Positions 1 to 33,009 of a DNA stretch of 33,009 nucleotides are shown in pieces. The notes under the pieces are model-generated. The model searched no databases, was not told the DNA's origin, and was given only the letters and a program-made list of their open reading frames with translations. The stretch comes from a virus. Within the stretch, counting starts at the first letter, position 1. The number at the start of each line of letters is the position of its first letter. Location: positions 1-33,009 of the IMG/VR virus record IMGVR_UViG_3300042555_001626; one strand, 5' to 3'. The translations under genes were made by a program, and so were the position numbers.

Positions 1-58
1 GTTTGCTATAAGATATTACTATTTAAAGAGTAAGAGATATGGCAAAGGCGAAGAGTAA
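1..58 (+). CDS. 3' end of the holin-like gene (partial copy)
   Basis: These bases encode the last 18 residues and stop of the 63-residue membrane protein that is complete at 32716-32907. The fragment is there only because the window begins inside the terminal repeat; it is not a separate gene. Confidence 0.85.
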   Translation, partial: FAIRYYYLKSKRYGKGEE

Positions 59-160
59 AGGAGATGTATCTAAGTTGTTCAAGGTAAAACCAAAGAAGAA
101 CAATAAAGGAGTACATTCAAAAAACAATAAGCCTGATAAGGCGTATAGAGGACAAGGTAG
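1..160. repeat. Left copy of the terminal direct repeat
   Basis: This stretch is repeated at 32850-33009. The two copies differ at one base: G at 34 against A at 32883, the third base of a Lys codon (AAG/AAA) in the holin-like gene, so the change is silent. Both copies stop exactly at the window ends. That fits a circular or circularly permuted genome assembled with an overlap, or a true short terminal redundancy; the sequence alone does not decide. Confidence 0.93.
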
Positions 161-170
161 ATGTCGATGA
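39..170 (+). CDS. Small, very basic 43-residue protein of the lysis region
   Basis: The ATG at 39 opens a 43-codon frame beginning MAKAKSKGDVSKLF and ending AYRGQGRCR. It has about 15 Lys/Arg and only two acidic residues, no membrane segment and no signal peptide. It overlaps the end of the holin-like gene by 20 bp and the start of the next gene by 10 bp, the tight packing seen for real genes here. I believe similar Lys-rich peptides occur near lysis genes in other Bacteroidota phages, but that is from memory. Its function is unknown; nucleic acid or membrane-surface binding would suit the charge. The incomplete second copy starts at 32888. Confidence 0.65.
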   Translation: MAKAKSKGDVSKLFKVKPKKNNKGVHSKNNKPDKAYRGQGRCR

Positions 171-379
171 AAAAACTATTAGAAGCATTTGTAGGTGTAA
201 ATGGTGAGGTAAGTTCTAAAAGACTTGTAGGGATTTTAGGTGCTTTGACATTATTTGCGAGTATGATTATATACCATACTAGTGAACTTATAGATGCTGT
301 TAAATGGGTTGTTATATTGGCATTGGGATTTACTAGCATTGAAAAGTTTAAAAGTGAAAATAAATCCAGTTCCATTTAG
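161..379 (+). CDS. Putative holin with two membrane segments
   Basis: The 72-residue product has two hydrophobic stretches, roughly residues 21-38 (RLVGILGALTLFASMIIY) and 45-58 (AVKWVVILALGF), joined by a short polar turn and followed by a charged tail. Size, topology and position directly before a peptidoglycan amidase point to a holin, which would make holes in the inner membrane and release the endolysin. A second candidate lies just upstream (32716). The ATG at 161 overlaps the end of the basic-protein gene; an in-frame ATG at 167 is an alternative, as in dual-start holins. Assignment is by context and topology, not by a motif. Confidence 0.6.
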   Translation: MSMKKLLEAFVGVNGEVSSKRLVGILGALTLFASMIIYHTSELIDAVKWVVILALGFTSIEKFKSENKSSSI

Positions 380-998
380 TGCATCGAATTATTTTATCGA
401 TGAATTTCCAAAGAAGCAAATTTATTTGCACCACACCGCAGGTAATGGTAATGGTGAATTAGTTTATAAAGGTTGGTCAAGCAACCAAGAAAGAATAGCC
501 ACTTGTGTAGTTATTAGTGGCAAGTCTCACAAGGATGGCCAAATTAATCAAGGTTTTAATTCTAGTTTTTGGGCGTACCATTTAGGATTGAAGCATGAAA
601 TTTTTAATTTAGCAGGATTGCCGTATCAAAGCCTAGATAAAATTAGCATAGGCATTGAGATTTGTTCATGGGGTCAATTGACTGTAAAGGATGGTAAGTT
701 TTATAACTATGTAGGTAGAGAAGTACCTGGTAGTGAAGTTTGTGTACTAGACAAAGAGTTTAAAGGCTATAAGTATTTTCATGAATATACGGATGCACAA
801 ATTGAAAGTGTTAGACAATTGCTATTATTATTTGGAGAAAAGTATAAAATCCCTTTGACTTTTAATGAAGATATTTTTAGTATAACCAAAAGAGCATTGA
901 AGGCTGAACCTGGCATATACACTCATAATTCAGTTAGGAAAGATAAAGTAGATGTTTATCCAAACCCGAAATTGATAGCCATGTTAAAGAGTCTTTAA
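339..998 (+). CDS. Endolysin: N-acetylmuramoyl-L-alanine amidase (Amidase_2/PGRP fold)
   Basis: This enzyme should cut the bond between N-acetylmuramic acid and L-alanine in peptidoglycan and so lyse the host. Numbered from a TTG at 339, the zinc motif YLHHTAG lies at residues 29-35. It is followed by SSFWAYHLGL around His81, the core strand SIGIEICSWG near 103-112, and a C-terminal GIYTHNSVRKDKVDVYPNP with His196 and Asp205 as the remaining ligands. This is the T7-lysozyme and PGRP arrangement, and about 219 residues is a usual length. No ATG starts the domain; TTG 339 or GTG 354 are the plausible starts, and a longer in-frame start at 294 would overlap the holin gene more deeply. There is no signal peptide, consistent with release through a holin. 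Confidence 0.88.
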   Translation: MKSLKVKINPVPFSASNYFIDEFPKKQIYLHHTAGNGNGELVYKGWSSNQERIATCVVISGKSHKDGQINQGFNSSFWAYHLGLKHEIFNLAGLPYQSLDKISIGIEICSWGQLTVKDGKFYNYVGREVPGSEVCVLDKEFKGYKYFHEYTDAQIESVRQLLLLFGEKYKIPLTFNEDIFSITKRALKAEPGIYTHNSVRKDKVDVYPNPKLIAMLKSL

Positions 999-1028
999 AA
1001 AATTTTCTTATTTTTTTTTGTTATTTAT

Positions 1029-1060
1029 TTTGTTTTTACAATTTAAAATACTAATTTTAC
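1029..1060 (+). promoter_or_regulatory. Early (host-type) promoter P1
   Basis: TTTG at 1029-1032, 19 nt, then TAATTTTA at 1052-1059: the Bacteroidota -33/-7 consensus. Downstream, ATGGTCATTAAGATATAAAT resembles the leaders of P3 and P5. The start codon of the next gene is at 1084, leaving a leader of about 20 nt. The 85-bp gap holds nothing else visible. Confidence 0.75.
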
Positions 1061-1083
1061 ATGGTCATTAAGATATAAATAGT

Positions 1084-1473
1084 ATGAACAAAGAACAATT
1101 TAAAACAAAGTACGGCATTGACTCTAATGATGATATGCTATTAGTATTCATTTCTAACATCAGTGATGTTGAAGAATGTATGAAATTAAAGTATGAAGAT
1201 TTAGGTATGAAAGTCCTACAGAGATTAAAGGAGTTTGTTATTGATTATCGTAGGTTGTCATATGGAGATATGAGAAGTAAAGAAGCATTAGAAATAATGA
1301 ATACCAAGGAAATATTAGACCAAGATGAAAGAAATTTTTGTGTCGAAGTTTTAGGTGAATTAGCAAGTAAGAATTTGTTTTACAAAAGATGGGATGAAAC
1401 TTGGTTAAATTTAAATATTTATTCAGAACAAGTGAAAGATGAATTTGATTTAAAACAAGAACAAGGACTATAA
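1084..1473 (+). CDS. Hypothetical early protein, 129 residues
   Basis: First gene behind promoter P1. The product begins MNKEQFKTKYGIDSNDDM, is charged and probably helical, and has no membrane segment, signal peptide, metal cluster or nucleotide-binding loop that I can see. It is followed 14 bp later by the DUF932 gene, so the two probably share a message. Position at the head of an early operon makes a host-takeover or replication role plausible, but I do not recognise the family. Confidence 0.75.
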   Translation: MNKEQFKTKYGIDSNDDMLLVFISNISDVEECMKLKYEDLGMKVLQRLKEFVIDYRRLSYGDMRSKEALEIMNTKEILDQDERNFCVEVLGELASKNLFYKRWDETWLNLNIYSEQVKDEFDLKQEQGL

Positions 1474-1487
1474 GTAAAATTTAATAT

Positions 1488-2381
1488 ATGGAGAATTTAA
1501 CAATTAATGAAGTGTCTAGTTTTGACACGACTTTAAACTTGCTTGAGAAAACAGGTTTAAATTGGACAGTAAGTAAAGAGCCTTTATTTACAAGTGATGG
1601 CAAAGAGACTGAAAGTTTTGGTATTTTTAGAAGTGATAACCGAAAATGGTTAGGCACAGTAGGTGTTCGTTATGAGCCTTACCAAAATTATCAGTTAGCC
1701 GAGTATTTAGTTGGTATTACAAGCAATATCAATTGTGAGGTATCTAGAGGTGGTATGATTAAAGAAGGCAAGAAAGTGTTTATGCAAATTGAATTGCCTG
1801 ATGATTGGGTAGGCAATAGTGCTATCAAAAGATGGATTACGGCATTGTCGTCACATGATGGTAGTTGTTCAATTGGCTTAGGCAGTACGAATACAGTAGT
1901 TAAATGTACTAACACTTTTTATTCAGCACATAAGGATTTGACTAAGTTTAAGCATACGCCAACAGCAAAAGATAAGATACAATATGAAGTTGAGAAGTTT
2001 AAAACTGCAATTGAACTTGATAAACGATTGATTGAGACTTATAAAATCATGGCAGACACTAGAATAAGTTCAAGTAAACAAATTGAAGATGTAAAAAACA
2101 CATTGTTTGGAGAAAACTTTGAGAAGAAATATCGTAATGACCAAAGACATGCATTTGATTTAGCACTTAATGCAGAGAGAGAGATTCATGGCGATACAAT
2201 TTGGGCGTTATTCAATGGAGTTACTAGATACACGAATCATTTTTGCGAGTACAATGATAAGAATGAGTATTTGATGTCAGGTTTAGGATTTAAGAATAAC
2301 TTACTAGGCTATGAAGAGTGTTTAAAATTCGTAGAAGAAAATAGTAAACCAAAATTGCAAGTTGATTTTATTAGGATTTAA
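1488..2381 (+). CDS. DUF932-family phage/plasmid-like protein
   Basis: The 297-residue product carries the signature of DUF932 proteins (the phage/plasmid-like family): a central LGTVGVRYEPYQNYQLAEYL block, then a KVFMQIELP strand, then WITALSSHDGS and a conserved TNTVVKCTNTF stretch near residues 133-143. Members are common in phages, plasmids and conjugative elements and have no firmly established biochemistry; some lie beside replication and recombination genes, as this one lies upstream of an SSB-like protein and the replication initiator. Transcription probably comes from P1 and ends at the hairpin 13 bp after the stop. The start is ATG 1488 in an AT-rich context with no Shine-Dalgarno site. 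Confidence 0.85.
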   Translation: MENLTINEVSSFDTTLNLLEKTGLNWTVSKEPLFTSDGKETESFGIFRSDNRKWLGTVGVRYEPYQNYQLAEYLVGITSNINCEVSRGGMIKEGKKVFMQIELPDDWVGNSAIKRWITALSSHDGSCSIGLGSTNTVVKCTNTFYSAHKDLTKFKHTPTAKDKIQYEVEKFKTAIELDKRLIETYKIMADTRISSSKQIEDVKNTLFGENFEKKYRNDQRHAFDLALNAEREIHGDTIWALFNGVTRYTNHFCEYNDKNEYLMSGLGFKNNLLGYEECLKFVEENSKPKLQVDFIRI

Positions 2382-2394
2382 GAGCATTTAACAT

Positions 2395-2418
2395 GGGGGT
2401 GGTTACTCACCCCCTTTT
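2395..2418 (+). terminator. Rho-independent terminator after the DUF932 gene
   Basis: Stem GGGGGTG (2395-2401) and CACCCCC (2408-2414) around a 6-nt loop, followed by TTTTATT. It closes the P1 transcript. Confidence 0.85.
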
Positions 2419-2429
2419 ATTATAAGATT

Positions 2430-2702
2430 ATGATTTTAACAGAAAACCTACTAGATATACAGCAATATACGGAGGAGGATATCATTGAATGGATGAAAGT
2501 AAAAGTTAATGATTATGTTTACTATTATTCAGAGTTTGGTGATGGTCCAGTTTATGTTGCTAAATTTTTAAGATTAGAGATGAGAAACAAAATACCATGT
2601 ATTGTTTGTAGAAGAAAATTTGGTGAAGATTGTTGGGGATACATAAAGCAGTATAAGATAATCCGTAAAAGAGATGTAAAAAAATCAGAACTTTTTTGGT
2701 AA
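2430..2702 (+). CDS. Hypothetical early protein, 90 residues
   Basis: The product starts MILTENLLDIQQYTEEDI and has a hydrophobic and aromatic middle (DYVYYYSEFGDGPVYVAKF) typical of a small beta-rich fold. Cysteines occur in PCIVCRR (residues 56-62) and near Cys68, but not in a clear zinc-finger spacing. It sits between the terminator at 2395 and promoter P2, so its own promoter is not obvious; read-through is likely. No family recognised. Confidence 0.65.
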   Translation: MILTENLLDIQQYTEEDIIEWMKVKVNDYVYYYSEFGDGPVYVAKFLRLEMRNKIPCIVCRRKFGEDCWGYIKQYKIIRKRDVKKSELFW

Positions 2703-2707
2703 AATAT

Positions 2708-2740
2708 TTTGAATTTTAAAAATAAAAAACTAATTTTACA
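2708..2740 (+). promoter_or_regulatory. Early promoter P2, leaderless type
   Basis: TTTG at 2708-2711, 19 nt, TAATTTTACA at 2731-2740. The ATG of the next gene is at 2743, where transcription would be expected to start, so the mRNA should be leaderless or nearly so. Confidence 0.75.
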
Positions 2741-2742
2741 GC

Positions 2743-3024
2743 ATGAATTTGAAGAACGAAATATTAGGAGACTATGAGACATTTGTAATGTCCAAGTATT
2801 TAGGCAACATTATTGATTTGCCTACATTGTACTATGATTTGATGAATTATAGTGAAAATGACAGAAAGTATTATTTAAGGCTTAAAGTAACTAATGTACT
2901 AGGTGATTACACCGATGACAGAAAAACTATTTTAAATGCTTTATTAGGTGGTTTAGATTGGGAAGCATTGTATCAAGAATTAAAAGAAACAATAGAAATA
3001 GAATGGACACAAACACAATTGTAA
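2743..3024 (+). CDS. Hypothetical early protein, 93 residues
   Basis: First gene behind P2. The product begins MNLKNEILGDYETFVM, is acidic and helix-rich, and contains LLGGLDWEALYQELKE near residues 68-83. No catalytic motif is visible. It overlaps the next gene by 22 bp and shares the operon with the SSB-like gene, so a DNA-metabolism role is possible but unsupported. The start follows from the promoter: there is no upstream space for a longer frame. Confidence 0.7.
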   Translation: MNLKNEILGDYETFVMSKYLGNIIDLPTLYYDLMNYSENDRKYYLRLKVTNVLGDYTDDRKTILNALLGGLDWEALYQELKETIEIEWTQTQL

Positions 3025-3227
3025 AAATGGAGGATGCATTAGATGAAGTTTTTAGTAACTCTAATGAAGTGCTTGTTGAATTGACAGGCAAGAATTACAA
3101 TACGATTGCATCATGGAGGTTTAACTACCTTAACAATGCTATGAGTATTGAAAAGAAGATTGAAATTTTAACTAGGATGAATTACGAATTTATTGAACAA
3201 AGCAAATGGAAAAGACAAGCAAAGTAA
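3003..3227 (+). CDS. Small HTH-like protein, 74 residues
   Basis: Chosen start is ATG 3003 (MDTNTIVKMEDALDEVF); an in-frame codon at 2958 would overlap the upstream gene much further. The middle, VLVELTGKNYNTIASWRFNY, followed by SIEKKIEILTRMNYEFIE, reads like a short helix-turn-helix of the type used by small phage regulators: conserved Gly-x-x-x-Asn-Thr, then a basic or aromatic recognition helix. It overlaps both neighbours by about 22 bp. A DNA-binding regulatory role is an inference from this pattern only. Confidence 0.6.
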   Translation: MDTNTIVKMEDALDEVFSNSNEVLVELTGKNYNTIASWRFNYLNNAMSIEKKIEILTRMNYEFIEQSKWKRQAK

Positions 3228-3685
3228 CTAGAGTAACAGGTAATGGCTCATGGGATAGCCAATACGGAAAGATGTACAAATTTGAAATAGAATTTGAAAA
3301 CGGAGATATAGGCAATTATAATAGTAAGATTCTAGAGCAAAAATCATTTAAAGAAAATGATACATGTACATATGATATTACTACCAAAGAAGTAAATGGT
3401 GTTAAGTACCATACAATTAAGCCTGTAAAACAAGCATTTGTGCCTCAATCATCTAAAGCAAGTGAACCAGAAACTGGTAAAAAGATTGCTAGAATGAGTG
3501 TACTAAAATGTGTGACAGATTTGGTTGTATCAGGTCACATTAAGTTTGATGTTTTGTTTGAGTATGCTAAATTGTTTGAGGCTTATGTCGAATTAGGTGT
3601 TAATCCATTCGGTGAGATTTATGCACAAGAAGAAGTGAAAAAAATTAAGGCTCAAGACCCTAGAACACATGATTTGCCTTTTTAA
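3206..3685 (+). CDS. Single-stranded DNA-binding-like protein (OB fold, DLPF tip)
   Basis: The 159-residue product has an N-terminal beta-rich half (about residues 5-75: KVTRVTGNGSW, YKFEIEFENGD, TCTYDIT, YHTIKPV) that reads like an OB fold, a polar linker, a helical segment and a C-terminus HDLPF. SSB proteins end in an acidic tip of the D-D-L/I-P-F type that recruits replication partners; Asp-Leu-Pro-Phe at 156-159 matches its core. It lies in the P2 operon just before the replication initiator, where a phage SSB would be expected. The likely role is coating single-stranded DNA in replication or recombination. The domain call is from pattern, so other OB-fold proteins remain possible. Confidence 0.6.
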   Translation: MEKTSKVTRVTGNGSWDSQYGKMYKFEIEFENGDIGNYNSKILEQKSFKENDTCTYDITTKEVNGVKYHTIKPVKQAFVPQSSKASEPETGKKIARMSVLKCVTDLVVSGHIKFDVLFEYAKLFEAYVELGVNPFGEIYAQEEVKKIKAQDPRTHDLPF

Positions 3686-3715
3686 AAAATTCGTAAATTT
3701 ACAAGTTCAAAAAAA

Positions 3716-3734
3716 GGGGGTTTTTTATGCCCCC
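3716..3734 (+). terminator. GC hairpin, possible weak terminator
   Basis: GGGGG (3716-3720) and CCCCC (3730-3734) around a loop of TTTTTTATG. A run of seven A precedes the stem and no U-tract follows it on the + strand, so it is a better terminator on the minus strand, where no genes lie. It may act as a weak terminator or attenuator between the SSB-like and initiator genes. Confidence 0.4.
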
Positions 3735-3782
3735 TAAATTTGACTTAAATAATGAAGAACTCAACAAAGATAAAATTTAAAT

Positions 3783-4463
3783 ATGAAAGAACAAAACGAA
3801 GAGTATGGGAATTATTTTGTGATATTTCCTTTACATTTAATGGACAAGTTATCGGCTAAACGATGTGTACTAATTGGTATATTGTTGTCTTTAGCCAAAA
3901 AAGAAGGTTACGCCTATGTAAGTAATTCAGCATTATCAAAAATCATGAGATGTTCAATTGAAATGATTCAAAAAGATTTAATGCAATTAGAAGGAGAAGG
4001 CTATATCAAAAGAGATGTTATTCTAGATAGTAATAATCAAGTAGTATTTAGAAAGATTTACCCCCTCACCTCATTAGTTACAGCACCTATAGTAACCAAT
4101 TCGGTTACCCTCACCTCAGAAGTTACACCACCCCCACCTCAAAAATTACTAGTATATAAAGATAAAGATATAAATATAAAAGATAAGATAAAGTATACTA
4201 ATGATTTTGAGTCCGTTTGGGATTTGTATTGTAAAAAAGGTAATAAGGTTACTTCGTATAAATCATGGCAAAGATTAAGTGCAATAGATAAACAAGATGT
4301 AATGTCTAGAATTGCTGATTATGTAAATAACCATAAAGAAGCAAACAAGTTAGAGTTTTTGCCACATTTAAGCACCTATTTAAATCAGCAAAGATGGAAA
4401 GATTCATTACCATATGAAGTTAAGAATAAAAAGTTAGATAAGTTTAATATTAATTGGGGATAG
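3783..4463 (+). CDS. Replication initiator / replisome organizer
   Basis: The 226-residue protein has a lambda-O-like plan. Residues about 10-92 form a winged-helix domain (RCVLIGILLSLAKKEGYAYV, then SALSKIMRCS and IQKDLMQLEGEGYIKR). Residues 94-120 are a Thr/Val/Pro linker (LTSLVTAPIV to PPPPQ). The C-terminal part (FESVWDLYCKKGNKVTSYKS and FLPHLSTYLNQQRWKD) is the kind found at the end of phage replication proteins that hand over to the helicase or its loader. The linker is encoded by repeats that look like origin iterons (separate entry), as in lambda O. It should bind the origin and start replication with the protein encoded 1 bp downstream. The start is ATG 3783. Confidence 0.8.
   Translation: MKEQNEEYGNYFVIFPLHLMDKLSAKRCVLIGILLSLAKKEGYAYVSNSALSKIMRCSIEMIQKDLMQLEGEGYIKRDVILDSNNQVVFRKIYPLTSLVTAPIVTNSVTLTSEVTPPPPQKLLVYKDKDINIKDKIKYTNDFESVWDLYCKKGNKVTSYKSWQRLSAIDKQDVMSRIADYVNNHKEANKLEFLPHLSTYLNQQRWKDSLPYEVKNKKLDKFNINWG
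4058..4200. other. Candidate origin of replication (iterons plus AT-rich tract)
   Basis: Inside the initiator gene lie two 25-nt direct repeats, 4063-4087 and 4108-4132, that agree at 22 of 25 positions; both contain CCCTCACCTCA and AGTTACA. Between them is an inverted repeat GTAACC-AATTC-GGTTAC (4092-4108). The GTTAC core recurs at 4077, 4104 and 4122. Immediately after comes a tract almost free of G and C (4141-4200), suited to strand opening. Iterons then AT-rich DNA within the linker-coding part of the initiator gene is the lambda layout. No function is shown by the sequence itself. Confidence 0.55.
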
Positions 4464-4464
4464 T

Positions 4465-5127
4465 ATGTATATATTTCAAGCAACAAACAATCAGATTGGG
4501 GAAATTTTAAAAGAGTGCTGTATTCTAAGTGACTTAGAACCACCAGTTGAACCTAAACTAGTAATCGAATTTATTAAAAAGCATTTTGGTAAATACGAAG
4601 TCGAAATTATTAAACAAGCATTAGAATGTTGGATTGTAGGCAAGATTGAATTTAAAAAGCCTAACAACCTAAATGCACAATTCATATCTACGCTAATGTA
4701 TAAGTGTATAAGAGATGGTTATGTAGGCAAGGTACACCAATATATAAAAGAGACTAAAAACGAGCCTATGCAGGAAATTACTAAAGAAATGCATGAAGAG
4801 TCTTTGGCAATGGTTAAAAAAGAATGGGGCAAATATGAGGTATCTAAAAATTTCAGTTCATTGTTAAAATATTTCGAAATTCAATATGAGTACATTTATC
4901 GTAATTATGATAAGATGAACTATAGTGAACAAGAGAGGTTAGACATGAAAAATGAATTAATTAATGCAGTACATGAAAGTAAGATTAAGCAAGAAAAAAT
5001 GAGTAACCCATTTATGTTTGATTTTAGTAAGATAACAAGTGTAGTGCCTAATGTTAATTGGGATAGAGTAACTAGTGTATGTTTATATTTTAGAAAAATG
5101 TATGAAGCAGATAAATCTATTCACTAA
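4465..5127 (+). CDS. Replication-linked protein, possible helicase loader
   Basis: The 220-residue product starts 1 bp after the initiator. It is helical and charged, with an N-terminal section (CILSDLEPPVEPKLVIEFIKKHFGKYEVE) resembling small helical replication accessory proteins and a C-terminal FDFSKITSVVPNVNWDRV. There is no Walker A motif, so it is not a DnaC-type ATPase. Position alone suggests a helicase-loading or replisome role, as with lambda O and P. It overlaps the next gene by 26 bp. I do not recognise a named family. Confidence 0.65.
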   Translation: MYIFQATNNQIGEILKECCILSDLEPPVEPKLVIEFIKKHFGKYEVEIIKQALECWIVGKIEFKKPNNLNAQFISTLMYKCIRDGYVGKVHQYIKETKNEPMQEITKEMHEESLAMVKKEWGKYEVSKNFSSLLKYFEIQYEYIYRNYDKMNYSEQERLDMKNELINAVHESKIKQEKMSNPFMFDFSKITSVVPNVNWDRVTSVCLYFRKMYEADKSIH

Positions 5128-5494
5128 TGAAGTTGATGATAAGCCAAACAAGTATTCTAGTAAAATAGAAACCCCAATTTATGAGTGCAAAAATCAAAAG
5201 CCTCATATTTTAGAATTGTTTGATAAGACTAAGTATTCAAGATTATGCAATGAAATAGCACAATCAGATGTTAGTGATGAAGAAAAGGCTTTTTTAATTG
5301 CTTCAGCCTCAAGGCATATTGTGTTTAATTATGAAAAAATTGCAGATTACTATGCACATGCAGATAAGAGTTTACAGCATTTAATGGAGAAAAGTGGTTT
5401 AGTCATCATTGATTTTGAAAATGCAATCCAATATAATTATGTTAAAATGTGTGATGAAATAAGAAAGCAATATCTTGAAGAATATGGAGAATGA
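5102..5494 (+). CDS. Conserved-looking phage protein upstream of the glycosyltransferase
   Basis: From ATG 5102 the 130-residue product reads MKQINLFTNEVDDKP, then QKPHILELFDKTKY, DEEKAFLIASASRHIVFNYE, KIADYYAHADKS and LMEKSGLVIIDFENAI. The SRHIVFNYEKIADYYAHA and LVIIDFENAI blocks look strongly conserved; I recall similar proteins in phages of other phyla, some near modification genes, but cannot name the family with certainty. It overlaps the glycosyltransferase gene by 11 bp and so is likely co-translated with it. His and Asp/Glu residues are present without a textbook active-site pattern. Function unknown; a role with the modification genes is inferred from position. Confidence 0.65.
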   Translation: MKQINLFTNEVDDKPNKYSSKIETPIYECKNQKPHILELFDKTKYSRLCNEIAQSDVSDEEKAFLIASASRHIVFNYEKIADYYAHADKSLQHLMEKSGLVIIDFENAIQYNYVKMCDEIRKQYLEEYGE

Positions 5495-6311
5495 TTTTTG
5501 TGTGTTTATTTTAACACATGGTAGGCCAAATAATGTAGTGACTTACAAAACACTTAGAAATTATGGTTATACAGGTAAAGTGTATTTTATATTGGACAAT
5601 GAAGATAAAACTATTGATGAATATAAAAGTGTTTATGGTGAAGATAGTATAATTGTATTTGATAAAGAGTTAGTTTCTAATAGTGTAGATGAGTATAATA
5701 ATTTTGGTACTAGAAATGTAATTTTATTTGCTAGGAATTATTGTTTTGAAGCAGCCAAAAATCTAGGTTACAAGTATTTTTTGCAGTTGGATGATGATTA
5801 TTATTATTTTGGGTATAGATATGATGAAGGTGCGAAAAAGATTAAAAATCTAGATAAAGTATTTTCAATAGTTTTAGATTTTTACAAGGCTACAAATATC
5901 AAGAGTATTGCATTTAGTCAAGGAGGAGACCATATAGGTGGATTTAGTGGCATAAAGTTGAAGAGAAAATGTATGAATAGTTTCTTTTGTTCTACAGATA
6001 GAGAGTTTCAATTTGTTGGCGTGTTGAATGAAGATGTAAATACTTATACATTGTTAGGTAGTAGAGGTGAGTTGTTTTTTACTTTTACCAATTTGCAGTT
6101 AGACCAAAAAGATACACAAAGCAATAAAGGTGGAATGACCGATGCTTATAATTTAAGTGGTACTTATATAAAATCGTTTCATTCAGTATTGAGTTGTCCT
6201 AGTAGTGTAAAGATATCAATGATGAATACAAACTATGTAAGATTGCATCATTCAGTTAATTGGAATGCAACCACTCCAATGATTTTAGATAGCAAAGTAA
6301 AAAAATTATGA
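5484..6311 (+). CDS. TET-associated-type (GREB1-like) glycosyltransferase 1
   Basis: From ATG 5484 the 275-residue product shows a GT-A plan: first strand and loop FCVFILTHGRPNN (residues 5-17), a VYFILDNEDKT strand, RNVILFARN, then YFLQLDDDYYYF with the metal-binding DDD at 103-105. QGGDHIGG (146-153), RKCMNSFFC (161-169), NEDVNTYTLLGS (182-193), NKGGMTD and RLHHSVNWN (253-261) follow. I recognise this series from the TET-associated glycosyltransferase family described in phage DNA hypermodification loci, where members attach sugars to hydroxymethylated pyrimidines. No TET/JBP oxygenase is seen in this window, so the acceptor is unknown. An ATG overlap links it to the gene at 5102. Confidence 0.8.
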   Translation: MENDFCVFILTHGRPNNVVTYKTLRNYGYTGKVYFILDNEDKTIDEYKSVYGEDSIIVFDKELVSNSVDEYNNFGTRNVILFARNYCFEAAKNLGYKYFLQLDDDYYYFGYRYDEGAKKIKNLDKVFSIVLDFYKATNIKSIAFSQGGDHIGGFSGIKLKRKCMNSFFCSTDREFQFVGVLNEDVNTYTLLGSRGELFFTFTNLQLDQKDTQSNKGGMTDAYNLSGTYIKSFHSVLSCPSSVKISMMNTNYVRLHHSVNWNATTPMILDSKVKKL

Positions 6312-6318
6312 AAATTAT

Positions 6319-6350
6319 TTTGTTTTTTAAAATTAAAATAGTATCTTTAC
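6319..6350 (+). promoter_or_regulatory. Early promoter P3
   Basis: TTTG at 6319-6322, 19 nt, TATCTTTAC at 6342-6350, then ATGGT as in P1 and P5. The first start codon is at 6373, giving a short leader. It begins a long run of overlapping small genes leading into the second half of the modification cluster. Confidence 0.78.
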
Positions 6351-6372
6351 ATGGTTAAATAGAATTAACTAT

Positions 6373-6501
6373 ATGAAGAACAAGAAAAAACAAGTTAGAG
6401 CCACTACAAATTTATTTTTGCAAGATGTTGTTAATGTAATGTATGACAAAAAGCAAATTAGTATTGAAGTTAGAAATCAAAACTTAGAAGATTTGAAATG
6501 A
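6373..6501 (+). CDS. Short basic protein, 42 residues
   Basis: ATG 6373 follows P3; the product starts MKNKKKQVRATTNLFLQDV and ends NQNLEDLK. The stop overlaps the next start as ATGA. The leader and first codons (ATGAAGAACA) match those of the gene behind P5. Basic N-terminus, no membrane segment, function unknown. Overlap and promoter placement are the main support. Confidence 0.6.
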   Translation: MKNKKKQVRATTNLFLQDVVNVMYDKKQISIEVRNQNLEDLK

Positions 6502-6797
6502 GTTTCATTAATTGCAAAACATTAGTTTATCAGATTTTGATTGATAAACCTCACACAAGAGATTGTGACTATTATTTGTATAATCAAGTATTAAAGCATT
6601 TTAATGCACAGCATATAACGGCACTTGATTTGATGAAAAAAATGAAAGAAGGTTTGATATTTAATTTTGAAACTGTTTCTAGAGCAAGGAGATTATTGCA
6701 ACAAGAAAATGAATTTTTAAGAGGTGCAAACTATGTGTTGAGACAAACAAAATTACAAGATATAAGAAAATCGGAGATAAATGGATATAGTAACTAA
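6498..6797 (+). CDS. Hypothetical phage protein with TRDCDYYL motif, 99 residues
   Basis: The product has LVYQILIDKPHTRDCDYYLY (residues 9-28) and SRARRLLQQENEFLRG (about 60-75). This combination (IL, then P, then TR, then D, an aromatic stretch, then RARR) is one I have seen in small phage proteins of unknown function from many hosts. The basic RARR helix could bind nucleic acid. It is overlapped at both ends (4 bp and 17 bp) by neighbours in a tight operon behind P3. Confidence 0.7.
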   Translation: MSFINCKTLVYQILIDKPHTRDCDYYLYNQVLKHFNAQHITALDLMKKMKEGLIFNFETVSRARRLLQQENEFLRGANYVLRQTKLQDIRKSEINGYSN

Positions 6798-6984
6798 TGA
6801 AGCAAGGCAAAAAGCAGTAGTATTGTTTTCTCAAATGATAGAAGCGCAGGAATCATGGAGAAGTAATATACCCTTAGCCAAGCAAAGTGTAAGAATATTG
6901 ATAAGAGAAATGATGTTATTGCCAATGCATGAGAGTCATTATATTTTTTGGGATGATGTTCTTACAGAATTGAATAATTTATGA
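6781..6984 (+). CDS. Hypothetical helical protein, 67 residues
   Basis: Starts ATG 6781 inside the end of the previous gene; product MDIVTNEARQKAVVLFSQM and so on, predicted to be helical, ending DVLTELNNL. No motif recognised. The stop overlaps the next ATG by 4 bp. Its place in a chain of overlapping genes supports that it is translated. Confidence 0.6.
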   Translation: MDIVTNEARQKAVVLFSQMIEAQESWRSNIPLAKQSVRILIREMMLLPMHESHYIFWDDVLTELNNL

Positions 6985-7103
6985 GAAAGTTAGATGAAAA
7001 GGATGCAGAAAAAATTTCATGGGTTATTGTCTTAGTTGCTATATATGTAACGATTTACATGTCATTTATTTTAATGATAATAGACAATTATTTAAGTAAG
7101 TGA
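6981..7103 (+). CDS. Single-pass membrane peptide, 40 residues
   Basis: MRKLDEKDAEKISWV is followed by one hydrophobic helix, about residues 14-35 (WVIVLVAIYVTIYMSFILMI), and a short polar end. The stop TGA overlaps the GTG start of the sigma-like gene (GTGA). A small inner-membrane protein ahead of a sigma-like factor could be a regulator or an exclusion peptide, but nothing in the sequence shows which. Confidence 0.55.
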   Translation: MRKLDEKDAEKISWVIVLVAIYVTIYMSFILMIIDNYLSK

Positions 7104-7684
7104 ACATTAGACTATTAGATTTTGCAAAAAGACACGATGAATGGATTAAGATAGCCGTTTATATTGGTGCAGACCAAGAATTTGCAAAAGAAATAGTTCA
7201 ACAAATGTATTTGAAGTTAGGCGAGATTGAGGTAAAAGAAGGTAGTTTGAATAAACTAATCAATTATGCAGGTGGAATTAATACTGTTTATGTGTTTAAG
7301 GTGATTCAAAGCATATATTTTGGTAATTTTAAAAATAAGGATTTAGCAATATTAGAAGAGATAGAGTACGAGATTCAAGATAGTAATGAAGAGGAGGAAA
7401 TGTATGATATATTGATTAGAAAGATTAAAGTAATTATATCAAGTTTCGATGAATATGAAAGAATGTTACTAGAATTGTATTTTGTACATGATAAAAGTTT
7501 AAGAGATATTCATAAAAGTACAGGCATAGGAGTACACGCAATATTTAACACGATAAAAAATGCAAAACAAAAAATTAAAAGACAAACCGAACAAGAGTAC
7601 AAAAATTACGAAAGTAGTAGAAACGGAAGAAAGACCAGCATTAGGTTTAGGGGATTCAATTGCTCAACTGACGAAGATTACTAA
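7100..7684 (+). CDS. Sigma-70-like RNA polymerase sigma factor
   Basis: The 194-residue product has a region-2-like N-terminus (residues about 12-45, HDEWIKIAVYIGAD then AKEIVQQMYLKLGEI) and a region-4 helix-turn-helix at about 116-161 (FDEYERMLLELYFVHDKSLR, DIHKSTGIGVHAIFNTIKNA, KQKIKR). That is the compact ECF-like sigma layout. It would direct RNA polymerase to phage promoters; the TGTAAC...TTTTAT family before virion genes is the natural candidate target (inference). The start is GTG 7100, overlapping the upstream stop as GTGA. The last 40 residues overlap the next gene in another frame and may be dispensable. Confidence 0.65.
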   Translation: MNIRLLDFAKRHDEWIKIAVYIGADQEFAKEIVQQMYLKLGEIEVKEGSLNKLINYAGGINTVYVFKVIQSIYFGNFKNKDLAILEEIEYEIQDSNEEEEMYDILIRKIKVIISSFDEYERMLLELYFVHDKSLRDIHKSTGIGVHAIFNTIKNAKQKIKRQTEQEYKNYESSRNGRKTSIRFRGFNCSTDEDY

Positions 7685-7997
7685 AATTGATAAACTAGTT
7701 AAGTTTATTGCAGGAGAGGATTGTGGTTGTGATGAACGCAAAGAAAAATTAAACAAACTATTTAGGTATAGTAAGCCTTTGTGTTTGATTGAAGAAGAGT
7801 TTAATTACTTAACGGAATTTCAAAAGAGTCAATCCAATACTTTAAGCAAAGAAGAAGCAGATAAAATAGCAAGTATATGGAATCGTGTATTTCAATCTAG
7901 AAGATTTTATAGACCATGTACATGTGACCCAAAGGCATGGCAAAATATGATTAACGAACTTTTAATGATTTACAAGACATATGAAAGCAACAGTTAG
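7560..7997 (+). CDS. Bacteroidota-phage conserved hypothetical, 145 residues
   Basis: The product has a Lys-rich N-terminus, then ALGLGDSIAQLTKITKIDKL and FIAGEDCGCDERKEKLNKLF (about residues 48-67), and a C-terminal RRFYRPCTCDPKAWQNMIN. GLGD...GEDCGCDERKEKLN is a stretch I associate with small Bacteroidota phage proteins of unknown function. Cys residues in CGC and CTC could bind metal. The only ATG that keeps this block is 7560, which creates a 125-bp overlap with the sigma-like gene. Function unknown. Confidence 0.7.
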   Translation: MQNKKLKDKPNKSTKITKVVETEERPALGLGDSIAQLTKITKIDKLVKFIAGEDCGCDERKEKLNKLFRYSKPLCLIEEEFNYLTEFQKSQSNTLSKEEADKIASIWNRVFQSRRFYRPCTCDPKAWQNMINELLMIYKTYESNS

Positions 7998-8136
7998 TGT
8001 TAGTTATTTGTTTGATTCAACACCAACAAAGAAGGTAGTGTATAGAGTTTGGTATAAAGGATTAATTGTTGGGGAGTACCCAGTAAAAGAACAAGCAGAA
8101 AAGTTAAAAGATAAAATAAATGGAAGTATTAATTAA
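7981..8136 (+). CDS. Small hypothetical protein, 51 residues
   Basis: ATG 7981 opens MKATVSVSYLFDSTPTKK, ending KEQAEKLKDKINGSIN: a likely beta-beta-alpha miniature fold. It overlaps the preceding gene by 17 bp and the ParB-like gene by 17 bp, filling what would otherwise be a gap in a continuous operon. No family recognised. Confidence 0.6.
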   Translation: MKATVSVSYLFDSTPTKKVVYRVWYKGLIVGEYPVKEQAEKLKDKINGSIN

Positions 8137-8797
8137 ATCGATTGATGAAATCAAAGAAAACCCTAATAATCCTAGAAGTATTAGTAAGGGTAAATTTAGA
8201 AAGTTAGTTAATTCTATTAAGGAGTTTCCTAAAATGCTAGATGTAAGACCTTTAGTAATTAATTCAGAAGGATATGTTTTGGGTGGTAATATGAGATTGA
8301 AGGCAATCAAGGAGTTAGGCTTTCAAGAAGTAAAAGTCATAGTTGCAGATGAATTTACTAAAGAACAAGAGAAAGAATTTTTAATTAAAGATAATTTGCC
8401 ATTTGGAGAATGGGACATTGATATGTTGGCAAATGAATATAATCTAGAAGATTTAGTTAATTGGGGATTTAGTGCAAGTGAACTAGCATTAGAAAAGATA
8501 GAAGATATAATTAATGAAACGGAGTATGATGAAGACCCTGTTTATCCTATTTCACCAAAAATTAGTGAGAAGCATGACTATGTTATGATTGTTTGTGATA
8601 ATTCAATTGACTATAATAATTTGTTGACCAAGTTAGGATTGGAGTACAATCAAGATTATAAGTGTCAAAGAGTTGGTATGGGAAGGGTAATTATGTTTGA
8701 TAAATTTAAAAAAATATTCAATGAAGGAAATAGTGAAAGTGGTGATAATGAGCCACAAAAGACCAACAAAGGTAGACACAAGAAAGGTAGTAAGTAA
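8120..8797 (+). CDS. ParB/Srx-like nuclease-fold protein
   Basis: Residues about 1-90 match the ParB/Sulfiredoxin fold: IDEIKENPNNPRSI, then RPLVINSEGYVLGGNMRLKAI with the GGNxRLxA core, then FTKEQEKEFLIKDNLPFGEW. A C-terminal part, HDYVMIVCDNSIDYNNLLTKL and MFDKFKKIF, resembles the region attached to phage ParB-like proteins near DNA modification genes. Stand-alone ParB-like proteins of this kind occur in phage DNA-modification loci and may bind DNA or have nuclease or nucleotide-hydrolysing activity. It lies between the two glycosyltransferase genes; its Lys-rich tail overlaps the second for 77 bp. The partition role of chromosomal ParB is unlikely, as no ParA is present. Confidence 0.8.
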   Translation: MEVLIKSIDEIKENPNNPRSISKGKFRKLVNSIKEFPKMLDVRPLVINSEGYVLGGNMRLKAIKELGFQEVKVIVADEFTKEQEKEFLIKDNLPFGEWDIDMLANEYNLEDLVNWGFSASELALEKIEDIINETEYDEDPVYPISPKISEKHDYVMIVCDNSIDYNNLLTKLGLEYNQDYKCQRVGMGRVIMFDKFKKIFNEGNSESGDNEPQKTNKGRHKKGSK

Positions 8798-9479
8798 TTG
8801 TATTATTAGTGTATCTGAAGAAGAGTACGAAGACTACAAAAAGTTTAACCCTCACAATGAATATCTTGTACACCCTAATGATGTTATAGGACTAACAAGT
8901 AAAATGAAGTGGATACATAAGCAATTAGGCAATTGTATTTTGATGGATGATGATTTAAATGCAATGAATAGATGTTATGTAGACAAAAGTTTCGAAGAAG
9001 GATTCAAGGTTGATGACCCAGATTTAGCATGGGAATTGATACAATCTACTGCCTATGTAGCAAAGCAATTGAATTGTTCAATGTTTGGCTTTAGTAATAC
9101 GGCTAGACCACTTGATTATTCATCATTGAAGCCATATTATTTGACAGGGTTTGCTATTGGTGGTAGTCTAGGTTTTTTTGAAGATTTTCCTATGGATAAA
9201 TTAGATGATGCATGTATATCAGCACAAGATTACTTTTGTAGTGCATTGAGTTCTTATTATAGTAGAAAAACTTTTATCAATAGAAAGTATGCATTTACTA
9301 GTAAAGAGCAAACATTTAAGTCAATTGGAGGAATGTCAGAACATAGAAACACAGATACAGAGAAGGCAGATTATTATTTGTTAAAACAATATTTTGGTAG
9401 TGTTATTGAAAGAAAGAAGCAATCCAATTTGAGAAAGTTGCAGAATCATTATGAAAGAATTTTAAAAATCCCGTTTTAA
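8721..9479 (+). CDS. TET-associated-type (GREB1-like) glycosyltransferase 2
   Basis: I start it at ATG 8721 because MKEIVKVVIMSHKRPTKV restores the first GT-A strand and the S/T-H-x-RP loop seen in glycosyltransferase 1 (FILTHGRP). The metal motif NCILMDDDLNAM (residues 71-82) matches LQLDDDYYYF. Later LTGFAIGGSLGFF, AQDYFCSALSSYYSR (like NEDVNTY) and IGGMSEHRN (like GGMTD) follow the same order. Overall similarity between the two enzymes is low, so they probably use different donors or acceptors. It overlaps the ParB-like gene by 77 bp and touches the methyltransferase gene. Likely role: glycosylating a modified base, or extending the sugar laid down by the first enzyme (inference). Confidence 0.7.
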   Translation: MKEIVKVVIMSHKRPTKVDTRKVVSNCIISVSEEEYEDYKKFNPHNEYLVHPNDVIGLTSKMKWIHKQLGNCILMDDDLNAMNRCYVDKSFEEGFKVDDPDLAWELIQSTAYVAKQLNCSMFGFSNTARPLDYSSLKPYYLTGFAIGGSLGFFEDFPMDKLDDACISAQDYFCSALSSYYSRKTFINRKYAFTSKEQTFKSIGGMSEHRNTDTEKADYYLLKQYFGSVIERKKQSNLRKLQNHYERILKIPF

Positions 9480-10069
9480 TGGAAAAGTTTTATTTAGATA
9501 GTTTAAAAAATAATGATGCCTATTTAATGAATGGGTGGTCAAGTGTAGATATGGCAATCAAAAGGTATTTGTTTGCAGTTCCTTTGTATAACAAATTTTC
9601 AGTAGAAGAATGTCCAATTATATATGATTATGGTTGTGGTACTGCAAATTTCAATGAATATGTCAAGCATAGAAAATATGTAGGTATTGAAGAAATTGAA
9701 GAAATGTACCTTAAAGCAAAAGAAATGTTTCCTAATGTAGAAGTACACCATAAAACACTAGAAGATATGAATATTGGTGTATATGGGTTTAAGTCATTGG
9801 CTATTGCATTAGGTATTTACATGGTAGGAGATAATGATACAAGAGAAGAAGTAATAGAGAAGACTATAAAGCATTGTAAACTTTTATGTGATAGACATTA
9901 TTATGGTTATTTGTTTAATTCTAAGCATGACCATGTAGATTATAAAGAACCACACATGGTATACTATAATTTAAGTGAGTTGATACATAGATTGCAAGAT
10001 GAAGGCTTAAAGGTTACATGTTATTTGTTTGATAAGTATGAGTTTTTTATGCATGTTAAAAAATTCTAA
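9479..10069 (+). CDS. Class I SAM-dependent methyltransferase
   Basis: The 196-residue product has motif I at 49-57 (YDYGCGTAN), the acidic end of strand 2 at YVGIEEIEEMY (67-77), and SLAIALGIYMV in the motif IV region. It lacks the (D/N/S)PP(Y/F) motif of DNA adenine and N4-cytosine methyltransferases and the PC motif of C5-cytosine enzymes, so it is more like small-molecule or sugar methyltransferases. Between a glycosyltransferase and a sugar deacetylase operon, methylation of the attached sugar is a reasonable guess. The start overlaps the upstream stop by one base. Confidence 0.75.
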   Translation: MEKFYLDSLKNNDAYLMNGWSSVDMAIKRYLFAVPLYNKFSVEECPIIYDYGCGTANFNEYVKHRKYVGIEEIEEMYLKAKEMFPNVEVHHKTLEDMNIGVYGFKSLAIALGIYMVGDNDTREEVIEKTIKHCKLLCDRHYYGYLFNSKHDHVDYKEPHMVYYNLSELIHRLQDEGLKVTCYLFDKYEFFMHVKKF

Positions 10070-10077
10070 AAATAAAT

Positions 10078-10110
10078 TTTGTATTTACAAATAAAAATAC
10101 TACCTTTACA
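10078..10110 (+). promoter_or_regulatory. Early promoter P4, leaderless type
   Basis: TTTG at 10078-10081, 19 nt, TACCTTTACA at 10101-10110, then ATG at 10113 only 2 nt later, as in P2. It should drive the operon from the RarA-like gene to terL. Confidence 0.78.
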
Positions 10111-10112
10111 CT

Positions 10113-10724
10113 ATGGATAAGAAGAACACCAAATACGAAATGAGAACGAAGTCAGGACTTGACTTCTATGTAGTAGCATCGGCTTTTCAAAAAGCAGTAA
10201 GAAGATGTGATGTGCAACAAGCAATGTACTTCGGTACGGAATTATTTATTAGTGGCTATGATGAATATGCATGGTCAAGAATAATTATTATGGTATCAGA
10301 AGATATTGGTATTGCAGAACCACAATTACCCTCCCAAATTCATGCATTGTATGAGTTTTACCAATTGTTGAAGAAGAAAAAAAACAAGCATGTTCCAGAA
10401 CGATTGCAATTTATACATGCAATCAATTTAATTGCTAGAAGTCAAAAATCTAGAATGGTTGACAATTATTTAGGTATGTATTTTGACAAGCGTGATTTGT
10501 TAGGTAAGGTTGAGATACCAGACCATGTGTATGATATGCATACAATCAAAGGTAAAATCATGAAGCGTGGCAATGACCACTTCTTTGAACATGCAGCATT
10601 TATCAATAATTGCCCTACACATTTACAAGAAGAGGAGTATATGTTGCGTGACCATATGCAAAAGATATGGAGTGAGAACAACAAACCAAGTGAGGTGAAC
10701 ATTGAGCAAATTGAATTATTTTAA
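10113..10724 (+). CDS. Stand-alone RarA/MgsA C-terminal-domain protein
   Basis: Residues about 20-70 (VVASAFQKAVRRCDVQQAMY, GTELFISGYDEYAWSRIII, SEDIGIAEP) closely follow the C-terminal, tetramer-forming domain of the RarA/MgsA/WRNIP1 AAA+ clamp-loader-like ATPases. The ATPase domain is absent: no Walker motif is present in 203 residues. RarA acts at stalled forks and binds SSB, so this protein might modulate host RarA or be adapted to replicating modified DNA. It heads the operon with the PIG-L and WbqC genes and ends one base into the next start. Family call is firm; role is inference. Confidence 0.72.
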   Translation: MDKKNTKYEMRTKSGLDFYVVASAFQKAVRRCDVQQAMYFGTELFISGYDEYAWSRIIIMVSEDIGIAEPQLPSQIHALYEFYQLLKKKKNKHVPERLQFIHAINLIARSQKSRMVDNYLGMYFDKRDLLGKVEIPDHVYDMHTIKGKIMKRGNDHFFEHAAFINNCPTHLQEEEYMLRDHMQKIWSENNKPSEVNIEQIELF

Positions 10725-11377
10725 TGAGTAAACAAATTATATTAGTAGTAGTTGCCCACCCTGATGATGAAGTATTGGGGTGCGGTGGCTATTTGTTAAA
10801 GAAATCAATTGAAGGTCATGAAACACATGTATTGTACATGAATAATGGCAATACTAGAGTAGGAAACCATAGAAGTGAAATTGAAAACCAAATACAAAAT
10901 GTTGCAAAACGATTAAAGTTTGTTGCCCACATTAAAGATTTTGTCAATAATAAGTTTGACACCTATTCTATAAGCAATATGGCTGATGAGATTAGGCAAT
11001 TAATCAATGAGATAAAGCCAACAATTGTATTGACACATATTAGCAATGATTTGCACCAAGACCATTTGGTTGTAAATCAAGCAGTTATGATTGCAAGTAG
11101 ATTTATGCCTAAGAGTTCTGTCAAAATGGTTATGACCTTTCCAACTATTAGTAGTAGTGAAGTAAACCCTAGTTTTGATTTCAGAGCAGATGCATTGTGT
11201 GATATTTCTGATTATATAAAAGAAAAGATAGATGCAATGGATGAATATGTATATGAACAAAATGCATTTAGTGAATTGAGAGGTAAAGAAGGCATAGAAG
11301 GTTGGGGAAGGTTTTATGGTATGCAAATCAATGTACCTTTTGCTGAAGGCTTTAGAATAGAAAGGATTGTCATATGA
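10724..11377 (+). CDS. PIG-L/LmbE-family zinc de-N-acetylase
   Basis: The AHPDDEVLGCGG signature at residues 11-22 supplies His12 and Asp15, and HQDH at 111-114 supplies the third zinc ligand; 217 residues is a usual family length. Members remove an acetyl group from N-acetylglucosamine in glycolipids or small thiols, exposing an amine. No signal peptide is present, so it works in the cytoplasm. In the same operon as a WbqC-like protein and near two glycosyltransferases, it probably deacetylates a GlcNAc-type sugar on phage DNA or on a nucleotide-sugar precursor (inference). The stop overlaps the WbqC start as ATGA. Confidence 0.87.
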   Translation: MSKQIILVVVAHPDDEVLGCGGYLLKKSIEGHETHVLYMNNGNTRVGNHRSEIENQIQNVAKRLKFVAHIKDFVNNKFDTYSISNMADEIRQLINEIKPTIVLTHISNDLHQDHLVVNQAVMIASRFMPKSSVKMVMTFPTISSSEVNPSFDFRADALCDISDYIKEKIDAMDEYVYEQNAFSELRGKEGIEGWGRFYGMQINVPFAEGFRIERIVI

Positions 11378-12075
11378 TTAGTTGCATGATAAGTCAGCCG
11401 AGGTATTTGCCTAGTATTACATATTTACATAGAATTGCATATGTAGATACCTTAGTAGCATACGATGATGTTCAAAGAGTAGCAAGAGACATAGAGAACA
11501 GGAATAAACTTGTCACACCTAATGGCAAACATCAGATGATAACGATTAGTATATGTTCTGGCAAGAGGGAATTGATTAAGAATAGTATGCTATGTAGTCA
11601 TGATGATTACGATAGACATGCAGAAACAGTTAAGCATTTCTATAAAAATAATTTGGTGTTTTATGACCAAGATATTGTAGATGGTTATTATAATGCTTTA
11701 AAATCTAGTATGCATATGAGGGATAGTTTTGTAGCAGGACTCCAATACCTTATAGACTTGTTTGAAATGGACACCAAAGTAGTTCTGTCAAGTTCCTTAG
11801 AGTACGAAAAAGTAGGAGGAGCAGAACAAATAGTTAAGATATGTAATGCAGTAAATGCAGATAAGTATATTAGTGGTAGAGGAGGAGTAAACTATGGAGT
11901 AACTAAAGAATTTTGTGAAAGTCATGGAATAACATTGTATGAGTATTACAATCATGTACACCCAGAAGTTGGTTTTTTTTACCAAATATTCAATGATGGC
12001 TTTGATAAATGGTATAATGTATTCAAAGAAAGTAGAATTGAAGTGTATAATAAATTAGACAAAGTAAACATATAA
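11374..12075 (+). CDS. WbqC-like family protein
   Basis: The 233-residue product opens MISCMISQPRYLPSITYLHR and continues with DTLVAYDDVQRVARDIENRN, the N-terminal signature of WbqC-like proteins, then the C-terminal SSSLEYEKVGGAEQIVKICN and DKYISGRGGVNYG. The family occurs in O-antigen and other sugar-decoration clusters, where it is thought to help modify amino sugars; its reaction is not settled to my knowledge. Translational coupling (ATGA) to the PIG-L deacetylase fits a two-step scheme in which a freed amine is then acylated or otherwise capped. That scheme is inference. Confidence 0.82.
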   Translation: MISCMISQPRYLPSITYLHRIAYVDTLVAYDDVQRVARDIENRNKLVTPNGKHQMITISICSGKRELIKNSMLCSHDDYDRHAETVKHFYKNNLVFYDQDIVDGYYNALKSSMHMRDSFVAGLQYLIDLFEMDTKVVLSSSLEYEKVGGAEQIVKICNAVNADKYISGRGGVNYGVTKEFCESHGITLYEYYNHVHPEVGFFYQIFNDGFDKWYNVFKESRIEVYNKLDKVNI

Positions 12076-12081
12076 AAAAAG

Positions 12082-12231
12082 ATGAAGACAAATAAGTACA
12101 GTAAACTAGACACAAATACTATTGACTATTGTCAAAGTGTAGGTGTAAATCCATTGAAGTTTAGTATGTGGATTCAGTATATTAAGAATCAGAATCAGAA
12201 AATATATTTTGATAAATTAAAAAAGTTATAG
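12082..12231 (+). CDS. Small hypothetical protein, 49 residues
   Basis: ATG 12082, six bp after the WbqC stop, gives MKTNKYSKLDTNTIDYCQSV and ends YFDKLKKL. Basic and helical, with SMWIQYIKNQNQK in the middle. No motif recognised. It fills the space before the HNH gene. Confidence 0.5.
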   Translation: MKTNKYSKLDTNTIDYCQSVGVNPLKFSMWIQYIKNQNQKIYFDKLKKL

Positions 12232-12234
12232 TTA

Positions 12235-12279
12235 TGGAAGATGAATACGATTTTTGGTATAACGAATTAGATTGGTAAT
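12235..12279 (+). CDS. Possible 14-residue acidic micropeptide or leader
   Basis: ATG 12235 to TAA 12279 would encode MEDEYDFWYNELDW. Its stop overlaps the HNH start codon (TAATG), so it might couple translation of the HNH gene rather than act as a protein. Too short to support on composition. Confidence 0.25.
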
Positions 12280-12532
12280 GAAACCGCATGTAAAAATATA
12301 TCTTGATTATTTTAAGTACGACTTGTATGACTTTATTCCTTGTGAGGTATGTGAATCTAGAGCAGTAGATATTCACCATATTGAAGCAAGAGGAATGGGA
12401 GGTACTAAGAAAAAGGATGAAATTGAAAACCTTATGGGATTATGTAGAGAGTGCCATGTTAAGTACGGAGATATATCGGAGTTAAAGGATTTTTTAAAGA
12501 AGATTCACAATTTAAGAATGGATGTTAAATGA
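12278..12532 (+). CDS. HNH endonuclease of the packaging module
   Basis: The 84-residue product has CEVC (residues 22-25), the HNH core DIHHIEARGMGG (31-42), Asn51 in ENLMGLC and CRECH (56-60). The two Cys pairs hold a structural zinc; the His residues and Asn form the beta-beta-alpha metal site that cuts DNA. Small HNH proteins next to terminase genes assist DNA cleavage during packaging in several HK97-type phages. It overlaps terS by 4 bp. The start is ATG 12278, which overlaps a short upstream frame; a TTG 6 bp earlier adds only two residues. Confidence 0.85.
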   Translation: MKPHVKIYLDYFKYDLYDFIPCEVCESRAVDIHHIEARGMGGTKKKDEIENLMGLCRECHVKYGDISELKDFLKKIHNLRMDVK

Positions 12533-12909
12533 AAAAGGCATTAGAAAAAAGCATAGAGGCTAGAATAGAGAAACGAGAAAACAATAAAATAGATTTCCTA
12601 GAAGCCTTAGAAAAATCGGCAGGTAATATTAGCATTGCTTGTAAGCAAATCAATGTAGGTCGTAGTACATTTTACAAATGGATGGAAGACCAAGACTTTG
12701 CATTAGCAGTGAAACATATTGAAGAGTCGATGATTGACCTAGCAGAAACTGCTTTATACAAGCAAATAAGAGAAGGAAATACTTCGGCTATTATATTCTA
12801 CCTAAAGTGCAAGGGTAAGAAAAGGGGATACGCAGAAAAACTTGAAATAGGCACAGAGGATGACAATCGTATTAAAATTGAAATCGTAGATGTTCGTACT
12901 CCAAACTAA
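12529..12909 (+). CDS. terS: Terminase small subunit (TerS)
   Basis: The 126-residue product has a charged N-terminus and a helix-turn-helix at about 33-52 (NISIACKQINVGRSTFYKWM), followed by DQDFALAVKHIEESMIDLAE and NTSAIIFYLKCKGKKRGYAE. This is the usual small-terminase plan: DNA-binding HTH, helical oligomerisation part, C-terminal tail. It should recognise phage DNA and present it to TerL. The HNH gene overlaps its start and terL overlaps its last 20 bp, the expected order. Assigned by the HTH, the NTSAIIFYLKCKGKKRGY block and its neighbours. Confidence 0.85.
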   Translation: MKKALEKSIEARIEKRENNKIDFLEALEKSAGNISIACKQINVGRSTFYKWMEDQDFALAVKHIEESMIDLAETALYKQIREGNTSAIIFYLKCKGKKRGYAEKLEIGTEDDNRIKIEIVDVRTPN

Positions 12910-14050
12910 TGTTGTATTTAGGCATTTAGTAAATAGTCAAAAGAAAATCATTGTAGAGCAAGGTGGTACTAGAAGTGGTAAAACCTATAATATATTGATG
13001 TGGTTAATCTTTGACTATTGTATGAATAACAAAGGCAAGATTGTATCTATAGTTAGAAAAACCTTTCCTGCAGTTAGGGCATCAGTAATGAGGGATTTCT
13101 TTGAGATATTGTCTAAGTGTAACATGTATAGTGAGGAGTTTCACAACAAGAGTCAGTTTGAATATTATTTGAATGGCAATACGATTGAGTTTATGTCCGT
13201 TGACCAACCACAAAAAGTAAGAGGTCGGAAGCGTAATATATTGTTTATCAATGAAGCAAACGAATTAGACCTAGAAGATTGGAGGCAATTGCTATTGAGG
13301 ACCACCGAAAAGGTGATATTGGATTTTAACCCTAGTGATGAGTTTCATTGGATTTACGATGAGGTATTAATTCGTGAAGATGTTGAATTTTACCAAACGA
13401 CCTATAAAGACAATCCCTTTTTGGAACAAGTAGTTATTGATGAGATTGAAAGGTTAAAAACTATTGATGAAAATTATTGGAGGGTTTATGGTCTAGGAGA
13501 GAGAGGTCAAAATAGAAGTACAGTATTCCAATTTATTATAGCAGATATACCAGAAACGGCTAAGTTAAAATCATATGGATTGGACTTTGGCTTTAGTGCA
13601 GACCCTTCAAGTCTAGTAGCGTTTTATATAGATGGAGATACTATATACTTCGATGAATTAATTTATCAGACAGGTATGACAAACATAGATATAGGTAATG
13701 CAATAAAAAGTATTGGTATAGATAGAAGAGATGTTATATGGGCGGATAGTGCAGAGCCGAAGAGTATACATGAATTGTATCAGTTTGGTTATAATGTTAA
13801 AGGAACTGTTAAAGGTTCGGATAGTATAAATGTTGGTATTGATATGATGAGAAGGTATACTATTGCCTTGACCAAGAGAAGCCTCAATTTAATTAAAGAG
13901 TTTCGTAATTATAAATACATAGAAGATAAGATGGGTAGGCTAACTAATAAGCCAGTAGATGCTTTTAACCATGGTATTGATGCATGTAGGTATGCCGTTT
14001 ACAATACTATGTCTAGACCAAATTTAGGCAGGTATTCAATACGAGGCTAG
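12890..14050 (+). CDS. terL: Terminase large subunit (TerL), ATPase and nuclease
   Basis: The 386-residue product is a short Terminase_3-type (PBSX-like) motor. The Walker A loop is GGTRSGKT (25-32); Walker B is ILFINEA with the catalytic Glu122; a coupling-type stretch KVILDFNPSD lies at 141-150. The RNase-H-like nuclease has YGLDFGFSADPS (Asp232), IWADSAEP (Asp286) and DAFNHGIDACRY (Asp364). It pumps DNA into the capsid through the portal and cuts it. It starts inside terS. Length is at the short end for TerL but all motifs are intact. Transcription probably comes from P4. Confidence 0.95.
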   Translation: MFVLQTNVVFRHLVNSQKKIIVEQGGTRSGKTYNILMWLIFDYCMNNKGKIVSIVRKTFPAVRASVMRDFFEILSKCNMYSEEFHNKSQFEYYLNGNTIEFMSVDQPQKVRGRKRNILFINEANELDLEDWRQLLLRTTEKVILDFNPSDEFHWIYDEVLIREDVEFYQTTYKDNPFLEQVVIDEIERLKTIDENYWRVYGLGERGQNRSTVFQFIIADIPETAKLKSYGLDFGFSADPSSLVAFYIDGDTIYFDELIYQTGMTNIDIGNAIKSIGIDRRDVIWADSAEPKSIHELYQFGYNVKGTVKGSDSINVGIDMMRRYTIALTKRSLNLIKEFRNYKYIEDKMGRLTNKPVDAFNHGIDACRYAVYNTMSRPNLGRYSIRG

Positions 14051-14092
14051 TCTGTCATAATTCAGTCATAAAAAAAATTTATGTAAAAATAT

Positions 14093-14125
14093 TTTGTATT
14101 TACAAAACTAAATTGTATCTTTACA
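14093..14125 (+). promoter_or_regulatory. Early promoter P5
   Basis: TTTG at 14093-14096, 19 nt, TATCTTTAC at 14116-14124, then ATGGTAATTAAGAATACAAA, closely like P1 and P3. The ATG of the next gene is at 14148. The gap 14051-14147 also carries a GTCATAA direct repeat (14053 and 14065) but no clear terminator. Confidence 0.8.
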
Positions 14126-14147
14126 TGGTAATTAAGAATACAAATAT

Positions 14148-14471
14148 ATGAAGAACACAATTTCAACATCGCAAGAACTTGTAGGCAAGTTCATTAACAG
14201 GTACTTATGGACAGACATTCAACCAATTGGTAAGATTGTTGGCATTAAGTCTAAGACTACAGTCTTTGTTCAAAAGGTAGTAGCAAGTGAGAACAAAGTA
14301 AAGATGGAGTTTATTCCAGGAGGTTTCTCGGTTCATTGTACAAATGATTCTAGTCAAGAGTATGATTTTATTGAGACAAATGAAATCATGGAGATTAGAT
14401 TAAGTAAGCAATACTTGAAGTCTCATGGTATTGATGAAAGACCTCGCAATTATTACGATTATAATTTTTAA
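14148..14471 (+). CDS. Hypothetical protein of the anti-restriction cassette, 107 residues
   Basis: First gene behind P5. The product reads MKNTISTSQELVGKFINRYL, then IGKIVGIKSKTTVFVQKVVA and MEFIPGGFSVHCTNDSS, ending RPRNYYDYNF: beta-rich, no membrane segment. The GKIVGIKSKTTVFVQKV stretch reads like a small SH3-type barrel. I do not recognise a family. Placement in an early-type operon with ArdA makes a counter-defence role worth testing. Confidence 0.7.
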   Translation: MKNTISTSQELVGKFINRYLWTDIQPIGKIVGIKSKTTVFVQKVVASENKVKMEFIPGGFSVHCTNDSSQEYDFIETNEIMEIRLSKQYLKSHGIDERPRNYYDYNF

Positions 14472-14474
14472 GCA

Positions 14475-14573
14475 ATGCAAAGAGTAAAGAATATAATCAT
14501 TAACACGATGAACGCTTTGTTTATCCTAGCATTTATAATTGGTTTATTAGTAAGTATATTAGAAAGAATATGA
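14475..14573 (+). CDS. Single-pass membrane peptide, 32 residues
   Basis: ATG 14475 encodes MQRVKNIIINTMNALFILAF and ends SILERI, one hydrophobic helix from about residue 7 to 29. The stop overlaps the ArdA start (ATGA), so the two are probably co-translated. Function unknown; tiny membrane proteins in such cassettes can be exclusion factors, but nothing here shows that. Confidence 0.5.
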   Translation: MQRVKNIIINTMNALFILAFIIGLLVSILERI

Positions 14574-15085
14574 AAGTACAAATTTATGTTGGCACATATG
14601 CCAAATACAACAACGGAAGTATAGAAGGTAAATGGATAGATGTTACCGATTTATCAAAAGAAGAGTTTGAGCAAATATGTAAAGAATTGCATAATGATGA
14701 AGAAGACCCAGAGTATATGTTTCAAGATTGGGAATGTCCTAGATACCTAGATAATTTTATTGGTGAAAGTGGTATCATGGATAAATTTTGGGATATCAAA
14801 GAAGAGGGCAATGGATTAAGTGATGATGATTTGGAGGCATTCTCAATATTTGTAGACCATGGACACCCCGCAGATTTAAGAAAGTTTAGAGATGCATATA
14901 AAGGGCATACTAATTCGTTCAATATTGAAAGAGATTTTGGTTATGAAATAGCAGAAGAAATGGGTTACATTGACCAAATGCCAGAATCGATTAGGTATTA
15001 CTTTGATGCAGAAGCATTCGGAAGAGATTTACTTATGACAGACTTTTGGGAAGAAGATGGTCACATATTTTATAGTTTTTATTAA
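14570..15085 (+). CDS. ardA: ArdA anti-restriction protein (DNA mimic)
   Basis: The N-terminus VQIYVGTYAKYNNGSIEGKW, followed by IDVTDLSKEEFEQICKEL, is the hallmark of ArdA, as in ORF18 of Tn916. The rest is rich in Asp/Glu (HNDEEDPEYMFQDWECPR, EEGNGLSDDDLEAFSIF, EIAEEMGYID), and 171 residues is the normal length. ArdA folds into an elongated dimer whose acidic surface imitates B-form DNA and blocks type I restriction-modification enzymes. It lies between host-type promoters, so it should be made as soon as DNA enters, although its neighbours are late genes. Confidence 0.92.
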   Translation: MKVQIYVGTYAKYNNGSIEGKWIDVTDLSKEEFEQICKELHNDEEDPEYMFQDWECPRYLDNFIGESGIMDKFWDIKEEGNGLSDDDLEAFSIFVDHGHPADLRKFRDAYKGHTNSFNIERDFGYEIAEEMGYIDQMPESIRYYFDAEAFGRDLLMTDFWEEDGHIFYSFY

Positions 15086-15094
15086 GTAATAAAT

Positions 15095-15126
15095 TTTGTA
15101 GAATCAAAAAAATTAAGTACCTTTAC
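15095..15126 (+). promoter_or_regulatory. Early promoter P6, leaderless type
   Basis: TTTG at 15095-15098, 19 nt, TACCTTTAC at 15118-15126. The ATG at 15127 overlaps the promoter end at the same place as the untranslated ATGGT of P1, P3 and P5, so the in-frame ATG at 15136 is the likelier start. Confidence 0.75.
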
Positions 15127-15135
15127 ATGAATAAT

Positions 15136-15411
15136 ATGAAAAAGAACACAAACCCTAAGTACGAAGAAATGGAGTATGAACTTCAAGATGACATTAATGG
15201 ATTGAAGTTATTTTATGCTCATGATTTTAAAGATGCCCCTCAAGAAATTGATGATGAAGCAAAATGGATTATTGGTAGTATTGAAGAAGACCTATTGGAG
15301 ATTAGTTATAATTCTAATGGTCCAGATGACTATTATAGATTAGCATTTAGTTTCGTTGAAAAAACTTGGGAAAGAATGAATAGTTTGTTTGAAACATTCT
15401 ATGAAGAATAG
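15136..15411 (+). CDS. Very acidic 91-residue protein next to ArdA
   Basis: I choose ATG 15136 because the -7 box of P6 ends at 15125. The product has about 23 Asp/Glu against 9 Lys/Arg: YEEMEYELQDDINGLKLF, APQEIDDEAKWIIGSIEEDL, SFVEKTWERM, FETFYEE. It has no membrane segment or catalytic motif. A small, very acidic protein under an early promoter beside ArdA could be another DNA mimic or a nuclease inhibitor; that is inference from charge and context. A terminator follows 31 bp later. Confidence 0.72.
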   Translation: MKKNTNPKYEEMEYELQDDINGLKLFYAHDFKDAPQEIDDEAKWIIGSIEEDLLEISYNSNGPDDYYRLAFSFVEKTWERMNSLFETFYEE

Positions 15412-15442
15412 TATATTTGTGTAGTTTAGTGATGAGCAATCT

Positions 15443-15465
15443 AGGAGGTGAAAGCCTCCTTTTTT
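15443..15465 (+). terminator. Terminator closing the anti-restriction cassette
   Basis: Stem AGGAGG (15443-15448) and CCTCCT (15455-15460) with a TGAAAG loop, then a U-tract to 15465. Its T-run leads directly into the TGTAAC box of late promoter L1. Confidence 0.88.
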
Positions 15466-15466
15466 G

Positions 15467-15496
15467 TGTAACAAAGCAAAAGATTTAAGTTTTATA
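15467..15496 (+). promoter_or_regulatory. Late promoter L1 (TGTAAC / GTTTTATA)
   Basis: TGTAACAAAG at 15467 and GTTTTATA at 15489-15496, with the ATG at 15500: the TGTAAC-to-ATG distance is 33 nt, as in L2-L5. It heads the tail operon. Confidence 0.68.
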
Positions 15497-15499
15497 TAT

Positions 15500-16222
15500 A
15501 TGGAGAAAACCATCATAGTCCCAACCTCGTTAAAAGATATAACCCTATATCAGTATTTGGAGTATGAAAAATTGCCTGATACATTGGATGAATTTAGTAG
15601 AGCAATTCAAACCATTAGTATTTTTTGTAATGTGACTACAAACGAAATAAGAAAGTATCCTTACAAAGTAGTCGAAGACATATTATCTAGTATTCAAAAA
15701 GCATTGTCCGAAGATTGTCCCTTTGAAAGAGTATTTGAATTTGAAGGCAAAAGGTATGGATTTGTACCAAATCTAGATGAAATGAGTACGGCTGAGTTTG
15801 TTGATATTGATAATTACCAAAGAGATAGAGATAACTTGTATAAGGTAATGTCCGTATTGTATAGGCCAATATATCAAGAGGAAGGTAAAACCTATGATAT
15901 TGTCACATATGATGGTAAAATCAATGAAAGTTTTAGAGAATTGCCAATGACCTATGTAAAAAATGCCATTGTTTTTTTTTGCAATTTAGGAATAGACTTG
16001 TTGAATTATATAAAGAAGTCTTTAGTGGAGGAGAAGCCGAAGGACTCAGTAATGCTGGAGTTACAGCGTTTGGCAAAAAATGGGGATGGTATGGATTCCT
16101 TTATGGTTTATGTGGAGGAGACATACTCAAGATTGATGAAGTGGTACGCCTCCCTATACACAAAACATTATTGTGGCAGAGTTACATACTTGACCTACAG
16201 GAAGTTCAGAAATCAGAATTAA
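15500..16222 (+). CDS. Tail assembly chaperone, unshifted product
   Basis: ATG 15500 is set by L1; the frame is open upstream but that part overlaps the terminator. The 240-residue zero-frame product has MEKTIIVPTSLKDITLYQYL, FERVFEFEGKRYGFVPNLDE and AIVFFCNLGIDLLNYIKK. Position between terminase and tape measure, with a shifty T-run near the C-terminal third, matches the gpG/gpGT tail-chaperone system, which holds tape measure and tail tube proteins before assembly. A domain-level match is not visible by eye; the frameshift and gene order carry the call. Confidence 0.6.
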   Translation: MEKTIIVPTSLKDITLYQYLEYEKLPDTLDEFSRAIQTISIFCNVTTNEIRKYPYKVVEDILSSIQKALSEDCPFERVFEFEGKRYGFVPNLDEMSTAEFVDIDNYQRDRDNLYKVMSVLYRPIYQEEGKTYDIVTYDGKINESFRELPMTYVKNAIVFFCNLGIDLLNYIKKSLVEEKPKDSVMLELQRLAKNGDGMDSFMVYVEETYSRLMKWYASLYTKHYCGRVTYLTYRKFRNQN

Positions 16223-16245
16223 ACAAAATAAATGGAAAGAGATAA
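15500..16245 (+). CDS. Tail assembly chaperone, -1 frameshift product
   Basis: A run of nine T at 15972-15980 is read as GTT TTT TTT TGC in frame zero. A slip of -1 on T-TTT-TTT (15973-15979) continues as TTG CAA TTT AGG and reads to a stop at 16243-16245, giving 248 residues. The -1 frame from 15979 encodes a convincing domain: LQFRNRLVELYKEVF, AFGKKWGWYGFLYGLCGGDI, HKTLLWQSYILDLQE. That FGKKWGWY...GDI pattern is familiar from Bacteroidota phage tail genes. The frame has no good start of its own, which supports expression by frameshift. Confidence 0.65.
15972..15980 (+). promoter_or_regulatory. Programmed -1 ribosomal frameshift site
   Basis: Nine consecutive T in the chaperone gene provide a T-TTT-TTT slippery heptamer in the right phase. 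I see no strong stem or pseudoknot downstream by eye. A single-base length error in this homopolymer is the alternative and would fuse the frames without a slip. Confidence 0.6.
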
Positions 16246-16726
16246 AAACCATATAGGCACAGTTATAAATTATTTCAAGGATGTTGCTACTCATATGGGG
16301 GCTAGATTTAGTCATGGCAATATTACCGAAATGAATTTTAGAAGTGCCTTAGTATATCCGTATATTCATATAAATATTGGTCAAGTAAGTGTTACTAATC
16401 AAGTAGTTTCGTTTAGTATAAACTTGTTAGTAGCAGATAGAGTTAATACAATTACTACAGAAAACCAAGGATTGAATGAGCAATTGCTTTATGATGAAAT
16501 AGGTTATACGGAGAACAATAACTATGCAATGGTTTTGCAACAATTGTATGTTGACCTTGTAATTTCATTAAGGAAGTATGAAGAGCTGTACTATAATTCG
16601 TTGGAAATTCTAAAGCCATATAATTTGACTCCATTTGAGGAAAAGTATGATGATGTATTAGCAGGTTATACATGTACAATCAATATTGAAGTTGTTTCAC
16701 CAATTGTAACCGATGGATTTTGCTAA
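16232..16726 (+). CDS. Head-tail or tail completion protein, 164 residues
   Basis: The product reads MERDKNHIGTVINYFKDVAT, SALVYPYIHINIGQVSV, VVSFSINLLVADRVN, ENQGLNEQLLYDEIGYTENN and ends INIEVVSPIVTDGFC. An N-terminal helix, then beta strands with VYPY and NLLVADR, resembles small proteins encoded between tail chaperone and tail tip genes in Bacteroidota phages, probably tail terminator or completion proteins. It overlaps the frameshifted product by 14 bp and the next gene by 14 bp. Confidence 0.6.
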   Translation: MERDKNHIGTVINYFKDVATHMGARFSHGNITEMNFRSALVYPYIHINIGQVSVTNQVVSFSINLLVADRVNTITTENQGLNEQLLYDEIGYTENNNYAMVLQQLYVDLVISLRKYEELYYNSLEILKPYNLTPFEEKYDDVLAGYTCTINIEVVSPIVTDGFC

Positions 16727-17261
16727 TACAAATAAAGTATTGAGAAACATGGCGGTGTTTCAAGCAAACCAAATGAGAATTAATTTGGGTGCTAAAGTAA
16801 CTCGTAAAGTGTATAGGTCTCAATGGCAAAATGGTAATCCTAAAAATGTTACTGTTAAAACAATAAGAGCAAACCATATTGCTAGTGGTCAATTGGTCAA
16901 TAGCATAAAACCAACCTATGAAAATGGGGAATTTGGTGTTTCTATGTTAGATTATGGGTTTAATGTAAATGATGGGAGAGACAAAGGCAAAGGTATACCA
17001 CCTGATGTTATGCTTAATTGGACTAGTGTTAAAGGTATTAGGCCTAGAAATTTAATAAATGGTCAATTTATAAAAAATACTATGAACAATCGTAAAGCCA
17101 TGGCATTTTGTATGAATAGAAAGATTAAGTTTTTTGGTATTGAAGCATTTCCTTTTATTGATATGAGTGTTGATGTAACTGAGGAGAAATTCGAAAATGA
17201 TTTAAATGATGCATTAGAGAATGATGTATATGATTATGTAAAAAAAATATTTAAAGAGTAA
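16713..17261 (+). CDS. HK97 gp10-like tail/neck completion protein
   Basis: The 182-residue product has an N-terminal helical part, ASGQLVNSIKPTYENGEFGV around residues 52-71, LDYGFNVNDGRDKGKGIPPD (74-98), and a C-terminal AFCMNRKIKFFGIEAFPFID. The order 'S-G-x-L-x-x-S-I, then Y/D-G, then GRD-KGKGIP, then RKI...GIE..PF' is typical of HK97-gp10-like proteins, which sit at the head-tail joint and help finish the tail. It is flanked by overlapping tail genes. Confidence 0.65.
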   Translation: MDFANTNKVLRNMAVFQANQMRINLGAKVTRKVYRSQWQNGNPKNVTVKTIRANHIASGQLVNSIKPTYENGEFGVSMLDYGFNVNDGRDKGKGIPPDVMLNWTSVKGIRPRNLINGQFIKNTMNNRKAMAFCMNRKIKFFGIEAFPFIDMSVDVTEEKFENDLNDALENDVYDYVKKIFKE

Positions 17262-18370
17262 TGCCAACAAGTATAATAGTTCAGCCTAGTAGTATAAAAG
17301 GTGCATATAGTTCAATGTTGTATCAGGCTTATGATACCTCATATGCTAGTTCAGGGTTTTATTACCAATATAAAGTATATGTATGGAGTGGTACAACAGC
17401 AATACCTGCCACACCGATTGCAACAATTCAAAGATTGCCCGATGTATATGCTAGTAATAGAAGTTTCATAGATATAAGTAAGATTGTTACACAATATATC
17501 CAAACGGAATGGTTCACAATAGGTGCAAGTAACCCTACAATTAGTTTAGGTTCTGTATATGCATGTGTAAAAGTACAAGGTATATGGAGTGGAGGGTCTA
17601 GTGTTGAGATAACTAGTAATGTTATATTAGCGACTAAAGGCTATGAATACACTTTAGATGGATTTAACCAAGCAACTAGTAAGAGAGTATTAACGGATAG
17701 AAGTACATTATATTTGACTACCGATACAGCATATGATTATTTATGGTATGATGCAACTAAGATAACAAGTATAAACATTGGTGCAACAGTAGTTACTCCT
17801 AGTGCAGTTACAAATAGTAGTAACTATATACAAAGTATTGAGTTAAGGTCTAGACTAACTACTGCAGGATTATGGGGGCAAAATTGTGATATTGTTTTTA
17901 ACTATAGTGGTGGTAGTCAAACTATTAATGTAGTATTTGATTGTGTAAACAAGTATGGATGTCTTTCTTTATTTTATAAAAATAGATATGGAGTAATAGA
18001 ATGTCTAAGTATGAATGCTTTAAGTAAAGTTGCAATGACAACTACTAAAGAGAACTTTTACAAAGGAGTTTATGCTCAAGCAAATATGGCAGATGCATGG
18101 TCTTATGGGGTTAGAGTTAATTCGTTGTATAACATACAAGGCGTATATAAATTATTAGCGAATACAAATTGGATTACAGAGTCTTATGTAAATATCGTTC
18201 AACAAATACTTTTGAGTGATGTATGCTATGCTATATACGATTCTAAGACTTATGCTTGTCAGATAAGTGATTCGTCAATGGATAAGAAAACTTACAAGAA
18301 TGATAAGTTAATTATGTACACCATGAATTTTGAATTTGCTCAACCTTTAATCAATAGCATAGTAAGATAA
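17261..18370 (+). CDS. Structural tail protein, 369 residues (distal tail-like)
   Basis: A beta-rich product with few charges: SIIVQPSSIKGAYSSMLYQA, QRLPDVYASNRSFIDISKIV, ILATKGYEYTLDGFNQ, and a C-terminal MYTMNFEFAQPLINSI. PDVYASNRSFIDIS and ATKGYEYTLDGFN are stretches I associate with Bacteroidota phage tail proteins that precede the large tail-tip gene. It shares single-base overlaps with both neighbours. A distal tail or baseplate component is the best guess; the family has no better name that I know. Confidence 0.6.
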   Translation: MPTSIIVQPSSIKGAYSSMLYQAYDTSYASSGFYYQYKVYVWSGTTAIPATPIATIQRLPDVYASNRSFIDISKIVTQYIQTEWFTIGASNPTISLGSVYACVKVQGIWSGGSSVEITSNVILATKGYEYTLDGFNQATSKRVLTDRSTLYLTTDTAYDYLWYDATKITSINIGATVVTPSAVTNSSNYIQSIELRSRLTTAGLWGQNCDIVFNYSGGSQTINVVFDCVNKYGCLSLFYKNRYGVIECLSMNALSKVAMTTTKENFYKGVYAQANMADAWSYGVRVNSLYNIQGVYKLLANTNWITESYVNIVQQILLSDVCYAIYDSKTYACQISDSSMDKKTYKNDKLIMYTMNFEFAQPLINSIVR

Positions 18371-21036
18371 TGACCTATTTTAGTATAATTATAGATGGAT
18401 ATCTTGTAGACTTGTATGAAGATGAAAGTGTACAATTAAATAGACAGATTAAAGACTATTCTAAGATAGATACAGTATTTACAGACTTTTCGCAAAATTT
18501 TACGATACCAGCAACGGACAATAATAACGCTATATTTCAAAATTTTTTTGATGAGAATGTTTTGTTACAATCATGGAATCAAAATTATGCATTGAGTTCG
18601 CAAATATTTATTCATGGCTTACCTGTATTTAATGGGAAAGTTGAATTGCTTGAAGTCAAGTTTACTGATGGTTTGCCAAGTAGTTATAATATTGTATTTT
18701 ATGGTCAAGGTAAAAATGTTCTAGTTGAATGGGGTGATAAGACATTACCTGAAATAGATTGGAGTTCTTATGACCACATGATGATGACTTCATTAGCATT
18801 ATCATCTTGGTATGGAGGTTTGTTAGGTGGTTCAATTGTATGGGATTTAAAAGATTATGGTTTAGGCTATAATTGGAGTACGGCAAATGTTACCAATAAT
18901 ATAAGAAAAGCAAATACAATCAATTGGCAAGACCTTAGACCTAGTATTTTGCTTAAAGATATGATTACAAACATATTTGTTAGTGAAGGATTTACTCTAG
19001 GAGGCTCTTTGCTTAGTAGAAGTGAGTTTACTAATTTGTATGTCACGCCAATGAATGTTGCTGGTCCGTATCGTAATAATATAACAGGCACATTGTATGG
19101 TAATTTTGTTGCAGATAATGGTGGTTTATTGTATAATATATTTAGACCTACTAATACACAAGCAACTTGGTTCACATTGCCCGTTGGTTCTAATATTGTT
19201 TCGGGGAATACTAGTGGTGCATGGAGTACAACTAATTATGAATACACATGCCCAGAAAATGGGGATTACCAATTTGAAATCGATATTATAAGTTATAATC
19301 CATTGCCGACAACTTTTACGCCTAGATTAAGTATTAAAGCCGTTGTCAATAATAAAGTATATGGATATTTTAGAGCAGGCGATAGTGCTTATTGGGCAGG
19401 TAGTGGTCCAGAAAGTTTTCTTATTAAGAATCTAAATAAAGGTGATATTGTTAAATTGATTTACAATACACCTATAAATGCAACAGTAAATGGTACTTTT
19501 AGTTGTACATGGTCACCACCTACATATCAAGTATATGTAGTAATGGCTAATGTAATGCCTGAGATAAAAGTTAGTGAATTTTTTGAATCGGTGTTACAAA
19601 CCTTTAATGCAGTCTTAGTACCAACAGGATTAAATTCATTTGAGTTACATAATATAGATGATTGGTATGCTAGTGGTCAAAATGTAGAATACACAGAGTT
19701 TATAAATTTCAAATCGTTGACTCACAAAAAGATGCCTATTGCTAATTTTGTTTCTATGGAACATGAAAAAGGAGAAACAATAGCACAAACATTTTTTGCT
19801 AATACATACAAGAGAGAGTTTGGTAGTGTGACTTTTAAACCTGATGTTGATTTTGCTGATGAGCCAATTGAGTTTAAGACAAAATTCCAAATTAACCCAG
19901 TAACTATTTTAAGAAAGGTTAACCAAAATGGAATTGTACTAGGAGACACAGATTTGGAAATCCCTTTCCTAATTGATAAAGAAGGCAAAGCAATTCAACA
20001 AAAGTTGAGTTTGTTCTATTTTTGTGGAGTTGTACCATGTTCTTATCAATGGTATTTTGGTGGCATTGCATTGAATACTTATCCAAAGAGTAGTACATTT
20101 AGTGCTAATGTAAGTGGAGGCTATAGTTTAGGTTTTGGTTTGGAGAACAATAGATTTGGTGATATGCCTGCAAATACTTTGTATTTCAATTTTTGGAATA
20201 AGTATATAAGTAGATTGTATTCAACTAGAAGTCGTATTGTTATAGTTGATGCAGTATTACCTGTAGGAGTTTGGTTAAATATGAAACTAAACGATAATGT
20301 TGCTATAAGTGGTAATTATTACAAGATTCAAAAAATCCAATATGATTTACTTAGTCAACAAGCAGTTATCGAATTGATAACCTACCCTAATGTGAATATA
20401 TTGCAAGTTACAAGCACTTCAGGTAACAAGCCTACATTCAATACTATAGTTGGAACTGATGGTGGTAAGACCTTTATAGATGGTAATCCTATTAAGAAAG
20501 GTATTGGTAATGCTATTTTACAAGGTGGGATATTTGCAACGGATTCGGTTGACCCAATTAACATGAATAATTCGTTGACCTATGAATTGATTAGTGTAAG
20601 AGACAATTATATACCAACGCTTAGTTTAAATAAAGTTAGTGTATGGTGGTATAATTTGCAGCCATGGAGTTTAACCCCAGTACCTGCTCCAATTTATTTA
20701 GGAGAATCAGGATTTGAAGGTGATAGTTCATATTATACTATAGACTTTTTGAATAGTCAAGTTACAATCAATAGTACAGGTCAATATCGTTTTATAGGTG
20801 CAATTACAGTAGATGTTCCTGCAAGTCATTGGTTAGCATTATATATAAGTATAGATGATATTGAAACTGAAGCCTATCAAGAGGTTAATGGTAATCAAGT
20901 GCATAGTGTATCATTGTATGGTAGTGCAACCATAGGAGAAGGTTCTAATGTACAGATTCGTGCAAATACATTAGATGGTGGGACACATGTTGTAGATTTT
21001 TTAAGAAGTTCGTTAATAGTTGAAAGAATAATATGA
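18370..21036 (+). CDS. Large tail-tip/baseplate protein, 888 residues
   Basis: The N-terminus IDGYLVDLYEDESVQLNRQI, followed by TVFTDFSQNFTIPATDNNNA and FFDENV, is typical of the big tail-tip protein of Bacteroidota siphophages. The middle includes FSGQ-like strands (YNIVFYGQGKNVLVEWGDK) and a hub-like part ending near KLNDNVAISGNYYKIQKIQY (about residue 640). The C-terminal third (NILQVTSTSGNKPT onward) is Gly/Ser/Asn-rich and beta-sandwich-like, ending in TFLRSS-type carbohydrate-binding-like strands. It should form the tail tip that contacts the host surface. It ends with an ATGA overlap into a small gene. Confidence 0.7.
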   Translation: MTYFSIIIDGYLVDLYEDESVQLNRQIKDYSKIDTVFTDFSQNFTIPATDNNNAIFQNFFDENVLLQSWNQNYALSSQIFIHGLPVFNGKVELLEVKFTDGLPSSYNIVFYGQGKNVLVEWGDKTLPEIDWSSYDHMMMTSLALSSWYGGLLGGSIVWDLKDYGLGYNWSTANVTNNIRKANTINWQDLRPSILLKDMITNIFVSEGFTLGGSLLSRSEFTNLYVTPMNVAGPYRNNITGTLYGNFVADNGGLLYNIFRPTNTQATWFTLPVGSNIVSGNTSGAWSTTNYEYTCPENGDYQFEIDIISYNPLPTTFTPRLSIKAVVNNKVYGYFRAGDSAYWAGSGPESFLIKNLNKGDIVKLIYNTPINATVNGTFSCTWSPPTYQVYVVMANVMPEIKVSEFFESVLQTFNAVLVPTGLNSFELHNIDDWYASGQNVEYTEFINFKSLTHKKMPIANFVSMEHEKGETIAQTFFANTYKREFGSVTFKPDVDFADEPIEFKTKFQINPVTILRKVNQNGIVLGDTDLEIPFLIDKEGKAIQQKLSLFYFCGVVPCSYQWYFGGIALNTYPKSSTFSANVSGGYSLGFGLENNRFGDMPANTLYFNFWNKYISRLYSTRSRIVIVDAVLPVGVWLNMKLNDNVAISGNYYKIQKIQYDLLSQQAVIELITYPNVNILQVTSTSGNKPTFNTIVGTDGGKTFIDGNPIKKGIGNAILQGGIFATDSVDPINMNNSLTYELISVRDNYIPTLSLNKVSVWWYNLQPWSLTPVPAPIYLGESGFEGDSSYYTIDFLNSQVTINSTGQYRFIGAITVDVPASHWLALYISIDDIETEAYQEVNGNQVHSVSLYGSATIGEGSNVQIRANTLDGGTHVVDFLRSSLIVERII

Positions 21037-21203
21037 TAAATGAAATTATAAGATTAGTACAATCGAATGATTGGGTATTGGTATCAGAAAATGTAGAGAT
21101 TGCTAAAGGCAAGTATAAAATCAAAACTAGAAAAGAGAGGGTTCAGTATAAATTAAAAAGAGGGTTTATAAAATTATGTCTAAGGAAGTTAAAGTTAATT
21201 TAA
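21033..21203 (+). CDS. Small basic protein, 56 residues
   Basis: ATG 21033 overlaps the previous stop (ATGA) and encodes MINEIIRLVQSNDWVLVSEN, then EIAKGKYKIKTRKERVQYKL and RGFIKLCLRKLKLI. It overlaps the tape measure start by 28 bp. Very Lys/Arg-rich at its C-terminus. No family recognised; the position before the tape measure might suit a small tail assembly factor. Confidence 0.5.
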   Translation: MINEIIRLVQSNDWVLVSENVEIAKGKYKIKTRKERVQYKLKRGFIKLCLRKLKLI

Positions 21204-23083
21204 AAGCCAAAGCCGAAGGGTTTAAGGAAGCACAAGATAGTGTAGATAATTTAGGTAATAGTGCCAATAAATTTGAAGGTTTATCAGGCAAGTTAGATAA
21301 ATTAGGGAATAGTGTAGGTCAATTACCTGGTCCTGTTGGTAATGCCACAAAATCATTTACCGACTTAGGCAAACAATTGTTGCAATTGTTAAAAAATCCT
21401 GTTGTATTAGTCATTACAGGTTTAGTAGTTGCATTTAAAACTTTGTATGAGGCGTTAAAGTCAACTGAAGAAGGACAAGATAGATTAAATAAAATAACAG
21501 GTATATTTAAGGCTATCATTTCACCAGTAGTTAAGATAGTACAAGACTTTGCTATATTTTTAGCAGATAAGTTTATTGTAGTATTAGAACAAGTAGCAAA
21601 TTTATTTGGTATAGCAGGTGATGAAGCAAGTAGTTTAGCAGATAGTATTAAGGAGGTCAATGATGCAGAAGATGAGTTAGCCGTAAAAAGAGCAAAACAA
21701 AATAAAGACTTAGCAGAAACGAAGGAAATCTTGAACGATACTACCAAAAGTGTTGATGAAAGAAGAAAAGCATTAAAGAAGGTACAAGATGCAGAAACCG
21801 AATTGGCTGCAGAGCAAGTTCGAATTAATAAAAAGAAGATTGACAATATTAAAGAGGAGATTAAAAGAGATGGCGAATCAAAAGAACTTAAAGATAAATT
21901 AAAAGAAGCCACTATTGGTCAAATAGATGCAGAGGCAGACTTGTCTAATAAGAAGTTACAATTTTCTAAAGTGTCTAAAGCATTAGATAAAGAAGAACAA
22001 GCAAATGCAAAAGCAAAGAGTGATAAAGCAAAAGAAATAGCAAAAGAAAGAAAAGCATTATTAGACCAAGAATTAAAAGATAGAATAGAGATTGCCAAAA
22101 AAATTAGAGCATTAGAAGATAAAGCAGAATTAGATGCTATAGATAATGAAAGAGATAGAGCAATTAAACAATTGCAATTTCAAAAAAGGGATGCTTTAGT
22201 TGAATTGAATGAGTCAAAGGCTAATGCAAAAGAAAAGGCTAAAATTAAAAAACTTATAGATGAAGAGTACATAAGAGATAGTCAAAAAATCTATAAAGAT
22301 GCTGCTATTAAAGATGCTGAAGCAGCAAAAGCATTGTTGTTAAAACAAGAACAAGAAGCCAAAGATAGACAAAAAGCGGAAGAAGAGGCTATTGACATGA
22401 AATATGCTAAGAGAAAATTAGCAAGTACAAAAGCAATTAATAATGAGAAAGATTTACAAGATACATTAGCACAAGATGAAAAGAATAGATTGTATGATAT
22501 ATTAGTATATCGTAAGAGTATTGGAGCAGAGACATTAGATATAGAACAAAAGATTGCAGAATTTAGACAAGCAGAAAATGCAAAACAAATTGCTAATGAA
22601 GAAGCATTGTTAGAGAAGAAAAAGCAACAAATGGCTTCATCGTTAGATGCTACTAAGCAATTTTTTGGTGCTGTAGCAACTATAGCAGGTGAATCTAGTA
22701 AAGCAGCAACTGCCGCAGCAATTGGTACAGCAATTATTGATACATATGTAGCAGCAAACAAGGCTTTGAAATCGGATGTTCCTTTTCCGTTTAACTTTAT
22801 ATTGATGGCTAGTACATTAGTTACAGGTTTTGCCAATGTCAAAAAAATATATGATGAGGCAAGTAAAATGGGAGCAGAAACTGGTGGAGGTTCAGTAGGA
22901 GGTGCTAGTGCAGGGCCTTCTATTAGTATAGCAGGAGGTCAAGTAGATAATGCTACTCAATTAAGTAAGTCTGTTGGTAATGCAGTAAATAGACCTACAA
23001 AGGCTTATGTTGTTGGCAATGATGTTAATTCACAACAAAGTTTAGATAGGAGAATAACACAAAATGCAACATTAGGAGGGTAA
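21176..23083 (+). CDS. Tape measure protein, 635 residues
   Basis: Long, Ala/Lys/Glu-rich and mostly coiled coil (about residues 160-490), with a hydrophobic stretch at 76-93 (PVVLVITGLVVAFKTLYE), a second near 495-560 (FFGAVATIAGESSKAATAAA, FILMASTLVTGFA) and a Gly-rich end (GGGSVGGASAGPSIS, NATLGG). This is the standard plan for siphophage tape measure proteins, which set tail length and may form a membrane channel at DNA injection. At about 1.5 angstrom per residue, tail length would be near 95 nm (estimate). It lies downstream of tail-tip genes, the reverse of the lambda order. Confidence 0.85.
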   Translation: MSKEVKVNLKAKAEGFKEAQDSVDNLGNSANKFEGLSGKLDKLGNSVGQLPGPVGNATKSFTDLGKQLLQLLKNPVVLVITGLVVAFKTLYEALKSTEEGQDRLNKITGIFKAIISPVVKIVQDFAIFLADKFIVVLEQVANLFGIAGDEASSLADSIKEVNDAEDELAVKRAKQNKDLAETKEILNDTTKSVDERRKALKKVQDAETELAAEQVRINKKKIDNIKEEIKRDGESKELKDKLKEATIGQIDAEADLSNKKLQFSKVSKALDKEEQANAKAKSDKAKEIAKERKALLDQELKDRIEIAKKIRALEDKAELDAIDNERDRAIKQLQFQKRDALVELNESKANAKEKAKIKKLIDEEYIRDSQKIYKDAAIKDAEAAKALLLKQEQEAKDRQKAEEEAIDMKYAKRKLASTKAINNEKDLQDTLAQDEKNRLYDILVYRKSIGAETLDIEQKIAEFRQAENAKQIANEEALLEKKKQQMASSLDATKQFFGAVATIAGESSKAATAAAIGTAIIDTYVAANKALKSDVPFPFNFILMASTLVTGFANVKKIYDEASKMGAETGGGSVGGASAGPSISIAGGQVDNATQLSKSVGNAVNRPTKAYVVGNDVNSQQSLDRRITQNATLGG

Positions 23084-23094
23084 TAAATTTTATT
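23065..23094 (+). promoter_or_regulatory. Late promoter L2 (TGCAAC / TTTTAT)
   Basis: TGCAAC at 23065 and TTTTAT at 23088-23093, ATG at 23098: the same 33-nt spacing as L1, with one change in the first box. It overlaps the end of the tape measure gene. Confidence 0.55.
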
Positions 23095-23097
23095 AGT

Positions 23098-23388
23098 ATG
23101 CAAAAGAAAGGCAAAAGAATAGAGTTTGGTAAAATTGATGATGTTGAAAATATGGTTAAAGGACTTTCAATGTCATTGCCAGATTTAGAAACTAAACTAA
23201 ATGAAATTCAATTGAAGGTTAAATCTAATTTAGATGGATTAAATAGTATGTCTACAGAAATGGACATGTTAGAAAAATTGTCTAAAGGTATTGGAGACCA
23301 AAGTGTAATTGATAGAATTGCTAGAGGTAAAAAACTATTAGCAGAAAAAATTAGTTTGTGTAATAAATTGTTTTCAAGAATTAAGTAA
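23098..23388 (+). CDS. Small coiled-coil protein before the protease, 96 residues
   Basis: MQKKGKRIEFGKIDDVENMV is followed by long heptad-like helices (LETKLNEIQLKVKSNLDGLN, LLAEKISLCNKLFSRIK). Basic and helical, no other motif. It has its own late-type promoter (L2) and overlaps the protease start by one base. It may be a head assembly factor; function unknown. Confidence 0.6.
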   Translation: MQKKGKRIEFGKIDDVENMVKGLSMSLPDLETKLNEIQLKVKSNLDGLNSMSTEMDMLEKLSKGIGDQSVIDRIARGKKLLAEKISLCNKLFSRIK

Positions 23389-23987
23389 TGCAAATTTTAG
23401 AATTAATATTGGATGAGCAACAAATGTCTAGTGGCATAGATGCTATTAGTATTGTAAAATCCCCTGCAATTGAATCCAATTTTATTGCCCTTAATAACCA
23501 TAAAGTAAAGTTCGCAACAGTCGACTCAGAGAAAAGAATATTGTTAGGCCCAGCATTAGTCCCTAATAAACCTATCTATAGAAACCAAGATGGTCAAGAA
23601 TTTTATTGTTATTTTTCTAGAAGTACTGTTAAGAAAGCAAGTGAACTTTATTTACAAAGAGGAAACCAAAACCAAGCAACTTTAGAACATGCCGTAAAGA
23701 TTCAAGGTTTATGTTTGGTAGAAACTTGGATTAAAGAAGACATGGAAAAAGATAAGTCAGCATTATATGGAATGACTGACCCAATTGGAACATGGATGGT
23801 TGCTATGAAAGTTGAAAACAATGAAGTTTGGAATGAATATGTTAAAACTGGATTAGTTAAAGGTTTTAGTATAGAAGGTTATTTTGTAGATAAAAGTACA
23901 AAGTTATCTAATCAAATATCTAATGAAGATAGATTGCAACAAGTTATGTCTATCTTGACCGAATACAAAAATGTAACAAGTAAATAG
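23388..23987 (+). CDS. XkdF-like prohead protease (Peptidase_S78_2)
   Basis: The 199-residue product follows the XkdF-like putative serine protease family: LILDEQQMSSGIDAISIVKS, PAIESNFIAL, then ILLGPALVPNKPIYR (residues 50-64), EFYCYFSRSTVKKA, LEHAVKIQGLCLVETWIKED (His near 102), GTWMVAMKVENNEVW and KGFSIEGYF with the candidate nucleophile Ser. It should cleave scaffold and perhaps capsid N-termini during prohead maturation. It lies just before the scaffold and capsid genes, as expected. Confidence 0.85.
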   Translation: MQILELILDEQQMSSGIDAISIVKSPAIESNFIALNNHKVKFATVDSEKRILLGPALVPNKPIYRNQDGQEFYCYFSRSTVKKASELYLQRGNQNQATLEHAVKIQGLCLVETWIKEDMEKDKSALYGMTDPIGTWMVAMKVENNEVWNEYVKTGLVKGFSIEGYFVDKSTKLSNQISNEDRLQQVMSILTEYKNVTSK

Positions 23988-24001
23988 TATAAAGTTTTAT
24001 A
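23972..24001 (+). promoter_or_regulatory. Late promoter L3 (TGTAAC / GTTTTATA)
   Basis: TGTAACAA at 23972, GTTTTATA at 23994-24001, ATG at 24005, spacing 33 nt. It overlaps the last codons of the protease gene and drives scaffold and capsid. Confidence 0.65.
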
Positions 24002-24004
24002 GTT

Positions 24005-24637
24005 ATGAATGCAGAAACCACATTGAATAGAGTTATGATTGCATTAGGCTTGAAAAATCAAGACGAAATGCATAAAGTAGAACTAGAGCAAAAAAAGACT
24101 GAAGATGGTCAAGCCATTTTTGATGCTGAAAAGTTTGAAGTTGGTAGTCCAATATTTGTTGTTACTCAAGATGGTAACATCCCTGCACCAATGGGAGAAT
24201 ATGTAATGGAAGATGGCTTAGTAGTATCAGTAGATGATAAAGGATACATTGCAGAAATTTCTACTAAAGAAGAAGAAATTGCCCCAGAAGAAGAAACCGC
24301 TATGCAAAATGACCCAATGAAAGAAGAGACAGGTAAGCCTGTTGCTTCAGAATCTAGCATGGAAGCAAAGCCTAAAAAAATGACCGAAACCACAAGTAAG
24401 ATTATGGAATATAGTTCAGATAAACTAGTTGAATTTGAAAAATCACTAGAAGCAATGAAGATGCAATTATCAGCATTGTCACAAGAAAATGAAGAATTAA
24501 AGAATAGATTAGCCACCGAAGAAGCACCTCGTACTTTTCATTCACCTGAAGCAAAAGTAGAGAAGTTGCAATTTAAGATTGGCGAAAGAAGACAAGAATC
24601 TGTTACAGACAGAGTATTTAACCAATTGTTTAACTAA
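24005..24637 (+). CDS. Capsid scaffolding protein, 210 residues
   Basis: A hydrophilic, acidic protein with a short N-terminal helix (TLNRVMIALGLK), a beta-rich part (VGSPIFVVTQDGNIPAPMGE), an acidic low-complexity middle (KEEEIAPEEETA), and a coiled coil at about 135-175 (SSDKLVEFEKSLEAMKMQLS, ALSQENEELKNRL). This is the usual composition of scaffolds. Position between protease and major capsid gene supports it. The QDGNIPAPMGEYVMEDG block is one I have seen in Bacteroidota phage scaffolds. Confidence 0.78.
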   Translation: MNAETTLNRVMIALGLKNQDEMHKVELEQKKTEDGQAIFDAEKFEVGSPIFVVTQDGNIPAPMGEYVMEDGLVVSVDDKGYIAEISTKEEEIAPEEETAMQNDPMKEETGKPVASESSMEAKPKKMTETTSKIMEYSSDKLVEFEKSLEAMKMQLSALSQENEELKNRLATEEAPRTFHSPEAKVEKLQFKIGERRQESVTDRVFNQLFN

Positions 24638-24643
24638 AAAAAG

Positions 24644-24657
24644 AAAATAAAATAAAG
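24644..24657 (+). promoter_or_regulatory. A-rich initiation region of the capsid gene
   Basis: AAAATAAAATAAAG lies directly before the capsid ATG and is shared, almost base for base, with the tail tube gene leader (25638-25655). In hosts without Shine-Dalgarno use, A-rich leaders favour initiation. Confidence 0.45.
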
Positions 24658-25575
24658 ATGAAAGACTTAAAAAATATCAAGTTATCTGGTCCTACAGTAT
24701 CTCCGAATACATATGCAGGTCAGTTTAGTGGCAAATACATTGCCGCAGCCCTTTTAAGTGGTGAGACACTTTCAAAGGAATTAATTACTGTTCACCCAAA
24801 TGTTGCTTACAAAGAAGTAATTCGTAATTGGCAAAACACAGTTGCTGTAACCGCAGCGACTTGTGATTACACCGATTCAAGTACTGTATCATTAGGTGAG
24901 TATGTTTTAACAACTACAGAATTGCAAGTAAACTTAACTTTGTGTAAAAACAACCTAAGAACAACTTGGGAAGCAGCACAAGCAGGTTATAGTGCATTTG
25001 AAAAATTGCCTAGTTCATTTGAAGAGTTTTTATTAGCACAAGTAGCAGCCGAGGTTGCTCAAACAGTAGAATTAGGTATTTGGAAAACTAATACATTCTA
25101 TACTGGTGGTATGGTTCAGTATTTGATTGACAATTCAGCAATCACTAGACCATTCGCAGGTGCTACTACAGGTTCAAATGTTGTTGCTCGTATGCAAGAA
25201 GCATTAGATTACTCTCCTGCAGCATTGTATGGTAGAGAAGGATATCAATATTATGTTGGTCCAGCAACAATGAAAGCGTATCAAGCAGCATTATCTGCAG
25301 GTAATTATAATTTCCAATTCTATGTTGGAGAAAAACCAATGAATTTCCAAGGTATTCCTGTGACTATGTGTCCTGGTTTAAATGATTACGATTGTGTATT
25401 AGGTTTAAAATCAGATTTACACTTTGGTACAGGTTTATTGTCAGATTACAACCAAGTTCAACTGTTAGATATGTCTAATATCGATGGCAGTCAGAATGTG
25501 AGAACAATCATGCGTTTCACTGGTGGTTTGTTAGCAACTAACCCAACTCAACAAGTTGTTATCAATGTAACCTAA
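24658..25575 (+). CDS. Major capsid protein (HK97-like)
   Basis: The 305-residue product contains FSGKYIAAALLSGETLSKEL, TVHPNVAYKEVIRNWQ (about residues 43-58), TWEAAQAGYSAFEKLPSSFE, GREGYQYYVGPATMKAYQAA and a C-terminal MRFTGGLLATNPTQQVVINV. Helix-plus-strand distribution and length fit an HK97-type capsid protein without a large delta domain; KYIAAALLS...VHPNV is typical of Bacteroidota phage capsids. It is preceded by scaffold and protease and followed by a strong terminator, as befits the most abundant virion protein. Confidence 0.85.
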   Translation: MKDLKNIKLSGPTVSPNTYAGQFSGKYIAAALLSGETLSKELITVHPNVAYKEVIRNWQNTVAVTAATCDYTDSSTVSLGEYVLTTTELQVNLTLCKNNLRTTWEAAQAGYSAFEKLPSSFEEFLLAQVAAEVAQTVELGIWKTNTFYTGGMVQYLIDNSAITRPFAGATTGSNVVARMQEALDYSPAALYGREGYQYYVGPATMKAYQAALSAGNYNFQFYVGEKPMNFQGIPVTMCPGLNDYDCVLGLKSDLHFGTGLLSDYNQVQLLDMSNIDGSQNVRTIMRFTGGLLATNPTQQVVINVT

Positions 25576-25602
25576 TAGATAGTAAAGATTTAGATTGAAT
25601 AT

Positions 25603-25630
25603 GGGAGGGTATAATCCCTCCCTTTTTTTT
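25603..25630 (+). terminator. Strong terminator after the capsid gene
   Basis: GGGAGGG (25603-25609) and CCCTCCC (25616-25622) with a 6-nt loop and eight T. It separates capsid from tail tube transcription; no clear promoter is visible before the next gene, so some read-through is implied. Confidence 0.92.
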
Positions 25631-25655
25631 AAAATTAATAAAATAAAATAAAGAT

Positions 25656-26213
25656 ATGGCATGTAATACAATTGATGCTCGTTTAGAGCCATGTAAAGAA
25701 TACCTTGGTGGGATACAAGGAATGTTTTTAATCCCTTATGTTTGGAGTGATGTTATCACTGTAAATGTAGATGGTGCAGTAAGTAAAATTGCCCAAAGTG
25801 GTGGTGTTACTAATGTTACAGGTTATTTTTGGGAGTTAAAAGGTGCAAACACTTTTGCAGATACGATTACCTCTAGTAGAGATAATGGTACTACTTTCCA
25901 TGAATCTAACTTGACTGTTAAATTTAAGCCAAAGTCACAAGCAACACCTTGGTATGATACCAAAGATGTTGAAACACTTGCAACTGGCCGTTGGAGAGTT
26001 GTAGTATGGGATAGAAATGACAACTTTTGGTTATTAGGCGAAGAGTTCGGTTGTGATGTTACTACAGGTAGTGAAGATTGGGGTGTTGCATTAGGTGATG
26101 CTCGTACTTATACATTGTCATTTATTGCACAAGAGAAATATGGTCCAAGACCTTTAGCATCTGTGACATATGCAGGTTTGAGTACAATTTTTACAATTGA
26201 CGCCACACCATAA
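25656..26213 (+). CDS. Major tail (tube) protein, 185 residues
   Basis: A beta-rich product: MACNTIDARLEPCKEYLGGI, QGMFLIPYVWSDVITV, VTGYFWELKGANTF, SNLTVKFKPKS, GRWRVVVWDRNDNFWLLGEE, ARTYTLSFIAQEKYGPRPLA. The GGIQGMFLIPY opening and the late TYTLSFIAQE strand are what I expect from Bacteroidota phage tail tube proteins. It stands between two strong terminators with an A-rich leader like that of the capsid gene, in line with high expression. Confidence 0.7.
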   Translation: MACNTIDARLEPCKEYLGGIQGMFLIPYVWSDVITVNVDGAVSKIAQSGGVTNVTGYFWELKGANTFADTITSSRDNGTTFHESNLTVKFKPKSQATPWYDTKDVETLATGRWRVVVWDRNDNFWLLGEEFGCDVTTGSEDWGVALGDARTYTLSFIAQEKYGPRPLASVTYAGLSTIFTIDATP

Positions 26214-26237
26214 TAGAGTGATTATATATATAGAGAG

Positions 26238-26259
26238 AGGGGCTTATGCCCCTTTTTTT
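26238..26259 (+). terminator. Terminator after the tail tube gene
   Basis: AGGGGC (26238-26243) and GCCCCT (26248-26253) with a TTAT loop, then a U-tract to 26259 that runs into the TGTAAC box of L4. Confidence 0.9.
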
Positions 26260-26260
26260 G

Positions 26261-26290
26261 TGTAACAAAGTTTGTGTTTCTTGTTTTATA
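26261..26290 (+). promoter_or_regulatory. Late promoter L4 (TGTAAC / GTTTTATA)
   Basis: TGTAACAAAG at 26261, GTTTTATA at 26283-26290, ATG at 26294, spacing 33 nt. Like L1 it is fused to the tail of a terminator (TTTTTTG-TGTAACAAAG in both). Confidence 0.68.
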
Positions 26291-26293
26291 AGT

Positions 26294-26641
26294 ATGGTTA
26301 TCAATAACAGTACTACTAGTATAAGTTTTAGACCTTTGATTTATTTCGATGGTAACCCTGTAAACTTGTATATAGAGCATAAACCAACAAAGACTACAAT
26401 AACATCATTGAATGTAGTTCCTAGTATAAATGGCACTCTAGTTACTCTAAGTGTACCTAGTTTAGCAAGTATCAATAGTGTTGCTAACCAATTAGATGAA
26501 TTGAATGTTAGAGTTATTCGTAATAATGTCATGTTATTTGAGTATCTTGCATATTGGGTAAGTGGTAGTTTGAATCAATACAAGCAATGGAAATCTTGGA
26601 CAACTACTGCGGATAATAGTAAGAATTGGATTACAATGTAA
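26294..26641 (+). CDS. Structural protein before the portal, 115 residues
   Basis: ATG 26294 is fixed by L4; a longer frame from 26246 would include the terminator. The product reads MVINNSTTSISFRPLIYFDG, IEHKPTKTTITSLNVV, LDELNVRVIRNNVMLFEYLA and ends SWTTTADNSKNWITM: beta strands throughout and an aromatic C-terminus. The C-terminal 'YKQWKSWTT...W' style recurs in this phage's small virion proteins (for example TYTTWNL and ETWNL endings). Probably a minor head or tail component; no firm family. Confidence 0.6.
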   Translation: MVINNSTTSISFRPLIYFDGNPVNLYIEHKPTKTTITSLNVVPSINGTLVTLSVPSLASINSVANQLDELNVRVIRNNVMLFEYLAYWVSGSLNQYKQWKSWTTTADNSKNWITM

Positions 26642-28422
26642 TGAGAAAAGTAAAAAAAGCACCTTCGTACCACATTATTAATATGGCTTCGTATACAAGT
26701 CCTAGTATTGTTGAGCAAAACAATAAGGATTGGGTAGAATACGGAGAAGACAATAATTATTTTCAGTATTTGATAGATTTGTATTATGGTTCACCAACTA
26801 ATAATGCATGTATTAAAGGTAAGGCTGACTTAGTTTATGGCAATGGCCCAGAAATAGTAAAAGCAGATAGACACTTAAAAGGCTATCTTGATTTTAAGAT
26901 TATTTTTGGGGATGAACAAGTAAAAAAATGTGTAATGGATTTAGTAATGTTAGGCATGTGTGCTTTTCAGTTAGTGAAATCCAAAGATGGTAAAAAATAT
27001 GTTAAAGCGTACCACTTTCCTATACAAACATTAAGACCTCAAAAGGCTAATGATAAAGGAGAAGTTGAGAAATGGTATTATTGCCCTGATTGGAGTAAAA
27101 TGAAAAAAGGTTACAAGCCTCAAGAGTTTGCAGCCTTTGGTTATGATGATAGTGCTAAAGAATGCATGTATGTCATTAGACCATATAGTACAGGTAATTA
27201 CTATTTTAGTCCACCCGATTACCAAGGTGGCACTCAATATTGTGAATTAGAAGGTGAAATTAGTAATTATCATTTAAATAATATAAAGAATGGTTTAGCG
27301 CCTAGTATGTTGATTAACTTCAATAATGGTGAGCCACCCGAGGAGACTAAAGATGCAATTGAGGCACAAATCAATGCAAAGTTTGGAGGTTCTAGTCGTT
27401 CAGGTACTGCAATTATTGCTTTTAATGATGGTAAGGAAAATGCCGCAGACATAACACCTGTTGCATTAAGTGATGCACATAATCAGTATCAATTTTTAAG
27501 TACCGAATGTGTAGACAAGATTTTATTAGCACATAGAATAACTAGTCCTTTGATATTTGGTGTTAAAAATAGTGGTAGTGGATTTTCTAGTAATGCCGAT
27601 GAGTTAAAGACTGGTTTAAATGTATTTGAAAATATCGTAATTAGACCTTTTCAGCAATTATTGATTTCAGCATTTAATGAAGTGTTGTTGTTTAATGGTT
27701 ACATGGTTGATATTTACTTCAAGTCATTAAATCCATTAGATGTTGTTGAATATGGAGTTGATACTCCAAAAAAAGTGGCTATGTCTAAAATAGAAGACAC
27801 TAAGATTGAAATGTCTAATGAAGATGAAGAACATTGGATTAGTCATTTATCAAGTGTTGGTGAAAAGATAGATTTAGATGAGTGGGAATTAGTAGATGTT
27901 CAACAAGTTACTGATGATGAGCCATACAAATTTGCTTATGATAACCCTAGTTTAAAAAGTAAAGATGATAAAGGTATTTTCAAAATTAGATATAGATATG
28001 GCCCACATGTAACTAGTGACAATAGTAGAAAATTCTGTAAAGAGATGGTTTCTATGTCTAAAAGCAATGTTGTATTTAGAAGAGAAGACATTGACATCAT
28101 GAGTTTTAATGGTGTAAATGGTCAATTTGCCCCTGAAGGTTCAAGTAATTATAGTATTTGGAAATTTAAAGGAGGTGTATATTGTCATCATCAATGGGAA
28201 AGAGTAACATTTAGAAGAAAGTATCAAGAAGGTAAAGGAGGTAAAGTATTGCCGTTAACACCAAGTGAAAAAAATAGTGATAAGAGAGATATGAAAAATT
28301 ACACACCTGTAAGTAATGATAGTGCTGACAATGAAGGTGTTCCTTTCAATCCACCTAGTTGGGATACAGCAAGTACAAAGACAATAGATTTACCAAACCG
28401 AGGCAGTTTAAAGAATAAATGA
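26641..28422 (+). CDS. Portal protein with an extra C-terminal Cys/His domain
   Basis: From ATG 26641 (TAATG overlap) the 593-residue product has a portal body: NNKDWVEYGEDNNYFQYLID, SPTNNACIKGKADLVYGNG, DLVMLGMCAFQLVKSKDGKK, YHFPIQTLRPQKA, SDAHNQYQFLSTECVDKILL and SPLIFGVKNSGSGFSSNADE, the last a portal signature. It forms the dodecameric DNA gate. From about residue 425 (EPYKFAYDNPS) a second domain follows: YRYGPHVTSDNSRKFCKEM, VVFRREDIDIMS and VYCHHQWERVTFRRKY, a Cys/His-rich module I have seen attached to other Bacteroidota phage head proteins. A TTG 15 bp upstream is a poorer start. Confidence 0.8.
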   Translation: MRKVKKAPSYHIINMASYTSPSIVEQNNKDWVEYGEDNNYFQYLIDLYYGSPTNNACIKGKADLVYGNGPEIVKADRHLKGYLDFKIIFGDEQVKKCVMDLVMLGMCAFQLVKSKDGKKYVKAYHFPIQTLRPQKANDKGEVEKWYYCPDWSKMKKGYKPQEFAAFGYDDSAKECMYVIRPYSTGNYYFSPPDYQGGTQYCELEGEISNYHLNNIKNGLAPSMLINFNNGEPPEETKDAIEAQINAKFGGSSRSGTAIIAFNDGKENAADITPVALSDAHNQYQFLSTECVDKILLAHRITSPLIFGVKNSGSGFSSNADELKTGLNVFENIVIRPFQQLLISAFNEVLLFNGYMVDIYFKSLNPLDVVEYGVDTPKKVAMSKIEDTKIEMSNEDEEHWISHLSSVGEKIDLDEWELVDVQQVTDDEPYKFAYDNPSLKSKDDKGIFKIRYRYGPHVTSDNSRKFCKEMVSMSKSNVVFRREDIDIMSFNGVNGQFAPEGSSNYSIWKFKGGVYCHHQWERVTFRRKYQEGKGGKVLPLTPSEKNSDKRDMKNYTPVSNDSADNEGVPFNPPSWDTASTKTIDLPNRGSLKNK

Positions 28423-28423
28423 T

Positions 28424-28936
28424 ATGCAGATAAATGACAATGTTCTTTTAGTTACAAAAGAAGACTTATATAAGTATACTCAATTAAAGGCAAATGTTGA
28501 CATTGACCATATCAGTCCGTTCATCAAGGTTGCACAAGATATTGAAATTCAAAGTGTTTTAGGTACAGTATTGTATAGGAAGATTTTAAATGATGTTCTA
28601 ACAAATACACTTAGTGGTAATTATTTGACATTGGTAAGTACCTATATACAGCCTATGTTAATTCACTATGCTATGGCAGATTTTATCCAATTTCATGGAT
28701 ATGAAGTGAGCAACGCTGGGATCTTGAAGAACAATCCCGAAAATACAGTAGTGCCTGACAAGGGCGAGATAGATATTTTAGTAAAGAGATATAGACAAAT
28801 AGCAGAAACTTATAGAAGAAGACTAGTAGATTATATTACATTGAATGTTAGTCTTTACCCTGAGTACACCGCTTATCAAAATGGTGGTGAGTATCCGTTT
28901 AGCACTCCAACAAATTACACAACATGGAATTTATGA
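28424..28936 (+). CDS. Head-tail adaptor (DUF6712-like), 170 residues
   Basis: VTKEDLYKYTQLKANVDIDH, SPFIKVAQDIEIQSVLGTVL, YIQPMLIHYAMADFIQFHGY and NAGILKNNPENT follow the helical pattern of Bacteroidota phage adaptor proteins (connector between portal and tail). It starts 1 bp after the portal gene. The ending NYTTWNL repeats the aromatic tail seen in neighbours. Bases about 28700-28760 look richer in G and C than their surroundings and include the only GATC I found. Confidence 0.72.
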   Translation: MQINDNVLLVTKEDLYKYTQLKANVDIDHISPFIKVAQDIEIQSVLGTVLYRKILNDVLTNTLSGNYLTLVSTYIQPMLIHYAMADFIQFHGYEVSNAGILKNNPENTVVPDKGEIDILVKRYRQIAETYRRRLVDYITLNVSLYPEYTAYQNGGEYPFSTPTNYTTWNL

Positions 28937-29055
28937 AGAAGATGCAATACAAACCTAAAGAAGATAATATAAAAAAATTGAAGCAATATTTTAGTAAAAT
29001 CGTAAAGTATGAAAATGAGAAAAATAACAAAAGTGTATCTACACTATTTAAATAG
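28933..29055 (+). CDS. Possible 40-residue basic protein
   Basis: ATG 28933 overlaps the adaptor stop (ATGA) and encodes MKKMQYKPKEDNIKKLKQYF, ending NNKSVSTLFK. It overlaps the next frame by 47 bp, so one of the two starts may be wrong. No motif. The ATGA overlap is the main support. Confidence 0.4.
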   Translation: MKKMQYKPKEDNIKKLKQYFSKIVKYENEKNNKSVSTLFK

Positions 29056-29284
29056 TCTTGATAATTTAAAAGGCTATCATTTTATTCTAAGTGAAATGAT
29101 TATTACACCTATGAGTATTTCGTTAGCAAGTGAGATTGACAATGATATAGAGGCTTTGCACATAGCAAGTTTGTATTCAGAAGAAATCCCAAAAGAAGCA
29201 ACTATGATAGTTGAAGCATTAGATTTAAAATGCGAGATTCAAGTAGTTAATGAAGTAACCACTAAAAAGTCGACCAAAAAATAG
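29009..29284 (+). CDS. Hypothetical protein, 91 residues
   Basis: MKMRKITKVYLHYLNSLDNL, then GYHFILSEMIITPMSISLA and EIDNDIEALHIASLYSEEIP, with a Lys-rich end TTKKSTKK. No membrane segment or catalytic motif. It lies between the adaptor and spanin genes and overlaps both neighbours. Function unknown. Confidence 0.55.
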   Translation: MKMRKITKVYLHYLNSLDNLKGYHFILSEMIITPMSISLASEIDNDIEALHIASLYSEEIPKEATMIVEALDLKCEIQVVNEVTTKKSTKK

Positions 29285-29685
29285 TGAGAATAATTGTATT
29301 AATAATATTGTTAAGTTCATGTAGTGCTAATTGGCACTTAAAAAGAGCATTAATCAAAGACCCGTCTTTGTTTAGGCCTAGAACTTATGTTATTGATACA
29401 GTAATTGTAAAAGATTCATTTACTAAGGTTGATACATTTACCCTAAATGAAGTTGATACCTTTGTAACAGACACTGGTAAAGTTCGATTGACTATTTATA
29501 GAAATAGAAACTTCTTTAAAACTAAGATTGAAGTAAAGAGTGATACTATAAGAATTAAAGAGTCAGTTGAAATGCCACCACAAATAATTTATAAAGGTAG
29601 TAAAGGTGAATCTAAATGGTATATGGCAATAATTAGTTTTTTAGTAATAGTAATTTTGAGTATATTATGGAGAAGAAATTGGTAA
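29284..29685 (+). CDS. Candidate unimolecular spanin (lipoprotein plus C-terminal membrane helix)
   Basis: From GTG 29284 the 133-residue product has a lipoprotein signal ending in a lipobox, IIVLIILLSSC with Cys13 as the lipidated residue, then a periplasmic part of beta strands (VIDTVIVKDSFTKVDTFTLN, TGKVRLTIYRNRNF) and a C-terminal membrane helix at about 112-129 (WYMAIISFLVIVILSILW) followed by RRNW. An outer-membrane lipid anchor plus an inner-membrane helix is the layout of u-spanins such as T1 gp11, which fuse the two membranes in the last step of lysis. It is not beside the endolysin, but on the circular map lysis genes lie only about 3 kb downstream. Confidence 0.72.
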   Translation: MRIIVLIILLSSCSANWHLKRALIKDPSLFRPRTYVIDTVIVKDSFTKVDTFTLNEVDTFVTDTGKVRLTIYRNRNFFKTKIEVKSDTIRIKESVEMPPQIIYKGSKGESKWYMAIISFLVIVILSILWRRNW

Positions 29686-29822
29686 CCCCTAGTAGAACAA
29701 GTCCAAAGCCTGGCTCTGGTCGTGCTTGTTTATGTAAAGATAAGCAAACATATGATAAGAAATGTTGCGATGGTTCTTTATGGGCGCAGGGTATTGGACA
29801 AATTACTAAAACATTGCCATAG
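29667..29822 (+). CDS. Cys-rich 51-residue protein
   Basis: ATG 29667 overlaps the spanin end by 19 bp and encodes MEKKLVTPSRTSPKPGSGRA, then CLCKDKQTYDKKCCDGSLWA and QGIGQITKTLP. The C-x-C...CC arrangement with DGSLWAQGIG is a stretch I associate with small Bacteroidota phage proteins of unknown role. The four cysteines might hold a zinc ion or disulfides. It is cotranscribed with the spanin. Confidence 0.65.
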   Translation: MEKKLVTPSRTSPKPGSGRACLCKDKQTYDKKCCDGSLWAQGIGQITKTLP

Positions 29823-29825
29823 AAT

Positions 29826-29855
29826 AGTAACAAAAACAAGAATTAATATTTTATA
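29826..29855 (+). promoter_or_regulatory. Late promoter L5 (AGTAAC / TTTTAT)
   Basis: AGTAACAA at 29826, TTTTAT at 29849-29854, ATG at 29859, spacing 33 nt. One base of the first box differs from L1. Confidence 0.55.
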
Positions 29856-29858
29856 AGT

Positions 29859-30131
29859 ATGAGTATTTCAGGAAGTTCGTTCAGTGCAGGATACACAGGT
29901 TGTAAAGTTGTTGCAAACACTTCAGTTACCACAGGTATTTGGAGAGGATTTGTAGTAAATGCAGATTGTGTTGTTTCTGCCTTATTAGATAAAAATGGTG
30001 TAAGTTTAAATAGCACTATTGCTTTTAGTGGAGTTACATTAAAACAAGGTGCTTTTATTTGTGTACCTGATGGTGATTGGATTAGTTCAATCACATTAAC
30101 TAGTGGTTCTGTTATATTATATAATGCATAA
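29859..30131 (+). CDS. Small beta-rich virion protein, 90 residues
   Basis: MSISGSSFSAGYTGCKVVAN, TSVTTGIWRGFVVNADCVVS and AFICVPDGDWISSITLTSGS make an all-beta product with few charges, reminiscent of small fibre or decoration proteins. It has its own late promoter and precedes the tail fibre gene. It ends with TAATG into a micro-gene. Confidence 0.6.
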   Translation: MSISGSSFSAGYTGCKVVANTSVTTGIWRGFVVNADCVVSALLDKNGVSLNSTIAFSGVTLKQGAFICVPDGDWISSITLTSGSVILYNA

Positions 30132-30250
30132 TGTTTGTAGGTATTGGTGTAAGAATAAAGCCTTATGTTTCATCAGTGCCGTTTTCACAATTGCAATGGC
30201 AGTTGATTTTAACACAATGGCAAGATATAAACGAAACATGGAATTTATAG
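30131..30250 (+). CDS. Small protein before the fibre, 39 residues
   Basis: ATG 30131 overlaps the previous stop (TAATG). Product MFVGIGVRIKPYVSSVPFSQ, then LQWQLILTQWQDINETWNL. The aromatic ending ETWNL resembles the ends of the adaptor (TTWNL) and of the fibre (TWNDLF), hinting at a shared assembly motif. The gap to the fibre gene is 1 bp. Confidence 0.5.
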   Translation: MFVGIGVRIKPYVSSVPFSQLQWQLILTQWQDINETWNL

Positions 30251-30251
30251 T

Positions 30252-32366
30252 ATGGGAACAAGTTTAAATGGGTTAACCCCTTCAGCGACCTACCAAGGTC
30301 TTGTCAAATTTGGTGATAATAGTGTAATAGGTGCTAGTCTTAAATATCTTAGCGATGGTCAAGGTAATGATTTGCCTATTAGTGTTGCATCAACAGGTGT
30401 TGGGATTAATACTATTACTAATTCTGCATTATTAAGTATTCAAGGCACTGGTAATACTAATGCAACTAGTTCTATTAATGTTTTTAATTCTGTTGGCACT
30501 TCTATATTTCAAGCAAGAAATGATGGGTATATTTTTGTCCCTAATTTTACTGCTCAATATAATGTAAACTCGATGAATGGTTCATTTAGTTCTCAAGTAA
30601 ATATTGGGAGTCCAACTGTATCAGGTCAAAAATTAGGAGTTAGAGGTTCGGGTTCAACATCAGCAACGACATCATTAATAGTACAAAATAGTTTAGGGAA
30701 TAGTGTTTTAACTTGTACTGATGATGGTAAAGTATATGTACAAAGCAATTCGTTTACAGTAAGTGGTTATTCAGCAAGAATAAATAATTTACAATTAGGT
30801 TTAATTGGTTCAAAAGTAATATCAGCAACAGGCGGAGATTCGAGTATAAATATAGATGCTGGTGGGATAGGGATTTCAGGTGCAACTGCATTAACCCCAA
30901 CTGCAAGGCTTCATGTTAAAGGGAATGGTTCAACGAGTGCAACGACTTCTTTTTTAGTACAAGATAGTGCAGGATTAAACGCATTTTATGTAAGAGATGA
31001 TAGATTTGCATGGTTTTCTAAAGAAGTTACTGTTGGTGGTAGTTCATCAGCAAGTATAACTATGGGTACGGGCGGTTCTAATAATCCTTATATTAATGCT
31101 TTTGGTAATGGATTAGAATTGACAACATCGGGTTCGTATGGAGCAAGTTCTAATATTCAATTTAGACCACAAGCAAATTGGAGTGTAGTAAGTACAACAA
31201 GTGGTACTGGTGTTTTTGCAATAAATACCGATGGTAATAATGAAAGGTTAAGAGTAACTCAAGCAGGTAACGTTGGTATAGGAACGACAACACCAAATCT
31301 TTTAGGTGTTTCAAAGGAATTAACTCTTGAGTCTAAAAGTGCTACAAATCAAGTTGCTATGAATTTATCGGGTTACGCAACTACAAGTGGTACAATTGGT
31401 TCATTTTTACAATTTTATAATAATGGTAATAGAGTAGCATATATTGGAAGTGCAAGAGGCTCGGTGGATAATTCATCAGATTTAATTTTTGCAACTGCAA
31501 ATGCAGGAACTTTAGCCCAAAATATGGTTATTTCTTCTGCAGGTAATGTTGGTATTGGGAGAACCTCACCTGCCACAAAGTTAGATGTAAACGGTATAAT
31601 AAAGGTTGCAGGTAACGGAGGTGGATATGTAGAGGGGTATAGAGTAATTTGGGAAACACCCGATACACATAGAGGCATTGGTGCAAACTCGTTTCAGATT
31701 GCGAATGTAACATCACAAGGAATGACATTTGGATGTTCAAATAATCAGTTTGCAGTCCTTAACTCATCGGGTAATTTTGGTATAGGAACATTATCACCTA
31801 CTTCAAGGCTTCAAGTTCAAGGTAGTGGAACAACAAGTGCAACATCAAATTTATTATTACAAAATAGTTCAGCAACACAATTAGTTAAAGTTACTGACGA
31901 TGGTAAAATGACAATGGGTACGGGAACAACGGGAACTGCATTGTTAGATATTTCAGTTGGTGCAGGTTCTACACCACCATTAAGATTAAAAGGCTATTCA
32001 GATGCAGGAACATCTTATTTAATTAGTGCAGGTACTGAATCTTTTGCAGACAATTTTAAAGTTAAAATGGTAAACGGAAATGTAACTATGGGTACACAAT
32101 TAAATGGTTACACATTCGGTTTAGAAACTTTTAATGGTGTTGCAATGCACATAGCAAACGCAGGAAATATAGGTATGGGAACAACATCACCAAATGTATC
32201 TGCTAAACTTGATGTAAACTCAACAACGCAAGGATTTTTGCCACCTGTTATGACAACCGCACAAAAGACAGCAATAACAACTCCTGCCGCAGGTTTGGTT
32301 GTTTATGATTCAACAACAAACAAGTTATGTTGCTACAATGGTAGTACATGGAATGATTTATTTTAA
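30252..32366 (+). CDS. Tail fibre / receptor-binding adhesin, 704 residues
   Basis: A repeat-rich, low-charge adhesin. Four copies of a 35-37-residue unit (IQGTGNTNATSSINVFNS type) start near residues 60, 128, 220 and 520, each ending in a D-D/N-G-x-x-x-V turn. A GNVGIGTTTP-type hairpin recurs near 339, 431, 507 and 638. The C-terminus LDVNSTTQGFLPPVMTTAQK then VVYDSTTNKLCCYNGSTWND is a common trimerisation or receptor module of Bacteroidota phage fibres. Codon style (more TCA, GGG and CG than elsewhere) differs from neighbours, suggesting recent exchange. It should recognise the host surface. Confidence 0.82.
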   Translation: MGTSLNGLTPSATYQGLVKFGDNSVIGASLKYLSDGQGNDLPISVASTGVGINTITNSALLSIQGTGNTNATSSINVFNSVGTSIFQARNDGYIFVPNFTAQYNVNSMNGSFSSQVNIGSPTVSGQKLGVRGSGSTSATTSLIVQNSLGNSVLTCTDDGKVYVQSNSFTVSGYSARINNLQLGLIGSKVISATGGDSSINIDAGGIGISGATALTPTARLHVKGNGSTSATTSFLVQDSAGLNAFYVRDDRFAWFSKEVTVGGSSSASITMGTGGSNNPYINAFGNGLELTTSGSYGASSNIQFRPQANWSVVSTTSGTGVFAINTDGNNERLRVTQAGNVGIGTTTPNLLGVSKELTLESKSATNQVAMNLSGYATTSGTIGSFLQFYNNGNRVAYIGSARGSVDNSSDLIFATANAGTLAQNMVISSAGNVGIGRTSPATKLDVNGIIKVAGNGGGYVEGYRVIWETPDTHRGIGANSFQIANVTSQGMTFGCSNNQFAVLNSSGNFGIGTLSPTSRLQVQGSGTTSATSNLLLQNSSATQLVKVTDDGKMTMGTGTTGTALLDISVGAGSTPPLRLKGYSDAGTSYLISAGTESFADNFKVKMVNGNVTMGTQLNGYTFGLETFNGVAMHIANAGNIGMGTTSPNVSAKLDVNSTTQGFLPPVMTTAQKTAITTPAAGLVVYDSTTNKLCCYNGSTWNDLF
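30429..31916. repeat. Four-copy coding repeat in the tail fibre
   Basis: Units at about 30429-30539, 30633-30740, 30909-31013 and 31809-31916 encode (V/I)xGxGxTxATxS followed by a strand and a DDG/NDG turn. They are diverged at DNA level but clear in protein, so they are old structural repeats. Confidence 0.7.
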
Positions 32367-32371
32367 AATTT

Positions 32372-32716
32372 ATGAAAGTAATACAAATTAACACAATCGT
32401 AGGATTAACTAGTGGTATTGACATCCCTAGTGGCTCAATCGTAACCATAGCAGAAGGCTATGCAGATGTAAAATCAACACAAGAAGGTTTAATCCCTTCA
32501 CAAGTAGCCACTTTTTTATTCGCTTCAGCGGAAGCAATGTTAAGTGGTAAAGCAGCAATTCAAGGTATTGAAGATTTTAACCCTGTTTTTTCAGATTTAA
32601 AATTGACAATAGTAGATTTTCAAACAAAGCCTGCAGAAACTTTATTAATTGATGCCGTTTATAGCCAATTAGTAATTGTTTATGGCGAAAGCAATGTAGA
32701 GATAGTTACAATCTAA
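32372..32716 (+). CDS. Hypothetical protein after the fibre, 114 residues
   Basis: MKVIQINTIVGLTSGIDIPS, GSIVTIAEGYADVKSTQEGL and FLFASAEAMLSGKAAIQGIE, ending YGESNVEIVTI: small, soluble, beta then helical. The SGIDIPSGSIVTIAEGYADV part reads like a short beta barrel. A fibre chaperone or minor structural protein is possible from position; no family recognised. Confidence 0.6.
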   Translation: MKVIQINTIVGLTSGIDIPSGSIVTIAEGYADVKSTQEGLIPSQVATFLFASAEAMLSGKAAIQGIEDFNPVFSDLKLTIVDFQTKPAETLLIDAVYSQLVIVYGESNVEIVTI

Positions 32717-32907
32717 TGAAGCATTTTAACGATAATACTGCAGACATATTGGCTACGACTAGTTTTGTTAGTACATTGGCTCATTATTCTATGATGTTTC
32801 AGCCTATAGTTAGTATGTTTGCAGGTCTTATTGCTATTGTATCTGGTTTGTTTGCTATAAGATATTACTATTTAAAGAGTAAAAGATATGGCAAAGGCGA
32901 AGAGTAA
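32716..32907 (+). CDS. Putative holin, 63 residues
   Basis: The N-terminal half is polar and amphipathic (NDNTADILATTSFVSTLAHY); one long hydrophobic segment follows at about 27-48 (MFQPIVSMFAGLIAIVSGLF) and a strongly basic tail IRYYYLKSKRYGKGEE. This is the layout of single- or two-pass phage holins such as T7 gp17.5. The TAATG overlap puts it in the same message as the fibre genes. Together with the membrane protein at 161 and the amidase at 339 it forms a lysis cassette across the circle junction. Confidence 0.6.
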   Translation: MKHFNDNTADILATTSFVSTLAHYSMMFQPIVSMFAGLIAIVSGLFAIRYYYLKSKRYGKGEE

Positions 32908-33009
32908 AGGAGATGTATCTAAGTTGTTCAAGGTAAAACCAAAGAAGAACAATAAAGGAGTACATTCAAAAAACAATAAGCCTGATAAGGCGTATAGAGG
33001 ACAAGGTAG
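32850..33009. repeat. Right copy of the terminal direct repeat
   Basis: Second copy of bases 1-160, with the silent A/G difference at 32883. Joining the copies restores two genes cut by the window ends: the holin-like gene starting at 32716 and the small basic gene complete at 39-170. Confidence 0.93.
32888..33009 (+). CDS. 5' part of the small basic gene (cut by the window end)
   Basis: Same gene as 39-170; 122 of its 132 bases are present before the window stops. Confidence 0.65.
   Translation, partial: MAKAKSKGDVSKLFKVKPKKNNKGVHSKNNKPDKAYRGQG

Follow-up and report, generated by a model that had tools for sequence, protein, structure and literature searches.

What do the glycosyltransferases and sugar-tailoring enzymes of this phage modify, and how is their substrate prepared? 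The window analysed here is a stretch of 33,009 nt (positions 1 to 33,009 of IMG/VR virus record IMGVR_UViG_3300042555_001626). The 33-kb phage contig has direct terminal repeats of 160 bp that differ by one mismatch, and is therefore probably a complete genome. A sequence-only reading had proposed that two glycosyltransferases (GT1 and GT2), a ParB-like protein, a methyltransferase, a RarA C-terminal-domain protein (RarAC), a PIG-L deacetylase and a WbqC-like protein act in a pathway of sugar transfer and tailoring. Profile searches found each of these genes in its place. Sugar transfer and tailoring, a DNA target, the TAGT identity of the glycosyltransferases and the lack of a recognised primer are retained from that interpretation; the order in which the two glycosyltransferases would act is not. 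We consider it likely (with a probability of about 0.72) that the gene set is a phage DNA-glycosylation cassette, in which ParB would deliver GT2 (TAGT2), a HexNAc would be transferred and the sugar would then be deacetylated and elaborated.

Both glycosyltransferases belong to the TAGT family (PF20691), from which sugar transfer onto DNA is predicted. GT1, or TAGT1 (5475..6311, + strand), is of the GT-A type and matches PF20691 with an E value of 2.4e-38 (132.6 bits) and phrog_842, the T6-type beta-glucosyl-HMC-alpha-glucosyltransferase, with an E value of 2.5e-70; its frame opens at TTG 5475, and ATG 5484 is the likely start. The GT-A glycosyltransferase TAGT2 (8721..9479, + strand, frame open from 8697) probably starts at ATG 8721, a position kept in relatives, and matches PF20691 with an E value of 2.7e-7 (31.2 bits). 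Both scores lie above the family cut-off of 27.5 bits, in line with the DDD motifs and TAGT-like blocks described earlier, and a profile check that might have left the two enzymes matching capsule or LPS families only placed them in TAGT instead. The motifs DDD 84-86, D178 and GG 211-212 of TAGT2 are kept in relatives, and the DDD, D178 and GG of the family are conserved across alignments of 18-51 sequences. The predicted model of TAGT2 (pLDDT 94) has GT-A enzymes as its PDB fold matches; the best of these include the UDP-GlcNAc enzymes GnT-I and TarP, at TM < 0.5, which does not fix the donor. Searching PDB sequences with TAGT yielded no relative at the set threshold, and GT2 as a lone single-sequence query retrieved no viral relatives; these were instead found via alignments and the terminase.

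ParB2 (8120..8797, + strand) comprises a ParB/Srx-like N-domain and a type C2 C-domain, and is proposed to be a DNA-delivery adaptor. It matches phrog_498 (DNA methyltransferase N-terminus; E value of 2.5e-29), phrog_620 (2.8e-27) and PF02195 (5.2e-5). Assignment as a chromosome or plasmid partition protein was rejected, as the partition ParB models score below their cut-offs (23.7 versus 26.3 bits for PF02195 and 24.8 versus 58.45 for TIGR00180); only the N-domain is ParB-like.

The target of the cassette is best judged from its genomic setting. When relatives are traced by way of the large terminase, the interval between ParB and TerS proves to be an exchange slot, the downstream edge of which is formed, here as in the relatives, by the small and large terminase subunits (12529..14050, + strand, phrog terminase matches). 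The cargo of this slot comprises Dcm, ParB-N6/N4-MTase fusions, Mom, 7-deazaG genes, TET, ABC-GNAT, PAPS reductase and TAGT cassettes; in these relatives TET and TAGT are alternatives and never occur together. A comparison of eight close relatives with cargo of the TAGT, Mom, MTase, TET or deazaG type shows that their ParB N-domains keep 89-98% identity regardless of cargo, whereas the C-domains are 16-34% identical between cargo types and 68-98% identical inside one type. In the slot comparison the C2 domain co-varies with TAGT cargo (p = 1.8e-13). The TET/JBP-FkbM cassettes (L006, L068 and L085) and Mom cassettes (L017 and L064) lie in this slot as well, following a ParB N-domain of the same family, but differ in chemistry. 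Phage ParB-DNA methyltransferase fusions (phrog_498) likewise share the N-domain family and the slot; they carry a fused methyltransferase, whereas the window phage encodes its glycosyltransferase in trans together with its own predicted C2 docking domain. Because the slot is shared with bona fide DNA-modification cassettes, the neighbourhood survey favours DNA over surface glycans as the likely target, as had been suggested. The near-identical N-domain could also be a mere recombination anchor, which counts against the DNA-glycosylation reading.

RarAC (10113..10724, + strand) is a stand-alone RarA/MgsA C-terminal domain, with an above-cut-off match to PF12002 (E value of 2.1e-10) and a profile match to RarA (3pvs_A; 1.1e-11). 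Its 203 residues span the C-terminal domain only, so that it differs from RarA/MgsA in lacking the AAA+ ATPase motor and in being encoded beside a TAGT. Of the 82 non-redundant RarAC loci, 77 have a TAGT nearby and 70 have a ParB, and the association of RarAC with TAGT is also seen in the slot comparison (p = 3.8e-9). The RarA-domain gene is present as first described, and it is a near-constant partner of TAGT2 instead of an accessory. From these co-occurrences ParB-TAGT2-RarAC is a conserved core. It is found independently in Microbacterium phages, where Ariadne has the similar order ParB-GT-UDP-glucose dehydrogenase homologue-RarAC, with this sugar enzyme in place of PIG-L and WbqC, and also in bacterial genome contigs of several phyla. 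The passages located on these phages name the genes but give neither a DNA-modification role nor a RarA-domain link. The cassette is, on this comparative evidence, a swappable and widespread system shared by dozens of unrelated phage lineages. The earlier suggestion that the combination may be undescribed therefore holds in one respect: it is not restricted to this phage, but literature searches that combined phage DNA modification with WbqC or with RarA gave no description of the ParB-TAGT-RarAC core.

From 8120 to 12075 successive genes overlap or lie at most 45 bp apart, consistent with one operon. The promoters P3 and P4 proposed previously are unsupported, because the Bacteroidetes-type pattern scanned (TTTG-N17-23-TANNTTTG) occurs at four sites against 3.06 expected. 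Within this run, 9479..10069 (+ strand) encodes a SAM-dependent class I methyltransferase with a DYGCG motif and a weak match to Methyltransf_25 (E value of 0.0027). It matched no DNA-MTase family, PHROG or NCBIfam model, is present in nine of the 82 RarAC loci and probably acts on the sugar or a substituent, not directly on the base. The PIG-L/LmbE-type N-deacetylase (10724..11377, + strand) matches PF02585 with an E value of 2.3e-23 (83.6 bits; cut-off 28.2). Its AHPDDE and HxDH motifs are conserved (H12, D14, D15 and H114 invariant, E16 and D113 nearly so), leaving the metal site intact, and its relatives include TT1542, the LmbE-related protein 2ixd and diacetylchitobiose deacetylase. The WbqC-family protein (11374..12075, + strand), which may act on the exposed amine, matches PF08889 with an E value of 1.8e-29 (103.6 bits; cut-off 21.3). 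Its predicted model is confident (pLDDT 91.9), but a PDB fold search gave no match at E <= 0.001, so its role is assigned provisionally. Neither WbqC nor the methyltransferase had a match in the phage collection. In the 82 RarAC loci, PIG-L and WbqC are mostly present or absent together (37 loci have both, six have one without the other; 37/5/1/39, p = 1e-16), and some PIG-L/WbqC clusters contain Polysacc_synt_2. Together with the TAGT matches, these two enzymes support the reading of sugar transfer followed by tailoring.

In the proposed mechanism, the ParB N-domain would handle DNA and the cargo-specific C-domain would dock TAGT2. RarAC may organise the complex or couple it to replicating or recombining DNA, by analogy with the T4 alpha-GT and the sliding clamp. 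TAGT2 would then move a HexNAc, probably GlcNAc from UDP-GlcNAc, onto DNA; a HexNAc is suggested by the intact metal site of PIG-L, the Polysacc_synt_2 genes and the presence of GnT-I and TarP among the best folds. PIG-L would deacetylate this sugar, WbqC would cap or substitute the amine so freed, and the methyltransferase would methylate the product. Such bulky modified DNA could be protected from restriction, and a tailored amino sugar that hides the viral DNA from bacterial defences is the most likely outcome.

How the base would be primed divides the DNA-glycosylation reading. At the sensitivity of the Pfam models, Tet_JBP, 2OG-FeII_Oxy_3 and Thymidylat_synt have no match in the 33-kb window, and the contig is apparently complete, which bears out the statement that no base-oxidising enzyme is visible. 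Membership of the TET- or hydroxymethylase-dependent DNA-glycosylation systems was rejected, as no TET/JBP or thymidylate-synthase-family primer was detected in the window. The T6 TAGT is a DNA glucosyltransferase, and TAGT activity in the literature lies downstream of hydroxymethylcytosine, on a base that is already glucosylated (PMC13216743); the missing primer thus counts against the DNA-glycosylation reading. The T6/T2 beta-glucosyl-HMC-alpha-glucosyltransferase shares Pfam family and GT-A fold with the enzymes described here. In T-even phages, however, a hydroxymethylase makes hmC and TAGT adds the second sugar, whereas in the window phage no primer, alpha-GT or beta-GT was found and the partners are ParB and RarAC. 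It is quite possible, if short of probable, that the base is first hydroxylated or otherwise derivatised by a primer that escaped recognition, either a small phage protein or an enzyme of the host, and that TAGT would then work as it does in known systems. This variant of the DNA-glycosylation reading, opposed to direct glycosylation of a canonical base, would fit both the known TAGTs and the continuing emergence of new primers such as CmoX, which makes 5-carboxymethylcytosine (PMC12783734). Against it, about 84 non-redundant loci show no primer gene that recurs next to the core, and the TAGT-bearing records searched, a 31.8-kb complete phage included, contain no Tet_JBP and no thymidylate-synthase match above cut-off. 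More speculatively, and on balance unlikely, a ParB-guided TAGT/RarAC complex might glycosylate a canonical, unprimed base directly, with interchangeable tailoring modules (PIG-L/WbqC, UDP-glucose dehydrogenase and epimerases) diversifying the sugar into undescribed DNA amino-sugar and uronic-acid modifications across several bacterial phyla.

Glycosylation of virion proteins, of the capsid or tail, is an improbable alternative. Some actinophage glycosyltransferases are reported to act in this way, the core is present in Microbacterium phages, and PIG-L and WbqC, typical of surface glycans, would fit glycoprotein sugars. The cassette also adjoins the terminase and structural genes, and genes so close to the terminase could act on virion proteins; these points count against a DNA target. 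However, MTases, Mom, TET and deazaG genes use the same slot and ParB N-domain, some relatives have ParB fused to N6/N4 DNA MTases, and the best-known relative, the T6 TAGT, works on DNA. Alteration of host surface polysaccharide (seroconversion or superinfection exclusion) is very improbable: the WbqC and PIG-L families do occur in O-antigen-type clusters and the GT-A fold would suit, but the window has no recognisable flippase, polymerase or lipid-carrier enzyme, the glycosyltransferases exceed the TAGT cut-off and the slot is one for DNA modification.

If the DNA-glycosylation reading is correct, amino sugars and other tailored sugars would occur on DNA, and a DNA-modifying glycosyltransferase may work without a known base primer. 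A 2026 paper counts solitary TAGTs, which lack alpha-GT and beta-GT and have no known role, in 288 of the 753 phage genomes that carry a GT homologue (PMC13216743). The TAGTs described here are alike in lacking both enzymes, and many TAGTs would now gain a partner set (ParB, RarAC and tailoring enzymes) and an address in a ParB-anchored exchange slot before the terminase.

The earlier proposal that GT1 attaches a sugar and GT2 extends it is unsupported, because GT2, not GT1, is the TAGT that co-occurs with RarAC, PIG-L and WbqC, whereas in other phages the ParB-TAGT1 pair stands alone, with ParB upstream. GT1 is, by this comparison, part of a separate ParB-TAGT1 unit, which would probably add another sugar or act at other sites. 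As the TAGT2 profile does not retrieve TAGT1, although both match PF20691, the two are classed as distinct subfamilies. Directly upstream of GT1, the ORF at 5075..5494 (+ strand), absent from the gene list of the sequence-only reading, encodes a ParB-type C-terminal domain of type C1 without a ParB N-domain, the putative TAGT1 partner. It covers positions 148-216 of phrog_620 (E value of 1.4e-6) and aligns to the C-terminal ends of the full-length ParB proteins that partner TAGT1 in L079, Lactobacillus c5, jlb1 and HHTV-2. Culturable carriers are available in Microbacterium cluster EC and, for the TAGT1 type, in Lactobacillus c5 and phi jlb1.

The genes picked out by the sequence-only reading are all present in the window, an IMG/VR virus record, where those for a ParB-like protein (ParB2, 8120-8797; an N-domain followed by a type C2 C-domain), the glycosyltransferase GT2 (TAGT2, 8721-9479), a class I methyltransferase (MT, 9479-10069), a stand-alone RarA C-terminal domain (RarAC, 10113-10724), a PIG-L deacetylase (10724-11377) and a WbqC-like protein (11374-12075) follow one another in this order. 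As they overlap or lie no more than 43 bp apart, 8120-12075 is probably one operon. An ORF overlooked by that reading (5075-5494) can be aligned with the ParB proteins that partner TAGT1-type enzymes in other phages, over their C-terminal half; unlike its relatives, it encodes a ParB C-domain, of type C1, without an N-domain, and may share that of ParB2. Together with GT1 (TAGT1, 5475-6311) this orphan domain is a second unit, apart from the TAGT2 cassette.

Both glycosyltransferases score above the Pfam TAGT cut-off, GT1 strongly (E = 2.4e-38) and GT2 more weakly (E = 2.7e-7), in line with their initial assignment. In the phage collection, many relatives of TAGT1 have a ParB-like gene in front of them, and many sit immediately upstream of the terminase (Lactobacillus c5, phi jlb1, Porphyromonas phage005 and Escherichia phages); that of HHTV-2 lacks the terminase-proximal position, and TET is absent from every relative examined. 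In the glycosyltransferase alignments, DDD (84-86), D178 and GG (211-212), numbered as in GT2, are invariant or nearly so. The predicted structure of GT2 (pLDDT 94) resembles PDB entries of GT-A enzymes; among the best fold matches (TM < 0.5) are N-acetylglucosaminyltransferase I and TarP, both of which use UDP-GlcNAc. The model is consistent with a HexNAc donor.

IMG/VR was scanned with alignments of RarAC and of PIG-L, and pooling with the terminase loci described below gave 82 non-redundant RarAC loci. TAGT is present in 77 of these, ParB in 70, WbqC in 38, MT in nine and PIG-L in 42, the last count being raised by the inclusion of loci found through PIG-L. Of the five groups that lack TAGT, four have RarAC within about 1.3 kb of a locus end. 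PIG-L and WbqC occur together (both in 37 loci, PIG-L alone in five, WbqC alone in one, neither in 39; p = 1e-16). TET was not found in the RarAC loci, and only the small terminase subunit is as frequent there as the ParB-TAGT-RarAC core. Gene order and orientation differ widely, which argues for functional linkage. The complete gene order of the window (ParB-TAGT-MT-RarAC-PIG-L-WbqC-terminase) recurs in five or more related records (L008, L010, L174, L177 and L178). Outside IMG/VR, Microbacterium phage Ariadne (cluster EC) has consecutive genes for ParB, a glycosyltransferase, a UDP-glucose dehydrogenase homologue and RarAC; against profiles built without Ariadne, its glycosyltransferase scores E = 7.1e-25 (TAGT2 profile) and its RarAC 1e-47. 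Bacterial genome contigs carry the core as well; they are attributed to Bacteroidota, Planctomycetota, Chlorobi, Clostridia/Bacillota and others, though those in metagenome bins may be misassigned. TAGTs, including solitary ones, are already known; a 2013 NAR paper reportedly made the original prediction. Cluster EC phages have been described as carrying glycosyltransferase and UDP-glucose dehydrogenase genes. In the literature searched, neither the core nor its extension by PIG-L and WbqC was described, and nor was the ParB-anchored slot.

This slot was delineated in 80 related IMG/VR loci reached via the large terminase, in which alternative cassettes fill the stretch from the ParB gene to the small terminase. 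About 30 carry TAGT cassettes. Others carry a C5-cytosine MTase (L077), ParB fused to an N6/N4 MTase (L027, L067), Mom (L017, L018, L024, L064), FolE/QueD/QueE for 7-deazaguanine (L035, L048, L071), TET with or without an FkbM methyltransferase (L006, L068, L069, L085), or GT-B or GLF genes; TET and TAGT never share a locus. The FkbM-type gene adjoins a TET/JBP oxygenase at L006:308-1820, L068:3401-4972 and L085:8068-9642, with the same ParB N-domain family ahead, possibly a TET-plus-tailoring cassette without TAGT. A set of ParB, ABC-type ATPase, GNAT and formyltransferase genes (L020:3819-6198, L034, L036) resembles the ABC-GNAT pair predicted to be a DNA acyl-modification system (PMC7824862), the formyltransferase being additional here. 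PAPS reductase (with DUF3440) and a second ParB-like gene occupy six loci (L015, L016, L029, L040, L041, L046), often with N6/N4 MTase-like and glycosyltransferase-like genes nearby. A UDP-galactopyranose mutase adjoining the small terminase (L053:594-1712) suggests galactofuranose as another possible sugar.

Across eight close relatives, the ParB N-domain retains 89-98% identity whatever the cargo, whereas C-domains share 68-98% when the cargo is of one type and 16-34% when it differs. Among ParB-bearing loci, the C2-type domain accompanies TAGT in 23 and occurs without it in one (Fisher p = 1.8e-13, which overstates independence because the loci share ancestry and part of the C2 profile came from TAGT loci); the two TAGT loci without it are both of C1 type. 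The N-domain may in part be a recombination anchor. Read most simply, these sequences pair a single DNA-handling N-domain with docking domains specific to each cargo, TAGT being one of several DNA-modifying cargos. The cassette could possibly glycosylate virion proteins or the surface instead, but this would leave both the slot and the shared N-domain unexplained.

At the sequence level, the comparisons thus establish a conserved gene set, the slot and its domain logic, from which a DNA-modification pathway can be proposed. ParB2 would bring TAGT2 to DNA, and RarAC, a homologue of the C-terminal domain of RarA (3pvs), would support it, perhaps through a link to replicating DNA comparable to the binding of T4 alpha-GT to the gp45 clamp (PMC13216743). 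TAGT2 would add a HexNAc and PIG-L, whose metal-site residues are intact and whose relatives deacetylate GlcNAc derivatives, would expose an amine for further elaboration by WbqC and MT. The sugar itself appears to differ from phage to phage, as suggested by the UDP-glucose dehydrogenase homologue in the cassettes of Ariadne and L266 and by epimerase-family genes in others.

The acceptor in this DNA model may be a canonical base or one primed by an unrecognised enzyme. The window ends in a 160 bp direct repeat of its start (1-160 and 32850-33009, one mismatch), so it probably represents a whole, closed genome of about 32.85 kb. Searched with profiles, the window gave no match to Tet_JBP or 2OG-FeII_Oxy_3, in line with the sequence-only reading, which saw no base-oxidising enzyme, and none to the thymidylate-synthase family, which includes dCMP/dUMP hydroxymethylases. 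Nor did these profiles match the remaining TAGT-bearing records that were searched, eight of which come from the phage collection (including Lactobacillus c5, phi jlb1, HHTV-2, Nocardia NTR1 and Microbacterium Ariadne). The first Tet_JBP search was able to detect the family, as all four loci carrying TET scored. A further 25 records around RarAC or PIG-L loci, a set that included no known Tet_JBP carrier as a control, gave no Tet_JBP match and a single sub-cut-off match to thymidylate synthase. A highly divergent priming enzyme is possible. Just downstream of the terminase, the window also encodes an ArdA antirestriction protein (14570-15085; PF07275, E = 2.2e-28), likely a second anti-restriction measure of the phage.

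Follow-up and report, generated by a model that had tools for sequence, protein, structure and literature searches.

What do a deacetylase of the PIG-L family and a protein of the WbqC family do when their overlapping genes lie just upstream of the terminase genes of a virus? The window, a whole linear IMG/VR record of 33,009 bases that may be a fragment, contains such a pair. It is proposed here, tentatively, that within a viral DNA-glycosylation module located at the terminase locus the pair is responsible for tailoring an amino sugar. The proposed module comprises a ParB protein, a TAGT-type glycosyltransferase, a methyltransferase, an MgsA_C-like protein, PIG-L and WbqC.

The PIG-L (LmbE) family N-deacetylase consists of 217 amino acids and is encoded at 10724..11377 (PF02585, 83.6 bits, cut-off 28.2). 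The WbqC-family protein, the proposed amide ligase, consists of 233 amino acids and is encoded at 11374..12075 (PF08889, 103.6 bits, cut-off 21.3). The stop codon of the first gene and the start codon of the second are read in the sequence as ATGA at 11374-11377 on the + strand. The overlap described in the sequence-only reading is thus present between two genes that both exceed their Pfam cut-offs, and it suggests that they are translationally coupled. The MgsA_C-like gene (10113..10724; PF12002, 41.2 bits, cut-off 27) shares one base with the PIG-L gene (TAATG). It is preceded by the genes of a small class I SAM methyltransferase-like protein (9479..10069; Methyltransf_25, E 0.0027, below the cut-off), of a second TAGT-like glycosyltransferase, TAGT2 (8721..9479; PF20691, 25.9 bits; phrog_842, E 8e-14), and of a ParB-like protein that pairs with TAGT (8120..8797; PF02195, E 5e-5, below the cut-off; PHROG ParB-like, E 3e-27). 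Downstream of the pair and on the same strand, profile searches identify an HNH endonuclease (12278..12532, ATG at 12278; PF01844, 32.3 bits, cut-off 21.4), the terminase small subunit TerS (12529..12909; PHROG terminase small subunit, E 2e-9) and the large subunit TerL (12890..14050; Terminase_3, E 1.5e-23). By position, a 49-codon ORF (12082-12231) lies between WbqC and HNH. The ArdA antirestriction protein is encoded on the + strand just 3' of TerL (14570..15085; PF07275, E 2.2e-28).

All genes from the ParB-like gene to TerL are co-directional on the + strand. A scan of this strand between 7000 and 14300 found no terminator-like site, and promoter-like matches were not in excess (40, vs 43.2 with sd 6.2 in shuffled sequences). 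A single operon containing the pair, HNH, TerS and TerL is plausible.

The sequence-only reading omitted the fact that the window encodes two TAGT-type glycosyltransferases, a strong one at 5484-6311 and a weak one at about 8721-9479. TAGT1 (5484..6311, + strand) is a clear member of PF20691 (132.6 bits, cut-off 27.5; phrog_842, E 2.5e-70). A small gene at 5105-5494, which has no Pfam match, overlaps the start of TAGT1 and occupies the same place in a related record, L031. TAGT2, whose likely start is the ATG at 8721 and which was analysed from 8745, falls below the family cut-off (25.9 vs 27.5 bits), and its homologue in the viral contig G096 (E 1e-32) passes it with 39.5 bits; another homologue is found in Streptococcus phage Javan291 (E 4e-6). 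No solved relatives of TAGT1 or TAGT2 were found by sequence.

The relatives of TAGT1, 80 loci kept of 153, are 53-76% identical to it. Fifty records of these 80 loci, hand-picked and mostly longer contigs, contain no PIG-L gene, a result that counts against the proposal, and a single Tet_JBP gene is found among them, in L031. The order at 7086-10993 of L031 is ParB-like, TAGT (32.7 bits, cut-off 27.5), Tet_JBP (43.7 bits, cut-off 34.9), TerS and TerL; its ParB-like, TerS and TerL genes were named by position and sequence reading, the ParB-like one having no Pfam match. The other TAGT of this record is 72% identical to TAGT1 of the window. The combination of ParB and TAGT also lies 5' of the terminase in Javan291 and immediately 5' of TerS-TerL in an E. 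coli phage and in Lactobacillus phage jlb1, and it is present in haloarchaeal HHTV-2. Homologues of the ParB-like protein of the window adjoin TAGT in Javan291 and in the viral locus G108, and another is found in the record G088. The terminase locus thus seems to be where a glycosyltransferase of this family, which is known to act on DNA, is commonly placed. In the available part of PMC13216743, the T2/T6 TAGT is described as acting on glucosylated hmC in DNA and extending a sugar already present. The same part reports TAGT without an alpha- or beta-glucosyltransferase in 288 of 753 phage genomes, solitary TAGTs being common.

The pair recurs together with TAGT in other viruses. No lead came from comparing positions 9000-20000 with phages by megablast, from scanning viruses with WbqC, PIG-L or TAGT2 as single proteins, or from tblastn of WbqC against phages. 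The MgsA_C-like protein, a conserved partner in the module that corresponds to the C-terminal part of MgsA/RarA but has no AAA+ domain, served as a bait that was blind to PIG-L and WbqC; MgsA_C-like proteins at L227 11260-12294 and L229 2354-3466 also lack the AAA+ domain and, like that of the window, are found with TAGT close to the terminase locus. Among the 60 viral loci obtained with it, TAGT is found in 40, ParB in 44, PIG-L in 18, WbqC in 13 and the TAGT, PIG-L and WbqC triple in 11. One of the loci, L250, and G096 are one contig, and G096 was itself in the query alignment. WbqC always occurs with PIG-L (both 13, WbqC alone 0, PIG-L alone 5, neither 42; p 2e-9). PIG-L is associated with TAGT (16, 2, 24 and 18 in the same order; p 0.02) and ParB with TAGT (37, 7, 3 and 13; p 5e-6); WbqC and TAGT reach no significance by themselves (11, 2, 29 and 18; p 0.19), and all these p-values are too small, the loci being related. 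Four cyanobacterial relatives of the bait (L299-L302) were set aside, their examined stretches having yielded no match to TAGT, ParB, PIG-L or WbqC.

A PIG-L motif scan yielded 56 stretches. In a sample of 50, made up of 48 of these stretches (L206-L212 and L112 being left out) and phages DLP3 and DLP5, WbqC is found in 15 and TAGT in six, five of them over the cut-off; all six belong to the 15. In total, the triple is present in 17 records including the window, near ParB and/or the terminase. Clustered at 40% identity, these records form five groups by PIG-L or TAGT and seven by WbqC. The module recurs in about five diverged lineages, an observation as direct as the gene identities and the overlap in the window. 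The sequence-only reading had named a lack of co-occurrence with TAGT-like genes across phages as its refutation; the pair does occur with them, and the idea gains support.

The gene order varies between lineages. In G088 it is ParB, a PglD-type acyltransferase, PIG-L, WbqC, a TAGT-like glycosyltransferase (below the cut-off), an MgsA_C-like protein and the terminase, and the ATGA overlap of PIG-L and WbqC recurs. In G099 the order is PIG-L-WbqC-TAGT-MgsA-TerL, PIG-L and WbqC being one base apart and ParB and PglD absent from the stretch. The MgsA_C-like copies of G088 and G099 are longer, and that of G088 resembles, by eye, two tandem copies. In G096, TAGT, the methyltransferase and the MgsA_C-like gene follow each other, and PIG-L and WbqC, again with an ATGA overlap, are on the other strand; a TerS-like gene and a TerL-like gene, the latter without a Pfam match, adjoin. 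The MgsA_C-like protein of G096 is 45% identical to that of the window, and its methyltransferase, in the same place, is also homologous (E 2e-4). The L243-type lineage likewise has PIG-L and WbqC on the strand opposite TAGT-MT-MgsA-TerL, an arrangement that does not support the earlier suggestion that tailoring takes place as DNA is packaged; that suggestion was kept as no more than an idea. The order PIG-L-ParB-TAGT-MgsA without WbqC is seen in L238, L239, L241, L244 and L257, and in L298, a Prevotella MAG.

The biochemical part of the proposal depends on the likeness of both proteins to enzymes of bacillithiol synthesis. The PIG-L protein of the window carries HPDDE and HQDH, HPDDE and H-x-D-H being the zinc/catalytic motifs of the family. 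Regular expressions missed HPDDE in 8 and H-x-D/E-H in 4 of 22 PIG-L rows, which may be variants or truncated frames. The best NCBIfam match of the window protein is BshB1 (TIGR04001, E 4e-14). The equivalog cut-off is not reached (53 vs 182.5 bits), and bacillithiol synthesis proper was rejected on this ground.

WbqC has no comparable match by sequence. A sequence-profile search found no solved relatives, the BshC profile did not match, hmmscan with E up to 1 listed PF08889 only, no NCBIfam family matched at E up to 0.01, and Foldseek alone gave no significant match in the PDB. AlphaFold models were obtained for the WbqC of the window (mean pLDDT 88.5) and for a second viral WbqC (92.4). Among solved structures, BshC of Bacillus subtilis is the top match of both, with Z 14.9 and rmsd 3.3 over 218 of 233 residues for the window protein (next row Z 7.2), and Z 14.1 and rmsd 3.4 over 220 residues for the second (next row Z 8.7). 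The lower-ranked matches are mostly aminoacyl-tRNA synthetases (aaRS), nucleotidyltransferases and PanC. WbqC is thus predicted to have a BshC or class I aaRS-like fold over its whole domain, a likeness that belongs to predicted models and, as a fold, shows no function by itself.

Bacillithiol synthesis proceeds, according to the available part of PMC4360819, through a glycosyltransferase, a deacetylase and a cysteine ligase; BshC is the putative ligase that acts after the deacetylase BshB, and MshC takes the same role after MshB. The BshC-like fold of WbqC and the BshB1-like PIG-L, as two separate lines, both suggest that an amino sugar is deacetylated and then ligated to an amino acid or a similar acid. 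The deacetylate-then-cap scheme of the sequence-only reading is strengthened to this extent; its placing of the sugar on DNA goes beyond what the fold and the BshB1 match show. Bacillithiol is also methylated, by NmbA (PMC12719100, as far as that source was available), to which the methyltransferase of the module may be a parallel.

The proposed sequence of events would be as follows. A modified base would receive an N-acetylated amino sugar from TAGT; alternatively, tailoring might come earlier, on the nucleotide sugar. PIG-L would strip the acetyl group from the amino sugar, and WbqC, acting like BshC, would join an amino acid or a similar acid to the freed amine through an amide bond. A further mark would come from the methyltransferase. 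Together with the phage ArdA, the product would protect the DNA against host nucleases.

Against the proposal, the window, which may be a fragment, yielded no Tet_JBP and no thymidylate-synthase-type hydroxymethylase (PF00303), even with E values up to 1 allowed, and no cytosine C5 DNA methylase was found in it. Tet_JBP was also not found in 10 module or comparison records. A link to modified DNA is provided by a cultured virus, Stenotrophomonas phage DLP3, the DNA of which resisted 15 of 15 restriction enzymes and is inferred by the authors to be modified (PMC7326821, in the part available). Shortly 5' of TerL, DLP3 encodes PIG-L, WcaG, a WecE aminotransferase, a methyltransferase (annotated as Erm), a glycosyltransferase and ParB. 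WbqC and TAGT have no match in DLP3 or DLP5, and DLP3 consequently backs the PIG-L part of the proposal only. The earlier statement that the chemistry has no tie to a characterised phage needs qualifying for PIG-L, given its place near TerL in a phage with resistant DNA.

The main rival explanation places the amino sugar elsewhere, on a surface polysaccharide of the host or a glycoprotein of the virion; tailoring by the pair would then be comparable to lysogenic conversion or superinfection exclusion, and its position near the terminase would be incidental. This reading is unlikely. A scan with an exact WbqC motif gave 33 viral records, of which 32 have WbqC and 20 have PIG-L (19 over the cut-off), always within about 2 kb of WbqC (20/20). 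None of the 33 has TAGT; TAGT viruses were absent from this first scan because the exact motif does not match them. The pair in these 20 records is mostly in glycan-type clusters with GT2, GT8, DegT and epimerase genes. Conserved viral clusters surround PIG-L and WbqC in L138-L140, L144-L148, L150 and L151, that of L148 having, by Pfam, GT2, GT8, DegT, methyltransferase and epimerase genes. The pair of G002 is in a nonulosonate cluster (NeuB, CTP-transferase), plasmid WbqC genes are in comparable polysaccharide-type clusters, and sugar clusters of cyanophages are read as O-antigen modification in the available part of PMC7824862. For the WbqC alignments, L105 was dropped as not being a WbqC, and alignment A5 was made without L097, L108, L116 and L117, which are cut short or duplicates. 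Three GenBank 'Bacteriophage sp.' entries, MT838042, MT838729 and MT837438 (L002, L003 and L004), resemble bacterial chromosome fragments and were not taken as phage evidence; the WbqC of MT838042 entered alignment A1 as one row and had no other use.

Against a surface or virion glycan, nucleotide-sugar synthesis genes were not found among the window ORFs scanned, the window has two TAGTs and ParB, and the pair recurs with ParB, TAGT, MgsA and the terminase in several lineages. A nonulosonate variant of the module is seen as well. G108 (L230 2176-16941) begins with ParB-TAGT, Polysacc_synt_2, DegT, two NeuB, a hexapeptide transferase, DegT and WbqC, and continues with two methyltransferase-like genes, a CTP-transferase, PIG-L and TerL. 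G110 and G122 match this layout by gene order and sequence likeness. In L230, L231 and L232 a nonulosonate-type pathway lies between ParB-TAGT and TerL. The simplest reading of the locus is a CMP-nonulosonate (sialic-acid-like) pathway bracketed by TAGT and the terminase.

Less probable again is that the two genes travel together as a mobile cargo cassette, which often lands in the variable slot 5' of the terminase and has no role in DNA modification. The pair of the L243-type lineage, on the strand opposite its neighbours, and the lack of the pair in the close TAGT1 relatives of the window are what a cassette would leave. However, all 13 WbqC loci among the 60 have PIG-L and 11 of the 13 have TAGT, and the set recurs though its gene order changes with the lineage. 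A small, diffusible bacillithiol-like glycoside, a deacetylated amino sugar with cysteine made against host defence or redox stress and leaving no mark on DNA, would suit the BshB1-like PIG-L, the BshC-like WbqC and the three-enzyme BSH route (PMC4360819, available part), but it is improbable, as no scanned ORF of the window matched a BshA-type glycosyltransferase, the partner glycosyltransferase is TAGT-like and the linkage to TAGT and ParB is left unexplained.

DNA glycosylation as such is known in phages; a deacetylase linked to a BshC-like ligase would be a new DNA chemistry and, if true, a new route past restriction and CRISPR nucleases. The little-studied WbqC family gets a testable function, amide ligation following PIG-L; candidate partner genes are also gained for the genomes with TAGT only (288 of 753) counted in the available part of PMC13216743. 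A bolder and rather unlikely extension is that a widespread viral module, made up of a ParB-partnered TAGT, PIG-L and the aaRS-like ligase WbqC, writes aminoacylated amino sugars that give the DNA a charged, peptide-like coat; the sugar of TAGT in one lineage could then be a CMP-activated nonulosonic, sialic-acid-like one. A limited search of the open literature met no published description of the pair, which is a weak negative.

Several known systems resemble the module in part. BshB with BshC, and MshB with MshC, share with it the succession of a PIG-L family deacetylase and a ligase. However, BshC has a chain of 540 residues vs 233 in the WbqC of the window, the partner glycosyltransferase is TAGT-like and not BshA, and the gene setting differs. 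T-even phages make hmC at the nucleotide level. The TAGT of T2/T6, a beta-glucosyl-HMC-alpha-glucosyltransferase, belongs to the same family, PF20691, as TAGT1; in contrast to T2/T6, an hmC-making enzyme was not found in the window, and no deacetylase or WbqC is mentioned for T2/T6 in the available part of PMC13216743. The large, multi-gene sugar clusters of cyanophages, assigned to O-antigen or capsule modification in the available part of PMC7824862, differ in size from the pair and are similar to it as phage-borne sets of sugar-modifying genes. DLP3 and DLP5 have PIG-L, a methyltransferase, a glycosyltransferase and ParB near TerL, as the window does, but they have WcaG and WecE and no WbqC or TAGT match. 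Phage glycosyltransferase clusters linked to TET/5mYOX, which Iyer in 2013, Burke in 2021 and Pyle in 2024 are said to have described, combine TAGT with accessory sugar enzymes, and the relative L031 has TAGT beside Tet_JBP, whereas the window has no Tet_JBP match. A variant of phage DNA glycosylation that includes a BshB/BshC-like tailoring step is the best, if still tentative, account of the locus.

Follow-up and report, generated by a model that had tools for sequence, protein, structure and literature searches.

A probable exchangeable accessory-gene slot with an ArdA-family gene at the boundary of two predicted transcription programmes in an uncultured tailed phage

Phage morons are self-contained units that bring their own promoter and terminator, lie between conserved genes, and are present or absent across related phages (Juhala 2000 and Cumby 2012, as cited in PMC7067206). 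Plasmid leading regions contain anti-defence islands in which ardA is placed under promoters acting upon entry, in that case single-stranded Frpo promoters (PMC11541004). In the antiviral hotspots of P2 and P4 phages, cargo is swapped at a fixed site between conserved flanks (PMC9122126), and in archaeal viruses a common early promoter flags variable small genes, which has served gene discovery through regulatory sequences (PMC11065993). A further point of reference is the ArdA family itself (PF07275), represented by Tn916 ORF18 (PDB 2w82). A literature search combining ArdA, phage, and Bacteroidota found no paper.

The locus described here resembles each of these systems in part. It is located in a 33,009-base virus record (IMG/VR IMGVR_UViG_3300042555_001626, positions 1 to 33,009), which is referred to as the window; a search of annotated phages by DNA similarity gave no match. 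The interval between terL and a tail-assembly-chaperone-type gene is read, with good confidence, as an exchangeable, moron-like early accessory module at the boundary of two predicted transcription programmes, with ArdA aboard. Unlike a moron, the slot holds from 0 to about 10 genes, often together with two or three repeated host-type promoters, and it appears to be situated where host-sigma and phage-sigma transcription meet. It differs from the plasmid islands in its double-stranded host-sigma promoters and in having one recognised anti-defence gene only, and from the P2 and P4 hotspots in its site, its phage group, its host-type promoters, and its small cargo without recognisable anti-phage systems. 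The archaeal-virus case is set apart by the presumed Bacteroidota host of the phages considered here, the Bacteroidota -33/-7 promoter, and the fixed genomic slot. Atypical base composition compared with the surrounding genes is often cited for morons, although it is not a strict requirement. In this respect the locus also departs from morons, as the cassette has a GC content of 0.312 compared with 0.318 for the window, which places it in the 35th percentile of equal windows and is not atypical.

The left conserved flank of the slot is terL (12890..14050, on the + strand like all features below; PF04466 E 2e-23, PHROG terminase). It is followed by the host-type promoter P5 (TTTG-N19-TATCTTTACATG, 14093..14127), the gene of the 107-residue phage accessory protein p107 (14148..14471), and, directly 3' of the latter, an ORF for the 32-residue single-span membrane peptide p32 (14475..14573). 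Full-length ardA (14570..15085) comes next, and then a second host-type promoter, P6 (TTTG-N19-TACCTTTACATG, 15095..15129); both promoters follow the published consensus except in the last base of the -7 element. The cassette is completed by the gene of the acidic orphan protein p91 (15136..15411) and an intrinsic hairpin terminator (15443..15460). p91 has 91 residues, or 94 if the ATG at 15127 is used, which abuts the -7 element of P6. Every element named in the sequence-only reading is present where that reading had placed it, and its view of a cassette equipped with host-type promoters and a terminator of its own agrees with the P5 and P6 motifs and the hairpin. The right conserved flank is the tail-assembly-chaperone-type gene (15500..16222), which is conserved in 47 loci. 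Inside this gene a run of nine T (15972-15980) marks the start of an overlapping ORF in the -1 frame (15979-16245), the arrangement to be expected if the gene, like other tail-assembly chaperones, uses a programmed frameshift; relatives retain this second ORF.

For comparison, 80 viral contigs with a terL 63-76% identical to that of the window were fetched. The terL-to-chaperone distance is 0.9-3.3 kb in 46 relatives and the window, together 47 loci. These intervals contain 235 small ORFs, which fall into 99 clusters including 63 singletons; the counts depend on a basic ORF picker set to a minimum of 30 residues. The slot is a site of small, rapidly exchanged genes. Not all of its members turn over fast, since clusters C9, C10, and C11 are stable within one lineage, the L048-L077 group. 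Named domains in the cargo of the relatives are a C5-methylase fragment, RadC-JAB, PAPS reductase, and SET, and most cargo is without a Pfam match. A 148-residue RadC-JAB protein is the second cargo gene in L002, L003, L004, L005, L007, and L008, identified by domain scan in L002 and by cluster in the others; a PAPS-reductase-like gene is also present in the slot of L003. PADLOC matches of the cargo (SspD-like, methyltransferases) were not accepted as defence systems and were taken as domain matches only.

In 19 further loci the slot is empty, with a profile-confirmed chaperone orthologue 32-60 nt past the terL stop. The empty loci form one clade (support 100/100) among occupied clades and therefore point to one gain or loss event, not many. 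Swapped cassettes, which the sequence-only reading had suggested looking for in related phages, are thus found, both as this empty-slot clade and as near-identical phages with different cargo; the four window genes are not fixed in all relatives. The same loci bear on the idea that the interval consists of fast-evolving head-completion or packaging genes of morphogenesis. Such genes would suit a site between terL and the tail genes, and certain clusters reappear towards the end of many loci, C1 in 16 of them. The window cargo, however, matched none of the recurring clusters by profile, ArdA is not structural, and the 19 relatives with an empty interval still have the terminase and chaperone genes on either side of it. 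ArdA and the empty clade led to the rejection of a structural role as highly improbable.

ArdA proteins are type I anti-restriction DNA mimics, and by its profile match the 171-residue protein of the window is a full-length member of this family. It reaches E 2e-28 and 100.3 bits against PF07275 (curated cut-off 27 bits), covering profile positions 1-150 of 155, and its residues 3-165 align to Tn916 ArdA (2w82; E 9e-11, 45 bits over 163 residues). The strong negative charge of the family is also present, with a net charge of -26 over 171 residues and a pI of 4.2 computed from the sequence. The protein differs from Tn916 ArdA in being distant in sequence and in being carried by a phage, not by a conjugative element. 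It is likely to be anti-type-I-restriction cargo. PF07275 was found in 1 of 49 records, the window alone, and ArdA is absent from the slot of all 46 relatives; these are metagenomic fragments, for which absence from the slot is strong evidence and absence elsewhere in the record weak. Six ArdA relatives in other phages occur without a close homologue of the terL or tail genes of the window, L086 having a weak terL match.

p107 belongs to PHROG 19789 (PHROG_19789 E 9e-9), a family with an invariant KMEF..GGF...C motif and a C-terminal YD[YF]NF; in the window the conserved parts read KMEFIPGGFSAHC...YDYNF. A tiny single-span membrane ORF is located directly 3' of the p107 gene or its homologue in the window (14148-14573), L009 (7239-7689), and L099 (821-1422), and also in L100. 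Homologues of p107 were found in 14 viral contigs that have no terminase or tail gene in common with the window, and in L009, the only one among the slot relatives. p107 and the tiny membrane ORF are possibly a functional pair. The structural model of p107 is weak (pLDDT 75), and a PDB fold search with it returned nothing. p91 gave no family match in profile searches and no viral homologue. Its AF2 single-sequence model (pLDDT 92) predicts four helices, and a fold search against PDB and BFVD returned nothing below E 0.4. No function is drawn from this fold because four-helix bundles weakly match many things. p91 has a net charge of -14.

One possible, if doubtful, reading of these genes is a dedicated counter-defence island, in which all four, and most slot genes in relatives, would act against separate defences of the host shortly after entry. 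It is favoured by the known anti-restriction nature of ArdA, by an acidity of p91 that per residue equals that of ArdA, by the methyltransferase fragment and the RadC-JAB proteins in the slots of relatives, and by the published use of early regulatory sequences as a predictor of anti-defence genes in archaeal viruses (PMC11065993). Conversely, profile searches matched p107, p32, and p91 to no known anti-defence family, p107 homologues occur in unrelated phages, PAPS reductase and the SET domain are not clearly counter-defence, and the cargo is not generally acidic (median net charge -0.01 per residue). The profile searches thus recognised ArdA alone, not several clustered anti-defence genes, and the designation of the cassette as an anti-restriction island, justified as far as ArdA is concerned, proves overstated, given that ArdA is its sole recognised anti-restriction gene and that the cargo of other phages is mixed. 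A general moron slot with host-takeover, superinfection-exclusion, DNA-modification, and anti-restriction genes, ArdA being one of them, is fairly likely. This is indicated by the mixed cargo domains, the membrane peptide p32, the orphan status of most cargo genes, and a promoter and terminator of its own, as in published accessory (moron) loci (PMC7067206). It differs only in emphasis from the preferred reading of an exchangeable early module.

P5 and P6 are members of a promoter family, TTTG-N19-TANNTTTA, which is found at 1029, 2708, 6319, 10078, 14093, and 15095 (P1 to P6), always on the + strand. The motif TTTG-N19-TATCTTTA of P5 spans 14093-14123, and TTTG-N19-TACCTTTA of P6 spans 15095-15125. 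A stricter, longer pattern that ends in ACATG, TTTG-N17..23-TANNTTTACATG, was counted four times in the window compared with 0.03 expected from shuffles. The consensus of the Bacteroidota primary sigma factor consists of TTTG at -33 and TAnnTTTG at -7, the last G of which is nearly invariant (PMC7366714, PMC6847099). TTTG and TAnnTTT at 19-nt spacing are present in all six window sites, and the last -7 base is A in all six. By motif, the window promoters are therefore of host type apart from one consistent departure, the A that replaces the final G of the -7 element; the full TTTG at -7 is present in the promoters of many relatives. The regions of P3, P4, and P5 share 79-80% identity over 53-84 bases. 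A Bacteroidota host is inferred from two observations, the type of promoter and the occurrence of terL relatives in assemblies of Bacteroidales and Chitinophagaceae; these relatives are distant (mostly 48-52%) and might be mis-binned viral contigs.

Host-type promoters are also concentrated in the slots of the relatives. The terL-to-chaperone intervals of the 46 relatives contain 46 strict promoters compared with 3.1 expected, and terL plus all downstream DNA of the same relatives contains four. At least one strict promoter is present in the slot of 29 of the 46, and none in the other 17. After dereplication, 27 were counted in 48.8 kb of slot intervals (4.2 expected), 0 in 42 kb of terS-terL, four in 85 kb downstream of the slot (2.6 expected), and 13 in 118 kb of upstream DNA (4.4 expected). 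In 32 of 47 loci, compared with 2.3 expected, the first 170 nt past the terL stop contain a relaxed promoter.

Close pairs of relatives indicate how cargo may be exchanged. The sequences of L015 and L031 agree to 99.7% through terL and to 98.3% from the final two cargo genes on, yet their promoter-proximal cargo differs; the left break lies at the promoter. L021 and L023 differ by a slot change, to the left and right of which their identity is 98.8% and 92.4%; L023 is without the first two L021 cargo genes and has one promoter left. The left side of this promoter (7150-7240) is identical to the first L021 promoter (3392-3500), and the right side to the second (4110-4200). Recombination between promoter repeats is the simplest reading of this chimera. 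In the L035/L037 and L036/L042 pairs the difference is a short insertion that contains no promoter, and promoter recombination is therefore not the sole route.

The cassette terminator (z = -3.6 when folded) has counterparts in the relatives. A hairpin, usually with a T-tail, was seen about 40-55 nt 5' of the chaperone gene in most of 25 inspected loci, the tail being unclear in a few relatives. A strict terminator finder reported it in 10 of 47 loci but misses imperfect stems, and the frequency is hence given as most of those inspected. In the window, a pattern scan of the + strand between P4 (10078) and 15443 found no terminator.

A late-type promoter, TGTAACAA-N14-GTTTTATA (15467..15496), begins 6 nt past the cassette terminator and ends 3 nt 5' of the chaperone ATG. 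Followed by N3-ATG, as TGTAACAA-N14-GTTTTATA-N3-ATG, it occurs exactly three times in the window (15467-15500, 23972-24005, and 26261-26294) and in none of 100 shuffles, a figure that on its own is circular because the motif was read from those same sites. The terminator-then-promoter arrangement is also found at 26261. L001 contains the full motif once. With a one-base looser form allowed, the L009 record (G008) has it three times, at 12310, 20752, and 23044, the offsets of -3157, -3220, and -3217 from the window indicating collinearity; the reversed-pattern control gave none in this record. A GTTWTA-type motif precedes the chaperone gene in 41 of 47 loci compared with 4.8 expected, and the remainder have near variants. 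A scan of viral contigs with TTTTGTATTTACAAA proved unspecific and was discarded.

The likely reader of the late-type promoters is encoded at 7100..7684. The encoded protein matches the sigma-factor profiles TIGR02937 (E 9e-8; 31.9 bits, curated cut-off 42.9) and NF058625 (E 1e-8) below the curated cut-offs, and is therefore called ECF-like only; homologues in G005, G006, and G008 score above the cut-off. Such a gene is present in 27 of 31 records, and from this co-occurrence the late motif is probably read by the phage ECF-like sigma factor. An unlikely alternative is that GTTTTATA is a translation-initiation feature of Bacteroidota messengers and not part of a promoter. Its position 3 nt from the ATG would agree with this, as would the use of upstream nucleotide identities instead of Shine-Dalgarno sequences in Bacteroidota (PMC6847099). 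A ribosome signal would, however, have no need of the fixed 14-nt pairing with TGTAACAA, seen at the three window sites, in L001, and in L009, and the empty reversed-pattern control and the co-occurring sigma gene likewise favour a promoter.

The two promoter types occupy separate parts of the window. All six host-type promoters are located within 1029-15125 and all three late-type promoters within 15467-26290, and the cassette therefore forms the 3' end of the host-promoter (early) half. Its earlier description as embedded in the late region is not upheld, as host-type promoters occupy 1-15,130 and late-type promoters 15,467-26,290. No late motif precedes terS and terL in the window, and P4 may be the promoter from which they are transcribed. 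The early half also contains two glycosyltransferase-like genes, a PIG-L deacetylase gene, and a WbqC-like gene (5475-6311, 8697-9479, 10724-11377, and 11374-12075), for which a role in DNA or surface sugar modification is possible.

In the proposed mechanism, host RNA polymerase carrying the primary sigma factor of Bacteroidota would read P5 and P6, and read-in from upstream host-type promoters is also possible. ArdA would then be produced as soon as infection begins and would block host type I restriction by DNA mimicry. Activity of P5 and P6 might also extend over the whole infection instead of being confined to its early phase. Transcription of the cassette would halt at the terminator at 15443-15460, and the tail operon would restart at TGTAACAA-N14-GTTTTATA, probably via the ECF-like sigma factor made early. 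With this promoter just past the terminator, the tail genes would be transcribed despite the latter. p107, p32, and p91 are regarded as putative accessory genes with a possible counter-defence role, and recombination, both at the conserved flanks and inside the promoter repeats, would swap the cargo.

A broader proposal can be put forward tentatively. In a large uncultured group of tailed phages of Bacteroidota, the slot may serve as the general site for early-expressed cargo directed against the host, situated exactly where transcription passes from the host sigma factor to an ECF-type sigma factor of the phage. Its host-type promoters would double as recombination handles, and most of its roughly hundred orphan families would be new counter-defence proteins. 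For this phage group, the analysis provides a rule by which the stretch from terL to the tail chaperone gene yields a small, fast-exchanged gene set apparently driven by host-type promoters. The chimeric L023 promoter suggests a route by which such genes are swapped, and the early and late promoter motifs, together with the phage sigma factor, constitute a directly testable model of a transcription switch. Related phages hold other genes in the same slot, which makes it a good place to seek new means of anti-defence, and the roughly hundred cargo clusters, most of them without known function, provide a list for counter-defence screens in Bacteroidota.

Follow-up and report, generated by a model that had tools for sequence, protein, structure and literature searches.

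Five two-box sites in the virion half

The virion half of an uncultured phage genome, IMG/VR record IMGVR_UViG_3300042555_001626, raises the question of which polymerase reads its late genes. We analysed positions 1 to 33,009 of this record, and this whole 33,009-nucleotide stretch is referred to as the window. An initial annotation had described five boxes, each starting 33 nt before an ATG and followed by TTTTAT at -10 to -5, as a family of late promoters. By direct reading, we found all five on the plus strand at exactly these distances: TGTAAC-N17-TTTTAT at 15467..15495 (ATG at 15500), at 23972..24000 (ATG at 24005) and at 26261..26289 (ATG at 26294), TGCAAC-N17-TTTTAT at 23065..23093 (ATG at 23098) and AGTAAC-N17-TTTTAT at 29826..29854 (ATG at 29859). 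All five candidate late promoters read [TA]G[TC]AAC, exactly 17 nt, TTTTAT, 4 nt and ATG, so that of the 16-17 nt given for the spacer only 17 holds. The sites do lie in the virion half and head five gene runs, but they had been placed before virion genes, and the five first genes are without clear virion annotation; the portal, capsid and tape measure genes follow or lie between. Three of the five sites are intergenic, and those at 23065 and 23972 overlap the 3' ends of the genes at 21176-23083 and 23388-23987, respectively.

These overlaps with gene ends would suit an origin by chance, or a conservation due to coding or kinship without function, to which we assign hardly any probability. When spacers of 15-19 nt are allowed, the five sites are the only plus-strand matches to this pair of boxes (the late pair) in the window, and the minus strand of the window has none. 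The pair at spacer 17 occurred on average 0.044 times (maximum 1) in 500 dinucleotide shuffles, against five real sites, and with any spacer from 10 to 25 nt the same shuffles held at most two pairs. A matrix made from the five sites scores them at 34-39 and the next best place in the window at 7.9; this gap is partly circular, and the real test therefore lies in the relatives. We also carried out the motif discovery on upstream regions that the initial annotation had recommended, as a prior-free search for 4-mer pairs with a fixed gap and a fixed distance to the start. In the window the late pair ranked first, at four of 48 called starts versus at most two at random positions; the gene at 26294 is missed, as its open frame opens at an earlier ATG. 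Among ten records, however, the search was positive in only two (the window and Nonlabens phage P12024S), tied with random in one (G002) and negative in seven.

Conservation in related genomes

We found 197 related capsid stretches and scanned the best 80. In these 80 loci, counted without the locus that is a copy of the window (L001), the late pair at spacer 17 occurs 61 times on the coding strand and never on the other. The relaxed form AAC-N16-[GA]TT[TA]TAT gave 84 matches on the plus strand and seven on the minus strand of 27 records, with spacer 16 alone enriched, and an ATG stands 4-7 nt past the -10 box at 75 of the 84. The clade consensus is AACA-N14-cGTT(T/A)TAT-N4-7-ATG. In the window, two of the five sites have A in place of the G of the -10 element, which counts against reading them as ECF-type late promoters.

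Of 71 orthologs of the target genes, 56 have an exact late site upstream, compared with none of 269 control positions at 20 other genes; the window, four records with distant sigma factors (G034-G037), alignments starting past residue 20 and cases with less than 60 nt upstream were left out of this count. The initial annotation had named an equal frequency of the motif at non-promoter positions as a refutation, and this result and the shuffles contradict it. By gene, exact sites were found at 19/20 orthologs of 15500, at the one ortholog of 23098 that was examined, at 13/21 for 24005, at 15/19 for 26294 and at 8/10 for 29859. With up to one mismatch these become 14/21 for 24005 (the other seven have no site), 19/19 for 26294 and 10/10 for 29859. 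In the relatives, sites at the place of the 23065 site also occur before other genes. The capsid and portal starts within the same gene runs have no late site in the ortholog test. All these site counts are drawn from related genomes and hence are not independent events. Of 76 sites, 37 remained after greedy dereplication, and the flanks and spacers differ among these 37, which argues against kinship as the source of the conservation.

Coding conservation can mimic such a site. An unweighted iterative matrix run on 17 records drifted to a site-like conserved stretch that encodes the capsid C-terminus (window position 25533 and its homologs). We rejected this candidate as coding conservation, because it is one orthologous place, inside a gene, multiplied by kinship.

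The -10 element changes with the sigma gene described below. When the count is limited to sites that are followed by an ATG after 4-7 nt, its third base is T at 54 of 61 sites in the window clade; five records whose sigmas are more distant have A at 18 of 19. The strict motif had matched only once at spacer 17 in 31 loci around sigmas of 25-46% identity; we first took this shortfall for a failed prediction, a reading overturned once the -10 variant GTTATAT was found in upstream regions and then counted. The late family was not found in the four most distant records, G034-G037, which counts against the proposal; their sigmas are 34% identical, and three of the four share match statistics and are probably near-copies. 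Their four orthologs of gene 15500 likewise have no site. G035, G036 and G037 each have a single candidate site ahead of the pre-portal gene, which is suggestive at most. A search for near DNA matches in a phage collection gave none. A portal search in bacterial genomes returned three MAG contigs, whose labels are Bacteroidia, Flavobacteriaceae and Polaribacter; these are consistent with a host among the Bacteroidota, to whose phages the window belongs, and possibly are stray phage contigs.

Terminators and host-type promoters

An intrinsic terminator (15443..15466, plus strand; hairpin 15443-15460 and a T-run; fold -14.5 kcal/mol, z -3.7) sits between the two halves of the window and abuts the first late site. 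Another (26235..26260, plus strand; hairpin found; -20.8 kcal/mol, z -6.4) abuts the site at 26261, and a third (25603..25630, plus strand) lies 3' of the capsid gene with no late promoter behind it. The TTTTTT that had been read as an extension of the promoter motif at two sites is really the T-run of such terminators. A terminator immediately precedes 27 of 76 late sites, compared with 29 of 2000 random windows.

Alternatively, the late sites might be another RNA or DNA signal, such as a translation-start element or a site for RNA processing, packaging or replication. TTTTAT directly adjoins the start region, and in Bacteroidota translation depends in part on AT-rich sequence upstream of the start codon. 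We consider this explanation highly improbable: the spacing between the boxes is rigid, yet the ATG follows at anything from 4 to 7 nt, and a sigma bound to DNA would account for a distant box kept at one helical distance. The frequent position after terminators and the lack of sites at the capsid and portal starts argue in the same direction.

The non-virion half has promoter-like sites of its own. The primary promoter of Bacteroidota has been described as TTTG at -33 and TAnnTTTG at -7 (PMC6847099). Six sites of the form TTTTG-N19-TAnnTTTAC fit this description, with TTTAC replacing TTTG, and all are in this half on the plus strand: TTTTG-N19-TAATTTTAC at 1028..1060 and 2707..2739, TTTTG-N19-TATCTTTAC at 6318..6350 (upstream of the sigma gene) and 14092..14124, and TTTTG-N19-TACCTTTAC at 10077..10109 and 15094..15126. 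They are pattern matches, and they are the only plus-strand matches to TTTTG-N19-TAnnTTT[GA]. None of the five late sites has a TAnnTTTG second box or a TTTTG at 19 nt. The initial annotation had stated that the late motif differs from the host form, and this holds for both boxes and for the spacing of the published host promoter. It was also right that the early half has no late site; we found none on the plus strand in 1-15466. A scan for E. coli-type sigma-70 promoters was uninformative (113 in 14001-33009 versus 96.3, sd 11.2, in shuffles; 79 in 1-15600 versus 91.2).

A phage-encoded ECF-like sigma factor

We found a gene for a candidate reader of the late sites at 7100..7684 (plus strand). 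Its product matches a PHROG sigma family (6.4e-8), and profile matches include SigW, SigL and RpoE and span both domains of SigW and SigL. The predicted structure has helices at residues 5-80 and 95-175 and a low-confidence hinge at 79-93 (pTM 0.39, a modest confidence); its fold matches are ECF sigmas with 10-21% identity. Scores against Pfam are below Pfam's own cut-offs. On these profile and model matches, the protein is a two-domain ECF-like sigma. Among 24 of the 80 capsid loci searched for it, 16 records carry the gene, including all 16 of at least 18.3 kb.

ECF sigmas typically recognise AAC at -35 and CGT at -10 (PMC8103513), and the candidate late promoters, of which the 7100 sigma would be the reader, contain AAC and (c)GTT. 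Positive autoregulation and a co-transcribed anti-sigma factor were early hallmarks of the class, later dropped from its definition (PMC8103513); no late-type site precedes the sigma gene on the plus strand.

The late promoters might instead be read by a host ECF sigma, which would equally suit ECF-type boxes, or by the primary holoenzyme of the host, helped by a phage activator on the AAC box. The tie between the 7100 protein and the late sites is itself drawn from sequence, which leaves some room for these explanations. We regard them as unlikely, since the late boxes differ in both sequence and spacing from the host-type sites found alongside them in this genome. Moreover, every examined relative of 18.3 kb or longer carries the sigma gene, and as the sigmas diverge the -10 base changes across all sites of a record. 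P12024S also combines such a sigma with such sites.

A model for late transcription

The initial annotation had suggested that the late motif is read by a changed polymerase. Site conservation, the ECF-like sigma and the ECF-type boxes support this prediction, and the change is best read as host core RNA polymerase with a phage-encoded ECF-like sigma. We propose, with a probability of roughly 80%, that the five sites are ECF-type late promoters, in which a fixed spacer joins AAC, some 30 nt upstream of the start codon, to a (c)GTT(T/A)TAT -10 element, and that the host core with the 7100 sigma reads them. The host enzyme would make the sigma early, because its gene is in the half that has the host-type promoters; no terminator-like site was found on the plus strand between the 6318 promoter and 7100. 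The sigma would then direct the core to the virion half, where the late sites would fire, while the terminator at 15443 would shield that half from early read-through. The division between host sigma for early genes and phage sigma for late ones is suggested by the late family of the virion half, the sigma gene and the host-type sites of the other half. With only 4-7 nt between the -10 element and the ATG, late mRNAs would begin at the start codon or within a few nt of it and should be leaderless or nearly so.

A wider form of this proposal is tentative. The sigma/promoter pair could extend across Bacteroidota phages, and the choice of sigma might also set leaderless translation of the virion programme, with RNA initiated on the A of the start codon or beside it, in hosts whose mRNAs mostly have leaders longer than 10 nt. 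Promoter, start site and start codon would then be one unit, and terminator-promoter fusions would split the virion half into dosage units. Bacteroidota ignore Shine-Dalgarno signals, and the model would pose a direct question about leaderless translation in this phylum. If true, it would also give an early-to-late switch for a widespread uncultured phage group, make the transcription units of this group predictable from sequence alone, and provide a sigma/promoter pair expected to be orthogonal to the unusual primary sigma of the host.

Comparison with known systems

Some phages of Enterobacteria are known to encode a sigma and to have several late promoters that match it (PMC8948821); in the literature searched, we found none described for Bacteroidota phages. 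The sigma of Salmonella phage 7-11, SaPh711_gp47, has a region 4, and its late promoters read GTAAtg-16-aCTA (PMC8948821). As in 7-11, the phage encodes its own sigma, and its late gene runs are preceded by several bipartite sites that match one another and have a fixed spacer (16 nt in 7-11); host promoters for early genes and use of the host core are, as proposed here, further common features. The consensus differs, mainly in the -10 element (aCTA versus cGTT(T/A)TAT here). Phage 7-11 is a podovirus of Enterobacteria, and the account consulted reports no leaderless placement for it (PMC8948821). The phiEco32 sigma phi32_gp36, which serves middle and late genes with the host core, resembles the proposed system in using a phage sigma for late genes, but it lacks region 4 homology and recognises a single-element promoter, tAATGTAtA (PMC8948821). 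Bacterial ECF sigmas (SigW, SigL, RpoE/sigma-E, AlgU) share the two-domain architecture and the profile and fold matches, and their AAC/CGT boxes resemble those of the candidate late promoters. Their identity to the 7100 protein is very low (10-21% in the fold matches), and the latter is phage-encoded and has no late-type site before its own gene.

A further comparison is with Nonlabens (Persicivirga) phages P12024S and P12024L (genus Inhavirus), whose portal is 35.6% identical to that of the window. In literature listings, we found no description of their sites as promoters. In P12024S, TTG-N19-TATATTTG before gp29 is a candidate early promoter. Both phages have a homologous sigma (gp33 in P12024S), and seven of their genes have AACA-N15..17-CGTTA upstream of the ATG, at a nearly constant distance from it; in P12024S, these starts are at 179, 3031, 5412, 21280, 23961, 25201 and 26802, and the same kind of dyad was recovered there without a prior motif. 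Their spacer is about 2 nt longer and their -10 element is CGTTAnTA. This P12024S/L pair, the terminator origin of TTTTTT and the ATG 4-7 nt past the -10 element are new relative to the earlier observation, and these cultured relatives make the proposal of a late sigma testable.

Candidate late promoter sites in the window and its relatives

The window spans a whole virus record from IMG/VR (33,009 bases, 31.8% G+C) and contains, on the + strand, all five candidate late promoters that the initial annotation had placed at 15467, 23065, 23972, 26261 and 29826. The spacing between the two boxes, given there as 16–17 nt, is exactly 17 nt at all five sites; the 16-nt form did not hold. We found no further [TA]G[TC]AAC/TTTTAT pair with a spacer of 15–19 on either strand, and the spacer-17 pair occurs on average 0.044 times (maximum 1) in dinucleotide shuffles of the window (n = 500). 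TTTTAT is preceded by G at three of these sites; at 23065 and 29826 the base is A.

The same pair recurs in related phages. In 80 capsid loci (the best 80 of 197 related stretches found with the window's capsid protein), the coding strand carries 61 copies of [TA]G[TC]AAC-N17-TTTTAT and the opposite strand none, and each remaining spacer from 8 to 28 gave 0–6 occurrences. We also fetched 16 longer capsid relatives and 10 records reached via the sigma gene, which together with the window form a set of 27 records (744,381 bases). Here AAC-N16-[GA]TT[TA]TAT is found 84 times on the + strand and 7 times on the − strand, with enrichment at spacer 16 only; these relative sets include close kin, so that the counts represent non-independent events.

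We then investigated the orthologs of the first genes behind the five sites. An exact site precedes 56/71 of them, and 64/71 when one mismatch is allowed. At the orthologs of 20 other window gene positions, the corresponding values are 0/269 and 4/269. By gene (named by its ATG), exact sites were found in 19/20 orthologs of 15500, the single ortholog of 23098 (1/1), 13/21 of 24005, 15/19 of 26294 and 8/10 of 29859; seven of the 21 orthologs of 24005 lack a site even with one mismatch. The information in 37 dereplicated sites is concentrated in both boxes, the A/T preferences of the spacer being weaker. Judged from these sequence comparisons, the late sites are maintained by selection. The family was not found in four records whose sigmas are ~34% identical. 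The promoter position 23065–23098 is retained in relatives although the next gene changes, and this promoter seems to outlast its gene. A late-promoter-like stretch at 25533–25561, conserved in relatives, was rejected, since it is intragenic in the C-terminal coding part of the capsid gene and its conservation is attributed to coding.

Predicted transcription units and start sites

The TTTTTT that had been taken as an extension of two late sites instead forms the T-run of two intrinsic terminators, at 15443 and 26235. A third intrinsic terminator lies at 25603 behind the capsid gene. Terminator-like hairpins occur within 60 nt upstream of 27/76 late sites, as against 29/2000 random windows. 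The virion half is probably divided into separate units beginning at 15467, 23065, 23972, 26261 and 29826.

In the 27 records, an ATG lies 4, 5, 6 or 7 nt past the second box in 41, 18, 13 and 3 cases, respectively (75/84). When the third −10 T may be any base, the best 80 of the 197 capsid loci have 195 sites on the + strand and 17 on the − strand; the same offsets account for 111, 45, 14 and 18 of those 195, and in 77/80 loci one or more sites are followed by an ATG 3–8 nt on. Both the minimum and the mode are 4 nt, and for genes 24005, 26294 and 29859 the protein alignments with most relatives begin at residue 1. Because a later start would remove the AUG at sites with the 4-nt offset, we infer that late transcription should start on the A of the ATG or immediately upstream of it. 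PMC6847099 gives leaders above 10 nt for 87% of the Flavobacterium johnsoniae transcripts that have a probable promoter, so a start at the ATG would be unlike that host.

Six host-type sites, TTTTG-N19-TAnnTTTAC, start at 1028, 2707, 6318, 10077, 14092 and 15094; each of them is on the + strand and has a 19-nt spacer. They agree with the Bacteroidota primary promoter TTTG/TAnnTTTG as described in PMC6847099, except that AC replaces G. TTTTG-N19-TAnnTTT[GA] is found 34 times on the + strand and once on the − strand (window 3796) over the 27 records, several of which have none, and is again confined to a single spacer. In the window, the host-type sites are all to the left of 15.2 kb and the late sites all to the right of 15.4 kb. 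Downstream of the host-type site at 6318 comes the sigma gene, and the + strand has no terminator-like site in between.

An ECF-like sigma factor

The window's sigma (7100–7684, + strand), the proposed reader of the late sites, belongs by its match (E 6.4e-8) with a PHROG of RNA polymerase sigma factors. Its score against Pfam region 4 is 15.5 bits, under the cut-off of 25.7 bits; its homologs in the loci L092 and L091 are above it. A profile from 30 family members has the ECF sigmas SigW, SigL and RpoE as its top PDB sequences, and the SigW and SigL matches cover both domains. The AlphaFold2 model shows two helical domains (mean pLDDT 76, pTM 0.39), and Foldseek gives nine matches at E ≤ 0.001, each to an ECF-type sigma chain (9n9q_C is labelled RpoE). 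The modelled C-terminal domain superposes on region 4 of sigma-E bound to −35 DNA (Z 9.9; rmsd 1.2 over 69 residues); the large whole-chain rmsd fits a free interdomain hinge. Of the 24 capsid-relative records searched, 16 carry the gene: 16/16 of those of at least 18.3 kb and 0/8 of those up to 16.2 kb, although the shorter records may not extend as far as the gene.

The clade consensus is nnnAACA for the first box and (c)GTT(T/A)TAT for the second. PMC8103513 gives −35 AAC and −10 CGT as ECF promoter hallmarks, and CGTT for canonical EcfG promoters; by these marks, the late-site consensus is of the ECF type. The late promoter family had been ascribed to a likely changed polymerase: the observation is confirmed, and the interpretation is supported and sharpened to host core polymerase that probably carries the phage's ECF-like sigma. 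In the window's clade, the third −10 T is kept in 54/61 sites and replaced by A in 4/61 and by C in 3/61; five records whose sigmas are more distant have A at this position in 18/19 sites and C in 1/19. Such a shift is the effect that a changed trans-acting reader would have; it may go back to a single event.

Cultured relatives and comparison with known systems

A portal search found the cultured Persicivirga/Nonlabens phages P12024S and P12024L (35.6% identity). The portal reading frame L162:4529-6763 (record G026) has a ~150-residue in-frame insertion between residues 377 and 378, without a Pfam match, which is a candidate intein or other insertion. In two of the four records with the most distant sigmas (G035:C1:12600-13802 and G036:C1:25870-27072), the portal match ends at residue 407/598 and contains one TAA; the portal may be truncated or split in these records.

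Window genes at 5475–6311, 8697–9479, 9479–10069, 10724–11377 and 8120–8797 comprise two TAGT (TET-associated glycosyltransferase) genes, one methyltransferase-like gene, one PIG-L deacetylase gene and one ParB_N gene; lying near one another, they resemble a DNA base hypermodification cluster. In P12024L there is a 2OGFeDO oxygenase, as well as a gene whose annotation reads HMC glucosyltransferase. Modified DNA might bear on late promoter use. The window also encodes, at 10113–10724, the PF12002 C-terminal domain of MgsA-type AAA+ ATPases (E 2.1e-10), the ATPase part being absent.

Motif discovery on upstream regions of ten records with no prior motif, as the initial annotation had proposed, succeeded for the window and P12024S; the relative G002 equalled its random maximum and the others were negative. 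In P12024S, AACA-N16-CGTT is among the highest-ranking dyads, standing at a fixed distance before 5/42 starts (random maximum 2). AACA-N15..17-CGTTA occurs there seven times on the + strand, before gp01 (a protease by Pfam), gp05 (the pre-portal gene) and five further genes; the three − strand sites have no ATG nearby downstream. P12024S gp33 bears the annotation 'containing Sigma-70 region 2'. It matches the window's sigma in profile comparison (E 3.5e-14), and PHROG 31712 is common to both (gp33 9.5e-113, the window's protein 9.2e-6), by which gp33 is homologous to it. A host-type site stands in front of the gp33 operon. On this sequence evidence, P12024S is an independent case of the late-site system.

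The window's system would work like the late sigma system of phage 7-11 as described in PMC8948821. Unlike that system, it has an ECF-type AAC/GTT promoter, belongs to Bacteroidota phages and has its predicted transcription start coincide with the start codon.
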